Origin: Methylocystaceae bacterium
Lineage (GTDB): Bacteria; Pseudomonadota; Alphaproteobacteria; Rhodospirillales; Terasakiellaceae
DNA: 64,000 bases
Reading direction: 5' to 3'
Assembly: GCA_013373205.1 (NCBI GenBank)
Contig: JABXIG010000011.1
Coordinates: 186,001-250,000 of the forward strand
In this document: positions 1 through 64,000 of the stretch, in pieces
Layout: each line of letters starts with the position of its first letter
Numbering within the stretch: the stretch's first letter is position 1
Notes under the pieces: model-generated
What the model saw: the letters and a program-made list of their open reading frames with translations, nothing else
Told to the model about the DNA's origin: nothing
Databases searched by the model: none
Translations under genes and position numbers: made by a program

Positions 1-1889
1 TAAGCCGTTTGGGTCAGGCTGAGATTTGCCTCTATATCACTGTGATGACTTTTGAAATTAAGCCCTGTTCCCATGATTTGTGAATCTTTGCTTAAGTCAG
101 ATTTGACATATGGTTCGACAAAGGCTGACTGGGTTGAACTTTCGGAACCAAGAACAAAACTATAAGCGATCATCCCGTTAACGGAATATTCTTTATAATC
201 ATCACGACCCAGCTGGGTACTGCCTTCGAGTGATCCGGAAAAACCGGTTGTCGACCCAATACGAACCCCACCACCGACGTCAAATGCGTTGGCATCTCTG
301 TTGATGGTATCTTTAAAATCATAAATCCAATCGGTTTTAATGAAGGGTTGCACCACGGTTGTCTGATTGGCGTTAAGAGAATAAGCCGCTTCCAAGCCGG
401 GTTTAAGCTGACGTGTATTTGTTGTTGCCGCTGCAATGTCTGTGCCGTCACTTTCAGCATAGGCATCGACCTTTTTATGGGTCATTATAAAGCCGAGCGT
501 GCTTTTTAAATCCAGCGGAAGGTCTTCAACTGGCTTGATGGTATAGGACGCATTCAAGGCGGCAAACCACATCGCGCTGTCGGTTGAAGAAGTCACTGTG
601 TCGCTATCACGGCTCAGGTCAATATTGCTATATCCATAGCCCAACATCCCTGAAAATTTCAGGGCCTTGCTCGGTTGATAGACGGCATAGGGTGTGATGG
701 TCCAGCTGTCCTCATCATAAGTACCGGAATTATAGGTGGTGCTGAGGTCAGTTTGGCTAAAGCCAATGGATGTTCCCACATATAAATTTGGCTGGAACCG
801 ATAATCAACACCCATATTGTAGCCCCAGACATCCCCGCTATAGCGACTGTCGCCAGATGTGTCGTTACGGGTGTTTTCAACGTTGGTGAAAGACCCATGC
901 CCCCAGACGGTCAAAGGGTTATCATCCAACAGTTGCTCGCGTTGTTTTGGGGCGAGGATCGGGGGGGTATCATCCCCGGCAGCCGCCAACACCATGCTGG
1001 AACTGTCAAAAGACATCGCCATGGCAAGTTGACGAAGGGGCAGCTTATCATAGCCTTGGCTATTGGAAGCTTGTCCTTCTGTGAAGTTTGTTTGATAGGT
1101 GTCAATTAATGAAGAACTTCCACCTGTTGGGCTGTTGCCGGATGGAACAGTACGGCCTGCGCCCGGTGTTGTGCGTCCTGCGCCCGGCACCGTGCGGCCC
1201 ACGCCCACTGGGCTGCTGCCGATGGATGCTAAACGGCTGCCAATATTGCCTGTAACGACCTTGGTTTGGGATTTTTGAACGTTAATTTGTAAATCGTGTC
1301 GGGCCGCCGCGGCATTGTTTGAATTCGCGGCATTGTTTGAATTGTTCTCTTTCTCTGGGGCAGCACTGTCAGGGAACGTTGCATAGGCACGGGTCACAGT
1401 GATGGATGTGTTGGCCACAACAGTGAATTCTACGGTCAATGTCGCAGTTAGGGTGTCATTCACTTTGGCTGTGATGCTATTGGTGTAACTGCCACTTGCT
1501 ATGCCGCCAGTACTTGACCCATCTCTACACGAGTCCCCAGCTGCAACAGCCCCTTCATCTCCAGCGTTACAACCATTATGGTCACCCATACCTGATGCGC
1601 CATCGAGGTTAGTGTCCGCATAACCAAACAATGTGCTCCTTCCACCGTTGGAGGCGTGATAAAACAGCCACATATCCCCTGTCTCTCTACTAGGGGGAAT
1701 TGTTGTCATACGGCATTCTTCGGCTGAAATATCATAAAGAATATGAAGCTGTGGCTCTGTTACTGTTGCACCGGTACAGTCTTTTTGTGTTGCTGCATTT
1801 GCTTCAGAAAGGTGCCCTAGTATCATAGCAACACCTGAGAAAACCAAAATGAGAAGCAGGCGTAACTTTTGCTTTTGTTTAGCGATCAT
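1..1889 (-). CDS. Autotransporter-type outer-membrane protein, 3' end off the window
   Basis: The reading frame is open from an ATG at 1889 to the left edge, about 629 codons. Residues 1-32 form a signal peptide (basic start, hydrophobic core, ANA before ATQ). The passenger (to about residue 325) has Cys, Asn and Gly-rich stretches, an Asn/Ala run, and three copies of a GRT(V/T)P linker near residues 235-255. From about residue 328 (WGHGSF) alternating aromatic and polar strands (such as GYNMGVDYRFQPNLYVG) look like an autotransporter beta-barrel domain. The frame ends in a partial TA codon at the edge, so the stop may lie just outside. The next gene upstream on the same strand encodes an AraC regulator. 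The function of the passenger is unknown. Confidence 0.8.
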   Translation of the reverse strand, partial: MIAKQKQKLRLLLILVFSGVAMILGHLSEANAATQKDCTGATVTEPQLHILYDISAEECRMTTIPPSRETGDMWLFYHASNGGRSTLFGYADTNLDGASGMGDHNGCNAGDEGAVAAGDSCRDGSSTGGIASGSYTNSITAKVNDTLTATLTVEFTVVANTSITVTRAYATFPDSAAPEKENNSNNAANSNNAAAARHDLQINVQKSQTKVVTGNIGSRLASIGSSPVGVGRTVPGAGRTTPGAGRTVPSGNSPTGGSSSLIDTYQTNFTEGQASNSQGYDKLPLRQLAMAMSFDSSSMVLAAAGDDTPPILAPKQREQLLDDNPLTVWGHGSFTNVENTRNDTSGDSRYSGDVWGYNMGVDYRFQPNLYVGTSIGFSQTDLSTTYNSGTYDEDSWTITPYAVYQPSKALKFSGMLGYGYSNIDLSRDSDTVTSSTDSAMWFAALNASYTIKPVEDLPLDLKSTLGFIMTHKKVDAYAESDGTDIAAATTNTRQLKPGLEAAYSLNANQTTVVQPFIKTDWIYDFKDTINRDANAFDVGGGVRIGSTTGFSGSLEGSTQLGRDDYKEYSVNGMIAYSFVLGSESSTQSAFVEPYVKSDLSKDSQIMGTGLNFKSHHSDIEANLSLTQTA

Positions 1890-1963
1890 TTTTTATCAAA
1901 CCCTCGAAAATAAAAATTTCCCTAGGATTAAAGGAAATCGAGAGTGAGGGAATATGGCCCGTT

Positions 1964-1989
1964 CTACGCATTCGTGAATTTTTTCTACG
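1964..1989. promoter_or_regulatory. Paired CTACG boxes upstream of the autotransporter gene
   Basis: CTACG occurs at 1964-1968 and 1985-1989, 21 bases apart, about 75-100 bases before the ATG at 1889. An inverted copy (GCGTAG) lies at 2049-2054. The same word is paired upstream of the araC-type gene. Tandem half-sites about two helical turns apart fit AraC-family binding. The 215-base gap 1890-2104 holds nothing else I can name. Confidence 0.35.
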
Positions 1990-2104
1990 ACTCAATACAC
2001 AAATAGTTGGCGTTTGTTTTTATGGTTGAAAAATGCACAAACTTTATAGCGTAGATAGAGGCGGGATGTCTGATGGGGGGGCGCGAAAAGGGGTATGGCA
2101 AAAA

Positions 2105-3088
2105 TTATTTGCGTAAACTTCCCGGCGTATAACCAAATTCGCGCTTAAAGGCCGTGATAAAATGATTGACGTGAGAATAGCCGAATTTATCTGCAATCAG
2201 TTTCAGGGCAATATCACTGTTTTGGATCAGTTCGTGTGCTTTTTCCATCCGGCTGCGGGTGATGCATTGGTTAATCGTAAGGCCGAATTCTTGTGTGAAA
2301 AGGGTATTGAGTGAACGGGCCGACATCCCATAATTTTGTGCGATTTCGGTTAATGTAGGTAATCGACCTGGATGATTAACGAGGTCGTTATGAATATCTT
2401 GAATGATAGAATTCTTTTCTTCAACATGCAGGGTTTGAGCTTCACTTTTTTCCATGAGTTCAACAAGTTCGCATAGATATTCCAACGACTTTGACTGACA
2501 ATAAAGTCGTTTCATAGAGCCCGTTAATCGCGGATTTACCGCAGATTGGAGAATCTGGGTGATGCGCATAGGAATTTCATGAACCGCGATGGATGGATCA
2601 GCGGAGACATTCAAAAAACGTAGTAAATTTTTTGTACTTTCTTCACCAATTAGCAGCGCCATTGAATTAATAGGAATTGACAAAGAGACAACGCACAAGT
2701 TTGCGGAGGCTTGAAGCGTGGATTCAAAATCGTATTCTCTGGCATTTCTGAAATATGTCAGCCTGTCACCAAAAGTGATGGTACATTGTGGAAATTTTTC
2801 TTCTTGACGTGCCCAACCACCAATAGCGGTGCTTACCATGAAGGTATCTTGTTCGAATAGACCTTTTACATTGCCAAATTGAAAATCAGGCCCGGTTATA
2901 TCCTGATTGAATTGATGTGTGCCTCGAAAAATGACAATGTCATGGGTGGTCGGCAAAACAACGCCATCCATGTGACCATAGTCTTTCGGGACGTCAAAAG
3001 CGACATTCATTTCTTCCTTAGAGGTTTGATTTATATTGCTTTTGAAGTCTGACAAATCAAACGCGAGGTTTTTTACATTTCTCATCAT
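2105..3088 (-). CDS. AraC-family transcriptional regulator
   Basis: The 327-residue protein ends in a typical AraC/XylS double helix-turn-helix (about residues 225-325), with MSARSLNTLFTQEFGLTI in the first HTH and FGYSHVNHFITAFKREFGYTP in the second. Residues 1-220 resemble the N-terminal domain of AraC proteins of the 'AraC-binding-like' type and would sense an unknown signal. It lies directly upstream of, and on the same strand as, the autotransporter gene, and both promoters carry CTACG pairs, so I infer that it controls that gene and itself. The start is MMRN; the second Met (3085) is equally possible. Confidence 0.85.
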   Translation of the reverse strand: MMRNVKNLAFDLSDFKSNINQTSKEEMNVAFDVPKDYGHMDGVVLPTTHDIVIFRGTHQFNQDITGPDFQFGNVKGLFEQDTFMVSTAIGGWARQEEKFPQCTITFGDRLTYFRNAREYDFESTLQASANLCVVSLSIPINSMALLIGEESTKNLLRFLNVSADPSIAVHEIPMRITQILQSAVNPRLTGSMKRLYCQSKSLEYLCELVELMEKSEAQTLHVEEKNSIIQDIHNDLVNHPGRLPTLTEIAQNYGMSARSLNTLFTQEFGLTINQCITRSRMEKAHELIQNSDIALKLIADKFGYSHVNHFITAFKREFGYTPGSLRK

Positions 3089-3160
3089 TTCACTTTGATT
3101 TACTTCGGGTGTTTGACAAGCAATTTAGTGGAAATGAATGTTAAATGCCAACCCCCAAAG

Positions 3161-3184
3161 CTACGCGAAAATACATTTGCTACG
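3161..3184. promoter_or_regulatory. Paired CTACG boxes upstream of the AraC-type gene
   Basis: CTACG stands at 3161-3165 and 3180-3184, 19 bases apart, about 75-95 bases before the AraC start, which suggests autoregulation. The rest of the 314-base gap 3089-3402 holds a small perfect hairpin (CAGTCC-AGAC-GGACTG, 3271-3286) of unknown role and the tRNA terminator at 3325-3355. Confidence 0.3.
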
Positions 3185-3324
3185 ATTTAATGCAAAAACA
3201 CAGAAAAAAACTTCAATCAAGGGTTGTCTATGGGTGTGTGTCATCTTCTTTGGGGGCTGAGGGGATAATACAGTCCAGACGGACTGAGAAACCTTTAAAA
3301 GAGATAACGAGATATGTGTGAGGA

Positions 3325-3355
3325 AATAAAAAAACGCCATGCTTGGGCATGACGT
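3325..3355 (-). terminator. Rho-independent terminator of tRNA-Leu
   Basis: Read on the minus strand, an 8-bp stem (3347-3354 with 3335-3342, one G-U pair, four-base loop) is followed by seven T. It sits about 50 bases beyond the tRNA 3' end. The G-U pair becomes C-A on the other strand, which supports minus-strand use. Confidence 0.8.
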
Positions 3356-3402
3356 AAGAATTTTTATAGGTGTCTATTCTTCATTTTAACAAAAAGAAGA
3401 AA

Positions 3403-3489
3403 TGGTGCCCAGGAGAAGACTCGAACTTCCACTCCCTTGCGAGAACTAGCACCTGAAGCTAGCGCGTCTACCAATTCCGCCACCTGGGC
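3403..3489 (-). tRNA. tRNA-Leu (anticodon CAG)
   Basis: This is an 87-base class II tRNA on the minus strand. The acceptor stem GCCCAGG pairs with CCTGGGC and is followed by A and an encoded CCA. The D-arm reads GCGGAATTGGTAGACGC. The anticodon stem CTAGC/GCTAG encloses loop TTCAGGT, giving anticodon CAG (reads CUG). A long variable arm (CTCGCAAGGGAG region) and the T-arm GTTCGAGTC complete the leucine pattern. Confidence 0.97.
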
Positions 3490-3529
3490 ACAGTCTGTTG
3501 AAGCAGTTTGTTCAACGAGAACGAGGCGG

Positions 3530-3558
3530 GTTTTAGGGCTCCCAGAGCTTAATGTCAA
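3530..3558 (-). promoter_or_regulatory. Promoter of tRNA-Leu
   Basis: On the minus strand a perfect -35 TTGACA (3553-3558) is followed after 17 bases by TAAAAC (3530-3535). A C/G-rich discriminator (CCGCC) follows directly, a feature of stable-RNA promoters under stringent control. The predicted start is 30-35 bases before the tRNA 5' end. Confidence 0.6.
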
Positions 3559-3694
3559 CAGGTTTTATAAAAGAATTGCAAAAAGGTTACATTATTTAGG
3601 AAATCAGATGGTTGTCGCATAGGCGGAAGGGGTATATAACCCTAAGGGATAAACGTTTTTTTGGTTTTGTGACCAAGTTTTAAGGAGAAGGGTG

Positions 3695-4711
3695 ATGGGG
3701 CGCCATATTGCGACAGTCTTTGGTGGATCCGGGTTTTTGGGTCGTCATATTGTAAAACGTCTGGCTGAAAAGGGATACACGGTCCGTGTGGCAGTGCGAG
3801 ATGTGGAATCTGCTATGTGTGTCAAACCATATGGGGATCCTGGTCAGATCATCCTGCAAGCCTGTAATGTGCGTAATGCCGATATGGTGGAAAAAAGCGT
3901 CACTGGTGCAGATGTGGTGATCAATCTAGTTGGCTTGTTGTCCCAATGGGGCAAGCAAAGCTTCGGTGCTGTCCATGTGGAAGGCGCTTCAAATGTGGCA
4001 CGTGCTTGTGCAAAAGCAGGTGTCTCTAACCTGATCCATGTGTCTGCGCTGGGTGCGGATGACAAGGCAGAAGCCGAATATGCCCGTACTAAAGCGGAAG
4101 GCGAAAAAGCCGTTCTGGATGCTTACCCGACAGCAACGATCCTGCGCCCCAGCGTAGTCTTTGGTCCGGAAGACGGGTTCTTCAACCTGTTTGCCGGTCT
4201 GATGCGCTTTACACCTGCTTTGCCTGTGATCGGTGCACCGCTGATCCCGCAAGTAAAATTTGAAAATGGCGAACTGGACATTAACCTTTATGGCGATGGC
4301 GGGGCAAAATTGCAGCCTGTTTATGTGGGTGATGTGGCACAGGCGGCTGTAAACGCCATTGATAATGATGAAGCCAAGGGTAAAACTTATGAATTGGGCG
4401 GTCCGGAAGTGATGACCTTTATGGGGATCATGAAACGGATTTTGAAACATACTGAACGCAGCCGTTTCCTCGCGCCCGTTGCGATTCCGTTTGCAAAAAT
4501 CCTTGGTGGCATCATTGGCTTCCTGCCGAACCCGATCCTGACACGCGATCAGGTGACGATGCTGGAAACAGACAATGTAGTGAGCGAAGGTGCCCTGACC
4601 TTGAAAGATTTGGGTGTGGAACCGACTTTGGCAGATTTGATCCTGCCAACTTATCTGAACCGCTTCAAAGAACTGAAACATCAGTCGCGTCATATCGAAC
4701 GCCGCGTTTAA
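3695..4711 (+). CDS. NDUFA9-like NAD(P)-binding protein (complex I accessory family)
   Basis: The 338-residue atypical short-chain dehydrogenase begins with a Rossmann motif (TVFGGSGFLGRHIVKRL). It has the HVSALGAD and YARTKAEGEKAV segments (Y and K of the SDR pair) and the RPSVVFGPEDGFFN stretch typical of complex I NDUFA9-family proteins. Known members bind NAD(P)H and stabilise or accompany NADH:quinone oxidoreductase; some act on lipid-bound sugars. AAGGAG at 3682-3687 is 7 bases before the ATG at 3695, so I prefer it to the in-frame GTG at 3692. A strong bidirectional terminator follows. Confidence 0.85.
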   Translation: MGRHIATVFGGSGFLGRHIVKRLAEKGYTVRVAVRDVESAMCVKPYGDPGQIILQACNVRNADMVEKSVTGADVVINLVGLLSQWGKQSFGAVHVEGASNVARACAKAGVSNLIHVSALGADDKAEAEYARTKAEGEKAVLDAYPTATILRPSVVFGPEDGFFNLFAGLMRFTPALPVIGAPLIPQVKFENGELDINLYGDGGAKLQPVYVGDVAQAAVNAIDNDEAKGKTYELGGPEVMTFMGIMKRILKHTERSRFLAPVAIPFAKILGGIIGFLPNPILTRDQVTMLETDNVVSEGALTLKDLGVEPTLADLILPTYLNRFKELKHQSRHIERRV

Positions 4712-4732
4712 AGGGTCAGCCATATATAATCA

Positions 4733-4767
4733 AAAGGCCTTGAGGGATGATCCTTCAAGGCCTTTCT
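4733..4767. terminator. Bidirectional terminator
   Basis: A long stem (AAAGGCCTTGA..., 4733-4745 with 4752-4765) has A residues on one side and T residues on the other. It sits between the convergent NDUFA9-like gene and the MarR-type gene and can serve both. Confidence 0.8.
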
Positions 4768-4797
4768 TTATAGCCTTTAAACAGTGCAGAGTTTGAC

Positions 4798-5160
4798 TTA
4801 TTCACCCATTTTTTCTGCGCTCTGGACGATGATCTCGCCGAATTCACGCAAGTAAACAGACCCTTTAACCGTGCGCTGGACCAAAACGCTGCGTCTGTCA
4901 GTGTCATCGACCTTACGGCGTAAGAGTTCCATTTGACCAAGACGGTCAAGGGCGCGCGTAATAGCGGGTTTGGAGACGTTCAGGCTTTCAGCCAGACCAC
5001 GCACCGTATGGGGTGGAGGTGTTAAATAGACAGTCAGCAGCAATGCCATTTGGCGCGCGGACAGGTCGGGACCATCTCTGCGTACACTTTCAAGAATTGC
5101 TTTACGCCAAAGGTCCAATGCCTGGACCGGTTCGAGTTCAACACCCATGTTTATCGCCAT
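4798..5160 (-). CDS. MarR-type winged-helix regulator
   Basis: The 120-residue protein has a winged-helix core: HTVRGLAESLNVSKPAITRAL (recognition helix region, about residues 51-71) followed by a wing with DRRSVLVQRT. The pattern is that of MarR/PadR-like single-domain regulators. It lies 57 bases downstream of the M17 aminopeptidase on the same strand and may be cotranscribed with it. No ligand-binding extension is visible. The start ATG at 5160 has no strong ribosome binding site; MGVELEP at residue 5 is an alternative. Confidence 0.75.
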   Translation of the reverse strand: MAINMGVELEPVQALDLWRKAILESVRRDGPDLSARQMALLLTVYLTPPPHTVRGLAESLNVSKPAITRALDRLGQMELLRRKVDDTDRRSVLVQRTVKGSVYLREFGEIIVQSAEKMGE

Positions 5161-5217
5161 TTCATTACGGTTTCGAACAGTTTTAGAGGAGCTAGCTTAG
5201 GAGGGCAACCTTTAAAA

Positions 5218-6606
5218 TTAATTAAAACGATTTTTTATCATTGCAAAGGCAGCCCGTAGCCCCATGGCTTCGCCCCCTTCAGGTTTACCGGGTTTGCTGG
5301 AAACGTTCCATCCCATCACATCCATATGGGCCCAAGGGATTGATTTTTCAACAAATTCTTCAAGGAAAAGAGCCGCGGTGATCGCTCCGCCATAAGGGGC
5401 CGTGGACTCATTTGAAAGATCACCTGTTTTGGCATCAATCATTTTACGATAAGGCTTCCAAAGCGGCAGGCGCCACATGTGGTCATCTTCAGTTTGCCCA
5501 CCAGCCAGCAGGTCATGGGCAAGTTGGTCATCGTTGGAGAAAAGGGCGGGTAGTTCGGTGCCCAATGCAACACGTGCCGCCCCGGTCAATGTGGCAAAAT
5601 CCAGGATCAGTTCGGGTTTGTCTTCGCAGGCCAAAGCCAGTCCATCGGCCAGAACGACCCGACCTTCGGCATCTGTGTGGCCGATCTCGATGGTTTTGCC
5701 TTTGCGCGACTCGACTACATCCAGTGGGCGCATGGCTTTATCAGAAACGGCATTTTCCACCGCCGGAATGATGACACGCAGCTTAACAGGCAGCTTTGCG
5801 GTCATGATTGCTTTTGCAAGACCCAGCACATGGGCTGCCCCGCCCATATCTTTTTTCATCAGCTTCATAAATTGCGCAGGTTTGATATCCAGCCCACCTG
5901 TGTCAAAACACACCCCTTTGCCCACCAAAGTGACCTTCGGGTTTTTGTCATCGCCCCATGCCATATCAATCAAACAGGGGCGACGATCATCGGCTGCGCC
6001 TTTGCCAACGGCATAAACAGCCGGGAAATTCTGTTCGACCAAGTCTTGATCCTGAATGAGTGTGCATTCAGCGTCAAAGTCTGCAGCCAAATCGCAGGCA
6101 GCCTGCGCCAGTTCAACAGGCCCCATGTCGGCAGCCGGAATATTGATTAAATCACGGGTCAGTTCGATGCCGCCTGCCAATGCTTCAAGGCGGGTGGTGT
6201 CGGTTGATTTTGGGATGACAAGGCTGGCAAAATCCTTGGTGCTTTCTTTGTACCAGTCAAAGCTGTAAGTCCCTAATGCCCAGCCAAGACAGGCCGTATC
6301 GGCTTCTTCCTCTTTTAGGCGACCTTTAATTTTATAAGTCCCTTTGGGTAAGGACGCAGGCAATCCAGCATAATCCCACATGATATTGTCTGATGAAACC
6401 CCGACAAGGACGCTGTCGATACTGCCTTTTTTACCGGGAACGTTCAGGGTTGATCCGGGGCTGGCTTTATAGTCGTGGGCGTTGACCCAGTTTTGCAGGT
6501 CTTTGGTTTGTTTCTTAAGCCATTTATCAAATTGATCGCTTAAAACCGGGATCAAGGTGATGGGGTCGCTCTCGCTTTTGTGAACCAGATAATCCGTCGC
6601 AGCCAT
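5218..6606 (-). CDS. Leucyl aminopeptidase family protein (peptidase M17)
   Basis: The 462-residue cytosolic metallo-exopeptidase has all the M17 landmarks in its C-terminal two thirds: KGVCFDTGGLDIKP and KKDMGGA (metal ligands and catalytic Lys), then HTDAEGRVVLADGLA, the family signature with H in place of the usual N, and a GAARVALGTELPALFSN stretch. The length fits the PepB/PepA-like branch common in alphaproteobacteria. It would release N-terminal residues from peptides using two divalent ions. A MarR-type gene follows it. Upstream, a GST gene is transcribed divergently from the short gap 6607-6658. Confidence 0.92.
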   Translation of the reverse strand: MAATDYLVHKSESDPITLIPVLSDQFDKWLKKQTKDLQNWVNAHDYKASPGSTLNVPGKKGSIDSVLVGVSSDNIMWDYAGLPASLPKGTYKIKGRLKEEEADTACLGWALGTYSFDWYKESTKDFASLVIPKSTDTTRLEALAGGIELTRDLINIPAADMGPVELAQAACDLAADFDAECTLIQDQDLVEQNFPAVYAVGKGAADDRRPCLIDMAWGDDKNPKVTLVGKGVCFDTGGLDIKPAQFMKLMKKDMGGAAHVLGLAKAIMTAKLPVKLRVIIPAVENAVSDKAMRPLDVVESRKGKTIEIGHTDAEGRVVLADGLALACEDKPELILDFATLTGAARVALGTELPALFSNDDQLAHDLLAGGQTEDDHMWRLPLWKPYRKMIDAKTGDLSNESTAPYGGAITAALFLEEFVEKSIPWAHMDVMGWNVSSKPGKPEGGEAMGLRAAFAMIKNRFN

Positions 6607-6658
6607 GGACTTTCCCTTTTTCTAAAGATATGGTTTTTCAACAATAACGGAGGATTTC

Positions 6659-7312
6659 ATGTCAGGCTACACTCTCGTCATCGGAAATAAAAATTATTCA
6701 TCCTGGAGCTTGCGCCCTTGGTTAGTCATGAAACATCTGGGACTTGAATTTGACGAAGTGGTTATCGCCTTGTTTCAGGGTGATTTCAAAGACAAGATCT
6801 TTGCCCATTCCCCGGCAGGCAAGGTGCCGATCTTGAAAGCCGGTGGGGTCGATGTATGGGATTCGCTAGCGATTTGTGAGTTTTTGGCCGACCAATATCC
6901 TGATGCGCGATTGTGGCCGGAAAATCAGGCAGAAAAGGCTTTGGCACGATCCATTTCTTATGAAATGCATTCTGGTTTTTTTACCATTCGCAATGAGATG
7001 CCCATGAATATTCGCCGCAAGATAGACGGGTTTAAAATCAGTGCGGACTGTCAGGGAGAAATTGATCGTGTAAAAGAAATTTGGACAGAGTGCCTTTCTA
7101 AAAAGACGCAAGAGGGGCCTTTCCTGTTTGGTCAATTTAGTATCGCTGATGCCATGTATGCGCCAATCGTCTGGCGTTTTAACAGCTATGGCGTACAGCT
7201 AGATGGCGTGCTGGCTGACTACAGCCACGCCATGCGTTCCATGGACATCATGCAAGATTGGGTCGCAGCTGCCAAAGATGAAGAATGGGTGATCGACATC
7301 GCTGAAGTATAG
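6659..7312 (+). CDS. Glutathione S-transferase family protein
   Basis: The 217-residue protein has a thioredoxin-fold N-terminal GST domain. NYSSWSLRPWLV holds the presumed catalytic Ser, AGKVPILK the conserved cis-Pro, and WDSLAICEFLAD the glutathione-contact Ser. An all-helical C-terminal domain follows. It resembles the YfcF-like/maleylacetoacetate isomerase-like GSTs; the substrate is unknown. GGAGG at 6649-6653 lies 5 bases before the ATG. It is transcribed divergently from the aminopeptidase and ends just before a converging DUF4405 gene. Confidence 0.88.
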   Translation: MSGYTLVIGNKNYSSWSLRPWLVMKHLGLEFDEVVIALFQGDFKDKIFAHSPAGKVPILKAGGVDVWDSLAICEFLADQYPDARLWPENQAEKALARSISYEMHSGFFTIRNEMPMNIRRKIDGFKISADCQGEIDRVKEIWTECLSKKTQEGPFLFGQFSIADAMYAPIVWRFNSYGVQLDGVLADYSHAMRSMDIMQDWVAAAKDEEWVIDIAEV

Positions 7313-7323
7313 GCGCGTGCGCG

Positions 7324-7785
7324 TCATTCGCGCATTCGCCATCCCTGTCCCCTTTGATGATTGAGCGGTTGATCCCAGCTTTGTTTAAGTTCTGTGTGGG
7401 TATCAATCACCCATGAGAAGGGGGCAACGTTGTAGATTGTGCCCAAGACGATCAACACCAGAATAACAAGGGCGGCCAGACCTTCTAAACGAACATGGCG
7501 GGTGGGGTCCATATGTTTGATCTTTTCTGCGATATAATGGGTCAGTACACGCCAGTTAAAGATAACATGTATGACTCCGGCAACCACAAACAGAATTGCC
7601 AAGATCATATGAAGTGCGGCCCATTCCTGCTTGGTCAGCCAGAAAAATGTCCAGTCCGTCCAGTTGGTAACGCGCCCCGGCGGGACAAAGAACAAGATAA
7701 TCCCCGTGACCGTCAGGATCAAAAAACCACCGGCGAGCAATAGCGAAATGAAATTTCGCCCTTTAAATCCTTGATGGGCCGTCAT
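7324..7785 (-). CDS. DUF4405 membrane protein (cytochrome b-like)
   Basis: The 153-residue inner-membrane protein has three or four hydrophobic segments: FISLLLAGGFLILTVTGIIL, WAALHMILAILFVVAGVIHV and LAALVILVLIVLGTIY. Histidines inside the second segment (LHM, IHV) could ligate heme, as proposed for the DUF4405 family. The function of the family is not established. GGGGGAGG lies 5 bases before the ATG at 7785, which decides the start against upstream in-frame codons. Confidence 0.8.
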   Translation of the reverse strand: MTAHQGFKGRNFISLLLAGGFLILTVTGIILFFVPPGRVTNWTDWTFFWLTKQEWAALHMILAILFVVAGVIHVIFNWRVLTHYIAEKIKHMDPTRHVRLEGLAALVILVLIVLGTIYNVAPFSWVIDTHTELKQSWDQPLNHQRGQGWRMRE

Positions 7786-7895
7786 AACAACCTCCCCCGT
7801 ACCAAAGCACAAGTGCTGGATGAGATGGAGGGCATGTTAAATTACGCCAGAGACTGTGTCATTGATATGGCGCAATAATGGATATGATAGTTTTG

Positions 7896-8870
7896 TTATT
7901 TATCAAGTAGCCGTGATTTAACATCAATATCCGCACCAGAAGGCAGGGCAGCAGATTTATTGTTGATCCAGCTCACAACATCTTTCCAGACAACGGGGCC
8001 ATTATGGTCTCTTGCAAGCCAGTGCCAGCCTTCAGGATATAAGGCCAGATGGGTGGTTTCAGGAAGTTTTTTTACAAATTGTGCCGTTGGCTTTTTGGGG
8101 ATGACTTCATCTTTTTCGCCATAAAGCAACAGGGTGGGGGTATCCAGTTGCGGGGCGGCTTTTAAGGCATCTTCCATCAACCAGCTAACACCCCACATGG
8201 CATCTACGCGTGTACTCCGGATCACAAGGGGATCGCGGCTCCAGTTTTGCCAGTTTTCAATATGGTCGGTGGGTTGTACAATCCCGCCGCCGGACAGTTT
8301 CAGCCAAGGCATGGTGTAGCTCATGACATACAGTCCGGCCTTTTGATACCAGGGCCAGGTGCTGACACCCCAAACAGCCGGGGCAGACAGGATCGCCCCG
8401 TCAACGGGCAAGGGTTTGATACGTGTCAGGGTATTGATGACAACCGCTCCGCCCATGCTTTCACCCATAACGTATAAGGGCAAGTGTTCATGATGGGCAT
8501 GGATCAGATGAATGAGGGTGGCGAGATCATTAATTAAAGCATCCCGACCTGCCCAGACCCCACGGTGAGGGCCGTCGCCAAAGCCGCGCTGGTCATAAGT
8601 GATTAGTTTAATAGCATGGGCTTGAAGATATTTTTCCATGCCCGGGGTGAGAAAATTTCCATAATCATTAAAGCCATGGACCCCCAGTAATACAGCCTTG
8701 GGCGTGCTGTCTGGTTCCCAAACTCTTAAAGGCAGCTTGATCCCATCACTTGCCACATAAAAGTTTTCTTCAATGTCAGCGACACGGCTTTTCGGCCCCA
8801 TTCCCTGTATGTGGGGGGTGCAGGCAGTAAGAAAAAAGATCAGGCAGAGGCTTTTAAGAACGTTGGGCAT
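7896..8870 (-). CDS. Alpha/beta hydrolase, monoacylglycerol lipase-like lipoprotein
   Basis: The 324-residue protein starts with a lipoprotein signal (CLIFFLTAC, lipobox LTAC, Cys near residue 17), so it is probably membrane-anchored. The serine hydrolase-4 fold follows: GVHGFNDYGNF (oxyanion region), YDQRGFGDGPHRG, nucleophile elbow GESMGGA, then LLLYGEKDEVIP (Asp) and YPEGWHWLARD (His). These match lysophospholipase/monoacylglycerol lipase enzymes. The start overlaps the end of the ABC ATPase gene by 17 bases, so the two form one transcript. Confidence 0.88.
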   Translation of the reverse strand: MPNVLKSLCLIFFLTACTPHIQGMGPKSRVADIEENFYVASDGIKLPLRVWEPDSTPKAVLLGVHGFNDYGNFLTPGMEKYLQAHAIKLITYDQRGFGDGPHRGVWAGRDALINDLATLIHLIHAHHEHLPLYVMGESMGGAVVINTLTRIKPLPVDGAILSAPAVWGVSTWPWYQKAGLYVMSYTMPWLKLSGGGIVQPTDHIENWQNWSRDPLVIRSTRVDAMWGVSWLMEDALKAAPQLDTPTLLLYGEKDEVIPKKPTAQFVKKLPETTHLALYPEGWHWLARDHNGPVVWKDVVSWINNKSAALPSGADIDVKSRLLDK

Positions 8871-9855
8871 TATCTTCGCGCGTCAGTCTGAGGAAGAGAT
8901 CTTCCAGATCGCTTTCTTCGGTGGTCAAATCCATGATGGTCAGTTTGGCGGAATGGACCAGTTCTAGAATTTTTGCGATTTCCACCTTGCTGGGGCTATA
9001 TTGGAAGGATAGGCGATTGCCCGGTAACAAGGTGACGTTATAGCCATAGCCACGTAGACTTTCCGGCACATCGCTTAATTCTTCGCTGACGGCGATGATG
9101 AGTTCTTTTGCATCCATTTTAGAAAGTAAAGTCTTGGTTTCATCACAGGCCACCAGTCGGCCATGGTTAATGATGGCGACCTTGTCACACAGTTCTTCGG
9201 CTTCTTCAAGATAGTGAGTTGTCAGCAAAACGGTGGTACCCATGCGGTTGAGTTCGCGCACATAATCCCATAATTGCATGCGAAGTTCGATATCGACCCC
9301 GGCGGTCGGTTCGTCGAGCACCAGAATATGCGGGGAATGAACCATGGCTTTGGCGACCAGCAAACGACGGCGCATACCGCCTGATAAAGTGCGGGCATAG
9401 GATTTGGCTTTGTCTGCCAGACCCACAGCTTCTAAAATTTCGTCTGTGCGGCGCATGTTTTGCGGTACACCATAAAGTCCAGCCTGGACTTCCAGCAATT
9501 CGCGTGGGGTGAAGAAAGGATCAAGGTTTAGTTCCTGCGGGACAATGCCGATGGAACGCCGCGCTGCGCGCATTTCACGTTCGATATCATAGCCCCAGAT
9601 GTTGGCATCCCCGGATGTCTTGGTGACAAGCCCGGCCAGAATGTTGATGAAAGTGGATTTACCCGCCCCGTTTGGCCCTAAAAGCGCAAAGAAAGAGCCG
9701 CGCGGTATGCTTAGGCTTACGTCATTGAGCGCATGTTTTTCCGGCTGACCGAAGGCCCCCTTGTAGGTTTTTGAAAGATTTTTTACCTCAATTGCCGCAT
9801 CGGGAAGCGATTGGGGGATGCTATCTGTTTGTTTTTGCGCTATAGAAGCTGTCAC
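8854..9855 (-). CDS. ABC transporter ATP-binding protein (ABC-2 export type)
   Basis: The 333-residue ATPase has Walker A LLGPNGAGKSTF, Q-loop IVPQELNLDP, signature LSGGMRRR, Walker B ILVLDEPTAGVD and switch His TTHYLEEAEE. The order and the C-terminal regulatory part match the CcmA/NodI/YadG group that pairs with ABC-2 permeases. No permease gene is nearby, which is unusual. A GTG at 9855 is preceded by GGAG with 8-base spacing and is my preferred start; a TTG at 9888 has no binding site. The gene runs into the hydrolase gene by overlap. Confidence 0.88.
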   Translation of the reverse strand: MTASIAQKQTDSIPQSLPDAAIEVKNLSKTYKGAFGQPEKHALNDVSLSIPRGSFFALLGPNGAGKSTFINILAGLVTKTSGDANIWGYDIEREMRAARRSIGIVPQELNLDPFFTPRELLEVQAGLYGVPQNMRRTDEILEAVGLADKAKSYARTLSGGMRRRLLVAKAMVHSPHILVLDEPTAGVDIELRMQLWDYVRELNRMGTTVLLTTHYLEEAEELCDKVAIINHGRLVACDETKTLLSKMDAKELIIAVSEELSDVPESLRGYGYNVTLLPGNRLSFQYSPSKVEIAKILELVHSAKLTIMDLTTEESDLEDLFLRLTREDNAQRS

Positions 9856-9935
9856 GAAATTTGCTCCGGTTGTATCTTTGTTCTGCAATCGGTATCATTC
9901 AGTTTAGTTTTTTACAATGTTTTTAGGGGGCAATT

Positions 9936-10118
9936 ATGAAGCCTGAGGAAATCATAGAGGTTGAAACTGCATCCGTTGCATGTGATGGGGGAGGCGGCGC
10001 AGCCGGCCACCCGCGGGTATTTCTAAGCCTGAAGCAGGAAGATGGCTACGAAGTTGTCTGTCCTTATTGCTCCAAGACCTATCGTTTGAAAGAAGGCGTT
10101 TCTTTAAGCGGTCACTAA
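9936..10118 (+). CDS. Zinc-finger protein, NDUFS6-like
   Basis: The 60-residue protein carries a zinc-finger pattern with one Cys (VACDGG), His in GHPRVFL and CPYC near the C terminus, as in the CHCC finger of mitochondrial complex I subunit NDUFS6 and its alphaproteobacterial homologues. It probably assists complex I. AGGGGGC precedes the ATG by 4-5 bases. A terminator follows. Confidence 0.85.
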   Translation: MKPEEIIEVETASVACDGGGGAAGHPRVFLSLKQEDGYEVVCPYCSKTYRLKEGVSLSGH

Positions 10119-10152
10119 GAAACGCCCCTTTTTCACAAGCGATTTAGTTTGC

Positions 10153-10197
10153 GAAGGCACAAGCGTCAAGTCATGACGGTTTGTGCCTTCTTTTTTT
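10153..10197 (+). terminator. Rho-independent terminator
   Basis: A perfect 10-bp stem (10153-10162 with 10181-10190) is followed by seven T. It ends the short zinc-finger transcript before polA. Confidence 0.9.
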
Positions 10198-10251
10198 ATG
10201 GCGAAAACTTTCTTTCTTGTGCTTGGTTAAAGCTTCGCTATAGTCAGCTTT

Positions 10252-13089
10252 ATGACTGATACATCGAACACACCGACCAAGCCCGAACACGTTTATCTGA
10301 TTGACGGTTCCAGCTTTATTTTCCGCGCTTATTTCGCCAATATGCGCAATCCGATGACCCGTAAAGACGGCACCCCTGTAGGTGCGCTTTATGGATTCTG
10401 TTCCATGCTGATGAAGCTTTTAAGCGACACGGATGCCGATCATGTGGCGGTTGTGTTTGATACGGCGAGAAAAACATTCAGAAACGACATCTATCCGGAA
10501 TACAAAGCCCATCGTCCGCCACCCCCTGACGATTTGATCCCACAGTTTGATCTGGTCCGTGATGCGGTTGAAGCCTTTAATGTTGCACGCGTTGAAATGG
10601 CAGGTTACGAGGCGGATGATTTGATCGCGACCTATGCCAAACAAGCGTCCAAAATGGGGGCGCAAGTTACCATTGTATCGATCGATAAAGATTTGATGCA
10701 GTTGGTCGATGACAATATTTCCATGCTTGATACCATGAAAAATAAAGTCATCACCCATGATGAAGTGGTTGAAAAATTTGGCGTCGGCCCGGACAAGGTT
10801 ATCGATGTACAGGCCTTAAGTGGGGATAAGTCCGATAACGTCCCCGGTGTGGAAGGCATTGGTCCCAAGACAGCCGCGCAATTGATCAATGAATATGGCG
10901 ATCTGGAAACTTTGCTGGAACGTGCAAGCGAGATTAAACAGAATAAACGCCGTGAACGCTTGATCGAACAAGCCGAACAGGCTCGCATTTCCAAAGAATT
11001 GGTGACGTTGTGTCAGGATGTTCCGGTCGAAGTGCCATTGAAAAACTTTGCCAATCAGCAGTTTGATGCGGAAAAACTGATCGCCTTCTTTGAAGAACAA
11101 TCGTTCAAATCTTTGATCCCGCGCATTGCTGCTAAATTCGGTGTTGAAGTTGCGGGCGAGGAACAGCATGACGCACGCGAAGCAGGCGATGTTGCGATTC
11201 CATCACTTACACAGTTGTGCCCCAAGGATAAAAAATACGAACTGGTGCAAACAGAAAGTGACCTTCAGCGCTGGGTCGATAACGCCATGGTGGCAGGACT
11301 GGTTGCGGTCGATACCGAAACCGATAGCTTGAATGCTATGCAGGCCAATCTGGTCGGCGTGTCTTTGTCTTATGAAGTTGGCTCTGCCTGTTATATCCCG
11401 TTGCGTCATGTATCTGGCAAGCCGGATCAAACCTCATTGTTTGGAGATGAGGACACGGACGCAGCAAGTGCGCCGGAACAAATCGATTTCGACAAAGCCA
11501 TTGCGATTTTAAAACCCTTGCTGGAAGCACCTAGTGTGTTGAAAGTCGGCCAAAATCTTAAGTATGACATGCTGGTTCTGTCTAATCCGGATAATGGCGG
11601 CATTAACATCGCGCCAATTGATGACACCATGGTGTTGTCTTATGTGAATGACGGGGCGATGCATAAACATAATATGGATGCACTGGCGGCCCTGCATTTC
11701 GATATCACGACGATCCCGTTTAAAGAGGTGTGTGGCACAGGTAAAAAGCAAATCACTTTCGATCAGGTTGAACTGGACAAGGCCTGTAACTATGCCGCCG
11801 AAGATGCCGATATTACTCTTCGCCTTCATAAGCTGTTAAAGCCCAAACTGGCTGCTGAAAAGAATGTCACCCTTTATGAAACACTGGAACGTCCGCTTAT
11901 TCCCATCCTGACCTTGATGGAAAAGAACGGGATTAAAGTGGATGTGCAGGAATTGCGCACGACGAGCGAGGAATTCGCAACCCGTCTGGCGGATCTGGAA
12001 GGGGAGATTCATAAGCTAGCAGGTAAAGAATTTAACATTGGTTCCCCCAAGCAGTTGGGCGAAGTGTTGTTTGATGATCTGGGTTTGCCGGGTGGGAAAA
12101 AGGGTAAGACCGGGGCCTATCAGACAAGTGTCAGCATTCTTGAAAAGTTAGCTGCTGATGGTCACGAAATCCCGACCAAGATGATTGAATGGCGCCAGCT
12201 TTCAAAGCTGAAAAGCACCTATGCCGATGCGCTGGTTTCGCAAGTAAATCCGAAAACCGGACGGGTGCATACATCGTTCCAGCAGGCCGTGACATCGACC
12301 GGGCGCCTAAGTTCATCTGATCCGAACCTGCAAAATATCCCAATTCGAAGTGAAGAAGGCCGTCGGATCCGTCATGCCTTTATCGCGGATGAAGGTAAGA
12401 TTTTGATGGCGGCGGATTATTCACAGATCGAATTGCGTTTGCTGGCCCATGTGGCAGAAATTGAAGCCCTGAAACAAGCATTTCAGGATGAGGTGGATAT
12501 CCATGCCTTGACCGCATCGCAAGTCTTTGGCGTCCCTGTGGAAGGGATGGACCCGATGGTGCGCAGAAATGCCAAGGCGATTAACTTCGGCATCATCTAT
12601 GGGCAGTCCCAATATGGTCTGGCCAAGCAGTTGGGCATTAGCAACGATGACGCCAAAGACTATATCAAAGCCTATTTTGAACAGTATCCGGGCATCCGTA
12701 AATTCATGGATGACGCCAAGGAAGAAGCCAAGGAATTTGGCTATGTGAAAACCCTGTTCGGGCGTAAATGTTTTATCCCCGGTATCAATGATAAAAACGG
12801 CGCGCTTAGGGCGATGGGCGAACGCGCGGCCATTAACGCACCGATCCAGGGTGGGGCAGCAGATATTATCAAACGCGCAATGATCCGCCTGCCGGATGCT
12901 TTACAAAGGGCGGGTTTATCTGCCAAATTGTTGTTGCAGGTCCATGATGAATTGGTGCTGGAGGTGAGCCCCGAGGAAACAGATCAGACAAAACAAGTCT
13001 TGAAAGAGGTCATGGAAAGCGCTACGGCGTTGAGTGTGCCGCTTGTTGTAGACATTGGTACGGGCCAAAATTGGCAGGAAGCCCATTAA
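10252..13089 (+). CDS. polA: DNA polymerase I
   Basis: The 945-residue enzyme fills repair gaps and removes Okazaki primers. Residues 1-290 form the 5'-3' exonuclease (YLIDGSSFIFRAYFA, DALSGDKSDNVPGV-type H3TH region). Residues about 330-530 form the 3'-5' exonuclease with VAVDTETDSL, whose D and E are retained, so proofreading should be active. Residues about 560-945 form the polymerase: motif A DYSQIELRLLAHV, motif B RRNAKAINFGIIYG, motif C QVHDELVLEV. The start is the only well-placed ATG; a Shine-Dalgarno sequence is not obvious. Confidence 0.98.
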   Translation: MTDTSNTPTKPEHVYLIDGSSFIFRAYFANMRNPMTRKDGTPVGALYGFCSMLMKLLSDTDADHVAVVFDTARKTFRNDIYPEYKAHRPPPPDDLIPQFDLVRDAVEAFNVARVEMAGYEADDLIATYAKQASKMGAQVTIVSIDKDLMQLVDDNISMLDTMKNKVITHDEVVEKFGVGPDKVIDVQALSGDKSDNVPGVEGIGPKTAAQLINEYGDLETLLERASEIKQNKRRERLIEQAEQARISKELVTLCQDVPVEVPLKNFANQQFDAEKLIAFFEEQSFKSLIPRIAAKFGVEVAGEEQHDAREAGDVAIPSLTQLCPKDKKYELVQTESDLQRWVDNAMVAGLVAVDTETDSLNAMQANLVGVSLSYEVGSACYIPLRHVSGKPDQTSLFGDEDTDAASAPEQIDFDKAIAILKPLLEAPSVLKVGQNLKYDMLVLSNPDNGGINIAPIDDTMVLSYVNDGAMHKHNMDALAALHFDITTIPFKEVCGTGKKQITFDQVELDKACNYAAEDADITLRLHKLLKPKLAAEKNVTLYETLERPLIPILTLMEKNGIKVDVQELRTTSEEFATRLADLEGEIHKLAGKEFNIGSPKQLGEVLFDDLGLPGGKKGKTGAYQTSVSILEKLAADGHEIPTKMIEWRQLSKLKSTYADALVSQVNPKTGRVHTSFQQAVTSTGRLSSSDPNLQNIPIRSEEGRRIRHAFIADEGKILMAADYSQIELRLLAHVAEIEALKQAFQDEVDIHALTASQVFGVPVEGMDPMVRRNAKAINFGIIYGQSQYGLAKQLGISNDDAKDYIKAYFEQYPGIRKFMDDAKEEAKEFGYVKTLFGRKCFIPGINDKNGALRAMGERAAINAPIQGGAADIIKRAMIRLPDALQRAGLSAKLLLQVHDELVLEVSPEETDQTKQVLKEVMESATALSVPLVVDIGTGQNWQEAH

Positions 13090-13106
13090 GAAAGGCGTAA
13101 GGAAAA

Positions 13107-13409
13107 ATGGCACAGGAAATTCGCAAAATTGAATTTACTATGGCGGAAACGCATGAAGCCCTGAAGGTGTTTTTTATGAAGACAGGGCAGGAGCTGCTTT
13201 CTGGTGCTTTGACAAAACTGACCAGTGATCCGGGAGTGCCCGGGCGTTTGATCGCTTTGTTCGATCAGAAAACCATGGCTTTGCGCGATAAGGATATGCT
13301 GGCGGCTTTGCTGGTTTTCTGTCAGGACAAGTCAATACCGATCCCCAAAGACGGGAAAAAAATGGTCAAAGGTGAAGGCGATAAGGTCGTTATCTTATTG
13401 AAGTGCTGA
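13107..13409 (+). CDS. Orphan protein, paralogue of the next gene
   Basis: I do not recognise this 100-residue protein. It begins AQEIRKIEFTMAETHEALKVF and ends with an IPIPKDGKKMVK motif before a hydrophobic beta strand (VVILLKC). The same two motifs occur in the same order in the neighbour at 13566 (EIRRIEYTEIELRNAL; GIPLPRKGRKSLA), so the two are tandem paralogues. No membrane segment or signal peptide is visible. AAGGAA precedes the ATG, 17 bases after polA, suggesting cotranscription. Confidence 0.7.
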   Translation: MAQEIRKIEFTMAETHEALKVFFMKTGQELLSGALTKLTSDPGVPGRLIALFDQKTMALRDKDMLAALLVFCQDKSIPIPKDGKKMVKGEGDKVVILLKC

Positions 13410-13565
13410 TAGCGACACTTTAAAGGTGCTTTTTAAACTTCTGGTCACTTTTGAATTTTTCAACTTGTAGTTTTTTCACTTTTTTCATAGGGTCCCCTCC
13501 AAATGGGGGATGCTGACATGTGTTTGTCGTGCGCAATATGGTCACGCTTGAAATTGAGGTGAATC

Positions 13566-13982
13566 ATGCCAAACGAAATAAGAAGAATAGAATATACAGA
13601 GATTGAGCTGCGCAATGCTTTGTCTTTGTATCAATCAAAAACAGAAGGTGGGGAAGCCACAGACGGCCGGGTTTCCAGCATTAAAGTTATGGGTGGGGAC
13701 GAATTTAATATTGTTGCTAAGGTTTCATCCCCTAAAAACAATGACGTGTCGCGCAAGGTTTTCGATCATGCAACCACCATCGCGGTGATGGTGTTGTTTT
13801 CAAAGCAAGCGGGCATTCCTCTGCCGAGGAAGGGGCGTAAATCACTAGCGCCAACCAAGTTTGGCGGGGTCTCTATGACGGTCAGATATGATCATAAAGT
13901 CATCGGTTCCGATATGCCTAAGGTTGATTTAGGCAAGGTCAATCGTCCTTCGACAACTCCTCTTGCGGCAGGCCACGCTTAA
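13566..13982 (+). CDS. Orphan protein, paralogue of the preceding gene
   Basis: The 138-residue protein is of unknown function. It shares the EIR(K/R)IE(F/Y)T start and the IP(I/L)P..G(K/R)K motif with the gene at 13107, but has a longer middle and a 35-residue polar tail. It is soluble by composition. GAGGTG lies 6-7 bases before the ATG. Its 3' end overlaps the converging DUF423 gene by 44 bases. The 156-base gap before it is T-rich and holds no clear terminator. Confidence 0.7.
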   Translation: MPNEIRRIEYTEIELRNALSLYQSKTEGGEATDGRVSSIKVMGGDEFNIVAKVSSPKNNDVSRKVFDHATTIAVMVLFSKQAGIPLPRKGRKSLAPTKFGGVSMTVRYDHKVIGSDMPKVDLGKVNRPSTTPLAAGHA

Positions 13983-14325
13983 GGCCATAGACGAGCATCG
14001 TAATCCAGCCAAGGATCAGGCAGCTTCCCCCCATGGGGGCCGAATTGGTGAAGAGGCGGCTTCCCCAAAAGCCAAGGCTATAAAGACTTCCACAAAAAAG
14101 CAGAATGCCAAGGGTGAAAAACACTGTCGCAAGGCTGAGGATTTTTGATTTTTCGCGGCCGATACAGGCAAGGCTTAGTATAGCAAGGCCGTGAAAGAGC
14201 TGATATTGCACAGCCTGATCTACAAGGTCTTTCGCATAATCTGACAGGCCCGCATGGGCAGAAACAGCGCCTAAGGCAACCGCACTCGCACCAAATAATC
14301 CGGATATGATGAAATTCAGTTTCAT
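13939..14325 (-). CDS. DUF423 membrane protein
   Basis: The 128-residue protein has four membrane segments (FIISGLFGASAVALGAVSAH, LFHGLAILSLACIG, ILSLATVFFTLGILLFCGSL, CLILGWITMLVYGL) and the family hallmarks GA.SAHA near the N terminus and QLFHGLA. DUF423 proteins (YgdD-like) are conserved inner-membrane proteins without assigned function. The ATG at 14325 overlaps the TGA of the upstream DUF1178 gene by four bases, so translation is coupled. A longer in-frame extension to 14457 is rejected because it would lie inside that gene. Confidence 0.85.
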   Translation of the reverse strand: MKLNFIISGLFGASAVALGAVSAHAGLSDYAKDLVDQAVQYQLFHGLAILSLACIGREKSKILSLATVFFTLGILLFCGSLYSLGFWGSRLFTNSAPMGGSCLILGWITMLVYGLKRGLPQEELSKDD

Positions 14326-14567
14326 GCGTTTTGCATCGCAGGGCAGCCCATATTGGAGCACATTGGAGCAGAGGCACAAGCCGGGGCAGGGGCTTGGACG
14401 GGTGCGGCTTTGACATTTGGGGCCATGATGGTTTTTACCACATCGTGCGATCCACATTCCGGGCAGGTGAGTTCATGGGCGGCGTTTAATTCATCAAATT
14501 TGGATGAATTGGCAAACCAATCTTCAAAAACATGACCTTCAGAACAACGCAGGCGATATTTAATCAT
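14322..14567 (-). CDS. DUF1178 family protein, short form
   Basis: The 81-residue protein starts MIKYRLRCSEGHVFEDWFAN and carries CPECGSHDVVKTIMAPNVK, the signature of DUF1178 proteins with a predicted zinc site made of two Cys pairs (C8 with CPEC). The usual family length is about 140-160 residues; this copy lacks most of the C-terminal part and ends with a Cys/Ala/Pro-rich tail (CASAPMCSNMGCPA) that may add metal ligands. It is coupled to the DUF423 gene. Confidence 0.8.
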   Translation of the reverse strand: MIKYRLRCSEGHVFEDWFANSSKFDELNAAHELTCPECGSHDVVKTIMAPNVKAAPVQAPAPACASAPMCSNMGCPAMQNA

Positions 14568-14579
14568 ACTTGCAATCCC

Positions 14580-14783
14580 TTAATAATGTGGTGGCACATA
14601 TGGCGCATCATCAATGTCAGACTGTGTAAATGTTTTTAATCGTTGCTTCAAGGCAATGATTTCTTTTTGTTGACTTTCAATGACTTGCCATTGTTCATAG
14701 AGAGTGCTGTTTAGGTCATCAATCACGGACTCCTGATGGGTCAGGCGGATTTCCAGTTCGGTGATCCTGTCTTCGATGCTCAT
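14580..14783 (-). CDS. slyX: SlyX family protein
   Basis: The 67-residue protein is nearly all coiled coil with heptads (ITELEIRLTHQESVIDDLN) and the PPHY C terminus typical of SlyX. Its biochemical role is not known. It lies 12 bases upstream of the DUF1178 gene on the same strand and probably leads that operon. Confidence 0.85.
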   Translation of the reverse strand: MSIEDRITELEIRLTHQESVIDDLNSTLYEQWQVIESQQKEIIALKQRLKTFTQSDIDDAPYVPPHY

Positions 14784-14878
14784 GGCTGCTCACGAAAATG
14801 TTATCAAATGTTGGGCGCGCGCATTTCTTTACCATATTAGACTACAAAGAAGGTAAAGTTTTTCAAGCGGAGTAAATT

Positions 14879-15823
14879 ATGTTGATCAAAAACCGAATTG
14901 CCAGTGATCCCAAGTCTTTTGAGATTACGCCCAAATCCATCTATCTAAACCGCCGCAGTTTTTTAAAAGGCGGTGCGGCTTTAGCAGGGGCGACCCTTTT
15001 CCCGTGGTCCTTGAATGCGGCAATGGGACAGAAGTTTGATAATTTGGTCAAAAGTCCGTTCAGTACCGATGAACCTGTGAATAAATATGACGAGGTCACA
15101 GGCTATAATAACTTTTATGAATTTGGCACAGGTAAGACCGATCCGATGGATAATTCGGGTGATTTTCAATCCCGTCCTTGGTCTGTGAAAGTTGATGGTC
15201 TGTGTGACAAGCCGGGGATGCTGGATATCGAAGACCTGTTATCAAAATTCCAGCAGGAAGAACGGATCTATCGTCTGCGCTGTGTGGAAGCCTGGTCTAT
15301 GGTGGTCCCTTGGGTCGGGGTGGAACTGGCAAGTATCCTCAAGAAATTTGAACCCAATTCGAAAGCTAAATATGTTGAATTCACCACGCTTGTGGATAAA
15401 GAACGTTTTCCCGGCCAGAAATATCCCATCATTCCATGGCCTTATACCGAAGGACTGCGCATGGATGAAGCCATGCATCCGCTGACATTGATGGCAACAG
15501 GGATTTTTGGCGAAGAGCTACCCGCTCAGAATGGGGCACCGTTACGCCTTGTTGTGCCATGGAAATATGGTTTTAAGAGCATTAAATCCATCATTCGGAT
15601 CCGTTTTACCGACCAACAGCCAACGTCAACATGGATGGAACAGGCCCCAAGCGAATACGGCTTTTATGCCAATGTAAACCCGAACGTAGATCATCCGCGT
15701 TGGTCTCAAGCCAAGGAACGCCGCATCGGGGAATTTTTCCGCAAACCTACAGCCATGTATAACGGTTATGGTGAAGAAGTCGCTGACCTTTACAAGGGAA
15801 TGGACTTAAGGAAGTTCTATTAA
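14879..15823 (+). CDS. msrP: Protein-methionine-sulfoxide reductase catalytic subunit MsrP
   Basis: The 314-residue periplasmic molybdoenzyme repairs oxidised methionines in envelope proteins. A twin-arginine signal ([16 protein letters not shown], about residues 23-40) targets it for Tat export. The sulfite-oxidase fold follows, with [10 protein letters not shown] supplying the Mo-ligating Cys and the molybdopterin contacts [24 protein letters not shown] lies 8 bases before the ATG. Its stop overlaps the start of msrQ by one base, the usual msrPQ arrangement. Confidence 0.95.
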
Positions 15824-16455
15824 TGGCACGCAAACGCACATTCCCCTATAAGCCTATCGTCTTTTTGGCATGTCTTGCCCCATCCTTGTGGCTGGGGTTC
15901 GGGATGTTCAATGGCATGCTGGGGGCAAACCCGATTGAAACGGTCTTGCGTGATCTCGGCGATTGGGGTTTACGCTTTTTATTGCTGGGGCTTGCGATCA
16001 GTTCTGTTAGGCGTGTTTTGGGGTGGGCCTGGGTGATGCGGTATCGTCGTATGATCGGGTTGTTTGCGTTTTTTTATGCATTTCTTCATTTGGCGATTTA
16101 TGTCGGGGTGGATCATTTCTTTGATTGGGCGACAATCTGGAAAGATATTGTCAAACGTCCCTATATTACCATTGGCATGGGGGCATTACTCTGTCTGATC
16201 CCACTTGCCATTACATCGCCCAAAGTGATGGTGCGAAAAATCGGGGGCGCACGGTGGAAGAAGTTGCACAAACTTGTCTATCCCATTGCCATTGCAGGGG
16301 TCGTGCATTTCTTTTTACTTGTGAAAGCTGATATCCGGGAGCCTATGATCTATGCGGTGATTTTGGCCGTTTTACTCGGGGAAAGGTTTTATCGAAAATT
16401 GCCCCTTTCCTTTTCTTCATCCGCCACGAGGTCAGCGTCTTCTTCTGGTCGGTAG
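15823..16455 (+). CDS. msrQ: Heme-binding membrane subunit MsrQ
   Basis: The 210-residue ferric-reductase-like inner-membrane protein passes electrons from quinol to MsrP. It has five or six membrane segments and the conserved histidines in YAFLHLAIYVGVDHFF and KKLHKLVYPIAIAGVVHFF that bind heme b. The C-terminal tail is Ser-rich and soluble. Translation is coupled to msrP (TAATG). Confidence 0.93.
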   Translation: MARKRTFPYKPIVFLACLAPSLWLGFGMFNGMLGANPIETVLRDLGDWGLRFLLLGLAISSVRRVLGWAWVMRYRRMIGLFAFFYAFLHLAIYVGVDHFFDWATIWKDIVKRPYITIGMGALLCLIPLAITSPKVMVRKIGGARWKKLHKLVYPIAIAGVVHFFLLVKADIREPMIYAVILAVLLGERFYRKLPLSFSSSATRSASSSGR

Positions 16456-16467
16456 AGAATATTTATT

Positions 16468-16486
16468 GCAAATAATTATCAATTGC
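16468..16486. promoter_or_regulatory. Fur-like box
   Basis: The 19-base near-palindrome GCAAATAATTATCAATTGC resembles alphaproteobacterial Fur-family operators (AT-rich core with AATTATCA, outer GCAA/TTGC). It lies 38 bases before the ATG of the orphan gene at 16525. This is judged by eye; no binding data. Confidence 0.4.
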
Positions 16487-16524
16487 GATATTAAGGTCCT
16501 CTCACGTGATGAAAGGACTTTTCG

Positions 16525-16983
16525 ATGCAGATACAGGATCACGCCCAAAATGTTGATTTAAACGAAACACTGGCTTTGCGAATTTTAAGATCATGTCCCA
16601 AGGCCTTGCAAACAACAGGGCTGGGAAAACCCCATCGCGAAGCTGTTTGTCGTTTAAAAAAGGTTCTGGCACATTGCGCACGTAAACCTGTGGCCCTGTC
16701 GATGCAAAATTATCCGCACATGTCACTGGATGAAAAATGTTTGATCAATGCACTGGCTGCTGCACAAAATGGGCAGCGCGAGGTAGTGTTTGATCTGTTG
16801 ACCTGGTTGTTACCACGTTGGGCCGTGGATATGGTGGAAGAAGAATTCTTTCTTATCGCTCAAGTCTTTGATGCCATCAAAATCAATCTCACCTTTCAGT
16901 CAGTTAAGGCACCAGTTCGTCGGGAAAATGCGGGTTTATATGCTGTGATTGGGTCGAATCTGTGCCTAAGTTCAACAGGGTAA
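16525..16983 (+). CDS. Orphan protein, possibly iron-regulated
   Basis: I do not recognise this 152-residue protein. It looks soluble and helical, with a Cys in each of LRSCPKAL, AVCRLKKVL and AHCARKP in the first third and LLTWLLPRWAVDMVEEEFFL in the middle. GAAAGG lies 8 bases before the ATG. A Fur-like palindrome lies in the promoter, which suggests control by iron; that is inference. It stands alone between msrPQ and iorAB. Confidence 0.7.
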   Translation: MQIQDHAQNVDLNETLALRILRSCPKALQTTGLGKPHREAVCRLKKVLAHCARKPVALSMQNYPHMSLDEKCLINALAAAQNGQREVVFDLLTWLLPRWAVDMVEEEFFLIAQVFDAIKINLTFQSVKAPVRRENAGLYAVIGSNLCLSSTG

Positions 16984-17052
16984 AACAGAATTTGAGCATC
17001 ATTTCCTTTTTTTTGAAAATCAGATCTTTAAATTAGCAAAATAAAATCATTC

Positions 17053-17097
17053 TAATTTATGTAACAGTTTTATGATCTTTCACGTAATTTATGTAAC
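17053..17097. promoter_or_regulatory. 13-base direct repeats before iorA
   Basis: TAATTTATGTAAC occurs exactly twice, at 17053-17065 and 17085-17097. The 32-base offset is close to three helical turns, so a regulator could bind both on one face. A partial third copy (GTAATTT) starts near 17176. The whole gap 16984-17204 is strongly AT-rich and holds no gene. Confidence 0.45.
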
Positions 17098-17204
17098 GCA
17101 TTGAATTTATAATTCATGAATTATTAATTTATAAAATAATATTACAATAATCGTAGTTTTTCAGACCTTTTTGACGTAATTTCGCCCCACATCAGGTGAA
17201 ATGA

Positions 17205-19073
17205 GTGAACAGGTATAAAAACGTGAATGCAATTGTAAAAGCCCACGCACAGTCAAAACATCTTCTGTCCGGTAACGAGGCTTTGGCCCGTGGCGTTTGG
17301 GAAGCCGGCGTCAATGTGGCAACCGCTTATCCCGGTACGCCGTCCACAGAAATTTTAGAAAATCTCGCCCTTTATCCCGATATTCATGCGCAATGGTCGG
17401 TGAACGAAAAAGTATCTCTCGAAGTCGCGATCGGGGCTTGTGTGGTTGGCTCTCGCGCTTTTTGTGCCATGAAACACGTCGGCGTCAATGTGGCATCGGA
17501 TGCACTGATGTCGCAAACACTGGCAGGTGTAAACGGCGGCCTTGTCCTTGCGGTCGCTGACGATGTGGGGTTGTCTTCATCGCAGAACGAACAGGATAGT
17601 CGTTTTTGGGGGCGTTTCGGTCATTTACCAATCTTGGAACCGTGCGATTCACAGGAAGCCTATGAAATGGCGATCCGCGCCTTTGATCTTTCTGAACAAT
17701 TCGGCTGTCCGGTCATCATTCGTCTGACCACGCGCGTTTGTCATGTGAAAAGTATTGTCGAAGTGGGCGAACGCAAAGCTTATGCCCATAAAGGTTTTTT
17801 AAACGATCCAAGTAAATGGGTGATGGTGCCAAGTAATGCCAAAAACCTTTTGGCGACCCAAGGCAAGCGCGATGACCTTTTAAAGGCTTATGTTAACGAA
17901 TGTGATTTGAACTTTGCTGAAGAGGGCAAGGACAAGCGTGTTGGTTTCGTCACCTCCGGTCCGGCCTATCTTCATGTTAAAGAAGCTTTCCCCGACGCCC
18001 CTGTTTTTAAAATGGGTTTTTCCTGTCCTTTGCCGATTGCCAAGATTAAAAATTTTGCCAAAGACGTGGATAAACTGATCGTCGTTGAAGAAACCGAACC
18101 GTTGGTCGAAACGGAACTGCGTGCTGCAGGTCTGGATTTATATGGCAAAGACATTCTGCCAAAAACGGGCGAACTGAGTCCGCTTGTTATCAAGGGACCT
18201 GTTCTGAAATTGTTGGGCGAAGTGGTGGAAGATCAGGTTGACACCAGCCTTGATGTTTTCCCGCGCCCCCCAACCATGTGCGTGGCTTGTCCTCATTTAT
18301 CACCTTATTACTGCTTATCGAAAATCCACAATAAAGTGCGCATCGCGGGCGATATCGGCTGCTATACCTTGGGGGCGGGACATCCGTGGAAAGCATTGGA
18401 TACCACCACTTGTATGGGTGCCTCTATTTCCATGGCGCTGGGCATGACCTTGGGCGCTTCTGAGGACGATAAAGACAAGCCCGTGATTGCGGTGATCGGG
18501 GATTCCACCTTCCTGCATATGGGGCTGCAACCCCTGTTAGACGTGATCTATAATCAGGGTAATGTCACCGTCATGTTACTTGATAACCGCGCAACCGGTA
18601 TGACGGGCGGGCAGGAACATGCCGGAACAGGATTTGACATTAACGGGAAAGAAGCCCCACGAGCGAATTTTGAAAAAATTGTTGAAGCCATTGGCATCAA
18701 CCCGGATCGCATCCGGCGGGTCAACCCTTATGAAATGCCGACCATGTTTAAGATCATTAAAGAAGAGATCAAGCAGAATGAGCCGTCGGTGATTATCACC
18801 AATCAACCGTGTGTGCTCACCGATCGTTTCCATAAACATGAACCCTTAAAAGTAGTTGATGGATGTACGGGATGCGGCAACTGTCTGTCGACAGGCTGTC
18901 CGGCGATTATTGTGACGCACCGTGAAACAGAAGTGCGTAAATCAGGTAAAGAGATTGAAAAAGCCTATGTCGAGATTGAATCGGCTGCTTGTACAGGCTG
19001 CAACCTCTGTGTGAGTACCTGTGGTCCTGATGTGATCAAACCTGTTAATTTCACTAAGGAGGCCGCCCAATGA
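17205..19073 (+). CDS. iorA: Indolepyruvate:ferredoxin oxidoreductase, alpha subunit
   Basis: The 622-residue subunit oxidatively decarboxylates aryl pyruvates (indole-, phenyl-, hydroxyphenylpyruvate) to aryl-acetyl-CoA with thiamine diphosphate. The N-terminal pyrimidine domain has TAYPGTPSTEILENLA. The TPP domain has IGDSTFLHMGLQPLLD and LLDNRATGMTGGQ. The C terminus (residues 550-615) has two [4Fe-4S] sites, CTGCGNCLSTGC and CTGCNLCVSTC; the spacing is slightly irregular, as in other IorA proteins. The start GTG at 17205 follows AGGTGA; a GTG at 17223 is possible. It overlaps iorB by four bases. Confidence 0.95.
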   Translation: MNRYKNVNAIVKAHAQSKHLLSGNEALARGVWEAGVNVATAYPGTPSTEILENLALYPDIHAQWSVNEKVSLEVAIGACVVGSRAFCAMKHVGVNVASDALMSQTLAGVNGGLVLAVADDVGLSSSQNEQDSRFWGRFGHLPILEPCDSQEAYEMAIRAFDLSEQFGCPVIIRLTTRVCHVKSIVEVGERKAYAHKGFLNDPSKWVMVPSNAKNLLATQGKRDDLLKAYVNECDLNFAEEGKDKRVGFVTSGPAYLHVKEAFPDAPVFKMGFSCPLPIAKIKNFAKDVDKLIVVEETEPLVETELRAAGLDLYGKDILPKTGELSPLVIKGPVLKLLGEVVEDQVDTSLDVFPRPPTMCVACPHLSPYYCLSKIHNKVRIAGDIGCYTLGAGHPWKALDTTTCMGASISMALGMTLGASEDDKDKPVIAVIGDSTFLHMGLQPLLDVIYNQGNVTVMLLDNRATGMTGGQEHAGTGFDINGKEAPRANFEKIVEAIGINPDRIRRVNPYEMPTMFKIIKEEIKQNEPSVIITNQPCVLTDRFHKHEPLKVVDGCTGCGNCLSTGCPAIIVTHRETEVRKSGKEIEKAYVEIESAACTGCNLCVSTCGPDVIKPVNFTKEAAQ

Positions 19074-19693
19074 GTAACGTAAATGGATTAACCAACATTT
19101 TGGTGGTTGGTATTGGCGGCCAAGGCGTGATGACGGCCTCTGAAGTTCTGTCCATGGCGGCGATCAAACTGGGCATGGATGTGAAAAAGACGGAAGTTGC
19201 CGGGATGGCGCAACGCGGTGGGGTGGTGACTTCCCACGTGCGTTTTGGACCCAAGGTTCTGTCACCCGCCATTCCTAAAGGTGAAGCAGATTTGATTGTG
19301 GGGTTTGAACCGGCGGAGGCTATGCGCTGGTGCGATCATCTAAAAGACGGTGGCATTGCCATGGTCAACCGTTTCCGCATCAAGCCCCCCGTGGTGAATG
19401 TGGGGCTGTTTGACTATCCAGAAGACCCGATTCAATCCATCCGCGATCAAGGGGTGGAAGTCTATGATTTCGATGCCGGGGCCTTGGCACAGGAATTTGG
19501 CGAGATGCGTCTGGTCAACACCATCATGATGGGGGCCATTTCCGATCATCTCCCCTTTGAAGCGGAGGTCTTAAAAGACATCATCGTGGAACGTTTTCGC
19601 CAGAAAAAGCCGGAACTGGCTGACCTGAATGATCGTGCTTTTGAAGCCGGACGGATGGCGGCGGCACAATCTGCCAAGAAAGCGGCAGAGTAG
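19070..19693 (+). CDS. iorB: Indolepyruvate:ferredoxin oxidoreductase, beta subunit
   Basis: The 207-residue gamma-domain subunit completes the IorAB enzyme. It shows LVVGIGGQGVMTASEVLS (nucleotide-like loop), KKTEVAGMAQRGGVVTSHVRFG and VGFEPAEAMR, all standard for the family. The ATGA overlap with iorA means coupled translation. With PaaK and the paa island 15-30 kb away, the enzyme could supply phenylacetyl-CoA from phenylalanine breakdown. Confidence 0.95.
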   Translation: MSNVNGLTNILVVGIGGQGVMTASEVLSMAAIKLGMDVKKTEVAGMAQRGGVVTSHVRFGPKVLSPAIPKGEADLIVGFEPAEAMRWCDHLKDGGIAMVNRFRIKPPVVNVGLFDYPEDPIQSIRDQGVEVYDFDAGALAQEFGEMRLVNTIMMGAISDHLPFEAEVLKDIIVERFRQKKPELADLNDRAFEAGRMAAAQSAKKAAE

Positions 19694-19719
19694 GGTCGTC
19701 ACCTTTGAGGCACACGAGT

Positions 19720-19799
19720 ACCTTGTCATGCCCGCGCAGGCGGGAACCCAGTTTTACATGTGAATTTCGGGGTCCCCGCTTTCGCGGGCATGACAAGGT
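19720..19799. repeat. Long intergenic palindrome (REP-like)
   Basis: A perfect 17-bp inverted repeat (19720-19736 and 19783-19799, ACCTTGTCATGCCCGCG) continues inward as imperfect arms (CAGGCGGGAACCC against GGGTCCCCGCTTT). It lies between the convergent iorB and chemoreceptor genes. Sequences of this kind (GTCATGCCCGCG...) are a common extragenic palindrome in alphaproteobacteria; it may also stop transcription from both sides. Confidence 0.8.
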
Positions 19800-19820
19800 T
19801 AGATGTGTTTATGACCTTCC

Positions 19821-21650
19821 TTACCCAGCGCGAACCTGAGACAGGAAATCATCCACTTGGGTGCGCAAGGCCCCTGCCTGAGAAGATAAAGCTTCGGCAG
19901 CGCCAAGAACATCATTGGCCGCCTGACCGTTCTGTTCTGCACTTTGCACCACTTCTTCCATATCACGGGAAGCTTCCTGTGTCCCGTAGGCCGCAGATTC
20001 CACGTTGGTTGCAATTTCCTGTGTCGCAGCGCCTTGTTCTTCGACGGCTGCGGCAATGGCAGATGAAACCTCGTTCATATGGTTAATCATGTTGGAGACT
20101 GCATCAATGGCTTCCACCGCATCGTTGGTGGTCGCTTGAATGGTCTGCACCTGTGATGAGATTTCATCAGTTGCCTTGGCCGTTTGGTTCGCCAGGTTTT
20201 TAACCTCACTTGCGACCACAGCAAAGCCTTTGCCTGCTTCGCCTGCACGGGCGGCTTCGATGGTGGCGTTCAGGGCCAGAAGGTTGGTTTGTTCGGCAAT
20301 GTCGGTAATCAGGTTAATCACCTGACCGATCTTGGTTGCCGCTTCGGCCAATTCTTTCATGGTCGTGTTTGTACTGGTCGCCTGTTCCACTGCTTGTGCC
20401 GCCATGGTTGAAGATTCGGCCACTTGACGCGAAATCTCGTTGATGGAGTTACTCAGCTCTTCTGCGGCAGAGGCAACGGTTTGAACGTTGTTGGTTGCAT
20501 TATTGGCCGCATCGGTTGCGTTGGTGGCACGTTGCTGGTTGGTTGTTGCAATCTCGTTCATGCCTTTCGCCGTTGACTGCAATTGGTTAGAAGCTGTTGC
20601 GACAGAATTGACCACTTCACCGACTTTATTTTCAAAGTCATCGGCCAATTCTTCACGCTGTGCTTTTTGTTCTGCTGCCACACGTTCACGTTCCTGTGCG
20701 CGTTCTTCGCTTAAGCGTTTCGTCTCAATCAGTTTCTCCTTAAAGACGGTCAAAGCATTTGCCATGGATCCGATTTCATCTTTCTGATTTTCAGGGATTG
20801 CAACCTCCAGATCTCCATCGCTGAGGCGTCCCATGGCATCAACCATATTGACCAGAGGTGAAGAAATTTTCCGGCTGGCAAAAACGACACTTACGATTAC
20901 CAGTAACAGACAGACAACGGCCAGAATGCCGTAGTTAATCGTTTTTGTGGAATGCAATTCATCCAGCACTTCACCTTTAAATGCAAGGCGCTGGGTGGTA
21001 GCTGTTTCTGTGATGTTTTTGAGCAGATCATCTAAAACATCAGCAGTATGGTCCAGCGTGTCCTGAATGACTTTCTGACGGCTGACTTCTTCATAAATGA
21101 AATTGTTTGCCGCACTATCAGCGCGACGGTTGCCCAGAAAAACCACGCTGCGTTCATTTGATTCCACATAAAGCTCAAACATATTGGGCAGGGTCTTTGC
21201 AATGCGTTCCAGATACCGCAGGCGTTTTTCAAGCATCGTGGTATTGCTGTTCGCCCCTTGCTTCATGTTGGTATCTTGAATGGTTTTCTTTAATCCGGAA
21301 ATGGCTTGGCTCAGTTTGTCAAATGTGGTTGCTGTTTCATCGCGCAGTTTGCGAGTTTGTTCAACCGCTGCAGTGTTTCGTTGCAAGATGCTTTTTTGAT
21401 GAAAGTTGTTCAGAGCTGATACATGGTCGCGTACCAGTACAAGATTATGGCTCACCATGCTGCTGGCGTTTAACAGACTGTCCGTCTCATCTGCCTTGTC
21501 GTTTAGGGTCGCAAGGGTGCTATCAAACAGATTATTGGTTTTCATGCTGACAACAATGTTCAGTCCGGCCATCAACAGGACGGGGATGACGCTAAGCATA
21601 ATGATTTTTCTGCCCAGCCCACCTTTGGTTTTTTGCATATGTTCTGTCAT
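19821..21650 (-). CDS. Methyl-accepting chemotaxis protein
   Basis: The 609-residue receptor has a membrane segment at about residues 15-37, a helical periplasmic sensor of about 210 residues, a second membrane segment ([19 protein letters not shown]), a HAMP domain ([20 protein letters not shown]) and a long coiled-coil signalling domain with hairpin tip [22 protein letters not shown]. No CheR/CheB pentapeptide tail is present. GGGAGG lies 5 bases before the ATG at 21650. The gene begins 11 bases after the repeat-protein gene and is surely cotranscribed with it, so the latter may be a sensory partner. Confidence 0.95.
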
Positions 21651-21661
21651 ATTAGCCTCCC

Positions 21662-22594
21662 TTACCACTGCATCGATTGTATTTGACGGTTAATAAGCCC
21701 AAGCTTGTCAAATACGGTTGAAGGCGTTTGACCTGCCGCCGGGGGCAGCATAATCAGTTTGTCTTTGGCTTTTACAGCGACTTTCATCGAAGAAAGTTCT
21801 GCAAGGCAATACAGTAAGAGCTGTTGAACATCATTCGGACGGACATCTTTCTTAAGACGTTTGGGCACAATGACACCGCCGGGGATTTTAAATTCCGGTT
21901 TTTTTGCCAGTCCATGCAGCCCTTTCAAAGCATAATATGCCAGTGAATAGGCATCGGCCGGTTTTTTCCCGATGGAGGCCGAGGGGGGATCAATCGGTTC
22001 GGTCTTGCCTTGGGCAATACGGATGAATTCCAGTTCTTGTGCAATCAGGCTTGCTTTGTTGAAGACTTCGTTGGGAACCGTGTCCGGGATACCCAATTGT
22101 ACGATCATTCGTTCTGCTTTTAACAGGTTGATATAAACATCGGTTGGTGTTTTATCGCTGGGTAATTTTGCACTGGGTTTAAATGGGCTTAAACCATAAG
22201 CCTGATCAAACGAGACCAGTTCTTCCAGTATTTTGCGCACAACATTGATGACATCTGCCGGTTGTACTTCACGCACTGGTGGGGCGGGAATTTCTTCACG
22301 TTCCATGCTGTTAATGCGTTTTAAGGTCTGGATTTTATCACGAACGGCGAAGGCCTGTTGGATAACGTGGCGCGGCAGGCGCTGTGGAATTTCCAGTCTA
22401 GCTGATGAAAAATCTGCTTTGGTTAAGTTTGCATCATGCATGCGATCAAGTTGATTCAGAATGTCTTCGGTAACCTGATATACTTGATTAGGTGTTATTT
22501 TTTCTTGTGCTTGGCCTGTCGTTGAAAAGACGATGGAGCACCCCAGAATGCCCATAATAACGACAAGCGGTGTCATTAGAGTGCTTTTGCGCAT
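21662..22594 (-). CDS. Secreted protein with eight degenerate helical repeats
   Basis: The 310-residue protein has a signal peptide (residues 1-30, ending GQA-Q) and should be periplasmic. Eight units of the form P-x-x-V followed by an amphipathic helix start at prolines 35, 74, 112, 150, 174, 212, 253 and 291, mostly 38-41 residues apart (for example [48 protein letters not shown]). I know no named family for it. It is encoded directly upstream of a chemoreceptor, 11 bases apart, so a ligand-binding or receptor-accessory role is a fair guess. Confidence 0.75.
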
Positions 22595-22802
22595 TCTCTT
22601 TATCTCCGCTGTGTGTATTCTCCCTGTTGGTTTCTTAACCTTATTCGCTGTTTTGATTTTTATACATACGAACAGTTTTTTAATTTGAAACCAGCAATTA
22701 AGACTACGCGTTTATGCGAAGGCCGTAAACTCATAAAAAGGTTTCAGCTGTTACTATTTTTGCAACCTGTCGGAATTTCTGGATATTTTAAAACCTAAAA
22801 CA

Positions 22803-23693
22803 TCAATCTTGATTGGCTTCTACAACTTCACGGCGGATTTTACGTGTTCTTGTAAAAAGCTCTTCGAGTTTGTCGCCTTCGCCCCAACGAATGGCGCGTT
22901 GCAGGAACGTAAGGTCTTCGCTGAAGCGTTGTAAAATTTCCAGGACTGCTTCTTTGTTGTTCAAGAAAACATCACGCCACATTACCGGATCAGATGCGGC
23001 AATACGGGTAAAGTCGCGAAAACCGGAAGCGGAGAATTTAATCACTTCTTTCTTTAAGTGATCGCCTAAATCATCGGCTGTTCCGACAATGGTATAGGCG
23101 ATCAAGTGGGGAAGATGGGACGTGATGGCCAGCACCATATCATGATGCTGCGCATCCATAAATTCGATATTGGATCCGGCGCGTTCCCACATTTCACGGA
23201 CTTTTGCGATGGCGTCTTCGTCTGTTCCTGCTGGCGGGGTAATGATTAGCCAGCGTCCTTCAAATAATTCCGCAAAGCCTGCTTTGGGGCCAGAATGTTC
23301 AGTCCCGGCAATGGGGTGGGCCGGCACAAAATGCACGCCGCTGGGCAGATGCTGGCTGACATCATGAATGATGGTTTGTTTGACCGAGCCGACATCGGTA
23401 ACAATCGCCCCTTCTTTCAGGCCTGGTGCAAAAGCCGCTGCCGCATCACCGCAAGCCCCCGGTGGGGTGCAGATGACAACAAGATCGGCATCTTGCACTG
23501 CTTCAAGGAAATCACCAGTAATTTCATCTGCAATACCAAGTTCAAGGGACTGATCGCGATGGGCTTTATTGATGTCGCATACGACAATGTGTCGCGCTGT
23601 TTTTGTCTTGCGAACACTGCGTGCAAGGGAAGAGCCGATCAACCCGATCCCGATAAAAGTGACACGATCAAAAATAAAGCCGTCTGTGGACAT
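22803..23693 (-). CDS. tyrA: Prephenate/cyclohexadienyl dehydrogenase
   Basis: The 296-residue enzyme oxidises prephenate and/or arogenate in tyrosine synthesis. The NAD site is FIGIGLIGSSLARSV at the N terminus, and HPIAGTEHSGP holds the catalytic His region. The C-terminal helical dimerisation domain has GFRDFTRIA. No ACT domain is present, so feedback control by that route is absent. It is the last gene of a chorismate mutase-hisC-tyrA operon and follows hisC by 2 bases. Confidence 0.94.
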   Translation of the reverse strand: MSTDGFIFDRVTFIGIGLIGSSLARSVRKTKTARHIVVCDINKAHRDQSLELGIADEITGDFLEAVQDADLVVICTPPGACGDAAAAFAPGLKEGAIVTDVGSVKQTIIHDVSQHLPSGVHFVPAHPIAGTEHSGPKAGFAELFEGRWLIITPPAGTDEDAIAKVREMWERAGSNIEFMDAQHHDMVLAITSHLPHLIAYTIVGTADDLGDHLKKEVIKFSASGFRDFTRIAASDPVMWRDVFLNNKEAVLEILQRFSEDLTFLQRAIRWGEGDKLEELFTRTRKIRREVVEANQD

Positions 23694-23695
23694 GG

Positions 23696-24787
23696 TTATT
23701 TACTCATAAATTCTTTTAAGGCATCCATCAAAAGGGTCATTTCTTCTTCTGTCCCGATGGAAATACGCAGGCAATCGCCTAAGCCATAAGACGCCATGGC
23801 ACGGACAATAATGCCTTTTGAACGTAGGAATTCATCGGCATTGCGCGAAGAGTGTTTGCTTTGGTGCGGAAAGCGTACAAGGACGAAATTAGCGTAACTG
23901 GTGGTGCATTCCAGCCCGAGTTTGCGCACATTTTCTTCGGTCCAACGTAGCCATTTTGTGTTGTGTTTGCGTGTCTTGGCGACGAAAAGTTCATCATCCA
24001 GGGCTGCTTCCCCGGCAGTCAGAGCAAGGGCTGTAACGTTAAAGGGGTTACGCGCGCGGTTTAACACATCGGCAATTTCGAAACAGCTATATGACCAGCC
24101 CAGACGCACCCCACCCAGACCGTACATCTTGGAAAAAGTACGGGTCATAACAGTGTTATTGGTAGTGGAAGCCAGTGACATGCCAGCGTCATAATCCTCT
24201 TCAGTCATAAATTCTGCATAGGCTGCATCAATGACCAATAAAATATCATCGCGCAATCCATCGCGCAGTCGTTTCATTTCCGAGTTTGGAATATAGGTGC
24301 CTGTCGGGTTATTGGGGTTGGCAACAAAGACAATGCGGGTTTTATCCGTGACAGCTGCCAGCATGGCATCTACATCAGTGGTCAGGTCTGTTTCCATGGC
24401 GGTTACAGGGGTCGCACCCACAGATTTTGCTGCAATGGGGTACATCAAAAAGCCGTGATCTGAATAAAGCACTTCATCGCCCGGACCTGCGTAAGCCCGG
24501 CACAAAAGACCCAGCAGTTCGTCAGAACCGGCCCCGCAGACAATACGATCTGCATCCAGGTTAAATTTTTCTGCCAGCTTGGCCCGCAGCCGTGTGGCTC
24601 TGCCATCAGGGTAGCGATGTTGGGTTTCACTGGCGTTTTTCATAGCTTCAACCGCGCGCGGGGACGGGCCGAAAGGTCCTTCGTTAGAAGAAAGTTTGAT
24701 GATGCGTTCAGCGCCTTTTAAGGAAGATTCACCACCTTTATAGGGGGTGATGTCCATGATACCGGGGCGGGGTGTTAATTTTCCCAT
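23696..24787 (-). CDS. hisC: Histidinol-phosphate/aromatic aminotransferase
   Basis: The 363-residue class I/II PLP enzyme has LSSNEGPFGPSP near the start, VANPNNPTGTYIP (Asn of the PLP pocket), VIDAAYAEF and the Schiff-base Lys in RTFSKMYGLGGVRLGW. The operon places it between chorismate mutase and prephenate dehydrogenase, which in alphaproteobacteria marks a HisC paralogue that also transaminates aromatic 2-oxo acids. I therefore expect dual or aromatic specificity. Confidence 0.93.
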   Translation of the reverse strand: MGKLTPRPGIMDITPYKGGESSLKGAERIIKLSSNEGPFGPSPRAVEAMKNASETQHRYPDGRATRLRAKLAEKFNLDADRIVCGAGSDELLGLLCRAYAGPGDEVLYSDHGFLMYPIAAKSVGATPVTAMETDLTTDVDAMLAAVTDKTRIVFVANPNNPTGTYIPNSEMKRLRDGLRDDILLVIDAAYAEFMTEEDYDAGMSLASTTNNTVMTRTFSKMYGLGGVRLGWSYSCFEIADVLNRARNPFNVTALALTAGEAALDDELFVAKTRKHNTKWLRWTEENVRKLGLECTTSYANFVLVRFPHQSKHSSRNADEFLRSKGIIVRAMASYGLGDCLRISIGTEEEMTLLMDALKEFMSK

Positions 24788-24822
24788 CGTCTTATAATCT
24801 CACATTTATAAATTTAGGCTTT

Positions 24823-25683
24823 TTAAGCCAGTTCTTCGGCGCTAAAGGGAATGGCATATCCGCCAAGCTTTTTAATCCCTTTAAGCGATACATCATTTTT
24901 ATCCATCAGGTTTTTCATGTCGGCCAGATCATCCCCAAGAACGGCGTCGGCTTCGACAAGGAAAAGCCATTGGTCACGCAGGCTTTCATCATACCATTGC
25001 CCCTGCACAACCACATTCAAGCCAGAATCAGAAAAGGCCGCAGTAATGGTGCGCGCACTGATTTCCTGATCAAATTCCAAGGCAGTATAATAACGTTCTT
25101 CATCGGTATGATCGTCGGATGGTAAGCCGATAATCAGAGCCTCTTCAAACGTACCGCGCACTTTTTCGGTTTGGGCAACGGGTAGGCGTGATAGAATTTG
25201 CGGTGTGTTCTCAGCATTTGAATATAAATGTCGCCACCATGGGTCCGATTCGGAAGGCATCGGGATCGGCAGAACACCAATGGCCGCTTCACCACTTTGG
25301 ACGGCCCCGATGACACCACGAACAGAAGCATGCGCCGTCATGGGTGTTTGTGATCCATATTGATCGCGCGCAAGATCCCAATAAGCAGCCCCCGGTTCGG
25401 GCATATATACGGCCATGGCGAGGTGACCTTGCAGTTTTAAGTAAGCTGACATGACTTCACGCCAGATGCGTACCAACGCACCCTTGGGAAAGGTACCTTT
25501 ATGGCGCGCAATCAGGCGACGCAAAACCTCTGCCTCGCGGCCTGGGCGTAATTTAATCCCTTCGGCCCCTTTGGCGGCGCGGACATGTTCTACGACTTCT
25601 GCACGTTCCATCAATAAATCGTGGACGGCATTGTCGATACGGTCGATTTCAGCACGTAAACTGGCAAGATCTTTTTGAGACAT
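24823..25683 (-). CDS. Chorismate mutase with degenerate prephenate-dehydratase-like domain
   Basis: The 286-residue protein opens with an AroQ-type chorismate mutase domain (about residues 1-90): LRAEIDRIDNAVHDLLMERAE, then KLRPGREAEVLRRLI. The remaining 190 residues follow the layout of a prephenate dehydratase (GAAYWDLARDQYG, VIGAVQSGEAAIGVLPI, then an ACT-like LLVEAD region) but lack the clear TRF catalytic triplet, so dehydratase activity is doubtful. It leads the hisC-tyrA operon. The start is ATG 25683; an upstream in-frame GTG at 25695 is less likely. Confidence 0.85.
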   Translation of the reverse strand: MSQKDLASLRAEIDRIDNAVHDLLMERAEVVEHVRAAKGAEGIKLRPGREAEVLRRLIARHKGTFPKGALVRIWREVMSAYLKLQGHLAMAVYMPEPGAAYWDLARDQYGSQTPMTAHASVRGVIGAVQSGEAAIGVLPIPMPSESDPWWRHLYSNAENTPQILSRLPVAQTEKVRGTFEEALIIGLPSDDHTDEERYYTALEFDQEISARTITAAFSDSGLNVVVQGQWYDESLRDQWLFLVEADAVLGDDLADMKNLMDKNDVSLKGIKKLGGYAIPFSAEELA

Positions 25684-25826
25684 GGTCACTATCACTAAAA
25701 TGATTGGTTCTATTTGCCCTAAGGAATAATCCGAAAGCGCATTAAAGGCAAAGAAAACATTGACTCAATATGCCTAGAACGCATAGCTAAGACTTTGTAA
25801 AAGAAATTTATGTCATAAAAGCAGCC

Positions 25827-26996
25827 ATGACCACTGAGAAAAATATATCAAACCTTCCGCAATCCGATGACTTCCCGACAGAACGTGTGATTCTGGGGAA
25901 AGGGGCGCCTATGCGTTTGGATTGCGGGGTGGACCTGGCTGACTTTCCGATGGCCTATCAGACTTATGGGACGTTGAATGCGGATAAATCCAACGCGATT
26001 TTGGTCACCCATGCGCTGACCGGGGATCAGTTTGCAGCCGGGATCAATCCGCTGACGGGCAAGCCGGGGTGGTGGACGACCATGATCGGACCGGGTAAAC
26101 CCATTGATACAGAAAAATATTTTATTATCTGCAGTAATGTATTGGGTGGTTGTATGGGCACGATTGGCCCTGCGAGCATTAATCCAGAAACGGGTAAACC
26201 CTGGGGATTGGATTTTCCCGTCATTACCATTTCAGATATGGTGCGCGCGCAAGTCTTGTTGCTAGACGAGTTGGGGATTGAGACTTTATTCAGTGTGATC
26301 GGTGGTTCTATGGGTGGGATGCAGGCTTTGGAATGGGCCGCAGCGTATCCGGATCGTGTTTTTTCATGCGTGCCGATTGCCACCTCTGCGTATCATAGTG
26401 CGCAAAATATTGCTTTTTACGAGGTCGGGCGTCAGGCCATTATGGCTGATCCGGACTGGTGTTCAGGGCGCTACCTCGAAGAAGGTAAAAAACCACGGGC
26501 CGGTGTGGCTGTTGCGCGCATGGCTGCCCATATAACTTATATGTCCGAAACGGCGTTAACGCAGAAATTCGGACGACGCTTACAAGACCGTGAGGCTGTA
26601 ACCTTCGGGTTTGAAGCTGATTTTCAGATTGAAAGTTACCTGCGCCACCAAGGCAGCAGCTTTGTGGAACGTTTTGATGCCAATTCCTATTTGTATGTGA
26701 CACGGGCGATGGATTATTTCGATCTTGCAGCGACACATGGGAATGGCGTTTTAGCGGCAGCTTTTCGTGATACAGAAATCCGTTTCTGCGTGATTTCTTT
26801 TTCATCGGACTGGCATTACCTGCCCGAAGACAGCCGCGTGATTGTGCGTGGGCTCACTGGGGCGGCGGCGAATGTGTCTTATGTGGATGTCGTGACGGAT
26901 AAGGGTCATGATGCTTTCTTGTTAAAAGAACCGGAATTTACTAATGTTTTGGGTGGTTTTCTGGATGGCGCCGCACGTAGACGGGGATTAGCCTGA
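25827..26996 (+). CDS. metX: Homoserine O-acetyltransferase
   Basis: The 389-residue alpha/beta-hydrolase-fold enzyme acylates homoserine for methionine synthesis. It has [14 protein letters not shown], the nucleophile elbow [15 protein letters not shown], the acid in [12 protein letters not shown] and the His in [11 protein letters not shown]. Whether the donor is acetyl- or succinyl-CoA cannot be settled by eye. It overlaps metW by one base (TGATG). Confidence 0.95.
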
Positions 26997-27613
26997 TGAA
27001 CAACATGAAATCCATCCGCGTCGATTTACAAGTCATTGCTGATTTGATTGAACCGGGTTCACGTGTGCTTGATGTGGGCTGTGGGGATGGTCAGCTTCTG
27101 GATTATCTGGTACAGGAAAAACAGGTGCAGGGCCGGGGGCTAGAGATTAGCCCGGAAGGTGTGAACCAATGTGTCGCACGTGGTCTGTCGGTTGTACAAG
27201 GTGATGCTGAAGAAGATTTGGGTTATTATCCCGATGATGCGTTTGATTTTGTGATCTTAAGCCAGACCCTGCAAGCCACCCACCATCCCGATCAGATTGT
27301 GAAAGACCTGTTGCGTCTGGGCAAGCGCGCGATTGTGTCTTTTCCTAATTTCGGTCACTGGCGCGTGCGTAGTTACTTATTCTTTAATGGTCGCATGCCG
27401 GTCAATAAAACATTGCCTTATCAATGGTATAACTCACCCAACATGCATTTTTGCACCATCAAGGACTTTATTGCCCTGTGTGATGAAATGAATGTCACTA
27501 TTGAACGGTCTATCGCGCTGGATGCATCGGGGCAGGCGCATCGGGTGCGCACCAAACTGTTCTTTGCCAACCTGTTGGGCGAACAGGCGGTTTTCTTAAT
27601 CCACAAAAACTAG
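26996..27613 (+). CDS. metW: Methionine biosynthesis protein MetW
   Basis: The 205-residue SAM-methyltransferase-fold protein shows VLDVGCGDGQLLDYL, GLEISPEGVNQCVARGL and FDFVILSQTLQATHHP, all diagnostic of MetW. It partners MetX, whose gene it overlaps. A second Met (MKSIRVD, residue 4) may be the true start. Confidence 0.95.
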   Translation: MNNMKSIRVDLQVIADLIEPGSRVLDVGCGDGQLLDYLVQEKQVQGRGLEISPEGVNQCVARGLSVVQGDAEEDLGYYPDDAFDFVILSQTLQATHHPDQIVKDLLRLGKRAIVSFPNFGHWRVRSYLFFNGRMPVNKTLPYQWYNSPNMHFCTIKDFIALCDEMNVTIERSIALDASGQAHRVRTKLFFANLLGEQAVFLIHKN

Positions 27614-27614
27614 A

Positions 27615-28364
27615 TTACTTGTTGCGCCTGTGATGGCTGGTCCAGCTTTCTCGGCTTGGAACCGGAACAATGCGACGGCGTTTGCTGTGTTCTGGTGCAC
27701 CGGGATTGGCGGCATAAATCTGTTTTGTTGCTTCGATCAGGCAGACGCCAGCAAAGCCGGGGAAGAAACGATGCCCGACTTTTTCCCACACAGGGGCGGA
27801 CCCGATGACCATTCGTGATTTGGAAGGCGGCATGAAAAGGGCATATTCGACCCGTAACGGGGTAAACATATTATCGCGTAAAAGACCATTTAACTGTCGG
27901 GTGGAATAGGGACGCCCCAGTCCAAAGGGCGTACGCTCCATGCGCGCCCAGATGCCTGTGCGGTTGGGCACGACAATCAGGATTTTTCCGCTGCCGCTTA
28001 GGACCCGCCATGCTTCGCGCAAGAGGCTGCGCAACTGTTCTGAACATTCGACCGCATGTACGATCAGCACGCGATCCATGCTTAGGTCGGCAAGGGGAAG
28101 ATCAGCTTCATCCACAAGGCTGGTGAGTGATCGGGTTTCATTGGGCCAATGGAGCACGCCTTGTGAAGAAGGCATAAAAGCGAGAGTCCGTTCTGCATCG
28201 GACTTAAAGAGGCCGAGATAGGGCGTAGTGTACCCTAAACCCAGTATTTTTTGACCTTTGCAGTCAGGCCAAAGTTCACGGATGCGCCGACGGATCATCC
28301 GTCGGGCCGTACCACCAAGGGGCGTTCCGTAAAAATCTCTGATATCGACAACATCCATCCACAT
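27615..28364 (-). CDS. Class I SAM-dependent methyltransferase-like protein
   Basis: The 249-residue protein has a SAM-binding core in altered form (KILGLGYTTPYLGLF in place of the usual DxGxGxG loop) and the later motifs MDRVLIVHAVECSEQL and LREAWRVLSGSGKILIVVPNR. The substrate is unknown. It converges with metW, one base apart, and is transcribed divergently from gloB, an arrangement often seen in alphaproteobacteria. The C-terminal 30 residues are Arg/Ser-rich. Confidence 0.8.
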   Translation of the reverse strand: MWMDVVDIRDFYGTPLGGTARRMIRRRIRELWPDCKGQKILGLGYTTPYLGLFKSDAERTLAFMPSSQGVLHWPNETRSLTSLVDEADLPLADLSMDRVLIVHAVECSEQLRSLLREAWRVLSGSGKILIVVPNRTGIWARMERTPFGLGRPYSTRQLNGLLRDNMFTPLRVEYALFMPPSKSRMVIGSAPVWEKVGHRFFPGFAGVCLIEATKQIYAANPGAPEHSKRRRIVPVPSRESWTSHHRRNK

Positions 28365-28451
28365 GGGTTGAGTTTACTTTCTTTTTTAAACTGTGTCAGT
28401 TTTTGATTTTACTGTTATAGTCTTTAAAAATTACTTTTTCAGGGAAGAAAT

Positions 28452-29222
28452 ATGACTGCCTTACAAATAGAACAAGTGCCTGTTTTATCTGATAATTACG
28501 TTTATTTGATCCATGATCCCGAGACAGGCTGTTGCGCGTGTGTGGACCCGGCGGTATCTGTGCCTGTCAATGCGCGTTTGGATCAACTGGGTTGGCGCCT
28601 GACGCACATTCTGAATACACATCATCATAATGATCATATTGGCGGCAATCTAGAACTGAAGCAGGCTTATGACTGTGAGATCATTGGGGCAGAAAATGAT
28701 GCGGCACGTATTGCTGGGATTGATAGCAAGGTCCGCGATGGACAGACGTTTAAATTTGGCTCTAAAACCTGTAAAGTTTTCGAAGTCCCCGGACATACTA
28801 GCGGGCATATCGCATACTGGTTTGCAGAAGATAAGGCGCTTTTCTGTGGTGATACCTTATTTGCCTTGGGCTGTGGTCGTTTGTTTGAAGGCAGCCCTGC
28901 CCAAATGTGGGACAGTCTGTCCAAGTTAATGGCGTTGCCCGATGACACACGTGTTTTTTGTGCCCATGAATATACGCAAGCCAATGCCGCGTTTGCGATA
29001 ACGGTGGACCCGGATAATGCGGCGTTACAATCACGCATGACAGAGATTGAAACGTTGCGCAGTCAGGGGAAGCCAACGGTGCCATCAACCCTTTTACAGG
29101 AAAAACAAACCAACCCTTTTTTACGGCCCGAAGAAACCGGGGTACAAAAAGCCGTCGGATTGGTCGGGGAAGATGCGGTCCGTGTCTTTGCGGAAGTTCG
29201 TCGACTGAAAGATAATTTTTAA
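28452..29222 (+). CDS. gloB: Hydroxyacylglutathione hydrolase (glyoxalase II)
   Basis: The 256-residue metallo-beta-lactamase-fold enzyme hydrolyses S-lactoylglutathione. The metal motif reads NTHHHNDHIGG, with further ligands in VPGHTSGHIAYW, FCGDTLFALGCGRLFEG and CAHEYTQAN. The C-terminal helical domain ends with the family's NPFLRPEE. GGGAAG precedes the ATG. A GST gene follows 20 bases later, which fits glutathione-linked detoxification. Confidence 0.96.
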   Translation: MTALQIEQVPVLSDNYVYLIHDPETGCCACVDPAVSVPVNARLDQLGWRLTHILNTHHHNDHIGGNLELKQAYDCEIIGAENDAARIAGIDSKVRDGQTFKFGSKTCKVFEVPGHTSGHIAYWFAEDKALFCGDTLFALGCGRLFEGSPAQMWDSLSKLMALPDDTRVFCAHEYTQANAAFAITVDPDNAALQSRMTEIETLRSQGKPTVPSTLLQEKQTNPFLRPEETGVQKAVGLVGEDAVRVFAEVRRLKDNF

Positions 29223-29242
29223 AATAGGGAAAGATTAAAAAT

Positions 29243-29848
29243 ATGAAGCTTCGTTATTCAAGTACATCGCCTTATGTGCGCAAGACAATGGTCAGCCTGC
29301 ATGAGTTAGGGCTGATGGATCGGGTTGAATTGGAACCAACCAACGTTTGGGATCCTGAAACAGATATCAGCCTGACGAACCCTTTGGGTAAAGTGCCCGC
29401 CCTGACATTGGATGATGGCTATATTCTTTATGACTCCCCGGTTGTGTGTGAATATATCGATGCATTGGTGCCTGGTATTGTCCTGTTTCCGCAGACGGGC
29501 AAAGCGCGCTGGAAGGCGTTGCATTTTCAGGCGCTCGGCGATGGGATTACCGATGCGGGTGTTTTGTATTTGCTGGAAGGGCGCCGTCCAGAAAATGAAC
29601 AGTCCCCTAAATGGCGTGAACGTCAGTTAAACGTCATGATGCGTGGGCTGGATGCGCTGGAAAATGAAATTGATGAATTGGCAGGCGGTCCTTTGACCAT
29701 CGGTCAAATTTCGGTTGCCTGTTCAATTGGCTGGTTGATGTTCCGCTTTCCTGATCTGGACCTGCTGGCGAGCCGACCTAAGCTGAAAAACTGGTACGAA
29801 GCCTTTATTCAACGCCCATCCATGCAAGCAACACAACCGACAGAATGA
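29243..29848 (+). CDS. Glutathione S-transferase family protein
   Basis: The 201-residue GST has the N-terminal thioredoxin fold with STSPYVRKTMVSLHELGL, LGKVPALTLDDG (cis-Pro) and YDSPVVCEYIDAL, and a helical C-terminal domain with GPLTIGQISVAC. It resembles YibF-like enzymes; the substrate is unknown. It sits in a run of short genes from gloB to the kinase fusion, overlapping the next gene by four bases. Confidence 0.9.
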   Translation: MKLRYSSTSPYVRKTMVSLHELGLMDRVELEPTNVWDPETDISLTNPLGKVPALTLDDGYILYDSPVVCEYIDALVPGIVLFPQTGKARWKALHFQALGDGITDAGVLYLLEGRRPENEQSPKWRERQLNVMMRGLDALENEIDELAGGPLTIGQISVACSIGWLMFRFPDLDLLASRPKLKNWYEAFIQRPSMQATQPTE

Positions 29849-30267
29849 TGTCTGAAGCCGATGATCTAATTAATACCCTTGGCCTGCAACCGCACCCCGA
29901 AGGGGGCTATTACGCAGAAACCTTTCGCGACAAGGATGGTGAGGGCCGGGGGAGCTGTACAGCCATATATTATTTGTTGAAAGAGGGAGAGACATCCCAC
30001 TGGCACCGTGTGGATGCAGTGGAAATCTGGCATTGGTATGCGGGTTCACCTTTGGAATTGTTAATCAGCATTGATGAAAAAAAAGTCGACACCGTTTTAT
30101 TGGGGAACAATATAAAAGAAGGTCAGCGCCCCCAAGGGGTTGTCCCCAAGGATGCATGGCAGGCAGCACGCACATGCGGGGGCTGGGCCTTGGTGGGATG
30201 CACAGTATCTCCTGCTTTTGAATTTGCCGGATTTGAAATGGCCAAGCCAGGATGGGAGCCACAATAA
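29845..30267 (+). CDS. Cupin-domain protein (DUF985)
   Basis: The 140-residue cupin has PHPEGGYYAETFRD at the start, IYYLLKEGETSHWHRVDAVEIWHWY, and the closing AGFEMAKPGWEP. These are the DUF985 hallmarks; the histidines could bind a metal. No reaction is established for the family. It is translationally coupled to the GST gene upstream and abuts the next small membrane protein. Confidence 0.88.
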   Translation: MMSEADDLINTLGLQPHPEGGYYAETFRDKDGEGRGSCTAIYYLLKEGETSHWHRVDAVEIWHWYAGSPLELLISIDEKKVDTVLLGNNIKEGQRPQGVVPKDAWQAARTCGGWALVGCTVSPAFEFAGFEMAKPGWEPQ

Positions 30268-30507
30268 ATGTTACGTCCGGGCATAACGAGAGAACGACTG
30301 GCGGGCTTGTGCGCGCTGGGCGTTTTATTGTTTAGCCCGTCCCTGATTGGGATTTTTGACCGGGGTGGGGAGGTGACTTTTTTTGGGGTGCCTGTCTTGG
30401 TTGTCTATATTTTTGGTGTCTGGACAGCGTTGATTATTGTGGCGGCTGTTCTGATTATTCGCAGGCAACGCAACATTCAGGATCATATTGAGCTGGAGGA
30501 AGATTAA
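30268..30507 (+). CDS. Small two-segment membrane protein before the symporter-kinase
   Basis: The 79-residue protein has two membrane segments (LAGLCALGVLLFSPSLIGIF and LVVYIFGVWTALIIVAAVLII) and a charged C-terminal tail. It starts directly after the stop of the cupin gene and ends 5 bases before the symporter-kinase gene. Small membrane proteins often accompany SLC5 transporters, and a small cbrX gene precedes cbrA in pseudomonads; by analogy I expect it to assist or regulate the kinase. Confidence 0.8.
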   Translation: MLRPGITRERLAGLCALGVLLFSPSLIGIFDRGGEVTFFGVPVLVVYIFGVWTALIIVAAVLIIRRQRNIQDHIELEED

Positions 30508-30512
30508 CCTCC

Positions 30513-33233
30513 ATGCTGTCAAATACATCAATTTTTTTGGCTTCTGCCGCTTATCTTGGTCTGCTGTTTGCGATCGCCTATTGGGGGGACCGCCGCGCAG
30601 AACAGGGACGAAGCCTGTTAAAAAATCCGACCATTTATGCCTTGTCTATTGCGGTATATTGTACCACCTGGACTTTTTACGGAAGTGTGGGGCGCGCGGC
30701 GACCACAGGGGTTGGGTTTTTGCCCATCTATCTTGGCCCCACCCTGACGTTCCTGTTGGGGTGGTTTGTGATTGGCAAAATCATGCGGATCAGCCGTAAA
30801 TACCGCATTACATCCATCGCTGATTTTGTGTCTTCGCGCTATGGTAAAAGCCATGTGTTGGGGGGATTGGTTACGGTCATCGCTGTGGTCGGCATCATGC
30901 CTTATATCTCGTTGCAGTTAAAGGCGGTTTGGACCAGTTATAACGTGTTGGTCGATACGCCTCAGGTAGCCCCGCACGGGTTATGGGATGACAAGGCACT
31001 GTATGTTGCTTTGTTAATGGCAGCTTTTACCATTGTGTTTGGCACTCGTCATATTGATGTGACCGAACAGCATGAAGGCATGGTGACTGCCATTGCCTTT
31101 GAATCCGTGGTCAAGTTGTTGGCTTTTACGGCGGTTGGTTTTTTTGTCAGCTATGGCATGTTCGACGGGGTTTCCGATATTTATGCCCGCGCGGCGGCTC
31201 ATCAAGACCTTGCCAGCCTGTTGACCATGAGCCATGCAGAAGGCAACTGGCTGACGTTGGGGATTCTGGCCATGGTGGTGGCGATTTTCCTGCCCCGTCA
31301 GTTTCAGGTCATCATCGTTGAAAATACAGATGAAAGGCACCTGAATTATGCCATCTGGATGTTTCCGCTTTATTTGTTGTTGATTAACCTATTTGTTCTG
31401 CCCATTGCGTTGGGCGGTTTGCTTTATTTCAGCGATGGCGGGGTGGACGCAGATACCTTTGTTCTCGCCCTACCTTTGGCGGAAGGGCGTCCTTGGTTGG
31501 CCTTATTTGTTTTTATCGGTGGATTGTCTGCGGCTACTGGCATGGTGATTGTGGCGGCTATTGGACTGTCCACCATGATCTGTAACGATCTGGTGATGCC
31601 GATCTTGCTGCGTTTTTTTAAAGAGCGGCTGGAAAAACGTCGCGATATGAGCCTATTGCTTTTATTTATCCGGCGCATGGCAATTTTGATGATTTTGCTG
31701 CTGGGTTTTCTTTATTATCGCATCATCGGGGAATCGTATGCTCTGGTGACCATCGGTCTGGTATCCTTTGCGGCGGCGGCACAGTTTGCCCCGGTGATTT
31801 TGGGGGGAATTTACTGGAAAGGTGGCACGCAACGCGGTGCGGTTGCGGGGTTGTTAACCGGGTTTCTGGTTTGGGGCTATACGCTGGTGTTGCCGTCCTT
31901 TGCCTTGTCTGGCTGGTTACCGATTTCTTTTGTTAATCATGGTCCATTTGATATTGAACTGTTAAAGCCTTATGCCTTATTTGGTCTGGTGGAAAGTGAC
32001 CATATCACCCATTCCATGTTCTGGTCGATGATCGCCAACATCGGCATGTATATCATGGTGTCTTTGTTTGATCGTCCCAGTGCGATTGAACGTATTCAGG
32101 CCACCTTGTTTGTTGAAGTTGATCGCCAAAAATCCCTTAATCAGTCCGCAGGTTTTTGGGGCGCACAAATCTCGGTCAAGGAATTACGCAATCTGTCTGC
32201 GCGCTATATCGGGACAAACGCGGCCTTAAAAGCCTTTGATGATCATGCCAAACGGCGCAAGATTGACACGGTTCATTGGGATATGGCTCAGCCGTTTACC
32301 GTGCGGTTTTGTGAACGGCTATTGGCTGGTGCCATCGGCTCGGCCTCGGCCCGGGTGTTGGTAGCGTCTGTTGTGAAAGGCAAAGGCGCAAGCTTGGATG
32401 AGATGCTGGAAGTGCTCGATGAAGCCTCACACGTCATTGAATATTCCCACCAGTTGGAACAAAAATCCAATGCCTTACAGGAAGCCACGGCAGAATTGAA
32501 AGAAGCCAACGCAAGACTTCGCCAGTTGGATCGATTGAAAGATGAATTTCTTTCTCACGTCGCCCATGAATTGCGTACGCCTTTGACCTCAATCCGCGGC
32601 TTTACCGAAATTCTGCATGATAACCCGGATCTTGATCTGGATAAACGCCAGCAGTTCTTGGGCGTGATGGTGGAAGAAAGCCAACGATTGACCCGTTTGA
32701 TTAATCAGGTGCTGGATTTAGCCCGTATCGAATCGGGGCGGGAAACATGGGATATTGGCGAAGTTGAAATGCGCGATGTTATTAAACACGCCATCGAAAC
32801 TTTGCAGACTGAATGTGAAAAAGACGGTGTGCATTTACATGTAGAAGTTCCGAAATACCTATCTCTGGTCAAAGGGGATAAGGACAAGCTGACACAGGTC
32901 ATCATCAATCTGGTGTCAAATGCGCAGAAAATCTACAAAGGGCAGGGTGGCGAAGTGAATATCACGCTGTTGGATAAAGGCGATCATGTGCGTGTGGGGG
33001 TTGAGGATTTCGGTCCCGGTCTTCATGCAGATGAACTGGAACTGGTGTTTGAAAAATTCTATCAGGCCAAACAGGTCGGCACAGGAAACCCGACAGGTTC
33101 CGGTCTTGGGCTTGCCATCTGTCAGCGCATCATCAATCATTTAGGCGGACGTATCTGGGTGGAAAGTGAGTATGGCAAAGGCGCGACTTTTTACTTTACC
33201 GTGCCATTTTCAGATCGTGCGTTGAAGACGTGA
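30513..33233 (+). CDS. SLC5 transporter-sensor histidine kinase fusion (CbrA-like)
   Basis: The 906-residue protein joins a sodium/solute symporter domain (residues about 5-490, 12-13 membrane segments) to a STAC-like linker (about 540-650), a coiled coil, a HisKA domain with phosphorylated His in FLSHVAHELRTPLTSIRGF (about residue 685), and an ATPase domain (LVSNAQKIYKG, FGPGLHADE, GSGLGLAICQRI). It belongs with CbrA-type sensors, which couple nutrient uptake or sensing to carbon use. No PAS domain and no adjacent response regulator are present, so its partner lies elsewhere. GGAGG lies 13 bases before the ATG. Confidence 0.93.
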   Translation: MLSNTSIFLASAAYLGLLFAIAYWGDRRAEQGRSLLKNPTIYALSIAVYCTTWTFYGSVGRAATTGVGFLPIYLGPTLTFLLGWFVIGKIMRISRKYRITSIADFVSSRYGKSHVLGGLVTVIAVVGIMPYISLQLKAVWTSYNVLVDTPQVAPHGLWDDKALYVALLMAAFTIVFGTRHIDVTEQHEGMVTAIAFESVVKLLAFTAVGFFVSYGMFDGVSDIYARAAAHQDLASLLTMSHAEGNWLTLGILAMVVAIFLPRQFQVIIVENTDERHLNYAIWMFPLYLLLINLFVLPIALGGLLYFSDGGVDADTFVLALPLAEGRPWLALFVFIGGLSAATGMVIVAAIGLSTMICNDLVMPILLRFFKERLEKRRDMSLLLLFIRRMAILMILLLGFLYYRIIGESYALVTIGLVSFAAAAQFAPVILGGIYWKGGTQRGAVAGLLTGFLVWGYTLVLPSFALSGWLPISFVNHGPFDIELLKPYALFGLVESDHITHSMFWSMIANIGMYIMVSLFDRPSAIERIQATLFVEVDRQKSLNQSAGFWGAQISVKELRNLSARYIGTNAALKAFDDHAKRRKIDTVHWDMAQPFTVRFCERLLAGAIGSASARVLVASVVKGKGASLDEMLEVLDEASHVIEYSHQLEQKSNALQEATAELKEANARLRQLDRLKDEFLSHVAHELRTPLTSIRGFTEILHDNPDLDLDKRQQFLGVMVEESQRLTRLINQVLDLARIESGRETWDIGEVEMRDVIKHAIETLQTECEKDGVHLHVEVPKYLSLVKGDKDKLTQVIINLVSNAQKIYKGQGGEVNITLLDKGDHVRVGVEDFGPGLHADELELVFEKFYQAKQVGTGNPTGSGLGLAICQRIINHLGGRIWVESEYGKGATFYFTVPFSDRALKT

Positions 33234-33246
33234 TGATAAGCGTGTT

Positions 33247-33303
33247 CCTGCGAAAGCAGGGATATTTTCGATTGGGGTAAAAGGCACCTGTTTTCACAGG
33301 TGC
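33247..33303. terminator. Two hairpins between convergent genes
   Basis: CCTGC-GAAA-GCAGG (33247-33260) and a perfect 8-bp stem GCACCTGT/ACAGGTGC (33284-33303) lie between the kinase fusion and the reductase gene. On the minus strand the second is followed by CTTTT, so it can end the paaX-reductase transcript. The first resembles the core of the other intergenic palindromes in the window. Confidence 0.6.
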
Positions 33304-33314
33304 ACAGTTTGAAC

Positions 33315-34586
33315 TTAAAAAGTCACAATTTTTTCACGCACACGGCCTTCGCGGGCGGCATGCTCTTCTTGCTGTTCAATACGTTTCCAATTGTCAAAAT
33401 CAACCGTTTCGACGCTGCGTTCTGACAGTAATTGATCCAGTCCTGAGGGGCCTTGTTTGTCACTTGGGCCTGCAAATTCATCAATGGCCCGTTTGGCCAT
33501 TTCCATGGATTCTTTGCGATTGGTCGGGATGGTGCCTTGCGGGCCGTGTTTTGCCCAGCCGGACACATACACACCAGCTTCCACTGCGCCTTCTTTATTT
33601 CTAACAATTGTGCCGTCCATGGGGAGCCCGTCAAAGGGTTGTGTCGCATAGCCAATGGCGGAAATAACGCTGGATACTTCAATTTCAAACGTTTTGCCTG
33701 TGCCAGTCACGCGACCGTCTTTCAATTCGGTGCGTTCCAGTTTCAAGCCTTCGACTTGATCATCGCCTAAAATGGCAATGGGTTTGGCCCAGAATTGCAT
33801 ATGCAGGGTCTTGTCTTTATCGCCTCTGTCTTGATCTTTCAGCCCTTTAAGGATTTCCAGATTCTTTTCTTTATTCTTTAAGGATTTCGGGTCGTCATTT
33901 TCTGGCACTTCTGTAAGGTCATCATTCAAAATGACCGGATGGCAATGGGCAAGATGACCCAGCTCATTTGCTTCTGAAGGCGTAAAGGCAGCTTGTGCCG
34001 CCCCGCGGCGCCCGATCATGTAAAAGTCTGTTATGTTTGTGGCACGGATACGGTCTTCGGCGTGAACGCAAAGGTCAGAACCTTCCATTTCTTCCATGGA
34101 TTTAGCAAGCACGCGCACAATATCGATGGCGACGTTGCCGTTACCAATGATCGCGACACCTTTCGGGCCGAGTTTGGGGGCGAGATCAACAAAATCAGGA
34201 TGACCGTTATACCAGCCGACAAATTCAGCTGAACCATACACACCTTTCAGGTCTTCCCCGGCGATACCGAGCTTACGATCAAGCGAGGCACCGATGGCAA
34301 GAAAAACGATATCGTAAAGGTCTTTCAATTCCTCGTAGCTGACATCGCGGCCGATCTCCACATTGCCGACAAAACGAACGTCATCATTTTGCATGGTGCG
34401 TTCAAACTGGCGTGTGACATTTTTTGTGCCCTGATGATCCGGGGCCACACCGGCGCGCACCAGCCCAAAAGGGGTGTGCAGACGGTCGATAATGTCGATC
34501 TGACAACCGGGCAGTTTCTTGGCAAATGTATCGGCGGCATAAAAGCCGCTGGGACCTGAACCGATAATGGCGATTTTAGCGCTCAT
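33315..34586 (-). CDS. Ferredoxin/flavodoxin-NADP+ reductase, adrenodoxin-reductase type (FprA-like)
   Basis: The 423-residue flavoprotein has an FAD site at the N terminus (IIGSGPSGFYAADTFAKKL), the family stretch TPFGLVRAGVAPDHQGTKNV, an NADP site (VAIIGNGNVAIDIVRVLA) and the C-terminal SGWAKHGPQGTIPTNR. Known members pass electrons from NADPH to ferredoxins or flavodoxins. Its ATG overlaps the paaX stop by four bases, so it is made with the phenylacetate repressor. I infer that it feeds the island's diiron proteins through the flavodoxin at 49834. It is not PaaE: it lacks a plant-type [2Fe-2S] domain. Confidence 0.9.
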   Translation of the reverse strand: MSAKIAIIGSGPSGFYAADTFAKKLPGCQIDIIDRLHTPFGLVRAGVAPDHQGTKNVTRQFERTMQNDDVRFVGNVEIGRDVSYEELKDLYDIVFLAIGASLDRKLGIAGEDLKGVYGSAEFVGWYNGHPDFVDLAPKLGPKGVAIIGNGNVAIDIVRVLAKSMEEMEGSDLCVHAEDRIRATNITDFYMIGRRGAAQAAFTPSEANELGHLAHCHPVILNDDLTEVPENDDPKSLKNKEKNLEILKGLKDQDRGDKDKTLHMQFWAKPIAILGDDQVEGLKLERTELKDGRVTGTGKTFEIEVSSVISAIGYATQPFDGLPMDGTIVRNKEGAVEAGVYVSGWAKHGPQGTIPTNRKESMEMAKRAIDEFAGPSDKQGPSGLDQLLSERSVETVDFDNWKRIEQQEEHAAREGRVREKIVTF

Positions 34587-35554
34587 AGGGTGAGTAACTC
34601 CTCATTCGAAGTGGTTTCTGCAATGCCGTCCAGACCGCCAAAGCGGTTGAAGAAATAAGGGCTGACATCGGGAAGCGGGCCTTCTGCTGTTTCCAGCTGG
34701 TTTTCAAGATGTTTTTCTGCACTAGGCGTGCACAAGCGATAAAGATTGGCACAAAGCGAGGCGGCGGTTGATCCGGGCCAGTCTGTGTTTAACAGTTCAT
34801 CCGGTAACATGGGGTCGCGCAACATGATACGGCGATATTCATGGATCAAAAGGGTGCGGACCATAAAAGCACTTTCCGGGTTGATCTCGCTTTCCCCACT
34901 TAAGGCATGATAGAGTGGGCGAAAGGCATCGAGGAAATGATTATAGTCTTTGGATAATTGATCGAGATCCCAGCTGCTATGCACCATATTACGATGCGGG
35001 GCGGTGCCTGAATGACGATCGGCACGGGCACCCATGGTGACCACCTGATCTGTCACGTCCAGATCCTGAATAATTTGGCGCACAGCCCGAATGTCGGCGG
35101 CCGGATGGGCAAATACGTTGGGCGAAACGGTTCCAAAACCCAGCCACTGAAATTCCCGGCGCAACTGATCGCGGGTTTCCTGTGGCAGATTGGCTTTATT
35201 CACAACAACCATCAACCACTCCCCATTCCAGGATTTTTGTGGGGAGGCGTAAATCCGGCGGTGTGCTGTTTCGAAACGGCGGCGGCCTATCTCGGTAAGT
35301 TTATAGTAACTGCGCCGCCCGATCTGGGTTGACGTCAGCCATTGATCTTTGGACAGTCGAAAGACAGCGGTGCGGACCATACGTTCAGATAGGCCAAGAG
35401 GTTCCACCAAGTTGATGAGACTGCCCAACCAGACCGATCCCCCATGGGGTAGGATCGCATCACCATAAACGGTCACCAAAAGAGACTTGGCGCGCAAAGT
35501 GGTTTTGTCGCGTAACTCTATAATAGCATCCTGAATTTTTTTGTTTTTGCTCAT
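34583..35554 (-). CDS. paaX: Phenylacetate pathway repressor PaaX
   Basis: The 323-residue PaaX-family regulator has an N-terminal winged helix (GLSERMVRTAVFRLSKDQWL, then IGRRSYYKLTEIGRRRFE), a central ferredoxin-like domain (WNGEWLMVVVNKANL) and the C-terminal PaaX domain with HEYRRIMLRDPMLPDELL. Family members repress paa genes and release DNA on binding phenylacetyl-CoA. It is divergent from the diiron gene at 35925 across a 370-base AT-rich gap and cotranscribed with the reductase. It is strong evidence that this region is a phenylacetate system. Confidence 0.93.
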   Translation of the reverse strand: MSKNKKIQDAIIELRDKTTLRAKSLLVTVYGDAILPHGGSVWLGSLINLVEPLGLSERMVRTAVFRLSKDQWLTSTQIGRRSYYKLTEIGRRRFETAHRRIYASPQKSWNGEWLMVVVNKANLPQETRDQLRREFQWLGFGTVSPNVFAHPAADIRAVRQIIQDLDVTDQVVTMGARADRHSGTAPHRNMVHSSWDLDQLSKDYNHFLDAFRPLYHALSGESEINPESAFMVRTLLIHEYRRIMLRDPMLPDELLNTDWPGSTAASLCANLYRLCTPSAEKHLENQLETAEGPLPDVSPYFFNRFGGLDGIAETTSNEELLTL

Positions 35555-35819
35555 ATCTTGAATAGGCCTTTGTGATGGTCGGTGGGTCTCATTTTGCTGC
35601 TAAGTCATAGCACAACTGCTTTTCCTTTACAGCGATAAGTCCATCACGGGTTATAATAGTTACCGTTTTTGATTATGTCATTATAAAAAGTGTAACATAT
35701 TATTTTTTATATCAAATGAAATCAATTTATACATTGTTAAAATACTGAAAAATATAACAGTTTATATAGGTTTTTTGATGGTTGTCTTGAAAGGCATAAA
35801 AAAGCGTTTGACGAATATA

Positions 35820-35864
35820 ATATGATACACTAATCTCTTAAAAGAATCATTAAGTGTGTCATAT
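35820..35864. promoter_or_regulatory. Imperfect inverted repeat, candidate operator
   Basis: ATATGATACACTAAT (35820-35834) faces ATTAAGTGTGTCATAT (35849-35864): 14 of 15 positions match after one gap and one substitution. It lies 60-105 bases before the diiron gene and overlaps a possible promoter (TTGACG at 35808). It is the best operator candidate in the 370-base gap 35555-35924 between paaX and the diiron gene; the rest of the gap is AT-rich with no gene. PaaX or the MarR protein at 52741 could bind it. Confidence 0.45.
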
Positions 35865-35924
35865 AAAGCGTTCAAGGCGAATAACCGCACTTGAATGGCC
35901 AAAGGAAACAGTTGGAGGAAACAG

Positions 35925-36752
35925 ATGGCTAATTGGAAGACTTACGACAAAGGTGATGAATTACCTGAAGAGTACAAAACTCTTTTGCTCAATCTGATGA
36001 GCTTTCAGGCTGATTCAGAATATGCAGGTGCACAGCGTGTTGCTGAAAACATGCGTTTTGCTCCGCGCCCTGAAGAAGCCTATCGTTTGTCGAAAAAGGT
36101 TATGGAAGAAATGGGTCACGGCTATTATGTCTGGAACCTGATGTCCGACCTGGGTGTTGATGTGAACGCACGTCTGCGTGAACTGGTAACGAACCCGAAC
36201 AACCCAGATCCGGAAAAAGTAACAATCATCAACGGTTTCCGTAAGGAAAACTGGTCTAAATTGTTTGAATGCTGGGAAGATGTTGCCCTGTTTTCAACTG
36301 TTGTGACCCCGGCGGCTGTTGCGTTTTTGGGCCAGTACCGTGAATGTTCTTACCTGCCATGGGCGCGTGTGAATGTACGTATTCATAAAGAAGAATACGG
36401 TCACCTTGCTTTTGGTGTTTGGGCTTCCAAGCGCTGCATCGAGTTTGGCGGTGAAGAAACACGTGAATTCATGCAAAAGCGTATTGAAAAGTTCATGAAA
36501 GTCGGTCTTGGTTTCTACGGTCGTCCGTCCAAGCCGGGTGAAAAACAATCTGCCATGTTCGATAAATATTATGAATACGGCATCAAAGTGAAAAAGCCGG
36601 AAGAGCTGCAGGAAGAATATCTGGAACTGCTGGAATCTCGCTTGAAAGAAGTTGGTCTGGAAATGCCGCAAGGCGTTGAAGCTGACTACGACATGCGTGT
36701 TGGCTATGAAGCTGCAGATCTGGATATGCAAGTATCCAAAGCCGCAAGCTAA
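35925..36752 (+). CDS. Ferritin-like diiron protein 1, PaaA/PaaC family
   Basis: The 275-residue protein belongs to the phenylacetic-acid catabolic PaaA/PaaC family. It keeps carboxylate and His residues in diiron order: E32 (ADSEYAG), E62-x-x-H65 (EEMGHGYY) and E157-x-x-H160 (KEEYGHLA), matching E42, E72/H75 and the second ExxH of E. coli PaaA. A further Glu (E140, YRECSY) precedes a CSY motif shared with diiron protein 2. I infer the catalytic subunit of a phenylacetyl-CoA epoxidase-like enzyme. GGAGGA lies 5 bases before the ATG at 35925; an ATG at 35895 has no binding site. No paaB, paaD or paaE follows. Confidence 0.85.
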   Translation: MANWKTYDKGDELPEEYKTLLLNLMSFQADSEYAGAQRVAENMRFAPRPEEAYRLSKKVMEEMGHGYYVWNLMSDLGVDVNARLRELVTNPNNPDPEKVTIINGFRKENWSKLFECWEDVALFSTVVTPAAVAFLGQYRECSYLPWARVNVRIHKEEYGHLAFGVWASKRCIEFGGEETREFMQKRIEKFMKVGLGFYGRPSKPGEKQSAMFDKYYEYGIKVKKPEELQEEYLELLESRLKEVGLEMPQGVEADYDMRVGYEAADLDMQVSKAAS

Positions 36753-36780
36753 ACGGACATAACATTAAGGAGGCGTTAGC

Positions 36781-37182
36781 ATGATTCCGGAATTACCCAA
36801 TAAGCTGTTTTCAAATGGTCGCAGTGTGTTGTCAAAGTTTGGTTATGTGCATTTTGAAGATGGGCAGACCCGTAATGACTGGGCAGAAATGTGGGAGCAT
36901 CTGCGTGCAGATTTCCCGCTACCAAAAGGGGACGTCCCGACATATGACACCTTGTCGGACGATCTGGTAGGAGCCGCACAAGAGTATATGAAAATCAGAT
37001 TACTTGCGGATCATTATCTGGATGAATGCGAACGCCTTCATGTCAGTATCTACAACGGCAGTATTGAAACCAATCTGGTGGAAAAATACGCCCAAGCGCG
37101 TGATCGCTATGAACATAGCGTCGAAGACTTTGGTGAAGCACGTGAAAAAATGCAAGCCCTGTTGACGAAGCGCGCAGCCTGA
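36781..37182 (+). CDS. Orphan protein linked to diiron protein 1
   Basis: I do not recognise this 133-residue protein. It is soluble and acidic: an N-terminal part with aromatic residues (SKFGYVHFEDGQTRNDWAEM) is followed by two long helices (residues about 60-85 and 95-130). It lies 28 bases after diiron protein 1 with a near-perfect TAAGGAGG 8 bases before its ATG, so it is expressed strongly with it. Its place matches that of a small auxiliary subunit such as PaaB, to which I see no similarity. It is the prime candidate for a new component of the system. Confidence 0.75.
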   Translation: MIPELPNKLFSNGRSVLSKFGYVHFEDGQTRNDWAEMWEHLRADFPLPKGDVPTYDTLSDDLVGAAQEYMKIRLLADHYLDECERLHVSIYNGSIETNLVEKYAQARDRYEHSVEDFGEAREKMQALLTKRAA

Positions 37183-37251
37183 GAATAAGGTGACTGGATT
37201 GCCATCTGAAGAGGACTATATTTTTCTTGACGGATGGCAGACCTTTAATTA

Positions 37252-37265
37252 GTTTCAATTGAAAC
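37252..37265. promoter_or_regulatory. Perfect 14-base palindrome before the ABC operon
   Basis: GTTTCAATTGAAAC is a perfect palindrome 71 bases before the ATG of the substrate-binding protein. A hairpin-forming stretch (GCCATC...GATGGC, 37201-37238) precedes it and GAGC-AAAAA-GCTC (37273-37285) follows. The palindrome may be an operator; the first hairpin may weakly end the diiron transcript. Confidence 0.35.
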
Positions 37266-37335
37266 AAAAAAAGAGCAAAAAGCTCAGTTTTAATAAATAA
37301 CATTCAAAATTTTTGTCTATGGGAGGCAAACAGCA

Positions 37336-38505
37336 ATGACATCACGTCAAAACGGATTCAAAAATACACTCTGTGCCCTCGGTATGGTTGCCGGGGCTTT
37401 TGCAGTTGGGACAACACAGGCTGAAGCGGCTGATCCGATCAAGATCGGTACGTTTTTGTCAGTAACAGGCCCGGCTTCATTTTTGGGTGATCCAGAATTA
37501 AAAACACTTGAGCTCTATATCGAACAAATCAATGAAGGCGGCGGCGTTTTGGGCCGTCAAATTGAATTGATACAATATGACGTAGGTGTCGATTCCAAGA
37601 AAGCAATTACAGCTGTGAAACGTCTGGTCAGCCAGGACGAGGTTGACGTCATCGTAGGCGGGTCCACATCTGGTGCAACCATGGCTGTTGTTCCGATCGT
37701 ACAAAAAGCAAAAGTGCCGTTCATTTCACTGGCGGGTGCAGTTGCGATTGTTGAACCGGTCAAGCCTTGGGTCTTTAAAACGCCACATACCGATAAAATG
37801 GCCTGTGGTAAAATTTTTGAAGATTTGCAAGCGCGCGGTCTGACAACCATTGCCATGATTTCCGGTACAGGTGGTTTTGGTAAATCTATGAATGGCCAAT
37901 GTACCAAACTGGCCCCGGCTTATAACATCAATATCGCTGCGGCTGAATCTTATGGTCCAAAAGATACCGACATGACCGCACAGCTCACCAAGATCAAAGG
38001 TGTAGACGGTGTTCAAGCTGTTGTGAACGCAGGTTTTGGTCAAGGTCCGGCGATTGTGACGAAAAACTATCGTCAGCTGGGTATGACCATGCCGCTTTAT
38101 CAGTCACACGGTGTTGCCTCACGTAAGTTTATCGAACTTGCTGGCGATGCGGCCGAAGGTGTTCGTCTGCCCGCAGCGGCCCTGTTGGTTGCAGATATGC
38201 TGGAAGACAGCGATCCACAAAAAGCTGTCGTTCAAGCTTACACGAAAGACTATTCTGAAGCTTACGGTGGGTCGGTGTCCACATTTGGTGGTCATGCCTA
38301 TGACGGTTTGCAAATCGCTATTTCGGCTATCGCACGTGCGGGCTCTACGGATAAGCAAGCGGTGCGTGACGAGATCGAAAAAACAAGTGGTTATGTCGGC
38401 ACCGGTGGTGTTGTGAACATGTCAGCCACAGACCACCTCGGTCTTGATCTTTCAGCCTTCAAGATGCTGGAGATTAAAAATGGCGATTGGACAATCGTAA
38501 AATAA
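37336..38505 (+). CDS. ABC importer substrate-binding protein (Liv family)
   Basis: The 389-residue periplasmic type I binding protein has a signal peptide (to about residue 33, ending AEAA) and the Leu/Ile/Val-family pattern IKIGTFLSVTGPASFLGDP, GGGVLGRQIELIQYDVG, then VIVGGSTSGATMAVVP. GGGAGG lies 9 bases before the ATG. Its genes sit between the two halves of the paa island, so the ligand may be phenylacetate or a related aromatic acid rather than an amino acid; this is inference. Confidence 0.92.
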   Translation: MTSRQNGFKNTLCALGMVAGAFAVGTTQAEAADPIKIGTFLSVTGPASFLGDPELKTLELYIEQINEGGGVLGRQIELIQYDVGVDSKKAITAVKRLVSQDEVDVIVGGSTSGATMAVVPIVQKAKVPFISLAGAVAIVEPVKPWVFKTPHTDKMACGKIFEDLQARGLTTIAMISGTGGFGKSMNGQCTKLAPAYNINIAAAESYGPKDTDMTAQLTKIKGVDGVQAVVNAGFGQGPAIVTKNYRQLGMTMPLYQSHGVASRKFIELAGDAAEGVRLPAAALLVADMLEDSDPQKAVVQAYTKDYSEAYGGSVSTFGGHAYDGLQIAISAIARAGSTDKQAVRDEIEKTSGYVGTGGVVNMSATDHLGLDLSAFKMLEIKNGDWTIVK

Positions 38506-38519
38506 GAAGAATGAAAAGC

Positions 38520-38553
38520 AGGTGGGGGTTCATTGAACCTTCACCTCTTTTTT
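38520..38553 (+). terminator. Terminator/attenuator between binding protein and permease genes
   Basis: A 13-bp stem with two G-U pairs (38520-38532 with 38534-38546) is followed by C and six T. It lies inside the ABC operon and probably lets most transcripts end after the binding protein, giving its usual excess over the membrane genes. Confidence 0.7.
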
Positions 38554-38628
38554 CGAGAAAATACCCGTGATTTCTCTAGGGACTAGGGAAAGACCAGGTG
38601 AACTATATCTACAAGAAAGTTGCCAGAA

Positions 38629-39504
38629 ATGAGCGCAGAATTTCTACAATTTCTGTTTTCCGGCGTGACGTTAGGCGCGACCTACGCTTTGGTAGGGCTT
38701 GGGTTTTCCATTATCTATAATGCCTCGCACGTCATTAACTTTGCCCAGGGTGAATTTGTCATGATGGGCGGCATGGGAACAGTTTTCTTCCTCGGGTTAG
38801 GATTGCCGATGCCGGTTGCCATTCTGGCGGCCATTGCCCTAACCACCCTGTTTGGTTTTGGATTGGAACGGTTTGCGATTGCACCGGCACGTGGTGCTTC
38901 GGTTGTCACCTTAATCATTATTACCATTGGTGCATCCATTGTGATGCGTGGTCTGGTGCAGGTTGTTTGGGGAAAAGAGTTTCACGCCATCCCGTCCTTT
39001 AGCGGGGATGAACCGATTATGATTGGCGGGGCAACGATCCTGCCGCAAAGCCTCTGGGTTTTGGGAGTGACGGTTCTGTTGGTGCTGGCCCTGCGCTATT
39101 TCTTTGAAAAAACAATTATGGGTAAAGCCATCATTGCAACCTCGCTTAATCGAGATGCAGCCCTGTTGATGGGAATTAATGTGCGCCTTGTACTGTTTAT
39201 CAGTTTCGGCTTATCCGCAGCCTTGGGCGCGGCAGCTGGCATTCTGGTCGCGCCGATTACGCTGACCAATTTTGAAGCCGGGATTATGCTGGGTCTGAAA
39301 GGGTTCTGTGCAGCTATTCTGGGGGGACTTGGGAACGGCATGGGCGCTGTCGCTGGCGGTATGATCGTCGGGATTGCCGAGGCCATGGGCGCAGGCTACT
39401 GGATTTCTGAATATAAAGATGCGGTTGCCTTTATCCTGATCCTGCTGGTTCTGTTCTTTAAACCGAGCGGTCTGTTCGGCAAAACCGGGACGGAGCGTGT
39501 ATAA
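38629..39504 (+). CDS. livH: ABC importer permease, LivH type
   Basis: The 291-residue inner-membrane permease has eight or so hydrophobic segments, starting FLQFLFSGVTLGATYALVGLG, and the LivH stretches NASHVINFAQGEFVMMGGM and GLKGFCAAILGGLGNGMGAV (the ATPase-contact loop). The ATG at 38629 is preferred to a TTG at 38620. It overlaps the livM-type gene by one base. Confidence 0.93.
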   Translation: MSAEFLQFLFSGVTLGATYALVGLGFSIIYNASHVINFAQGEFVMMGGMGTVFFLGLGLPMPVAILAAIALTTLFGFGLERFAIAPARGASVVTLIIITIGASIVMRGLVQVVWGKEFHAIPSFSGDEPIMIGGATILPQSLWVLGVTVLLVLALRYFFEKTIMGKAIIATSLNRDAALLMGINVRLVLFISFGLSAALGAAAGILVAPITLTNFEAGIMLGLKGFCAAILGGLGNGMGAVAGGMIVGIAEAMGAGYWISEYKDAVAFILILLVLFFKPSGLFGKTGTERV

Positions 39505-40436
39505 TGAATAAATTGAAATCAGCCAGAACCGGGGGCATTTTGGTCCTTATGGCAATCATTGCTGTCTTGCCCTTGTTTTTGGACAATGCGTTTCAGTTCG
39601 AAATTGCAATTTTAATCTTCTTTAACGCCATCGTTTGTATTGGCCTGAACTTGTTGGTCGGTTACGGCGGGCAGATCAGTCTGGGTCATGGTGCCTTTGT
39701 CGGGCTTGGGGCTTACGGCAGTGCAATTCTGACCATGCAACAGGAATGGGACCCGCTTTTGTCCATGGTCGTAGCAGCGGCGTTCACCGGCGGGCTCTGT
39801 TTCATCATTGCGCGACCGATCCTGAAATTAAAGGGTCACTATCTGGCGATGGCGACTTTGGGTATGGGGATCATTATTTCCATCGTGATTAATACCGAAG
39901 ATCAACTGACGGGTGGACCGGACGGTATGTATGTGGATGGCCTATCATTCATGACGGATCAAATCCAGTGGTACTGGCTGATCGGTGGATTGCTGGTCTT
40001 TAGTGTTTGGGCATCTCTGAACTTGATCCATTCACCAATCGGTCGTGCTTTACGCGCGGTTCATGGATCCGAAGTGGCAGCAGAAGTTGTTGGCGTGGAC
40101 ACCACCCAATATAAGGTGCTGATCTTTGTGGTTTCCGGTGTATTCGCGAGCGTTGTCGGCAGCCTTGGGGTTTATTATTCCAATTTCGTTACTCCGGATA
40201 TTGCAGGTTTCTTCCATTCCATCGAACTGGTGGTGATGGTGGTCTTTGGCGGGATGGCTTCGACCTTTGGCGCAGTCATTGGCGCGGCAATTCTGACAAT
40301 CCTGCCGCAGGTTTTGACGTTCCTGCATGATTTTGAACATCTGGTTTTTGGTTTAATCCTGATGCTGACCATGATCTTTTTACCAAAAGGGCTTGTCCCC
40401 ACCATCGCGGATTTTTTCAAGAAAGGGGATAAATAA
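39504..40436 (+). CDS. livM: ABC importer permease, LivM type
   Basis: The 310-residue permease has LLVGYGGQISLGHGAFVGLGAYG and KGHYLAMATLGMG, both typical of LivM, and the coupling loop near VVMVVFGGMASTFGAVIGA. Translation is coupled to the livH-type gene (TAATG) and to the ATPase that follows (TAATG). Confidence 0.93.
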   Translation: MNKLKSARTGGILVLMAIIAVLPLFLDNAFQFEIAILIFFNAIVCIGLNLLVGYGGQISLGHGAFVGLGAYGSAILTMQQEWDPLLSMVVAAAFTGGLCFIIARPILKLKGHYLAMATLGMGIIISIVINTEDQLTGGPDGMYVDGLSFMTDQIQWYWLIGGLLVFSVWASLNLIHSPIGRALRAVHGSEVAAEVVGVDTTQYKVLIFVVSGVFASVVGSLGVYYSNFVTPDIAGFFHSIELVVMVVFGGMASTFGAVIGAAILTILPQVLTFLHDFEHLVFGLILMLTMIFLPKGLVPTIADFFKKGDK

Positions 40437-41191
40437 TGAGCCTCTTGAAAGTTGAAAATCTCTCTATTGAATTTGGGGGGGTCAAGGCGATTGATGATCT
40501 AACCTTCACGATCGAACCGGGTACCATCCATTCCATTATCGGGCCAAACGGGGCAGGGAAAACCACGCTGTTTAACCTGATTACCGGGGTTTATACACCC
40601 ACATCTGGGACGGTGCTTTATGATGATGAAGGGGTGACCGGGTTTAAACCGTTTGAACTGGCTGCGCGCGGTATGAGCCGTACGTTCCAGAACCTGCAAA
40701 TTTTCTTTAATATGACCGCGATTGAAAATGTCATGGTCGGGGCGCATCTCCATTTGAACCGGGGTTTCTTTTCCTCCTTCTTTGGGTTGCCAACGATTAA
40801 AGAAGGCGATCGTCATTGCCGTGAAACCTGTCTTGAACTATTGGATTTTGTCGGGCTTCGCGATTATGCCGATACTGATACGGACTCTATGCCTTATGGG
40901 GCGTTGAAACGTTTGGAAATTGCGCGTGCGCTGGCCTCCAAGCCGAAAATTTTGTTGTTGGATGAACCGGCAGCAGGCTTGAACCCTGCGGAAAGTCGCG
41001 AGATTGATGAAGTCATCAAGAAAGTGGCAGAACGCGGCATCACCGTTGTGTTGGTTGAACATGACATGAAAATGGTGATGGAAATTTCGGATCATATTCT
41101 GGTGCTGGATTATGGGCGTAAACTGACAGAAGGGACAGCGCAGGAAGTGCGCAACAACCCTGATGTAATCGCGGCGTATCTGGGGGGCTAA
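40436..41191 (+). CDS. livG: ABC importer ATPase, LivG type
   Basis: The 251-residue ATPase has Walker A IIGPNGAGKTTLFNLITG, the LivG stretch SRTFQNLQIFFNMTAIENV, a signature-loop region MPYGALKRLEIARALA (YG in place of SG, as usual in LivG), Walker B ILLLDEPAAGLNP and switch His VLVEHDMKMV. It forms the importer with the neighbouring proteins. Confidence 0.94.
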   Translation: MSLLKVENLSIEFGGVKAIDDLTFTIEPGTIHSIIGPNGAGKTTLFNLITGVYTPTSGTVLYDDEGVTGFKPFELAARGMSRTFQNLQIFFNMTAIENVMVGAHLHLNRGFFSSFFGLPTIKEGDRHCRETCLELLDFVGLRDYADTDTDSMPYGALKRLEIARALASKPKILLLDEPAAGLNPAESREIDEVIKKVAERGITVVLVEHDMKMVMEISDHILVLDYGRKLTEGTAQEVRNNPDVIAAYLGG

Positions 41192-41195
41192 GACC

Positions 41196-41900
41196 ATGTT
41201 GAAAATTGAAAATCTCACTTCTCATTATGGCCGTATTCAGGCGCTTCATGGTGTTTCCCTAGAAGTTAATGAAGGGGAGCTTGTTGCACTTGTCGGGGGC
41301 AATGGTGCCGGAAAAACGACCCTGTTGCGCACTATTTCAGGCTTGCAAGGTGCAAGTGGCGGGTCCGTCAGTTTTGAAGGGACCGATATCACCGAGATGG
41401 CTGCGGAAAGACGTGTCAATCTTGATATCGCACAAGTGCCCGAAGGCCGTCAGGTCTTCACCGCGCTATCTGTAGAAGATAACATCCGCTTAGGGGCTTA
41501 CACCAAATCCGATAAAGCTGAAATTGCAGCTGATATGGAAAAAATGTATGGCCGTTTTCCGATCCTCAAAGAAAAACGCAATCAGGCTGCAGGGACGCTG
41601 TCCGGTGGTCAACAACAGATGCTGGCGATGGCCCGTGCCTTGATGTCTCGACCGCGCCTTTTATTACTGGATGAACCGTCCATGGGGTTGTCTCCGGTTC
41701 TGGTGATGGAAATTTTTTCCATCGTGGAAGAACTGAAAGAACAGGGCGTTACCATCTTTTTGGTCGAACAAAATGCGACGGCCGCGCTTAGCATTGCTGA
41801 TCGTGGATATGTGATGGAGACAGGGACCATCTCTTTGACAGGGACGGGCGAGAAATTATTGAATGATGAAACCGTTAAAGCGGCTTATCTGGGGATTTAA
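41196..41900 (+). CDS. livF: ABC importer ATPase, LivF type
   Basis: The 234-residue ATPase has Walker A LVGGNGAGKTTLLRTISG, the VPEGRQVFTALSVEDN stretch typical of LivF, signature LSGGQQQMLAMARAL, Walker B LLLLDEPSMGLSP and VEQNATAAL. It lies 4 bases after the livG-type gene and 11 bases before a hemerythrin gene. Confidence 0.94.
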   Translation: MLKIENLTSHYGRIQALHGVSLEVNEGELVALVGGNGAGKTTLLRTISGLQGASGGSVSFEGTDITEMAAERRVNLDIAQVPEGRQVFTALSVEDNIRLGAYTKSDKAEIAADMEKMYGRFPILKEKRNQAAGTLSGGQQQMLAMARALMSRPRLLLLDEPSMGLSPVLVMEIFSIVEELKEQGVTIFLVEQNATAALSIADRGYVMETGTISLTGTGEKLLNDETVKAAYLGI

Positions 41901-41911
41901 GGATTATCATT

Positions 41912-42511
41912 ATGACAAGTGCATTGACTATTATGAAGCGTGAGCATCTGAGCCTGAACACGGTTTTGCATGTGCTGAACCAATTGGTTCTGGATCTTGA
42001 ATCCGGGCGTTTAAGATCGGAAGATGTGGACTATGAATTGTTTGAAAAAATCATGTCTTATATTGAGGAATTCCTCGATACCATGCATCACCCGAAAGAA
42101 GATAAATATCTTTTCCCAGCCTTGTTGAAAAAAACATCTGAAGCCAATGATGTGATTATGGAATTGCAGGAACAGCATAAAAAAGGCGTGGAACATCGTC
42201 AAAAACTGGAAGTGCATTTTCAGGCGATGAAAGATAAACATCCCGGGCAGGTCGAAAAAGTGATCGAGGCGCTGAAAGATTATCTGCAAGCACATCGTGA
42301 ACATATGAAGCTGGAAGATAATATCGTTATGCCCATGGCAGAACGGGTTTTAACAGCTGAAGACTGGGCACCGATTGATGAAGCCTTCAATCAAAACCAG
42401 GACCCGGTTTTTGGGGATGTACCGAAAAATAAATTTAGAAAGCTCTTATCCGATATCACCTTCCTTGCACCGGCCCCTATCGGTCTGGGCGGTGGGCGAA
42501 AAGGCTCCTAG
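41912..42511 (+). CDS. Hemerythrin-like HHE-domain protein
   Basis: The 199-residue four-helix protein has the ligand set of hemerythrin-like proteins: REHLSLNTVLH, FLDTMHHPKEDKYLFPAL (H and E), LQEQHKKGVEH and YLQAHREHMKLEDNIVMPMAE. It should bind a diiron centre and could sense or hold O2 or iron. It ends the importer operon, 11 bases after the livF-type gene. A possible role is oxygen or iron supply to the island's diiron proteins. The last 30 residues are a Gly/Pro-rich tail. Confidence 0.9.
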   Translation: MTSALTIMKREHLSLNTVLHVLNQLVLDLESGRLRSEDVDYELFEKIMSYIEEFLDTMHHPKEDKYLFPALLKKTSEANDVIMELQEQHKKGVEHRQKLEVHFQAMKDKHPGQVEKVIEALKDYLQAHREHMKLEDNIVMPMAERVLTAEDWAPIDEAFNQNQDPVFGDVPKNKFRKLLSDITFLAPAPIGLGGGRKGS

Positions 42512-42553
42512 CGCTGTCGAGAGATCAAGACCTTCCAAGACAGCATATTCTTG

Positions 42554-42587
42554 GGCCGGATACTTTTTAGGTATCCGGCCTTTTTTT
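42554..42587 (+). terminator. Terminator of the importer-hemerythrin operon
   Basis: A perfect 10-bp stem GGCCGGATAC/GTATCCGGCC (42554-42563, 42571-42580) is followed by seven T. Confidence 0.93.
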
Positions 42588-42603
42588 ATTTTTGGACGAA
42601 CAT

Positions 42604-42646
42604 AAAAAAAGCCCCCTGCTTTTCTTGAAAGACAGCAGGGGGCTTT
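42604..42646 (-). terminator. Terminator of the paaFGHIJK operon
   Basis: A perfect 12-bp stem (42635-42646 with 42608-42619) is followed on the minus strand by a T run. It lies about 20 bases after the paaK stop; it closes the converging paa operon. Confidence 0.92.
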
Positions 42647-42666
42647 ATTATAGGTGTTAGATTAAT

Positions 42667-43971
42667 TTATTCTTTCGGGCGATTATCTGTCACGCGTTGT
42701 GCCTTGCCCTGTGAACGCGGGATTGTGCCGGGTTCCAAAACCTCAATCTTTGTGGAAATCCCAATGTAGGATTTAATGTGGTGAGACAGGTTCTTCTTGA
42801 TGTCGTCATCCATGGACTGTCCAGCTTCGCGGCGTTCCACCTGTACTGCCAGCTTATCAAGGTGACCATCACGGCTCAGGATTAGGTGGTAATGCGGGCT
42901 TAAGCGGTCATCGCGTAAGACCTGTTCTTCGATCTGGCTGGGGAAGACATTGACCCCACGAATGATCATCATGTCATCGCTGCGTCCGGTGATTTTGTCA
43001 AAGCGTCGCATGGTGCGCGCTGTGCCCGGTAACAGACGGGTCAAATCCTTGGTACGATAACGAATGACGGGCATGGCTTCTTTGGTCAGGGATGTAAAGA
43101 CCATTTCCCCCATTTCGCCATCTGCAACAGGGTTGAACTGATCGTCAACAATTTCAGGATAGAAATGATCTTCCCAGATGGTTGGGCCGTCTTTTGTTTC
43201 CAGACATTCTTGTGCGACGCCCGGTCCGATGACTTCAGAAAGACCATAAATATCCAGACAGTCGATACCAAGGCGGCTTTCCATTTCGTCGCGCATCTTG
43301 TTGGTCCAAGGTTCTGCCCCAAAGATACCACAGCGCAGTTTAATTTCGCGTGGGTCAAGACCTTGTGCTTCCATTTCATCTGCTAACACCAGCATGTAAG
43401 AAGGCGTCACCATGATGACATCAGGATCAAAGTCGCGGATCAACTGAACCTGCTTTTCCGTTTGGCCACCAGACATGGGGATGACACTACAGCCTAATTC
43501 TTCAGCACCATAATGTGCGCCCAGACCGCCTGTGAACAGTCCATAACCATAAGCCACATGTACCCGGTCATGATGACTGACACCGGCTGCGCGCAAGGAA
43601 CGTGCAACCACACCGGCCCAAACTTTCAGGTCTTGCTTAGTATAGCCCACGACCGTAGGTTTACCCGTTGTTCCGCTTGATGCATGGACACGCACAACTT
43701 CTTCCATAGGCACCGCGAAACTGTCGAACGGATAGGCTTTGCGCAAATCCTCTTTCGTGGTGAAAGGGAATTTTGCCAGATCATCAAGATGCTTTAAATC
43801 ATCTGGATGAACCTGTGCATCCTGACATTTGGCACGATAATAAGAGACATTTTGATAGGCGTGTTCCAACGACCATTTCATACGTTTTAGTTGTAGGCTA
43901 CGCAATTCGTCCACGCTGGCCTTTTCAATATGGTCTAATTCGCCCAACAAGGGCACATCAGTATTTTGCAT
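42667..43971 (-). CDS. paaK: Phenylacetate-CoA ligase
   Basis: The 434-residue AMP-forming ligase activates phenylacetate to phenylacetyl-CoA. The P-loop reads HASSGTTGKPTVVGYT, the adenylate motif YGLSEVIGPGVAQE, and the C-terminal hinge IIRGVNVFPSQIEEQVL. Length and motifs are those of PaaK. It is the last gene of the minus-strand paa operon and is followed by a strong terminator. Confidence 0.96.
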   Translation of the reverse strand: MQNTDVPLLGELDHIEKASVDELRSLQLKRMKWSLEHAYQNVSYYRAKCQDAQVHPDDLKHLDDLAKFPFTTKEDLRKAYPFDSFAVPMEEVVRVHASSGTTGKPTVVGYTKQDLKVWAGVVARSLRAAGVSHHDRVHVAYGYGLFTGGLGAHYGAEELGCSVIPMSGGQTEKQVQLIRDFDPDVIMVTPSYMLVLADEMEAQGLDPREIKLRCGIFGAEPWTNKMRDEMESRLGIDCLDIYGLSEVIGPGVAQECLETKDGPTIWEDHFYPEIVDDQFNPVADGEMGEMVFTSLTKEAMPVIRYRTKDLTRLLPGTARTMRRFDKITGRSDDMMIIRGVNVFPSQIEEQVLRDDRLSPHYHLILSRDGHLDKLAVQVERREAGQSMDDDIKKNLSHHIKSYIGISTKIEVLEPGTIPRSQGKAQRVTDNRPKE

Positions 43972-44028
43972 TTGTTCTAGTCCTCCCAGACTTCCCTGTT
44001 TTTCTGTCTAACTGTGTTGTTATTATTA

Positions 44029-45222
44029 TTACAGTCGTTCAATAATGGTAGCGATGCCTTGACCTACGCCAATACACATGGTGCAAAGTGCATATTTACC
44101 GCCTGTTTTTTCTAATTCATAAAGCGCTGTAGTGATTAGACGTGCGCCGCTCATGCCCAGCGGGTGACCAAGGGCAATGGCGCCACCGTTGGGGTTTACA
44201 CGTGGGTCGTCATTGGCAATACCCAGTTCACGCAGAACAGCAAGGCCTTGGGACGCAAAGGCTTCGTTCAGTTCGATCACATCCATATGAGCCAGACTTA
44301 GGCCTGCTTTTTGTAAAACTTTTTGCGAGGCAGGTGCCGGGCCGATCCCCATGATACGGGGGGCCACGCCAGCTGTTGCCATGGCAACTACCCGTGCGCG
44401 CGGTTTCAATCCTGTGGCATCTGAAGCTAGCAATAATGCGCAAGCCCCATCGTTGACGCCGGATGCATTGCCTGCTGTAACGCTGCCGCCTTTTCTAAAC
44501 GGGGCACGTAAACCGGCAAGTGTTTCGATGGTCGTATCCCCACGCGGGTGTTCATCTGTTGAAATTACCTTGGGTTCACCCTTTCGCTGTGGGATGACAA
44601 TGGGCACAATTTCTTCTGCCAGGCGGCCATTTTCCTGCGCGGCTTTGGTTTTTTGTTGAGACCGCAGCGCAAAAGCGTCTTGGTCTTCGCGTGATATATT
44701 GAAATCTTCAGCGATATTTTCCGCCGTTTCCGGCATGGAGTCGATGCCGAATTGATCTTCCATCAGCTTATTGACGAACCGCCAGCCGATTGTGGTGTCA
44801 TAAACAGCATTGGCACGCGAAAACGCGCTTTCAGCCTTGGGCATAACAAAGGGGGCGCGTGACATGCTTTCAACACCACCTGCAATCATTAGATCACAAT
44901 CACCGGATTTGATGGAACGTGCCGCCAGACCCACAGCATCCATGCCGGACCCACATAAACGGTTTACGGTTGTGCCGGGAACGGTCGTGGGTAAGCCTGC
45001 CAGAAGTGAGGACATGCGCGCCACATTGCGGTTATCTTCGCCAGCTTGGTTCGCGCAGCCATAAATCACATCGTCAACTTTGGAAAAATCCACATCCGGG
45101 TTGCGTTTCATCAGTTCCGCCATGGGGATGGCCCCCAGATCGTCAGCACGCACAGCCGACAGGCCGCCGCCATAGCGCCCGATGGGCGTGCGGATGGCAT
45201 CAATAATATAAGCCTCAGTCAT
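44029..45222 (-). CDS. paaJ: 3-oxoadipyl-CoA/3-oxo-5,6-dehydrosuberyl-CoA thiolase
   Basis: The 397-residue thiolase has the acyl-accepting Cys in [14 protein letters not shown], the His in [19 protein letters not shown], and the second Cys in [13 protein letters not shown]. In the pathway it cleaves 3-oxo-dehydrosuberyl-CoA and later 3-oxoadipyl-CoA, giving acetyl-CoA and succinyl-CoA. Its start overlaps the paaI stop by 8 bases. Confidence 0.94.
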
Positions 45223-45643
45223 TTTTAATTACTTCCCCTTTGATGGTTCTGGATCGACCGCGAAAAAGGGCGACCACTTCCCCGTCCCCACGGGTAATGA
45301 TCACATCGTAAATGCCGGATCGTCCGTTTAATAAGGTTTCTTTTGCTTCTGCCGTCAGAATGTCGCCTTCGAAAGACGGGGCAGAAAAAGTGATGTCGCA
45401 CCCTGCGGCCACCGTGACTTTATTGTGACTGTTGCAGGCATAGGCAAAGGCGGTATCCGCCAGACTAAAAGTGGTGCCGCCATGGGTGGAGCCATGCCCG
45501 TTTAGCATGGATTTTTTTACCAACATGGTCGCGCGTGCGTAGCCCGGTTTAATGTCGGTAATTTCAATGCCCATTTCATGTGCTTTGAAATCGTTTTTAA
45601 ACATGGCTTCTTTGGTTTTTGTGGCGAGTTCTTGATCAGTCAT
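45215..45643 (-). CDS. paaI: Hydroxyphenylacetyl-CoA thioesterase PaaI
   Basis: The 142-residue hot-dog thioesterase has the family signature [21 protein letters not shown], with catalytic Asp in LADTAFA and [17 protein letters not shown]. PaaI rescues CoA from dead-end ring products. The start [14 protein letters not shown] at 45643 overlaps the paaH stop by 8 bases; an adjacent ATG at 45646 is equal. A longer extension to 45733 is rejected because it lies inside paaH. Confidence 0.92.
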
Positions 45644-47180
45644 CATAGAAATATGCCCCCGCATTGACTTTTCGGCGTAACAAGGGGCTGACACGGTAAC
45701 GGTCTTCGCCATAGGTGCGTCCAAGGTTTTCAATTACGGCAGAGATATAATCCGGCCCGATTTCATCAGCCCAGGCCAGCGGACCTTTGGGGTAATTGAC
45801 ACCGTTTTGCATCGCAAGATCCACATCCGCAATGGTGCAAACCTGTTTATTAACCGTATCGGCTGCTTCATTAACCAACATGGCGATGGTGCGTGCATTA
45901 ATCAAACCGGGGATATCATCAATGACACTGACTTCCATCCCGATGGCTTGGAATAATCCGCAGGCTTCAGAAACATGTTCTTCATCGGCACGATCAGACG
46001 GGGCAAGGGCGATATGGTTGGTGCTGGTATAATCGATGGAAAGGTCAAACAAAACTAGGGCTTCATTATTATCTTCAAACGGGAGGGAGGCTTCCAGTTC
46101 GGTGGCGAGCATGCCCGGTGTCAGCATCAAATGGGTGTGACCGATGGTGATACGATCCACCACACTGTCTTCTTCATCAATACGCATCACATCCAGCCCT
46201 GCCCTGATCAATCGCTCGACCAGAACTTCTGCGGGTCCCATGTGACCTTCGACAATGATTTTAGATGGTTTCAGGCCCGCAGGGGCGATCGAGGCTGTTT
46301 GTTTCTCTGCATTTTCGCCATAGTCATAAAAACCACGGCCCGATTTGCGACCCAGCACCCCACCATCAACCAGTTCCTTTTGAACAAGGCTGGGCAGGAA
46401 ACGCGGATCGTTATAAAAAGCAGACCAGACGGTGGTGGTCACCGCATAGTTCACATCATGGCCAATCAGATCCATCAGTTCAAACGGGCCCATGCGAAAA
46501 CCCGCTGATTGTTTCAGGACCGTATCAATCGTTGCCACATCAGCGCCGCCTTCTTCAAAGACACGCAAAGCCTCGGCATAATAGGGGCGTGCCACCCGGT
46601 TGACGATAAAGCCCGGGGTGGATTTGGCATGAACAGGTTTTTTACCCCATGCCAAGGACGTTTCGTAAATGCAATGTGCAACTTCATCTGAAGTTGTCAG
46701 ACCGGAAATCACCTCGATCAATTTCATAATCGGGGCCGGGTTGAAAAAATGCATCCCGACCAAGCGACTGGAATCTTTCAGTTTTGCTCCAATTGCTGTT
46801 AATGAAATAGATGACGTATTAGAAGCAAGAATGGTATCCGGGTCGCAGATATCTTCCAGTTCCCCAAAGACCGATTGTTTGATTTCAAGGTTTTCAACAA
46901 TGGCTTCGATCACCAATTTGGCAGGGGCAAGATCGCTTAAAGACCCGACCACTTTGATGCGGCCAATCAAGGCGTCTTTGTCGTCTTGGCTCATCTTGCC
47001 TTTTTCAACAAGGCGGTCCAGCCCTTTGGATGTTTTTTCCAACCCTGACTGGGCTGCACCTTCCATGGCGTCAAACAGCAGGACGGGATGACCCGCCTTG
47101 GCTGCAACTTGGGCAATCCCGGCCCCCATGGTTCCGGCACCGATGACGGCGATTGTTTCAGATGAAGAAAGGGCTGACAT
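45636..47180 (-). CDS. paaH: 3-hydroxyacyl-CoA dehydrogenase PaaH
   Basis: The 514-residue dehydrogenase has the NAD site VIGAGTMGAGIAQVAAKAGH, then LASNTSSISLTAI and VGMHFFNPAPIMKLIEVI with the catalytic His, and two C-terminal helical domains (FRMGPFELMDLIGHDVN; YPKGPLAWADEIG). The duplicated C-terminal half and the length are those of the phenylacetate-specific PaaH. It oxidises 3-hydroxyadipyl-CoA. It abuts paaG by one codon step (stop of paaG at 47181). Confidence 0.94.
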   Translation of the reverse strand: MSALSSSETIAVIGAGTMGAGIAQVAAKAGHPVLLFDAMEGAAQSGLEKTSKGLDRLVEKGKMSQDDKDALIGRIKVVGSLSDLAPAKLVIEAIVENLEIKQSVFGELEDICDPDTILASNTSSISLTAIGAKLKDSSRLVGMHFFNPAPIMKLIEVISGLTTSDEVAHCIYETSLAWGKKPVHAKSTPGFIVNRVARPYYAEALRVFEEGGADVATIDTVLKQSAGFRMGPFELMDLIGHDVNYAVTTTVWSAFYNDPRFLPSLVQKELVDGGVLGRKSGRGFYDYGENAEKQTASIAPAGLKPSKIIVEGHMGPAEVLVERLIRAGLDVMRIDEEDSVVDRITIGHTHLMLTPGMLATELEASLPFEDNNEALVLFDLSIDYTSTNHIALAPSDRADEEHVSEACGLFQAIGMEVSVIDDIPGLINARTIAMLVNEAADTVNKQVCTIADVDLAMQNGVNYPKGPLAWADEIGPDYISAVIENLGRTYGEDRYRVSPLLRRKVNAGAYFYDD

Positions 47181-47972
47181 TTATTTACCTGTAAAGTTTG
47201 GTTTGCGTTTTTCCATAAAGGCGCTGACGCCTTCGCGGTAATCATCGCTGAAACCAGCCAGTTTTTGCAAGTCACGTTCGAGATCAAGTTGTTGATCCAT
47301 GGTGTTGGTGGTGGCTGCATTCATGGCGCGTTTAATCAGGCCCAGACCAAAGGTGGCTTGTTGGGCGAGGTTGGCGCACAATTCTTCGGTTTCTTCCATC
47401 AGGGAATCGTTATCGACACATTTCCAGATCATGCCCCATTCTTCGGCTTGTTCAGCTGAGATTTTTTCACCCAGCATCGCCAGTGCCTTGGCGCGTGCCA
47501 TGCCGATCAGGTTGGGCAGGGACCATGTTCCGCCGCTATCAGGGATCAGACCGATTTTACAGAATGCCTGAATGAAACTTGCCGACTTTGCCGCATAAAC
47601 GATATCACAGGCCAGTGCAATGTTGGCACCCGCACCCGCAGCCACGCCATTGACAGCACAAACAACAGGCTTGTCGATGGACTGGATCAAACGAACCAGC
47701 GGATTATAAAACTTTTCAATGGTTTGGGATAGGTCGCGTGGACTATCATCACCTTGCACTGCGCGGTCCCCCAGATCCTGTCCGGCGCAAAAACCCCGGC
47801 CCGCCGCAGTTAACAAAATGGCGCGCACATTATTGTCTTTTTGACAATCTTTCAAAGCATCACGCAGTTCTCCATGCATGACTTCGTTAAAGCTGTTGAG
47901 CACATCGGGACGATTAAGCGTTATCTTGGCATAGCCGTCTTTTTTCTCAAAGAGGATGGTTTCTAAAGTCAT
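47181..47972 (-). CDS. paaG: Ring-epoxide isomerase PaaG (enoyl-CoA hydratase family)
   Basis: The 263-residue crotonase-fold enzyme converts 1,2-epoxyphenylacetyl-CoA to oxepin-CoA and later isomerises a double bond. It has AAGRGFCAGQDLGDRAV (oxyanion hole) and IGLIPDSGGTWSLPNLIGMARA with the catalytic Asp of the isomerase subgroup (PDSGG), which separates it from PaaF. The start is ATG 47972, one base after the paaF stop; the upstream extension is rejected. Its last 30 bases match the end of paaF almost exactly. Confidence 0.94.
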   Translation of the reverse strand: MTLETILFEKKDGYAKITLNRPDVLNSFNEVMHGELRDALKDCQKDNNVRAILLTAAGRGFCAGQDLGDRAVQGDDSPRDLSQTIEKFYNPLVRLIQSIDKPVVCAVNGVAAGAGANIALACDIVYAAKSASFIQAFCKIGLIPDSGGTWSLPNLIGMARAKALAMLGEKISAEQAEEWGMIWKCVDNDSLMEETEELCANLAQQATFGLGLIKRAMNAATTNTMDQQLDLERDLQKLAGFSDDYREGVSAFMEKRKPNFTGK

Positions 47973-47973
47973 T

Positions 47974-48777
47974 TTAATGTCCCTTAAATGTGGGTTTACG
48001 TTTTTCCATAAAGGCGCTGACGCCTTCTTGTTTATCAGAGCTTGCAAACAGGGTTGCAAAGGATTTTCTTTCCGCTTTGATACCGTCACTCAGGAGGGTA
48101 TCGGCCGCATTTAATACTGACTCTTTTGCCAGTCGTGCTGCAAGGGGTGGTTTTTTGGCAATTTTTTTAGCAAGGGTGAGGGCTTTATCGATGGTGAGTT
48201 CAGGTTCGCATACTTCGGCGATCAAGCCCGCTTTTTCTGCTTCGGTTGCGGACATAAATTCACCGGATAAAACCATGCGCATGGCTTTGGATTTACCGAC
48301 CATTTGGGTCAGGCGTTGTGTGCCACCTGCACCGGGTATGATGCCTAGGTTAATTTCCGGCTGTCCGAACTGGGCGGTGTTTCCGGCAAATAAAATATCG
48401 CAATGCATGGCCAGTTCGTTGCCGCCACCAAGGCAAAATCCATTGACTGCGCCGACTATAGGTTTGGCAAAATCACGAATAGCAGCCCAATAATGACCAC
48501 GCGGATCGTTGATCACATCGACCGGACTTTTATCTTTCATCTCGGTAATGTCGGCACCTGCGGCAAAGACTTTTTCCCCACCTGTTAAAAGAACACAACG
48601 CACATCATCGTCGTTGCTGGCTTGTGCCAGTACATCGGCCAGTTCTTTCAGCAGTTGGGTGCGCAGTGCATTGCGCGCTTTGGGTCGATTGAGCCGGATG
48701 GTTAGGACAAAATCTTCAGGCTGGCCGACAAGAATATCTTCCAGTCCGGCCAGGTATGGGGGGGATTCTCTGGTCAC
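47974..48777 (-). CDS. paaF: 2,3-dehydroadipyl-CoA hydratase PaaF
   Basis: The 267-residue crotonase has LTGGEKVFAAGADITEMKDKS (oxyanion hole and first Glu region) and INLGIIPGAGGTQRLTQMVGKSKA, with the PGAGGTQR motif of true hydratases. It hydrates 2,3-dehydroadipyl-CoA. The start is a GTG at 48777; an in-frame TAA lies 18 bases upstream, so no earlier start is possible. A possible promoter region with GATAC/GTATC boxes separates it from diiron protein 2. Confidence 0.93.
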   Translation of the reverse strand: MTRESPPYLAGLEDILVGQPEDFVLTIRLNRPKARNALRTQLLKELADVLAQASNDDDVRCVLLTGGEKVFAAGADITEMKDKSPVDVINDPRGHYWAAIRDFAKPIVGAVNGFCLGGGNELAMHCDILFAGNTAQFGQPEINLGIIPGAGGTQRLTQMVGKSKAMRMVLSGEFMSATEAEKAGLIAEVCEPELTIDKALTLAKKIAKKPPLAARLAKESVLNAADTLLSDGIKAERKSFATLFASSDKQEGVSAFMEKRKPTFKGH

Positions 48778-48798
48778 TTTTTTCTCGCAATATTAAAG

Positions 48799-48821
48799 TG
48801 ATACAAAAATTAGATAGTATC
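48799..48821. promoter_or_regulatory. GATAC/GTATC box before paaF
   Basis: GATACAAAAATTAGA (48800-48814) is followed by GTATC at 48817-48821, making GATAC-N12-GTATC. The word GATACAAAA-(A/C)TAGA recurs in the divergent promoter at 49672. The 66-base gap between diiron protein 2 and paaF may therefore be a second regulated promoter. Confidence 0.4.
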
Positions 48822-48843
48822 TTTTGAAAATGATAACTTTTAA

Positions 48844-49611
48844 TCAATCACGTGCTTCAAGACCGATTCGCGCGAGCTGTTCGGCAATGCGGTTTTCCCA
48901 TTTTGCAAGCAGGTCACCATTAGGTGTTTTGCGCAAACCATAGGCTTTGGCTTGTTCAAACCGTTGTGAATCACTGCTGCCGAATGTGGCGGCAACTCGT
49001 TTGTACCAATAATCCACACTGGCTTGTGCCGCTTCAAGGCTATAGCCGTTTTCAAGAGCTTTACTTAAGCCATTGAAGCCCAATTCAGCATGTTCACCTT
49101 CGCGCGCGGCAATTTGTCCCATGACCGAAGAGAGCGGTGTGTAGGAACAGTGCGAGATTTCTTCCAGTTGGATGCTTGAGGCCAGCCCCATCAACATATT
49201 CATGACCACGCTATCGAGCCATCCTTCATAAGGGTAGTGCAGAACGTTTAAACGTTTGTCCCCGCCGATGCGGCGATTACCCAGATCAATGGTGCGTGAT
49301 AAGCGCGCATCCCATGGGTGACTTTGGACATATAGATCGGTGTTAACGCCAAAACTTTCCAGCAGGGCAAGGACCTGTTGGGCGTGATCAAACTTTTCTG
49401 AAACAATGCGCGCGGCTGTGCAGCGTTCGCGCATGCCAGGGGCTTTATTGATGATATCGACAAAACCAGCAGCACCAGCCAATTCCGAATCGACAAAAGC
49501 CACCATCAGGCGGCGCAGTTCCCCACGATATCCGGGCGTGAGCTCATCCGATGCGGTGAGCTTTTCGTTATTTGCAATACGTGCCAACAAGGCATCTTCG
49601 TTCTTAGCCAT
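48844..49611 (-). CDS. Ferritin-like diiron protein 2, PaaA/PaaC family
   Basis: The 255-residue protein is of the PaaA/PaaC family and a clear paralogue of diiron protein 1 (shared start EL..Y...L..LM, DSE.AGA, and CSY..P). Ligand candidates are E43 (VDSELAG), E150/E151 (QLEEISH), and E171-x-x-H174 (REGEHAE). The first pair is E72 with H76 (SEKFDH), four residues apart rather than three, so one half-site is altered, as in the non-catalytic PaaC subunit of E. coli. I infer a structural or modified partner of diiron protein 1. TGAGGA lies just before the ATG. It leads the paaFGHIJK operon. Confidence 0.83.
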   Translation of the reverse strand: MAKNEDALLARIANNEKLTASDELTPGYRGELRRLMVAFVDSELAGAAGFVDIINKAPGMRERCTAARIVSEKFDHAQQVLALLESFGVNTDLYVQSHPWDARLSRTIDLGNRRIGGDKRLNVLHYPYEGWLDSVVMNMLMGLASSIQLEEISHCSYTPLSSVMGQIAAREGEHAELGFNGLSKALENGYSLEAAQASVDYWYKRVAATFGSSDSQRFEQAKAYGLRKTPNGDLLAKWENRIAEQLARIGLEARD

Positions 49612-49671
49612 GGTTTCCTCACTGTCAAAGGTCTTCTTTTTTGTTTGTTTTGTTCTTATAAAATTAAATAC

Positions 49672-49720
49672 GATACAAAACTAGACAACTTTCTATAAAT
49701 TTAGTATCAAAAAAATTAGA
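49672..49720. promoter_or_regulatory. GATAC/GTATC boxes in the divergent promoter
   Basis: GATACAAAACTAGA (49672-49685) and GTATCAAAAAAATTAGA (49704-49720) lie in the 222-base gap 49612-49833 between diiron protein 2 and the flavodoxin. With the paaF copy there are three related words within 1 kb. The nearby MarR gene makes a MarR-type operator plausible. Nothing else is evident in the gap. Confidence 0.4.
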
Positions 49721-49833
49721 AATGTTCAAACAATAATGTTAAAAGAAATAAACAGGGTCCTTTGTAAAGTTTGTATTTCATATGCAGGCATAAGGGATGC
49801 ACAGGGTAAAAGTTAAAAAGAACGAGTGAAACC

Positions 49834-50283
49834 ATGACCGATATCGTGATTTTTGTAGGCACCGAATCAGGGAACGCCCAAATGGTTGCCGAGGCGCTGA
49901 ATGATGAATTAAGCCGCCTGGACCATAATGTGGAAATTATCGAAGACTTTGATGACGGTGTTGATGTGCTGGACGGTCATGAAGTTGTGATCATCAGTTG
50001 TTCCACCCATGGACTGGGGGAATTGCCGGATAACATTATCCCGCTTTATGATGCTATGAAAGAAGACAGCCCGGATCTGTCCCATATGAAATATGGGATC
50101 ATCGCGTTGGGCGATCAGACATATTCCGATACGTTCTGTAAAGCAGGTAAAGATATGGATGACGTTTTTGGTGCGTGTGGGGCCAAACGTGTTGGGGACC
50201 GTCTTGAAGTTGATGCCTGTACCCAGCCGCTACCAGATGAAGAAGCCATTGATTGGGTTAAAGAGTGGCTGACACTTCTTTAA
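49834..50283 (+). CDS. Flavodoxin (MioC-like)
   Basis: The 149-residue single-domain flavodoxin has the phosphate loop VGTESGNAQMVAEAL, the FMN loops STHGLGELPDN and ALGDQTYSDTFCKAGK, and an acidic C-terminal helix. It resembles MioC and the flavin domain of sulfite reductase. It is divergent from diiron protein 2 and followed by paaN and paaY. No flavodoxin is part of the known paa pathway; I infer that it carries electrons from the FprA-like reductase to the diiron proteins in place of PaaE. Confidence 0.9.
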   Translation: MTDIVIFVGTESGNAQMVAEALNDELSRLDHNVEIIEDFDDGVDVLDGHEVVIISCSTHGLGELPDNIIPLYDAMKEDSPDLSHMKYGIIALGDQTYSDTFCKAGKDMDDVFGACGAKRVGDRLEVDACTQPLPDEEAIDWVKEWLTLL

Positions 50284-50335
50284 CCCTCGCTTATCAATAT
50301 TTTTAAAAGAATTACTAACAGGGAAGAAATAAGTC

Positions 50336-51994
50336 ATGAGCCTTGCGTTATTTGAAAAGCATTGCGAGAAATTGGAACAGGCGGTAGATGCGGCCCTTAA
50401 GCGCGATTACTGGTCCGGCTATAAAGAAATGCCGAGCCCGCGCGTTTATGGTGAAACGGCACAGGACGATGGGATCAAGGCGTTTCAATCCCACCTTGGT
50501 AAGAATTTTGAAATCGATCAGCCGACAAATGGCGAATGGATTGGGGCAGAAGATGGCCCCTTTGGTGTCGAGCTGAATGTGAAATACCCCGCACCGGACG
50601 TGGATGCAATGATGGCGGCGGCCAAAGCCGCTGTTCCGGCGTGGCGTAAAGTTGGCCCCCAAGCACGCGCCGGCGTTTGTATGGAAATTCTGGAACGTTT
50701 AAACGCCAAAAGTTTCGAACTTGCCTTTTCTGTTATGCATACCACGGGTCAGGCGTTCATGATGGCGTTTCAGGCAGGCGGTGCACACGCACAGGATCGT
50801 GGTCTAGAAGCGGTTGTCTATGGCTTTGAAGAAATGACCCGTGCACCGGAAACGGCCAATTGGGTCAAGCCACAAGGCAAGCATGACCCGTTGGAAATGA
50901 CAAAGAAATTTACAGCTGTCGGCCGCGGTGTCGCTTTGATGGTCGGCTGTGCTACATTCCCGACTTGGAACGGCTATCCCGGTTTGTTTGCGTCCCTCGT
51001 GACAGGCAATGCGGTGATTGTTAAACCGCACCCCCGTGCTGTGTTGCCATTGGCCCTGACGGTGCGGGTGATCCGCGAAGTCTTAAGTGAAGTCGGCATG
51101 GATCCGAATTTGGTCTGTCTGGCTGTGGATACACTGGATGCACCCATCACCAAAGAATTCGCCCTTCATAAAGACACCAAGATCATTGATTTCACAGGTT
51201 CTAGTGAGTTTGGTAACTGGCTGGAAGACAATGCCAAGCAAGCACAGGTCTATACTGAAAAAGCCGGTGTCAATGCGATCATTATTGATGACTTTGATGA
51301 TGTCAAAGGGCTGTCACGTAATTTGTCTTTCACTTTCTCGCTCTATTCCGGGCAGATGTGTACCACGCCGCAAAATGTTTTTATTCCCAAAGGCGGGATT
51401 GACGTAAATGGCGAGAATATGAGCTTTGATGATGTTGCCAAGGCCATTGCGGGCGGGGTGGAAAAATTCCTGAGCGTGCCGGAGCGTGCGGTCGAAGTTT
51501 TGGGCGCCATTCAAAATCCGGCTATTCTGGATCGGATGGAAGACGCGAAAAAGCTGGGCGAAGTCGTTCTGGATACCACTGAAATCGATCATCCCATGTT
51601 TAAAGGGGTGAAATGCCACACACCTGTGATGATTAAAATCGATGGTGCGGATGTTGAAAAATATTCTGAAGAACAGTTCGGCCCGATTGTCTTTTTGATC
51701 GCCACCGAAGATACAAATGACAGTATCGCAAAAATGAGCCAGACCATTTCTGAAAATGGTGCGATCACCCTTGGCCTTTATTCCAAGCATGAAAGCGTGA
51801 TTGAAGATGTGGAAGAAGCGGCACTGGAAGCAGGTGTAAATCTGTCGATCAATCTGACAGGTGGTGTTTTTGTTAACCAGTCGGCTGCTTTTTCAGATTT
51901 CCATGCGACAGGCGCGAACCCGGCCGCCAATGCTGCGCTGACGGATAGCAATTTTGTATCGGGTCGTTTCCGTGTGATGCAAAGCCGTCGTTAA
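50336..51994 (+). CDS. paaN: Phenylacetate degradation aldehyde dehydrogenase PaaN
   Basis: The 552-residue aldehyde dehydrogenase matches the PaaN type. Catalytic Cys342 lies in SGQMCTTPQNVF, the general-base Glu308 in VYTEKAGVN, and the NAD region includes VIVKPHPRAVLP and DFTGSSEFGNWL. It oxidises the ring-opened semialdehyde. It has no C-terminal MaoC hydratase domain, unlike the fused PaaZ, so ring opening of oxepin-CoA needs a separate hydrolase, not found in the window. GGGAAG precedes the ATG, 52 bases after the flavodoxin gene. Confidence 0.92.
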   Translation: MSLALFEKHCEKLEQAVDAALKRDYWSGYKEMPSPRVYGETAQDDGIKAFQSHLGKNFEIDQPTNGEWIGAEDGPFGVELNVKYPAPDVDAMMAAAKAAVPAWRKVGPQARAGVCMEILERLNAKSFELAFSVMHTTGQAFMMAFQAGGAHAQDRGLEAVVYGFEEMTRAPETANWVKPQGKHDPLEMTKKFTAVGRGVALMVGCATFPTWNGYPGLFASLVTGNAVIVKPHPRAVLPLALTVRVIREVLSEVGMDPNLVCLAVDTLDAPITKEFALHKDTKIIDFTGSSEFGNWLEDNAKQAQVYTEKAGVNAIIIDDFDDVKGLSRNLSFTFSLYSGQMCTTPQNVFIPKGGIDVNGENMSFDDVAKAIAGGVEKFLSVPERAVEVLGAIQNPAILDRMEDAKKLGEVVLDTTEIDHPMFKGVKCHTPVMIKIDGADVEKYSEEQFGPIVFLIATEDTNDSIAKMSQTISENGAITLGLYSKHESVIEDVEEAALEAGVNLSINLTGGVFVNQSAAFSDFHATGANPAANAALTDSNFVSGRFRVMQSRR

Positions 51995-52000
51995 TTTGTT

Positions 52001-52020
52001 CCCCGGCGCCTGCGTCGGGG
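52001..52020. repeat. Intergenic palindrome between paaN and paaY
   Basis: CCCCGGCGCCTGCGTCGGGG folds into an 8-bp stem with one G-T pair. With its flank (TGACGTC) it resembles the inverted repeat at 19720 (GTCAxxCCCGxCGCAGGCG...), a common alphaproteobacterial extragenic palindrome. Confidence 0.6.
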
Positions 52021-52051
52021 TGACGTCTTTCTGTTTAAAAGGATTATCCCT

Positions 52052-52663
52052 ATGTCGATGTCCCCTAAAGTTTATGAAATTGACGGTATTGTTCCTGTTA
52101 TTGATGAAACGGCCTTTGTGCATCCGGATGCCGTTCTGATCGGTGATGTGATTGTGGGCCCGGGTGTTTATGTCGGGCCTGCCTGTTGTCTGCGCGGTGA
52201 TTTTGGGCGCCTGGTTTTGGAGGAAGGTTCCAATATACAAGACACCTGCGTCATGCATGGTTTTCCGGGAAGCGATACGGTGGTGCACAAAAACGGACAT
52301 ATCGGCCATGGGGCTGTTTTACATGGCTGTGTCATTGGGGAAGATGCACTTGTTGGGATGAATGCTGTGATTATGGATGGGGCGGTGATTGGGCCGGAAT
52401 GTATTGTCGCGGCTTCTGCGTTTGTGCGCGCGGGGTTGACGTTTGAGAAAAGATCGTTGATCGGTGGTGTACCAGCCAAAGTGATGCGGGAAGTTTCGGA
52501 TGAAGAATTTGCATGGAAACACGCAGGAACCAAAGAATATCAAGATCTTGCTATTCGATCATTGAAGACAATGAAGCCAGCTGTTGCGTTACGCGAGGTG
52601 GAAGAAAATCGTGCTCGTATGCCCAGCGGCGGGGTGAAGCCTTTGTTTGAAACCAAAGGATGA
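52052..52663 (+). CDS. paaY: PaaY, gamma-carbonic-anhydrase-like hexapeptide protein
   Basis: The 203-residue left-handed beta-helix protein has hexapeptide turns ([21 protein letters not shown]) and metal-ligand histidines in [26 protein letters not shown]. PaaY is a thioesterase that hydrolyses the dead-end ring-CoA formed from the unstable pathway intermediates. The C-terminal helix ([14 protein letters not shown]) is typical. The ATG at 52052 follows AAAGGA. Confidence 0.93.
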
Positions 52664-52740
52664 TCAGCAGGCTTGCGCAAAATCCTCTAGTGACGCTATA
52701 AAAGAACCCTGACAGTAAAAGATTGGGGATCATAAAGACC

Positions 52741-53217
52741 ATGTTATTGCGTGATGAGGAAGACGAAGACGATATCAAGCGCGATCTCATTCTTGATCAG
52801 TATCTGCCTTACCGCATGGCCGTGATTGCTCATATGATGAGTGAGGGGTTCGCCAAACGTTATTCGACAGAATATAATATGACAATTGTGGAATGGCGGG
52901 TGATGGCCAACCTTGGGCATTTGGAGCCGCAAAGTGCTCATGAAATCGGGGCCCATTCTCATTTGGATAAAGTACAGGTTTCGCGTGCCGTAGCCCGGCT
53001 CGAAAAAAAAGGCTGGGTGCAGCGTGAAGGCGATACGGTGGATCGCCGCCGTAGCCTTTTAACCCTGACAGAGGAAGGTCGCAGGGTCTTTAATACCTTG
53101 GGCAAGCACGCCATTGATTTTGAGGATGATGTCTGTGCATCCCTGACGACAGAAGAATATGCGGCGCTGGACAGAATTTTGAAAAAGCTATCCAAGCGGT
53201 CCGAAGCCTTGTCTTAA
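52741..53217 (+). CDS. MarR-family regulator
   Basis: The 158-residue regulator has a MarR winged helix: QSAHEIGAHSHLDKVQVSRAVARL, GDTVDRRRSLLTLTEEGRRV with the DRR wing. The start is ATG 52741; a TTG at 52723 is less likely. It lies 77 bases after paaY on the same strand and is a second candidate regulator of the island, besides PaaX, and the likeliest reader of the GATAC boxes. Its stop overlaps that of the small gene opposite. Confidence 0.88.
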   Translation: MLLRDEEDEDDIKRDLILDQYLPYRMAVIAHMMSEGFAKRYSTEYNMTIVEWRVMANLGHLEPQSAHEIGAHSHLDKVQVSRAVARLEKKGWVQREGDTVDRRRSLLTLTEEGRRVFNTLGKHAIDFEDDVCASLTTEEYAALDRILKKLSKRSEALS

Positions 53218-53384
53218 ACGGCGTCTTCTTCGTCGCTTTTCGTACAGCACATATCATAAAAATGCATGGCAGACAGACCAAGAGCGGCAATAAAGATCGC
53301 TAAAAACATCGGCACACCGATCAACGTGCTGCCATAAATCATGGGCAGCATGACCAGCCAGGGTAAAAGAAGCTGAAAAGGCAT
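53214..53384 (-). CDS. Small membrane protein (56 residues)
   Basis: A frame from an ATG at 53384 to a TAA at 53214-53216 encodes 56 residues. Two hydrophobic segments (LLLPWLVMLPMIYG and PMFLAIFIAALGLSAM) are followed by an acidic tail with a Cys pair (DMCCTKSDEEDAV). GGAG lies 7 bases before the ATG. The stop overlaps that of the converging MarR gene. Size, hydrophobicity and the binding site support a real gene; no family is recognised. Confidence 0.65.
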   Translation of the reverse strand: MPFQLLLPWLVMLPMIYGSTLIGVPMFLAIFIAALGLSAMHFYDMCCTKSDEEDAV

Positions 53385-53576
53385 GTTGAATTCTCCACAT
53401 GTTAAATAAATTTTGTCAGATTGTGCGATCCATCCGTTTGATTTTCAAGCCTTAAATAATTCAATGAACTGTTATTGCGAATTTAACACTAAGTTCACTT
53501 GAATATCTTACAGTTTTATGACTAGGTAGAGAGTAAGAAAATAAATAGTAAGCGCCTTTGAAATAAGATCTAAACT

Positions 53577-56500
53577 ATGACCCAATCGGAATCAGACATC
53601 TCTATTCTTGTGGTCGATGATGACCCAGTTATGCTCAAGCTGGTGATCCATTATTTGCAACAAAAGAACTATCAGGCTTTTGGGGTTTCCAATGCCGATG
53701 AAGCTTTGGCGCGCCTGAATGAAGACAATTTTGATCTGTTGATTTTGGATCATTACATGTCGACAGGCATGACCGGTCTGGAGATGCTGAAAAAGCTTCG
53801 AAAAGATGGCATAGATATGGCCGTCATTATGTTGACGGGGGCCAGTGATCAGGATTTGGTCATTGAAGCCATGCAATCCGGTGCGCTTGATTTTATTAAA
53901 AAAGGAAAAGGCAAAAAATTCTTCAATAAGCTGGAACGCGGTGTCATGCGTGCCCTTCACGTCAGTCATCTAAAACGTCAGATGACCCAGACCCATGCCG
54001 CATTGGAAGAAAGTGAAAAACGCTATCGCCAATTGTTTTTAGGGTCAAAAGCCGTTCTGTTGATCGTTGACCCCGAAGATGGTCGGGTTGTAGATGCCAA
54101 CAAGGCGGCCTGTCGTTTTTATGGTTTTGGTTTAAAAGAATTTCGAACCAAGAAAATTTCCGATATCAACACTCTTAGTCCTGAAGAAATAAAGGTGGAG
54201 ATGGACCTCGCGCAAAAAGAAAGCCGCGAACATTTTTATTTTAAACATCGTCGTGCCGATGGCAGTGTGCGTTATGTTGAGGTCCATTCCGGTCCTATTG
54301 TGATGGACGATAGAACCAACCTTTATTCCATTGTGCACGATATTACGGACCGCCACCGTGCAGAGGTTTTTTTGGCGGGGCAGCATAAAACGCTTGAAAA
54401 ACTGGCAAAGCAGGAACCGTTGGGTGAGGTGCTGGATGAATTAACCCAGATGTTGGAAGAACAGCATGCCAATGCACATTTTGCTATTTTTTCAGTAAAT
54501 AAGGACGGTCGGTATTATCTGGAAAGCGCGCCCCATCTGCCTGAAGAATTTGTACTATCTGCCCGCACGAGAGGAATTGACCAATACTGTAGCCTGCTTA
54601 AAGGAGAGTGCGGGCTGTCCGGCTTTAAAGGCGTAAAGGCGCGTTGTGATACGTGTCAGGCCCGCAGTTGGATGGAAATATCAGGGATTGCCGATGCGGT
54701 GGTGCAATCGATCTACTCGCCCACGCGGGAGATGATCGGTTTTTTCTGCGCCTTTTTCCCTGAAAAAATGAGCCAGAGCGATAAAGATATCACTTTGGAC
54801 TATATGAAGAAGAATGCCTCTTTGGCTGGGATTGCCATTGAACACCACAAGCAGGTTCAGGCAATCAATCATCAGGCGCAGTTCTTACAAACCGTCATCG
54901 ATGCGGTACCGACACCCATCTATTATGAAGATCGAGAGGGTGTCTATATTGGCTGTAATGATGCCATGGCAGATTTTTTTGAACGTTCTACAGAAGAAAT
55001 TGTGGGTCATCAAATCAATGAATTTTATCCCGAAGGCAGAGACAAGTTTGACGAGGTGAACAAGACCCTGTTGGAAAAAGGCGGGAGCACGGTTGTCGAA
55101 GGTGCGATGAAACGCTCAGACGGGGATCATCACGTGATGATCCATAAGGCTCGTTTTCAAGAACCGGATGGGACCCCCGGTATCGTTGGGGCGGTGATTG
55201 ATGTTACTGAAAGTAAATTGACAGAAAAACAATTACGTTTGGCCCAGACCGTATTTGATACAACTTCCGAAGCTATTGTGGTGACTAATCTGGAAAACCG
55301 CATTCAGGCAGTTAACCCGTCTTTCAGCCATGTAACGGGCTATAGCGAACAGGAAGTCTTGGGCAAAGACCCCAGTTTTTTGAGTTCTGGTCGCCATGAT
55401 GAGATATTTTATCAGCGAATGTGGCAGCAGTTAGGGGCAACTGGGCGCTGGCAGGGTGAAATTTGGAACCGACGTAAAAACGGTGATATTTATGCTGAAT
55501 GGCTTTCGATCTCCGCTGTTTTGGATGCGAACAAAAATGTCAGCCAGTACGTGGCGGTCTTTAGTGATATTACCAAGCGTAAAAGAGCAGAAGAACTGAT
55601 CCGTCATCAGGCTAATTATGATGCGCTGACCAATTTGCCCAATCGCACTTTGTTCCTGGATCGTTTGAGCCGGTCAATGATGCGCGCAAAACGTCAGGAA
55701 ACGCAAGTTGCACTGATGTTTTTGGATTTGGATCGTTTTAAATGGGTGAATGATACGCTAGGTCATAATATTGGCGATGTGTTGCTACAGGAAGCCGCCG
55801 CGCGCATCCTGCATTATGTGCGTGAAACGGATACGGTTGCCCGATTGGGAGGGGATGAATTTACGATCGTTCTGCCAGATTTGAAACATACGCAGGATGT
55901 GGAGAAGGTCGCACGTAAGATTTTGGAGGTTCTGTCCAAGCCCTTCCAAATTTCCGGGCAGGAAATTTTTGTCTCTGGTAGTGTTGGGATTACGATTTAT
56001 CCTGATGACGGCAAAGAATTGGAACTTCTATTGCGCAATGCCGATACTGCCATGTATCGCGCCAAGGAAGCCGGACGCAATGATTTCCGTTTCTTCACTG
56101 CCGAGATGAATACCGAAGCCCACCAGCAAATGATTCTGGAACGTGATATGCGCCAGGGCATTGAACGCGATGAATTTATTGTTCATTACCAGCCTGTTGT
56201 TGATTTGCGTACGGATAAGGTGGTGTCTTGTGAAGCGCTTGTACGCTGGCAGCATCCAAGACGGGGATTAATCGGGCCGGGCTTTTTTATCAGTATCGCC
56301 GAAGAAACAGGCTTGATAAACAAGATCGGTGAGATTGTGCTGCGTCAGGTCTGTAATCAGATCAAAATCTGGCAGGATGACGCGGTGATGCAAGATGTCC
56401 GCGTGGCAGTCAACCTGTCGCCGCGCCAGTTGCAAAGTGAAAATCTGTTGAATGAATTTTTGCAAATTCTGGAAGAAGCTGGCGTGTCGCCCAACTCTTT

Positions 56501-56900
56501 GACCTTGGAAGTGACAGAATCTTTGGTAATGCAGGACCCGGAAGGCGCAGCAAAACTTTTGGATGATATTCGTGCCATGGGCTTTAAAGTGGCGTTGGAT
56601 GATTTTGGTACAGGCTATTCATCGCTGAATTATCTCAAACGTTTTTCTTTTGATGTTTTGAAAATTGATCGTACGTTCATTACCGATATTGAAAGCGATG
56701 AAGGAGATGCCGCCTTGGTGGAAGCCATTATCGTGATGGCCCATAAGCTGGGTATTCATGTGGTGGCCGAAGGGGTAGAAACGAACCCGCAGCATGATTT
56801 TGTCTCGGGCCAGAAGTGTGACTTTATTCAGGGCTTTTTCTACAGTCAGCCTCTCACACCCGAAGCCTTTATGGAATTTTGTGAAAAGCACAATGCTTGA
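53577..56900 (+). CDS. Response-regulator diguanylate cyclase/phosphodiesterase
   Basis: The 1107-residue protein has, in order: a receiver domain (residues about 8-125, ILVVDDDPVMLK, phospho-Asp in LLILDHYMS), PAS (135-265), a GAF-like domain (270-430), two more PAS domains (435-555, 555-680), GGDEF (680-845, with ARLGGDEF and the NLPNRTLF start) and EAL (855-1105, CEALVRWQHPRRG and DDFGTGYSS). The catalytic motifs of both cyclase and phosphodiesterase are intact. The GAF-like part has four Cys (YCSLLKGECG, RCDTCQA) that may bind a metal or sense redox state. It makes or breaks c-di-GMP under a phosphorylation signal; no kinase is adjacent. Confidence 0.94.
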   Translation: MTQSESDISILVVDDDPVMLKLVIHYLQQKNYQAFGVSNADEALARLNEDNFDLLILDHYMSTGMTGLEMLKKLRKDGIDMAVIMLTGASDQDLVIEAMQSGALDFIKKGKGKKFFNKLERGVMRALHVSHLKRQMTQTHAALEESEKRYRQLFLGSKAVLLIVDPEDGRVVDANKAACRFYGFGLKEFRTKKISDINTLSPEEIKVEMDLAQKESREHFYFKHRRADGSVRYVEVHSGPIVMDDRTNLYSIVHDITDRHRAEVFLAGQHKTLEKLAKQEPLGEVLDELTQMLEEQHANAHFAIFSVNKDGRYYLESAPHLPEEFVLSARTRGIDQYCSLLKGECGLSGFKGVKARCDTCQARSWMEISGIADAVVQSIYSPTREMIGFFCAFFPEKMSQSDKDITLDYMKKNASLAGIAIEHHKQVQAINHQAQFLQTVIDAVPTPIYYEDREGVYIGCNDAMADFFERSTEEIVGHQINEFYPEGRDKFDEVNKTLLEKGGSTVVEGAMKRSDGDHHVMIHKARFQEPDGTPGIVGAVIDVTESKLTEKQLRLAQTVFDTTSEAIVVTNLENRIQAVNPSFSHVTGYSEQEVLGKDPSFLSSGRHDEIFYQRMWQQLGATGRWQGEIWNRRKNGDIYAEWLSISAVLDANKNVSQYVAVFSDITKRKRAEELIRHQANYDALTNLPNRTLFLDRLSRSMMRAKRQETQVALMFLDLDRFKWVNDTLGHNIGDVLLQEAAARILHYVRETDTVARLGGDEFTIVLPDLKHTQDVEKVARKILEVLSKPFQISGQEIFVSGSVGITIYPDDGKELELLLRNADTAMYRAKEAGRNDFRFFTAEMNTEAHQQMILERDMRQGIERDEFIVHYQPVVDLRTDKVVSCEALVRWQHPRRGLIGPGFFISIAEETGLINKIGEIVLRQVCNQIKIWQDDAVMQDVRVAVNLSPRQLQSENLLNEFLQILEEAGVSPNSLTLEVTESLVMQDPEGAAKLLDDIRAMGFKVALDDFGTGYSSLNYLKRFSFDVLKIDRTFITDIESDEGDAALVEAIIVMAHKLGIHVVAEGVETNPQHDFVSGQKCDFIQGFFYSQPLTPEAFMEFCEKHNA

Positions 56901-56963
56901 CCGATAGAGCAATCGGTCTATAAAGGTTGACAAGTAAGACATGACAACAGGGACAAAGGTTTC

Positions 56964-57608
56964 ATGACGGGGCAGCCAACCTTCGATAAACCGTTTCAGG
57001 ACAGATTACAGGAATTGTTTTTATGGCGCCGCGATGTGCGTCACTTCAAAACAGACCCGTTACCTAAGGGGACCTTAAATCAGTTGTTGGAAACCGCAAC
57101 GCTGGCGCCTTCTGTTGGCAATAGTCAGCCCTGGCGGTTTGTGAAAGTGCTGGACCCGGTGCGGCGCAAGGCTATCCGTGATAATTTTGAAGCCTGTAAC
57201 AAAGATGCCATGAAAGATTATGAGGGGGAGCGGGCACAATCCTATGCATCCCTGAAATTGTCTGGCCTGGATCGTGCCCCGGCCCATATCGCGGTCTTTT
57301 GTGCAACTGAAACCAAAGTCGGACAGGGGCTTGGACAGAAAACCATGCCTGAAACCCTGAAATATTCGGTTGTTTCCAGTATTCAGACCCTGTGGCTGTC
57401 TGCACGTGCCCAAGGGATTGGCCTTGGCTGGGTGTCGATCATTCAGCCCGATGAAGTCAAGAAAATTTTAGATATTCCGCACAAAGACTGGGACCTTGTG
57501 GCCTATCTTTGCATTGGCTATCCCGAAGAAGAACATAAGGTCCCTGAACTAGTTCGAAAAGGCTGGCAGGATCGGCTTCCTTTAAGTGAAACGGTGATTG
57601 AACGATGA
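56964..57608 (+). CDS. bluB: 5,6-dimethylbenzimidazole synthase BluB
   Basis: The 214-residue nitroreductase-fold enzyme breaks down FMNH2 with O2 to make the lower ligand of vitamin B12. It shows the BluB pattern LFLWRRDVRHFKTDPLP, LAPSVGNSQPWRFVKV and LWLSARAQGIGLGWVSII. Its neighbours include a cobalt importer 4 kb away, which fits B12 synthesis. It overlaps a small membrane gene by four bases. Confidence 0.9.
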   Translation: MTGQPTFDKPFQDRLQELFLWRRDVRHFKTDPLPKGTLNQLLETATLAPSVGNSQPWRFVKVLDPVRRKAIRDNFEACNKDAMKDYEGERAQSYASLKLSGLDRAPAHIAVFCATETKVGQGLGQKTMPETLKYSVVSSIQTLWLSARAQGIGLGWVSIIQPDEVKKILDIPHKDWDLVAYLCIGYPEEEHKVPELVRKGWQDRLPLSETVIER

Positions 57609-57796
57609 ATGAACAGTTGAAAACAAAAGCCTTTTGGCGTCGTGCTGCCGCAATTTTTACGCTTGTCTGGATTGGCTTTGTCGTTGTCTTTACCCAGGGC
57701 GAAGAAGATCATTGGCTCAATCACACCATGTTCTTGCTGCCGATTGCCTTTTGGGCCGTCGTCTTGTTTGTGTTTCGTAAGGAAGAACGACCTTAA
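57605..57796 (+). CDS. Small two-segment membrane protein
   Basis: The 63-residue protein has two membrane segments (RAAAIFTLVWIGFVVVF and MFLLPIAFWAVVLFVF) and basic ends (KTKAFWRR, FRKEERP). Its start overlaps the bluB stop (ATGA), so the two are translated together. No family is recognised. It converges with the next gene, with no gap. Confidence 0.75.
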   Translation: MNEQLKTKAFWRRAAAIFTLVWIGFVVVFTQGEEDHWLNHTMFLLPIAFWAVVLFVFRKEERP

Positions 57797-58087
57797 TTAA
57801 TAGTACATGTGGTCATCAGGAGGGTCGTCACGTTCCTGAGCCAAGCTGAAAATGCCCCAGCCCATGCCGATGCTGCCAAAGGTGATGGCAAGTCCGGTAA
57901 ACAGCATTACGACCACCAGCCAGCCATCTTGTGTTGCTGAAATCATGGTCCAGAGCTTGCTGACATCGTAATAAAGCAACAACCCGCCAAAGAAAAAGCC
58001 ACCACAGATACCGGCCATCATGTGTTTAAACAGGAAAAGCAAGGTTGTCTTTGCAGTCCAGTGAAGGTTTTCAAAGGGTTTTTTCAT
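57797..58087 (-). CDS. Small membrane protein
   Basis: The 96-residue protein has two membrane segments (HMMAGICGGFFFGGLLLYY and WLVVVMLFTGLAITFGSIGMG) and an acidic C-terminal tail (ERDDPPDDHMYY). I do not recognise the family. ATG 58087 is preferred to a TTG at 58093. It begins just before the end of the cinA-like gene and is probably cotranscribed with it. Confidence 0.75.
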   Translation of the reverse strand: MKKPFENLHWTAKTTLLFLFKHMMAGICGGFFFGGLLLYYDVSKLWTMISATQDGWLVVVMLFTGLAITFGSIGMGWGIFSLAQERDDPPDDHMYY

Positions 58088-58093
58088 GGTCAA

Positions 58094-58852
58094 TCAAACC
58101 TCAAGAGATTTGATATAAATAACCTTCCCACCCAAAGATTCAATCATTTCTTTTACTGTAGTTTGACACTGATCTACACGGTTTTCATCCGTACCACGCA
58201 GGACGAGGCTGACACCAAAGGCCCCTTCTTTAAAATAGGGATAGCTGCCTATATCAATATCGGTGAACTGATCCTGTATATCCCCCAGTTTTTGGGCGAT
58301 TACGCCTTCGGTCAGATCGGTGGTCAGGGTGGCTGATTGCACGGTTGCCCCGCCTTTTAGACGATCTTTCAGATTATCAAACATGGCACAGGTGATTTTA
58401 GGAACGCCAGCCAGCACAAAGACATTTTCCACCTGAAAGCCTGGGGCTTTGCTGATCGGGTTTTCAATCAGGATCGCCCCTTTGGGGGTATGGGCCATAC
58501 GCAAGCGAGCTTCGTTTAAGTCTTCGGGTTTGTAATGGCTTTTCAACATGGCATGGGCATCATCATTCAGCCCAAATTCAAGTCCAAAGGCCTTGGCAAC
58601 ACAGGATGCGGTAATGTCGTCATGGGTTGGGCCAATGCCGCCGGTTGTAAAGACATAATCAAATTGGCTGCGCAGGTGATTAAGCGTGTGGATAATTACA
58701 TCTTCCAGATCAGGGATGACGCGGGCTTCACGGACCTGAATGCCAAGTTCATTCAGAGATGTTGCAAGAAAAGACAGGTTGGCATCCTTCGTCCGCCCGG
58801 ACAGAATTTCATTTCCGATAATGAGGATCGCGGCCGTAACAGGGGTGCTCAC
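58094..58852 (-). CDS. CinA-like molybdopterin-binding-domain protein
   Basis: The 252-residue protein consists of the MoaB/Mog-like domain found at the N terminus of CinA: ILIIGNEILSGRTKDAN, then YVFTTGGIGPTHDDIT and KAPGFQVENVFVLAGVP. The C-terminal CinA nicotinamide-nucleotide amidase domain is absent; this short form is common in alphaproteobacteria and its role is uncertain. The start is GTG, 7 bases after the preceding gene. Confidence 0.88.
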   Translation of the reverse strand: MSTPVTAAILIIGNEILSGRTKDANLSFLATSLNELGIQVREARVIPDLEDVIIHTLNHLRSQFDYVFTTGGIGPTHDDITASCVAKAFGLEFGLNDDAHAMLKSHYKPEDLNEARLRMAHTPKGAILIENPISKAPGFQVENVFVLAGVPKITCAMFDNLKDRLKGGATVQSATLTTDLTEGVIAQKLGDIQDQFTDIDIGSYPYFKEGAFGVSLVLRGTDENRVDQCQTTVKEMIESLGGKVIYIKSLEV

Positions 58853-58859
58853 GTTTTCT

Positions 58860-60524
58860 TTAGTCCTTTTTCATTTTTTCATACATGCCTTTATAGGCAG
58901 TCATGAATTTATCAAGCGTATGTTGGATGGTGTCGCGGGTATTTCGCGATGTATCTTCCCCGGTTTCACGGGCTTGCTGGCGCGAAAAGATCACTCGGTC
59001 GATCAGACCAAGGATACCATCTGTGATCCCTTGCAATGGCTTGGGCAGATTGGCTTTTTCACCTTCCAGACATTGCGAGGCCTTGGTGAAGTCTTTTTCA
59101 TATTTAATCAGGTGTAGTACCAGTATGGCTTCAAAGAAATAATCAAGGCAATTGCGCAAGACGCGCGGTTCGGCACGTTCTTTCAACAGCTTGTTGATCT
59201 GATGGGCATAGGCCATGGGGCGACGACCCATTTCAGGCACAGATAAAGGAAGACGTCCTTCATCCAGTTTTTGGCCCATGCAGGCGCCTTGTACTTCATC
59301 CAAACCGATAGAGTTTTTGGTATAAAGCAGGTTCAGGATCAACATCTCAAAGAAGTTCTGATCGTTGTTTTTGAAGCTTTGTTCCAATGCACGAGCCACG
59401 GCGCCTTTGGCGTTAGACCCTTGCTTGGCCTGATCTGCGATTTGAATGATCCGTTCAACTTCAGCCTTAAACAGGTTTTCACGCATGCCGGACAAATAAG
59501 ATAAAATTCCGAAGTTGAAGGTCTTGGGGAAGAATATTTCGCCGCGATCTTCGGATTCCTTGAAGATATCGATAACCTTTTCCCAAGCTTCTTTCTTTTT
59601 CGGTCCTGTCTTTTTCGGGGCGGGGGCAGCTTCTTTTTTCTCTTTCCCTAATAGCTTGGAGAAAAGCCCGCCTTTTTTGGCTTGTTTGCCACCAGAACCA
59701 CCGCCTGATTTCTTCGGACCAGCCCCGCTTGCAGCACGTTTGGCGGCTTCGGTCTGTGCAGCGCCCCAACCGGAAAAGCCCGTCTCCACCACTTCCAATA
59801 AGGCACGTTGCTTATCACGCAGGACAGCCCGAATTTTTTCTTCATCGGCATTGGGGTCGATTTCGTTATAGATCCGACGGGTGAGAACTTCGCGGTTATC
59901 TATGATGACAGCCTTAATGGCATCTTCAATGAGGACACTGAATTCCAGCGAATATAAAAATAGAGGTGGAATGCCGATATCATTAATCGAATGGCGACCA
60001 TAAAGATGGACACTGCGCAATACGTCCAGCTTGCCATCAAAGTGACGCACCATGGACTGAATACAAATTTTTTCTGCCAGTTCGTAAGGAAATTCAGGCT
60101 CTTTCGGTTTTTGTTTCTGTTGTTCTTCTGGTTGTGGAGGGGTGCTCGCTTTCTGTGCAGCTGCTTTTTTAGCCTGTGCTTCCTGTTTTTTCTTTTCTTT
60201 TAATTCCTGGGAGCGTTTGGGCAGGTTTTCCAGACCGGACATAATTTCTTCGGCACGTTGGCGCACAAGTCGGGTGAAAGAAGCATCACGAAAGTCTTTA
60301 CATTGTTCCATAACGGTCAGAACAAAGCGGATTTGTGTCAGGAACGTTCCTTTTTGCAAAGCATCGGGATCGCCTTCTGCTAGGACTTTAAGCACGCGTT
60401 GAGCCGCCCCATCGACTTGCGACATCATCGCTGCTTTACCTTCATCGGGTTTCAGCGATGACAGTTCCGTCATGGCGGCTGTCAATTCGACTTTTTCAAA
60501 ATCAGCTGGTTTTTCTTCTGACAC
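58860..60524 (-). CDS. Orphan 554-residue protein with charged linkers
   Basis: I do not recognise this protein. It has no signal peptide or membrane segment. A helical N-terminal part (1-110) is followed by a Lys/Ala/Gln-rich coiled stretch (110-145), a globular middle (150-260), a Gly/Lys-rich linker (265-310, GGGSGGKQAKKGG) and a helical C-terminal half (315-554). It starts with GTG and has weak initiation signals. It lies 7 bases before the cinA-like gene. The layout suggests a scaffold or regulatory protein, without closer evidence. Confidence 0.7.
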   Translation of the reverse strand: MSEEKPADFEKVELTAAMTELSSLKPDEGKAAMMSQVDGAAQRVLKVLAEGDPDALQKGTFLTQIRFVLTVMEQCKDFRDASFTRLVRQRAEEIMSGLENLPKRSQELKEKKKQEAQAKKAAAQKASTPPQPEEQQKQKPKEPEFPYELAEKICIQSMVRHFDGKLDVLRSVHLYGRHSINDIGIPPLFLYSLEFSVLIEDAIKAVIIDNREVLTRRIYNEIDPNADEEKIRAVLRDKQRALLEVVETGFSGWGAAQTEAAKRAASGAGPKKSGGGSGGKQAKKGGLFSKLLGKEKKEAAPAPKKTGPKKKEAWEKVIDIFKESEDRGEIFFPKTFNFGILSYLSGMRENLFKAEVERIIQIADQAKQGSNAKGAVARALEQSFKNNDQNFFEMLILNLLYTKNSIGLDEVQGACMGQKLDEGRLPLSVPEMGRRPMAYAHQINKLLKERAEPRVLRNCLDYFFEAILVLHLIKYEKDFTKASQCLEGEKANLPKPLQGITDGILGLIDRVIFSRQQARETGEDTSRNTRDTIQHTLDKFMTAYKGMYEKMKKD

Positions 60525-60675
60525 GATAAGACCGTATTATTGTTTACGTTTCCATTTTCTTTTTATTGGCAAATGTAAGGATAAATTGCTGGAAAAGCAA
60601 TTTAATCTGCTCAAGACATATGCCAACAGTCTTACTTTAAATCAGAAAGGTTAACAAAGTCGATACATAAGGCAC

Positions 60676-61353
60676 CTAAAGCGCATGTTTGCACTTGGGT
60701 TTTGCGGCTTTCAGCTGACCGTCTTCTAAACTGAGGTAGCGTTCAGTCACCTTACGGCGAAAATGTGCATCATGGGAAATGATGACCAAGGCCTGTGGTA
60801 AGTTGGTCAGAATTTCCAATAAACGTTCCTGCGTGCCTTCATCCAGTGCGTTTGTCGGTTCATCTAGCAACAGGATGTCGGGCTGCATGGACAGAACGCA
60901 AGCCAGACTGACAAGGCGCTTTTCACCCCCCGACAGGTTGTGGGTTGCGCGCTCACGCAAATGCCCAAGGTGCATATTGTGTAGGGTATCTTCGACGATC
61001 TGCATGACCTCGTCAGTAGGTTTCCCCAAATTAAACAGACCAAAGGCGATATCTTCGGCAACCGTAGGGCAGAAAAGCTGGTCATCGGGGTCCTGAAAAA
61101 CCAGACCGATCCGGCGGCGGACTTCTTTGAAATCGGCTTCTTTGTCCCGTTTTTCCCCAAAGGCAAAAACCTCGCCTTGTGTTGGTTGGTTAAGGCCGAC
61201 GATGATATGAAACAGGGTGCTTTTCCCCGCACCATTGGGACCCGTAATGGCAATGCGTTCGCCTGTCGACAGGCTGAAATCGACACCTTTCAAGGTGGCT
61301 TGATGGGCAGGATAGGCAAAATGGATGTTTTTTAGTTCAATCAACTTATCCAT
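60676..61353 (-). CDS. cbiO: Cobalt ECF importer ATPase CbiO
   Basis: The 225-residue ATPase has Walker A ITGPNGAGKSTLFHIIVG, the ECF Q-loop stretch GLVFQDPDDQLFCPTVAEDIAFG, signature LSGGEKRLVSLACVL and Walker B ILLLDEPTNALDE. It ends the cobalt importer operon and overlaps the cbiQ gene by 8 bases. Confidence 0.94.
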   Translation of the reverse strand: MDKLIELKNIHFAYPAHQATLKGVDFSLSTGERIAITGPNGAGKSTLFHIIVGLNQPTQGEVFAFGEKRDKEADFKEVRRRIGLVFQDPDDQLFCPTVAEDIAFGLFNLGKPTDEVMQIVEDTLHNMHLGHLRERATHNLSGGEKRLVSLACVLSMQPDILLLDEPTNALDEGTQERLLEILTNLPQALVIISHDAHFRRKVTERYLSLEDGQLKAAKPKCKHAL

Positions 61354-62134
61354 AAAACTGGTCCAATGCGATCAGGGAAATAAGAAATAAGGTGGCAAGC
61401 AGGCTAAAGACCCGATCACGGCGTTGAAAGTGAAAGTCAGAAATTAAATAGAACTTCCCCTGAAAGCCCCGACATTTCATCGCGGCGAGAATTCTTTCAG
61501 AACGTTCCAGACTACGGACCAACATCATGCCGAGTAAATAACCGATTGAACGATAGGTGTGAAGATTGTTTCCGGGCTTGAAACAACGTGCGCGCATGGC
61601 ATTTCTAAGACGAAAATATTCAATCTTCAAAACGTCGATGTAGCGCACACTGAACAGCATCAGATGGATCAGATTTTCGGGGACTTTTAAACGGTTTAAT
61701 GCATGCCCAAGGGTAATGGCATCAATGGTGCCGACAAAGGCAAGTAAGGCCATGACCACTGCATTGGCGATCAAGGCGATTTCCAACGCTTTTGACAATC
61801 CTTCTTTGCTTGCCCCCCACGGCCCGACATGAAATAGAATTTCACCCGGTGTGGTAAAAGGCAGCATGCACAGAAGAAACAGAATAAAGCCATCCATGGT
61901 TACAACTTTTTTCATGGCTCCTCGCATGGGAAGCCCGGCTGAAAAAAGTAGGAATAACCCTGTTAAAAATGATAGTCCCAACGCCTGAAAGCTGTTTAGG
62001 CTGATAACCGTAAAGGCAAACAAGCAGGCCGCAATCACACGGGCACGCGGGTCGGTGCGATTGATCCATGTTTGATCATCAAGTTCACCGCGCGCACGCA
62101 TGATATTGGATACGTTGGGACCGTAGTGGCTCAT
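61346..62134 (-). CDS. cbiQ: Cobalt ECF importer transmembrane protein CbiQ
   Basis: The 262-residue protein has five membrane segments and the coupling motif region FRLRNAMRARCF and SERILAAMKCRGF (the two A-R-G type helices that bind the ATPase), as in CbiQ. It starts with an ATGA overlap with the gene upstream. Together with CbiM and CbiO it forms the importer. Confidence 0.93.
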   Translation of the reverse strand: MSHYGPNVSNIMRARGELDDQTWINRTDPRARVIAACLFAFTVISLNSFQALGLSFLTGLFLLFSAGLPMRGAMKKVVTMDGFILFLLCMLPFTTPGEILFHVGPWGASKEGLSKALEIALIANAVVMALLAFVGTIDAITLGHALNRLKVPENLIHLMLFSVRYIDVLKIEYFRLRNAMRARCFKPGNNLHTYRSIGYLLGMMLVRSLERSERILAAMKCRGFQGKFYLISDFHFQRRDRVFSLLATLFLISLIALDQFYG

Positions 62135-62718
62135 GGCGCGCTTTTTTCTTTTCGGCGTGCCATAATGTAAAAAACAATACCTGTTAGGCCAAAGATGTAG
62201 CCGATCCCACCCAGAATAGATTGGAAATTGTTCTTTTCTTTATAAGCGGCAATTTCCTTACGAAGGGGCTGAACTTCTTTGCGCACAGCCTTGGCGATCA
62301 TGCGGGTGAGCTTTTCTTCACCGATAATGGGGCGCTCAATATCGGATTGCGCTTTTACAGCCTCTTTGGGTGGTTCTGTGTTTTTAAGGCCTATGCCTTC
62401 GGGTAGTTCATTTGCGGCCATAAGATATTGTGCCACATGGCCCGCCCCTAGGTTTGCGACAAATTTGTGAGCAATCGCTTGAGTTGGAGTGAAACGAAAC
62501 AGACCTTCTTCACCGACGACAGTTTCACCGATTTTTTCGTCTTTGTCGTTGAACACTTCGACCAGCGTGCCTTTTTCAGCCATAATACCGTTGGAAAAAC
62601 CAACTTCACCTTCAATATCGGCGCCATCTGTCCAGGCAGAGGCGATGACTTTATGGGCAAGCGCATTTGTTGTGATTAAAAAAGTCAGCATAAAAGCTGT
62701 GAGAAAGAGATTACGCAT
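62131..62718 (-). CDS. CbiL/NikL-like accessory protein of the cobalt importer
   Basis: The 195-residue protein has a signal peptide (FLTAFMLTFLITTNALA), a beta-rich periplasmic domain beginning AHKVIASAW, which places a His at the mature N terminus, and a C-terminal membrane anchor (GGIGYIFGLTGIVFYIMA). This is the layout of CbiL/NikL subunits of nickel/cobalt ECF importers. GGGAG lies 9 bases before ATG 62718, which overlaps the cbiM stop. Confidence 0.85.
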   Translation of the reverse strand: MRNLFLTAFMLTFLITTNALAHKVIASAWTDGADIEGEVGFSNGIMAEKGTLVEVFNDKDEKIGETVVGEEGLFRFTPTQAIAHKFVANLGAGHVAQYLMAANELPEGIGLKNTEPPKEAVKAQSDIERPIIGEEKLTRMIAKAVRKEVQPLRKEIAAYKEKNNFQSILGGIGYIFGLTGIVFYIMARRKEKSAP

Positions 62719-63343
62719 TCTTGAGGCTCCCTTCAACGGGGCTGAAGTCTCTTAATAGTTCGGGTTTAACACGGTGGATTAAAGCGACAGCACTGGCGCA
62801 TAAAAATCCTTCAATTATCATGACCGGGATATGGGCCAGAACAACCAGTTTTGCAGCAGGTAGAAAGGCTTCACCTGTCAGAGCCAAAGCAAGGGTGACC
62901 AGAAGGGCTGTCGTGAGGATGGCACCGCCACCCGCAATAGCCGCCCAGAACATGGCGACTTTTTTATGCTCGCTTTTGATGCCTTGGCTGCAAATATAAT
63001 GAACTAGGACGGCAGGAAGGGCGATGGCAACGGTGTTGACACCTAACACGGTGACCCCGCCATAACCAAAGAAGATAGCTTGTAATAAAAGACCGACAAA
63101 TAAGGCCGGGAAAGCCATCCACCCTAACAAAAGTCCGGCGAGACCGTTCATGATTAAGTGGACACTGCTAGGCCCAATGGGAACATGGATGAGAGAGGCG
63201 ACAAAAAAAGTGGCGGTCAGCATGCCGGCAGCGGGGATTTTTTCCATATCCATTTTGCGCAAGCCCCAGCCGATGCCGGCGGCGGCAATAACGCCGCCGG
63301 CAATGACCACTTCGTTTGATAAGGCACCATCAACAATATGCAT
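62711..63343 (-). CDS. cbiM: Cobalt ECF importer substrate-binding membrane protein CbiM
   Basis: The 210-residue protein starts MHIVDGALSNEV, the CbiM signature whose first residues (Met1, His2) coordinate the metal. Six or so membrane segments follow, with HLIMNGLAGLLLG and YGGVTVLGVNT. The third residue region differs slightly from the usual MHIPDG. Metal could be cobalt or nickel; the BluB gene nearby favours cobalt. Confidence 0.93.
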   Translation of the reverse strand: MHIVDGALSNEVVIAGGVIAAAGIGWGLRKMDMEKIPAAGMLTATFFVASLIHVPIGPSSVHLIMNGLAGLLLGWMAFPALFVGLLLQAIFFGYGGVTVLGVNTVAIALPAVLVHYICSQGIKSEHKKVAMFWAAIAGGGAILTTALLVTLALALTGEAFLPAAKLVVLAHIPVMIIEGFLCASAVALIHRVKPELLRDFSPVEGSLKNA

Positions 63344-63359
63344 GGTCTTATCCTTTTCG

Positions 63360-64000
63360 TTATTTCAGATCGAACGCCTGAATCCACAGAACGGCGTCTT
63401 GGGACAGTTCTTTGCCATTAAATTCTGTATCTGGACCAGAACCCAACGCAGCAAACCCCCAGTAACCCGCTTTGGGGATGCCGAAGCTGAATTGACCATT
63501 TTGGTCACTGATGGCGACGATGGTGCCACCGGGATGAGTTGCAGAGGCATCTGATGACGGTTTGTTCGCTGTCATGTCCGGCTCGGCCGTCATGTGTTCA
63601 ATTTCAATTTCAACACCAGCGGCGGGCTTGCCTTCTTTTAAAACAACACCTGAAAAAGTTGAGCCAACGATAGCCCCATAAGGTTTATTCAACGGCAGGA
63701 TTTCTGTTTTTAGACCCATAGGTTCATTCCAATCGGTCGGTGCAGTTCCTTTGTTGAGGATCACTTTTGTGATTTGCTGGATGTAGATATCTTCACTTTT
63801 TTCCATATAAGGACTAGGAACAAGGACAACGCCATAATCGCCGTTACGTTTGATCTTGATCGAGCCTTCATAAGCCTTTCCAGAGTTGGATGTACCTGTG
63901 AATGTGATCGGCTTGAGCGTGTCCAACAGGTCAGTCTTTTTACCCTTGAAGACAGAATAAAATTCAAGCGGTTTGTCCATATCCATAGTATGGCCGTTCT
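63360..64000 (-). CDS. DUF4198 periplasmic protein, 5' end off the window
   Basis: The visible 213 residues are the C-terminal part of a protein that continues past the right edge: in-frame codons N-G-H-T precede MDMDKPLEFYSV, a typical interior of DUF4198 proteins. It has KPYGAIVGSTFSGVVLKEGKP and a C-terminal beta-sandwich with GQFSFGIPKAGYWGF. Members occur next to nickel/cobalt importers and are thought to be periplasmic metal-binding helpers. It heads the cbiM operon, 16 bases upstream. Confidence 0.85.
   Translation of the reverse strand, partial: NGHTMDMDKPLEFYSVFKGKKTDLLDTLKPITFTGTSNSGKAYEGSIKIKRNGDYGVVLVPSPYMEKSEDIYIQQITKVILNKGTAPTDWNEPMGLKTEILPLNKPYGAIVGSTFSGVVLKEGKPAAGVEIEIEHMTAEPDMTANKPSSDASATHPGGTIVAISDQNGQFSFGIPKAGYWGFAALGSGPDTEFNGKELSQDAVLWIQAFDLK

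Follow-up and report, generated by a model that had tools for sequence, protein, structure and literature searches.

The 64,000-nucleotide window analyzed here, DNA of a Terasakiella-like alphaproteobacterium, contains a phenylacetate island in which paaX, K, J, I, H, G, F, N, and Y are present and paaABCDE is absent by family profile scan. The island also encodes two separate PaaA/PaaC-family proteins (DI1 and DI2), a small conserved protein (U133), a reductase (RED), and a flavodoxin (FLD) (Table 1). These probably constitute an alternative phenylacetyl-CoA epoxidase, controlled by PaaX, in which DI1 is catalytic and DI2 structural, U133 is a further component, and RED and FLD supply electrons. 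The module appears to be widely shared, to have escaped description, and to stand in for PaaABCDE in some bacteria. The initial annotation of this DNA had proposed a simpler, flavodoxin-linked variant of the epoxidase; the gene set, the failure to find PaaB and PaaE, the co-occurrence of the genes, and the predicted operators favor that proposal, but its simplicity is doubtful, the two diiron proteins are not equivalent, and a fixed electron chain is not supported. U133, the operators, the ligand changes in DI1 and DI2, the variant in Azospirillum, and a hemerythrin-domain gene were not part of that annotation.

Family profiles recovered all of the paa genes named above at the places assigned to them initially. 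PaaK (TIGR02155), PaaG (TIGR02280), PaaJ, and PaaI score over their cut-offs; PaaH is slightly below that of TIGR02279 (663 against 669 bits) and over that of NF006124, and PaaF is below that of NF007239 (344 against 371 bits). As first annotated, the diiron pair belongs to the PaaA/PaaC family (PF05138), RED is of the FprA type (1lqt), and FLD resembles MioC (NF006531, under cut-off), and none of the 21 scanned island proteins is a PaaB, PaaD, or PaaE. The genome search for paaB and paaE that the annotation had suggested found neither: TIGR02157 (PaaB, E ≤ 0.001) and TIGR02160 (PaaE, E ≤ 1e-40) had no match in the genome itself or in five congeners. The pathway is complete without PaaB or PaaE in its own genome, which argues for the epoxidase reading. 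PF05138 has three matches in the whole genome, DI1, DI2, and the BoxB of a benzoate cluster (BoxABC) at another place; a PaaABCDE elsewhere in the genome was accordingly rejected for PaaB, PaaE, and the PaaA/PaaC-family proteins.

Table 1. Features of the phenylacetate island, in positions of the window
Feature	Position	Strand	Evidence
RED, FprA/adrenodoxin-reductase-type NADPH reductase, 423 aa	33315–34586	−	PDB 1lqt FprA, E 3e-74
PaaX repressor	34583–35554	−	TIGR02277, 319 bits, over cut-off
Predicted PaaX-type operator TGATAC-N27-GTGTCA, paaX/DI1 divergent promoter region	35823–35861		Motif enrichment in homologous regions
DI1, PaaA-like diiron-family protein	35895–36752	+	TIGR02156, 80.8 bits (cut-off 280); PF05138, 83.6 bits (over gathering cut-off, 28.5)
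U133, 133-aa conserved helical protein	36781–37182	+	Directly after DI1; no Pfam/NCBIfam family
Branched-chain-type ABC transporter (SBP, LivH, LivM, LivG, LivF)	37336–41900	+	PF13458, PF02653, PF00005
Hemerythrin HHE-domain protein	41912–42511	+	PF01814, 56 bits
paaK, paaJ, paaI, paaH, paaG, paaF	42667–48777	−	NCBIfam
DI2, second PaaA/PaaC-family protein, heads DI2-paaFGHIJK run	48844–49611	−	TIGR02156, 59.5 bits (cut-off 280); PF05138, 71.8 bits (over gathering cut-off, 28.5)
Predicted PaaX-type operator CGATAC-N27-GTATCA, DI2/FLD divergent promoter region	49671–49709		Motif enrichment in homologous regions
FLD, MioC-like flavodoxin	49834–50283	+	NF005989, 145 bits, and NF006531, 133.5 bits, both below cut-off
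paaN and paaY	50336–52663	+	TIGR02288, 840 bits (over cut-off); TIGR02287, 305 bits (below 320)

DI1 and DI2 form separate clades, and both fall short of the PaaA equivalog (Table 1); DI1 scores 26.5 bits with that for PaaC (cut-off 133). The model of DI1 has as its best Foldseek match chain C of 3pw8, a PaaAC entry (TM 0.73). Ligand residues, numbered as in published E. coli PaaA, were counted in 53 DI1 and 38 DI2 distinct rows (over 200 and 80 bits, respectively, and each over 200 residues) drawn from 77 and 69 loci with matches, many of which are repeats of one genome (model A1 left out L015, L023, L029, L030, L049, and L052, and model A2 left out L029). In the DI1 alignment Glu42, Lys68, Glu72, His75, Glu155, and His158 are kept in 53 of 53 rows; five of the six PaaA iron ligands are therefore invariant, and the sixth, Asp126, is Thr in every row. 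Since canonical PaaA (5 of 5 rows) and BoxB hold Asp at this position, the metal site of DI1 is nonstandard; it is further altered by Val49 and Trp108, and the DI1 model has a helix break at residue 137, adjoining Thr138. The two proteins are not equivalent, because DI2 has instead Lys (37 rows) or Arg (one row) for Glu72, with Gly or Ala for Asp126 in 38 of 38. The solved structure closest to DI2 by sequence, SSO1313 of Sulfolobus (PDB 4mud, E 9.8e-10), matches it with a limited 41.5 bits. We propose that the reactive metal site lies in DI1, the catalytic subunit, and that DI2, its ligands lost, is a noncatalytic partner that would support DI1 structurally as PaaC supports PaaA.

The system thus resembles PaaABCE of E. 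coli in the predicted PaaA fold of DI1 with its five ligands and Lys68, in a second subunit of the same family that has lost its ligands, and in its pathway neighbors and PaaX. It differs in the changes at Asp126 of DI1 and Glu72 of DI2, in the distinct clades of the two proteins, and in having U133, an FprA-type reductase, and a flavodoxin where PaaB and PaaE were not found. The BoxAB benzoyl-CoA epoxidase likewise has a PF05138 protein, epoxidizes a CoA ester, and uses a reductase unrelated to PaaE, but BoxB is a single subunit of ∼470 residues with Asp at 126, and BoxA has iron-sulfur domains.

U133 is the next gene after DI1 in 39 of 52 loci, and because it belongs to the set the description of the variant as simpler is doubtful. 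It was considered as a relative of PaaB and rejected: it matches no family, has no PDB match below E 0.2 by sequence, and its model, a helical hairpin, has none at E ≤ 0.001. We propose that U133 is a coupling or bridging subunit, and that DI1, DI2, and U133 together would be the epoxidase that takes the place of PaaABCDE between PaaK and PaaG.

Co-occurrence of the diiron pair, flavodoxin, and reductase in other genomes, which the initial annotation had put forward as a check, was found in genomes titled Alpha-, Beta-, and Gammaproteobacteria; the counts that follow are raw and uncorrected for relatedness. FLD is divergent from DI2 within 1 kb in all 38 genomes with a proteobacterial-type DI2 (42 of 42 copies), and RED was found in 34 of 35 searched genomes with DI2 as against 1 of 16 others (G002–G004, L005–L007, and L052 left out). 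Among 54 genomes with DI1 (56 entries, two genomes being entered twice with identical coordinates, G002 = G060 and G003 = G061), PaaB and over-cut-off PaaE are absent from 47, and both are present in the same seven; the PaaB count leaves out L006 and L052 and the PaaE search L005–L007 and L052. Four of the 47 have PaaE-family reductases below the cut-off (158–277 bits). These reductases and the seven genomes with both systems are counted against the epoxidase reading, as is Thr126 of DI1. A sample of 240 genomes of the class contained PaaB in 27, DI1 in 5, and both in none, a pattern that by itself says little with DI1 in so few genomes. PaaA and PaaC were proposed earlier as genome markers for phenylacetate degradation. 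A PaaG-family match above cut-off occurs in 41 of the 56 genome entries, which is counted for the epoxidase reading. PaaG was rejected as an epoxidase marker: such a match alone does not imply an epoxidase, because 15 of 39 PaaG-positive genomes of the class sample have neither PaaB nor DI1 (PF05138 over cut-off in six, under it in one, and without match in eight), which is counted against that reading.

The seven genomes with both systems are counted for two other readings. Under PaaX control, DI1 and DI2 might oxygenate some other CoA ester, such as that of a hydroxylated or indolic acid, with phenylacetyl-CoA epoxidized by an unrecognized enzyme or not at all. The altered DI1 site would suit such a role, but the 47 genomes that lack PaaB and over-cut-off PaaE, the position of DI2 at the head of the paaFGHIJK run of the window, and the lack of any PF05138 protein beyond this pair and BoxB in the genome make it very improbable. 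Alternatively, the module could be an epoxidase for low oxygen, complementing PaaABCDE in genomes that have the two, as in Caenispirillum, in which paaABCDE adjoins paaN-FLD-DI2-paaFGHIJ; hemerythrin (HHE) matches at 8 of the 52 loci point the same way. We regard this as rather unlikely, because in the 47 genomes with the DI1 form only, that form must be more than an accessory.

Under the epoxidase reading, we infer that electrons would pass from NADPH through the FAD of RED to FLD and on to the epoxidase. The closest solved relatives of RED are FprA (1lqt) and adrenodoxin reductase, and its gene shares 4 bases with the end of paaX. FLD, like RED a member of a known electron carrier family, differs from MioC in its linkage to paa genes and in scoring below the MioC cut-off (158 bits). 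Three Azospirillum genomes keep FLD (43–48% identity) and lack both RED and DI2; there, another diiron-type protein (AurF/R2-like) and a PaaE-like reductase adjoin paaX. Because this is the usual place of RED, the arrangement suggests that RED is the reductase of the oxygenase. DI1 without RED (E ≤ 1e-20) and without U133 also occurs outside the Proteobacteria, in ten genomes that bear the titles Obscuribacterales, Melainabacteria, or Cyanobacteria and whose flavodoxin match is remote at best. These two groups of genomes speak against a fixed chain from RED through FLD to the epoxidase, and both are counted against the epoxidase reading. The module may instead be the epoxidase with a different ferredoxin as direct donor, FLD serving another step such as PaaN. 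FLD precedes paaN in the window and adjoins it in all five FLD-paaN regions examined, Azospirillum keeps FLD without RED or DI2, and FprA bears the name of a ferredoxin reductase; the constant divergence of FLD from DI2 across a shared operator region and the absence of ferredoxins among the 21 scanned island proteins nevertheless render this donor unlikely. Somewhat short of an even chance is given to a separate class of aromatic CoA-ester epoxidases, composed of a PaaA-like five-ligand subunit, an exchangeable ferritin-fold partner, and the new helical coupling protein U133, with electrons coming from an FprA-type reductase and flavodoxin. In such a class Thr-Pro would take the place of the aspartate of helix E and the following residue in the PaaA-like subunit, and the second partner would be obligatory yet exchangeable, either DI2 or, in Azospirillum, the AurF/R2-like protein.

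The accessible text of open PubMed Central papers among the matches listed (including PMC13186573, PMC4498308, PMC9493321, and PMC2653477) yielded no description of the DI1/DI2/RED/FLD set, in keeping with the initial view that this form is undescribed. According to its available text, PMC13186573, a survey from 2026 covering 6,536 genomes, retained in its final filter PaaK genes adjoining a PaaABCDE complex and also listed "partial multicomponent" clusters, with PaaA-PaaC only, in Bacilli, Halobacteria, and others. These resemble the present module in having PaaA_PaaC-domain proteins without the remaining PaaABCDE parts, but neither a flavodoxin nor an FprA-type reductase nor U133 is mentioned for them in that text, and Terasakiella, Novispirillum, and Oceanospirillum do not appear in it. 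From what that text states, such a survey would either overlook a genome that has only the DI1/DI2 form or list it with its actual partners missing. Confirmation of the activity would mean that phenylacetate can be degraded through two forms of the enzyme, the second with an altered metal site and an electron supply that can be exchanged, and this would reveal the true requirements of the PaaABCE reaction.

The motif TGATAC-N27/28-GTATCA occurs in both divergent promoters of the island. With at most one mismatch and a spacing of 27 or 28 it is found in 27 of 37 thinned homologues of the paaX/DI1 region (mean of 50 shuffles, 0.02) and in 20 of 29 of the DI2/FLD region (0.04); before thinning there were 40 distinct regions of the first kind and 36 of the second. 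Four DI2/FLD regions (L063, L064, L142, and L034) have at least three mismatches. At both promoters of the window the inverted hexamers are 27 bases apart, the same spacing as in the E. coli PaaX site, TGATTC(N27)GAATCA. Judged from sequence, the predicted operators would join the two halves of the island in one regulon, and PaaX, released by phenylacetyl-CoA, would govern both. The ABC transporter encoded between U133 and the hemerythrin-domain gene perhaps takes up an aromatic acid.

The window genome (4.09 Mb in 69 contigs) carries a paa island in which paaX, K, J, I, H, G, F, N, and Y, the genes named by the initial annotation, were each located. The island also encodes two divergent proteins of the PaaA/PaaC family (PF05138), DI1 and DI2, proposed as an alternative phenylacetyl-CoA epoxidase, together with U133, a conserved 133-residue protein, an FprA-type NADPH reductase (RED), and a flavodoxin (FLD). 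DI2 is the first gene of an apparent DI2-paaFGHIJK operon. DI1 from Terasakiella pusilla is 98% identical to that of the window. The absence of paaB and paaE that had been noted for the island extends to the whole genome: a profile search gave no PaaB (TIGR02157) in the window genome or five congeners, no PaaE (TIGR02160) was found in the same genomes at E ≤ 1e-40, and PF05138 matched in three places in the window genome, namely DI1, DI2, and a frame of 498 codons, located on a different contig, that is BoxB of a benzoate box cluster. Among the 21 island proteins scanned, no oxepin-CoA hydrolase exceeded the cut-off. The hydratase half seems to be absent from the predicted PaaN (552 residues), because the PaaN_2 dehydrogenase model matches it end to end and it is shorter than Escherichia coli PaaZ.

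Features of the paa island (window positions) and of related loci in the window genome (L112) and Azospirillum (L114)
Feature	Location	Strand	Remark
paa island	33315-53217	both	RED to MarR gene
RED, paaX	left end of island	-	RED first, then paaX
Candidate PaaX operator, paaX/DI1 region	35823-35861		inverted repeat
DI1, U133	after paaX	+	DI1 first, then U133
Branched-chain-type ABC transporter	after U133	+	five genes
HHE hemerythrin gene	41912-42511	+	after transporter
paaK, J, I, H, G, F, DI2	after HHE gene	-	in that order
Candidate PaaX operator, DI2/FLD region	49671-49709		inverted repeat
FLD, paaN, paaY, MarR gene	right end of island	+	in that order; paaN 50336-51994
box cluster (G000:C49)	L112:1400-13522
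HHE gene of box cluster	L112:2886-3494
HHE gene by Azospirillum cluster	L114:6250-6816
Two proteins beside Azospirillum paaX	L114:7031-9313		also in L036, L037, L039

The paaX/DI1 and DI2/FLD intergenic regions have in common the inverted repeat TGATAC-N27/28-GTATCA. The E. coli PaaX site is given as TGATTC(N27)GAATCA, with phenylacetyl-CoA as the PaaX inducer, in PMC9493321; the 27-base spacing is the same here, and the same script found a site of this form, with one mismatch, upstream of E. coli paaA. Allowing one mismatch at most and a spacing of 27 or 28, the repeat was found in 27 of the 37 thinned paaX/DI1 regions (mean of 0.02 and maximum of 1 in the shuffles) and in 20 of the 29 thinned DI2/FLD regions (mean of 0.04, maximum of 1), where the arms had been picked after inspecting the window and the controls were the spacing and 50 dinucleotide-preserving shuffles per region set. 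The shared repeat with E. coli spacing in both promoters thus ties DI1 and DI2 to one predicted PaaX regulon.

In E. coli PaaA, the expected iron ligands are Glu42, Glu72, His75, Asp126, Glu155, and His158, and Lys68 bridges Glu49, Glu72, and Asp126 (PMC4498308). All 53 distinct DI1 sequences retain Glu42, Lys68, Glu72, His75, Glu155, and His158 and have Val at 49, Trp at 108, and Thr at 126, whereas Asp126 is kept by five canonical PaaA rows and BoxB. Thr126 (Thr138 in the window protein) is directly followed by Pro, and the DI1 model (pLDDT 86.5) has a helix break at residue 137, beside it; the best structural match is the PaaA chain of PaaAC entries (TM 0.73, E = 3e-10). DI2 retains Glu155 and His158 in 38/38 sequences and Glu42 and His75 in 32/38, but position 72 is Lys (37) or Arg (1) and position 126 is Gly or Ala. 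The ligand patterns make DI1 the stronger candidate for the reactive site, with DI2 more likely its partner, as PaaC is to PaaA. A 59-row tree places DI1 (100/100) and DI2 (98/94) in clades of their own, separate from those of PaaA and PaaC; the DI1-PaaA join is weak (93/69), with long branches flagged. It is very likely that the putative DI1/DI2 enzyme functions like the PaaABCE epoxidase, although the set lacks the defining features of that complex.

A single scan of a genome collection, which according to the description of the tool covers 84,980 species, found DI1 relatives at 52 loci, with 61–98% identity and record titles from Alpha-, Beta-, and Gammaproteobacteria as well as Obscuribacterales, Melainabacteria, or Cyanobacteria. 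Contig ends truncate some of the loci; paaX adjoins DI1 in 37 of the 52, U133 follows DI1 in 39, and the complete order RED-paaX // DI1-U133 is present in 30. The proposed link of diiron genes, flavodoxin, and reductase recurs among the 54 distinct DI1 genomes (56 handles, two being present twice), some of which are related, so that the counts are not independent events: a proteobacterial-type DI2 is found in 38, FLD lies divergent within 1 kb of DI2 in all 38 (42/42 DI2 copies), and RED is present in 34 of 35 searched DI2 genomes versus 1 of 16 others. A weaker DI2 (29–34% identity) occurs in five non-proteobacterial DI1 genomes. The ten with Obscuribacterales, Melainabacteria, or Cyanobacteria titles (L043-L046, L048, L050, L051, L053, L054, L056) have DI1 at 61–66% identity, and a DI2-like neighbor is seen in five; neither U133 (at the locus) nor RED was found in the ten.

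PaaB and an over-cut-off PaaE occur in the same 7 of the 54 DI1 genomes (two Novispirillum, Amphritea, Oceanospirillum, Pontibacterium, an Oceanospirillaceae MAG, and Caenispirillum), and 4 of the other 47 have PaaE-family reductases below the cut-off (158–277 of 421 bits). In Caenispirillum (L115, contig G094:C7), canonical paaABCDE directly adjoins paaN, FLD, DI2, and paaFGHIJ, and DI1 is on another contig. A sample of 240 genomes from the class has PaaB in 27, DI1 in 5, and the two together in none. A PaaG match at E ≤ 1e-100 was obtained in 39 (19 with PaaB, 5 with DI1, 15 with neither); PaaG is therefore no proof of an epoxidase. Eight such PaaG-positive genomes (G110, G222, G243, G267, G309, G324, G333, which is 70% complete, and G343) gave no PF05138 protein at E ≤ 0.001.

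RED groups with FprA and adrenodoxin reductase and FLD with MioC-like flavodoxins, and the gene linkage is consistent with a path in which electrons would pass from NADPH through RED and FLD to DI1. In three Azospirillum genomes, DI1 and U133 are present, but searches found neither DI2 (E ≤ 0.001) nor RED (E ≤ 1e-20). Beside their paaX are instead a reductase of 354 residues, which combines ferredoxin, FAD, and NAD domains and has the PaaE model as its best match (143 bits, cut-off 421), and a protein of 364 residues that has two ExxH motifs and a weak AurF match (23 bits, cut-off 29.6). The latter is of AurF/R2-like diiron type, with no family over cut-off, and both proteins are encoded between paaX and the HHE gene, in the place of RED elsewhere. 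Because a PaaE-like reductase stands where RED does in other loci, the comparison suggests that the slot beside paaX holds the oxygenase reductase. The trio keeps FLD, beside paaG, and this retention without RED argues against an exclusive tie between FLD and RED.

By its own account, a 2026 survey covering 6,536 genomes retained, at its final filter, PaaK genes beside PaaABCDE; it also files clusters with only PaaA and PaaC, mainly from Bacilli and Halobacteria, and a few without the epoxidase, and its text names none of Terasakiella, Novispirillum, and Oceanospirillum (PMC13186573). The initial annotation knew of no description of this form, and no account of the DI1/DI2/U133/RED/FLD set was found among the matches listed in searches of open PubMed Central papers.

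The box cluster of the window genome comprises BoxA, BoxB, BoxC, a BoxD-type dehydrogenase, and a benzoate-CoA ligase family protein, together with PaaH- and PaaJ-like genes, an ABC transporter separate from that of the paa island, and an HHE hemerythrin gene. HHE hemerythrin-domain genes are present in the paa island, in the box cluster, and by the Azospirillum cluster; their products perhaps handle oxygen for the paa and box oxygenases.
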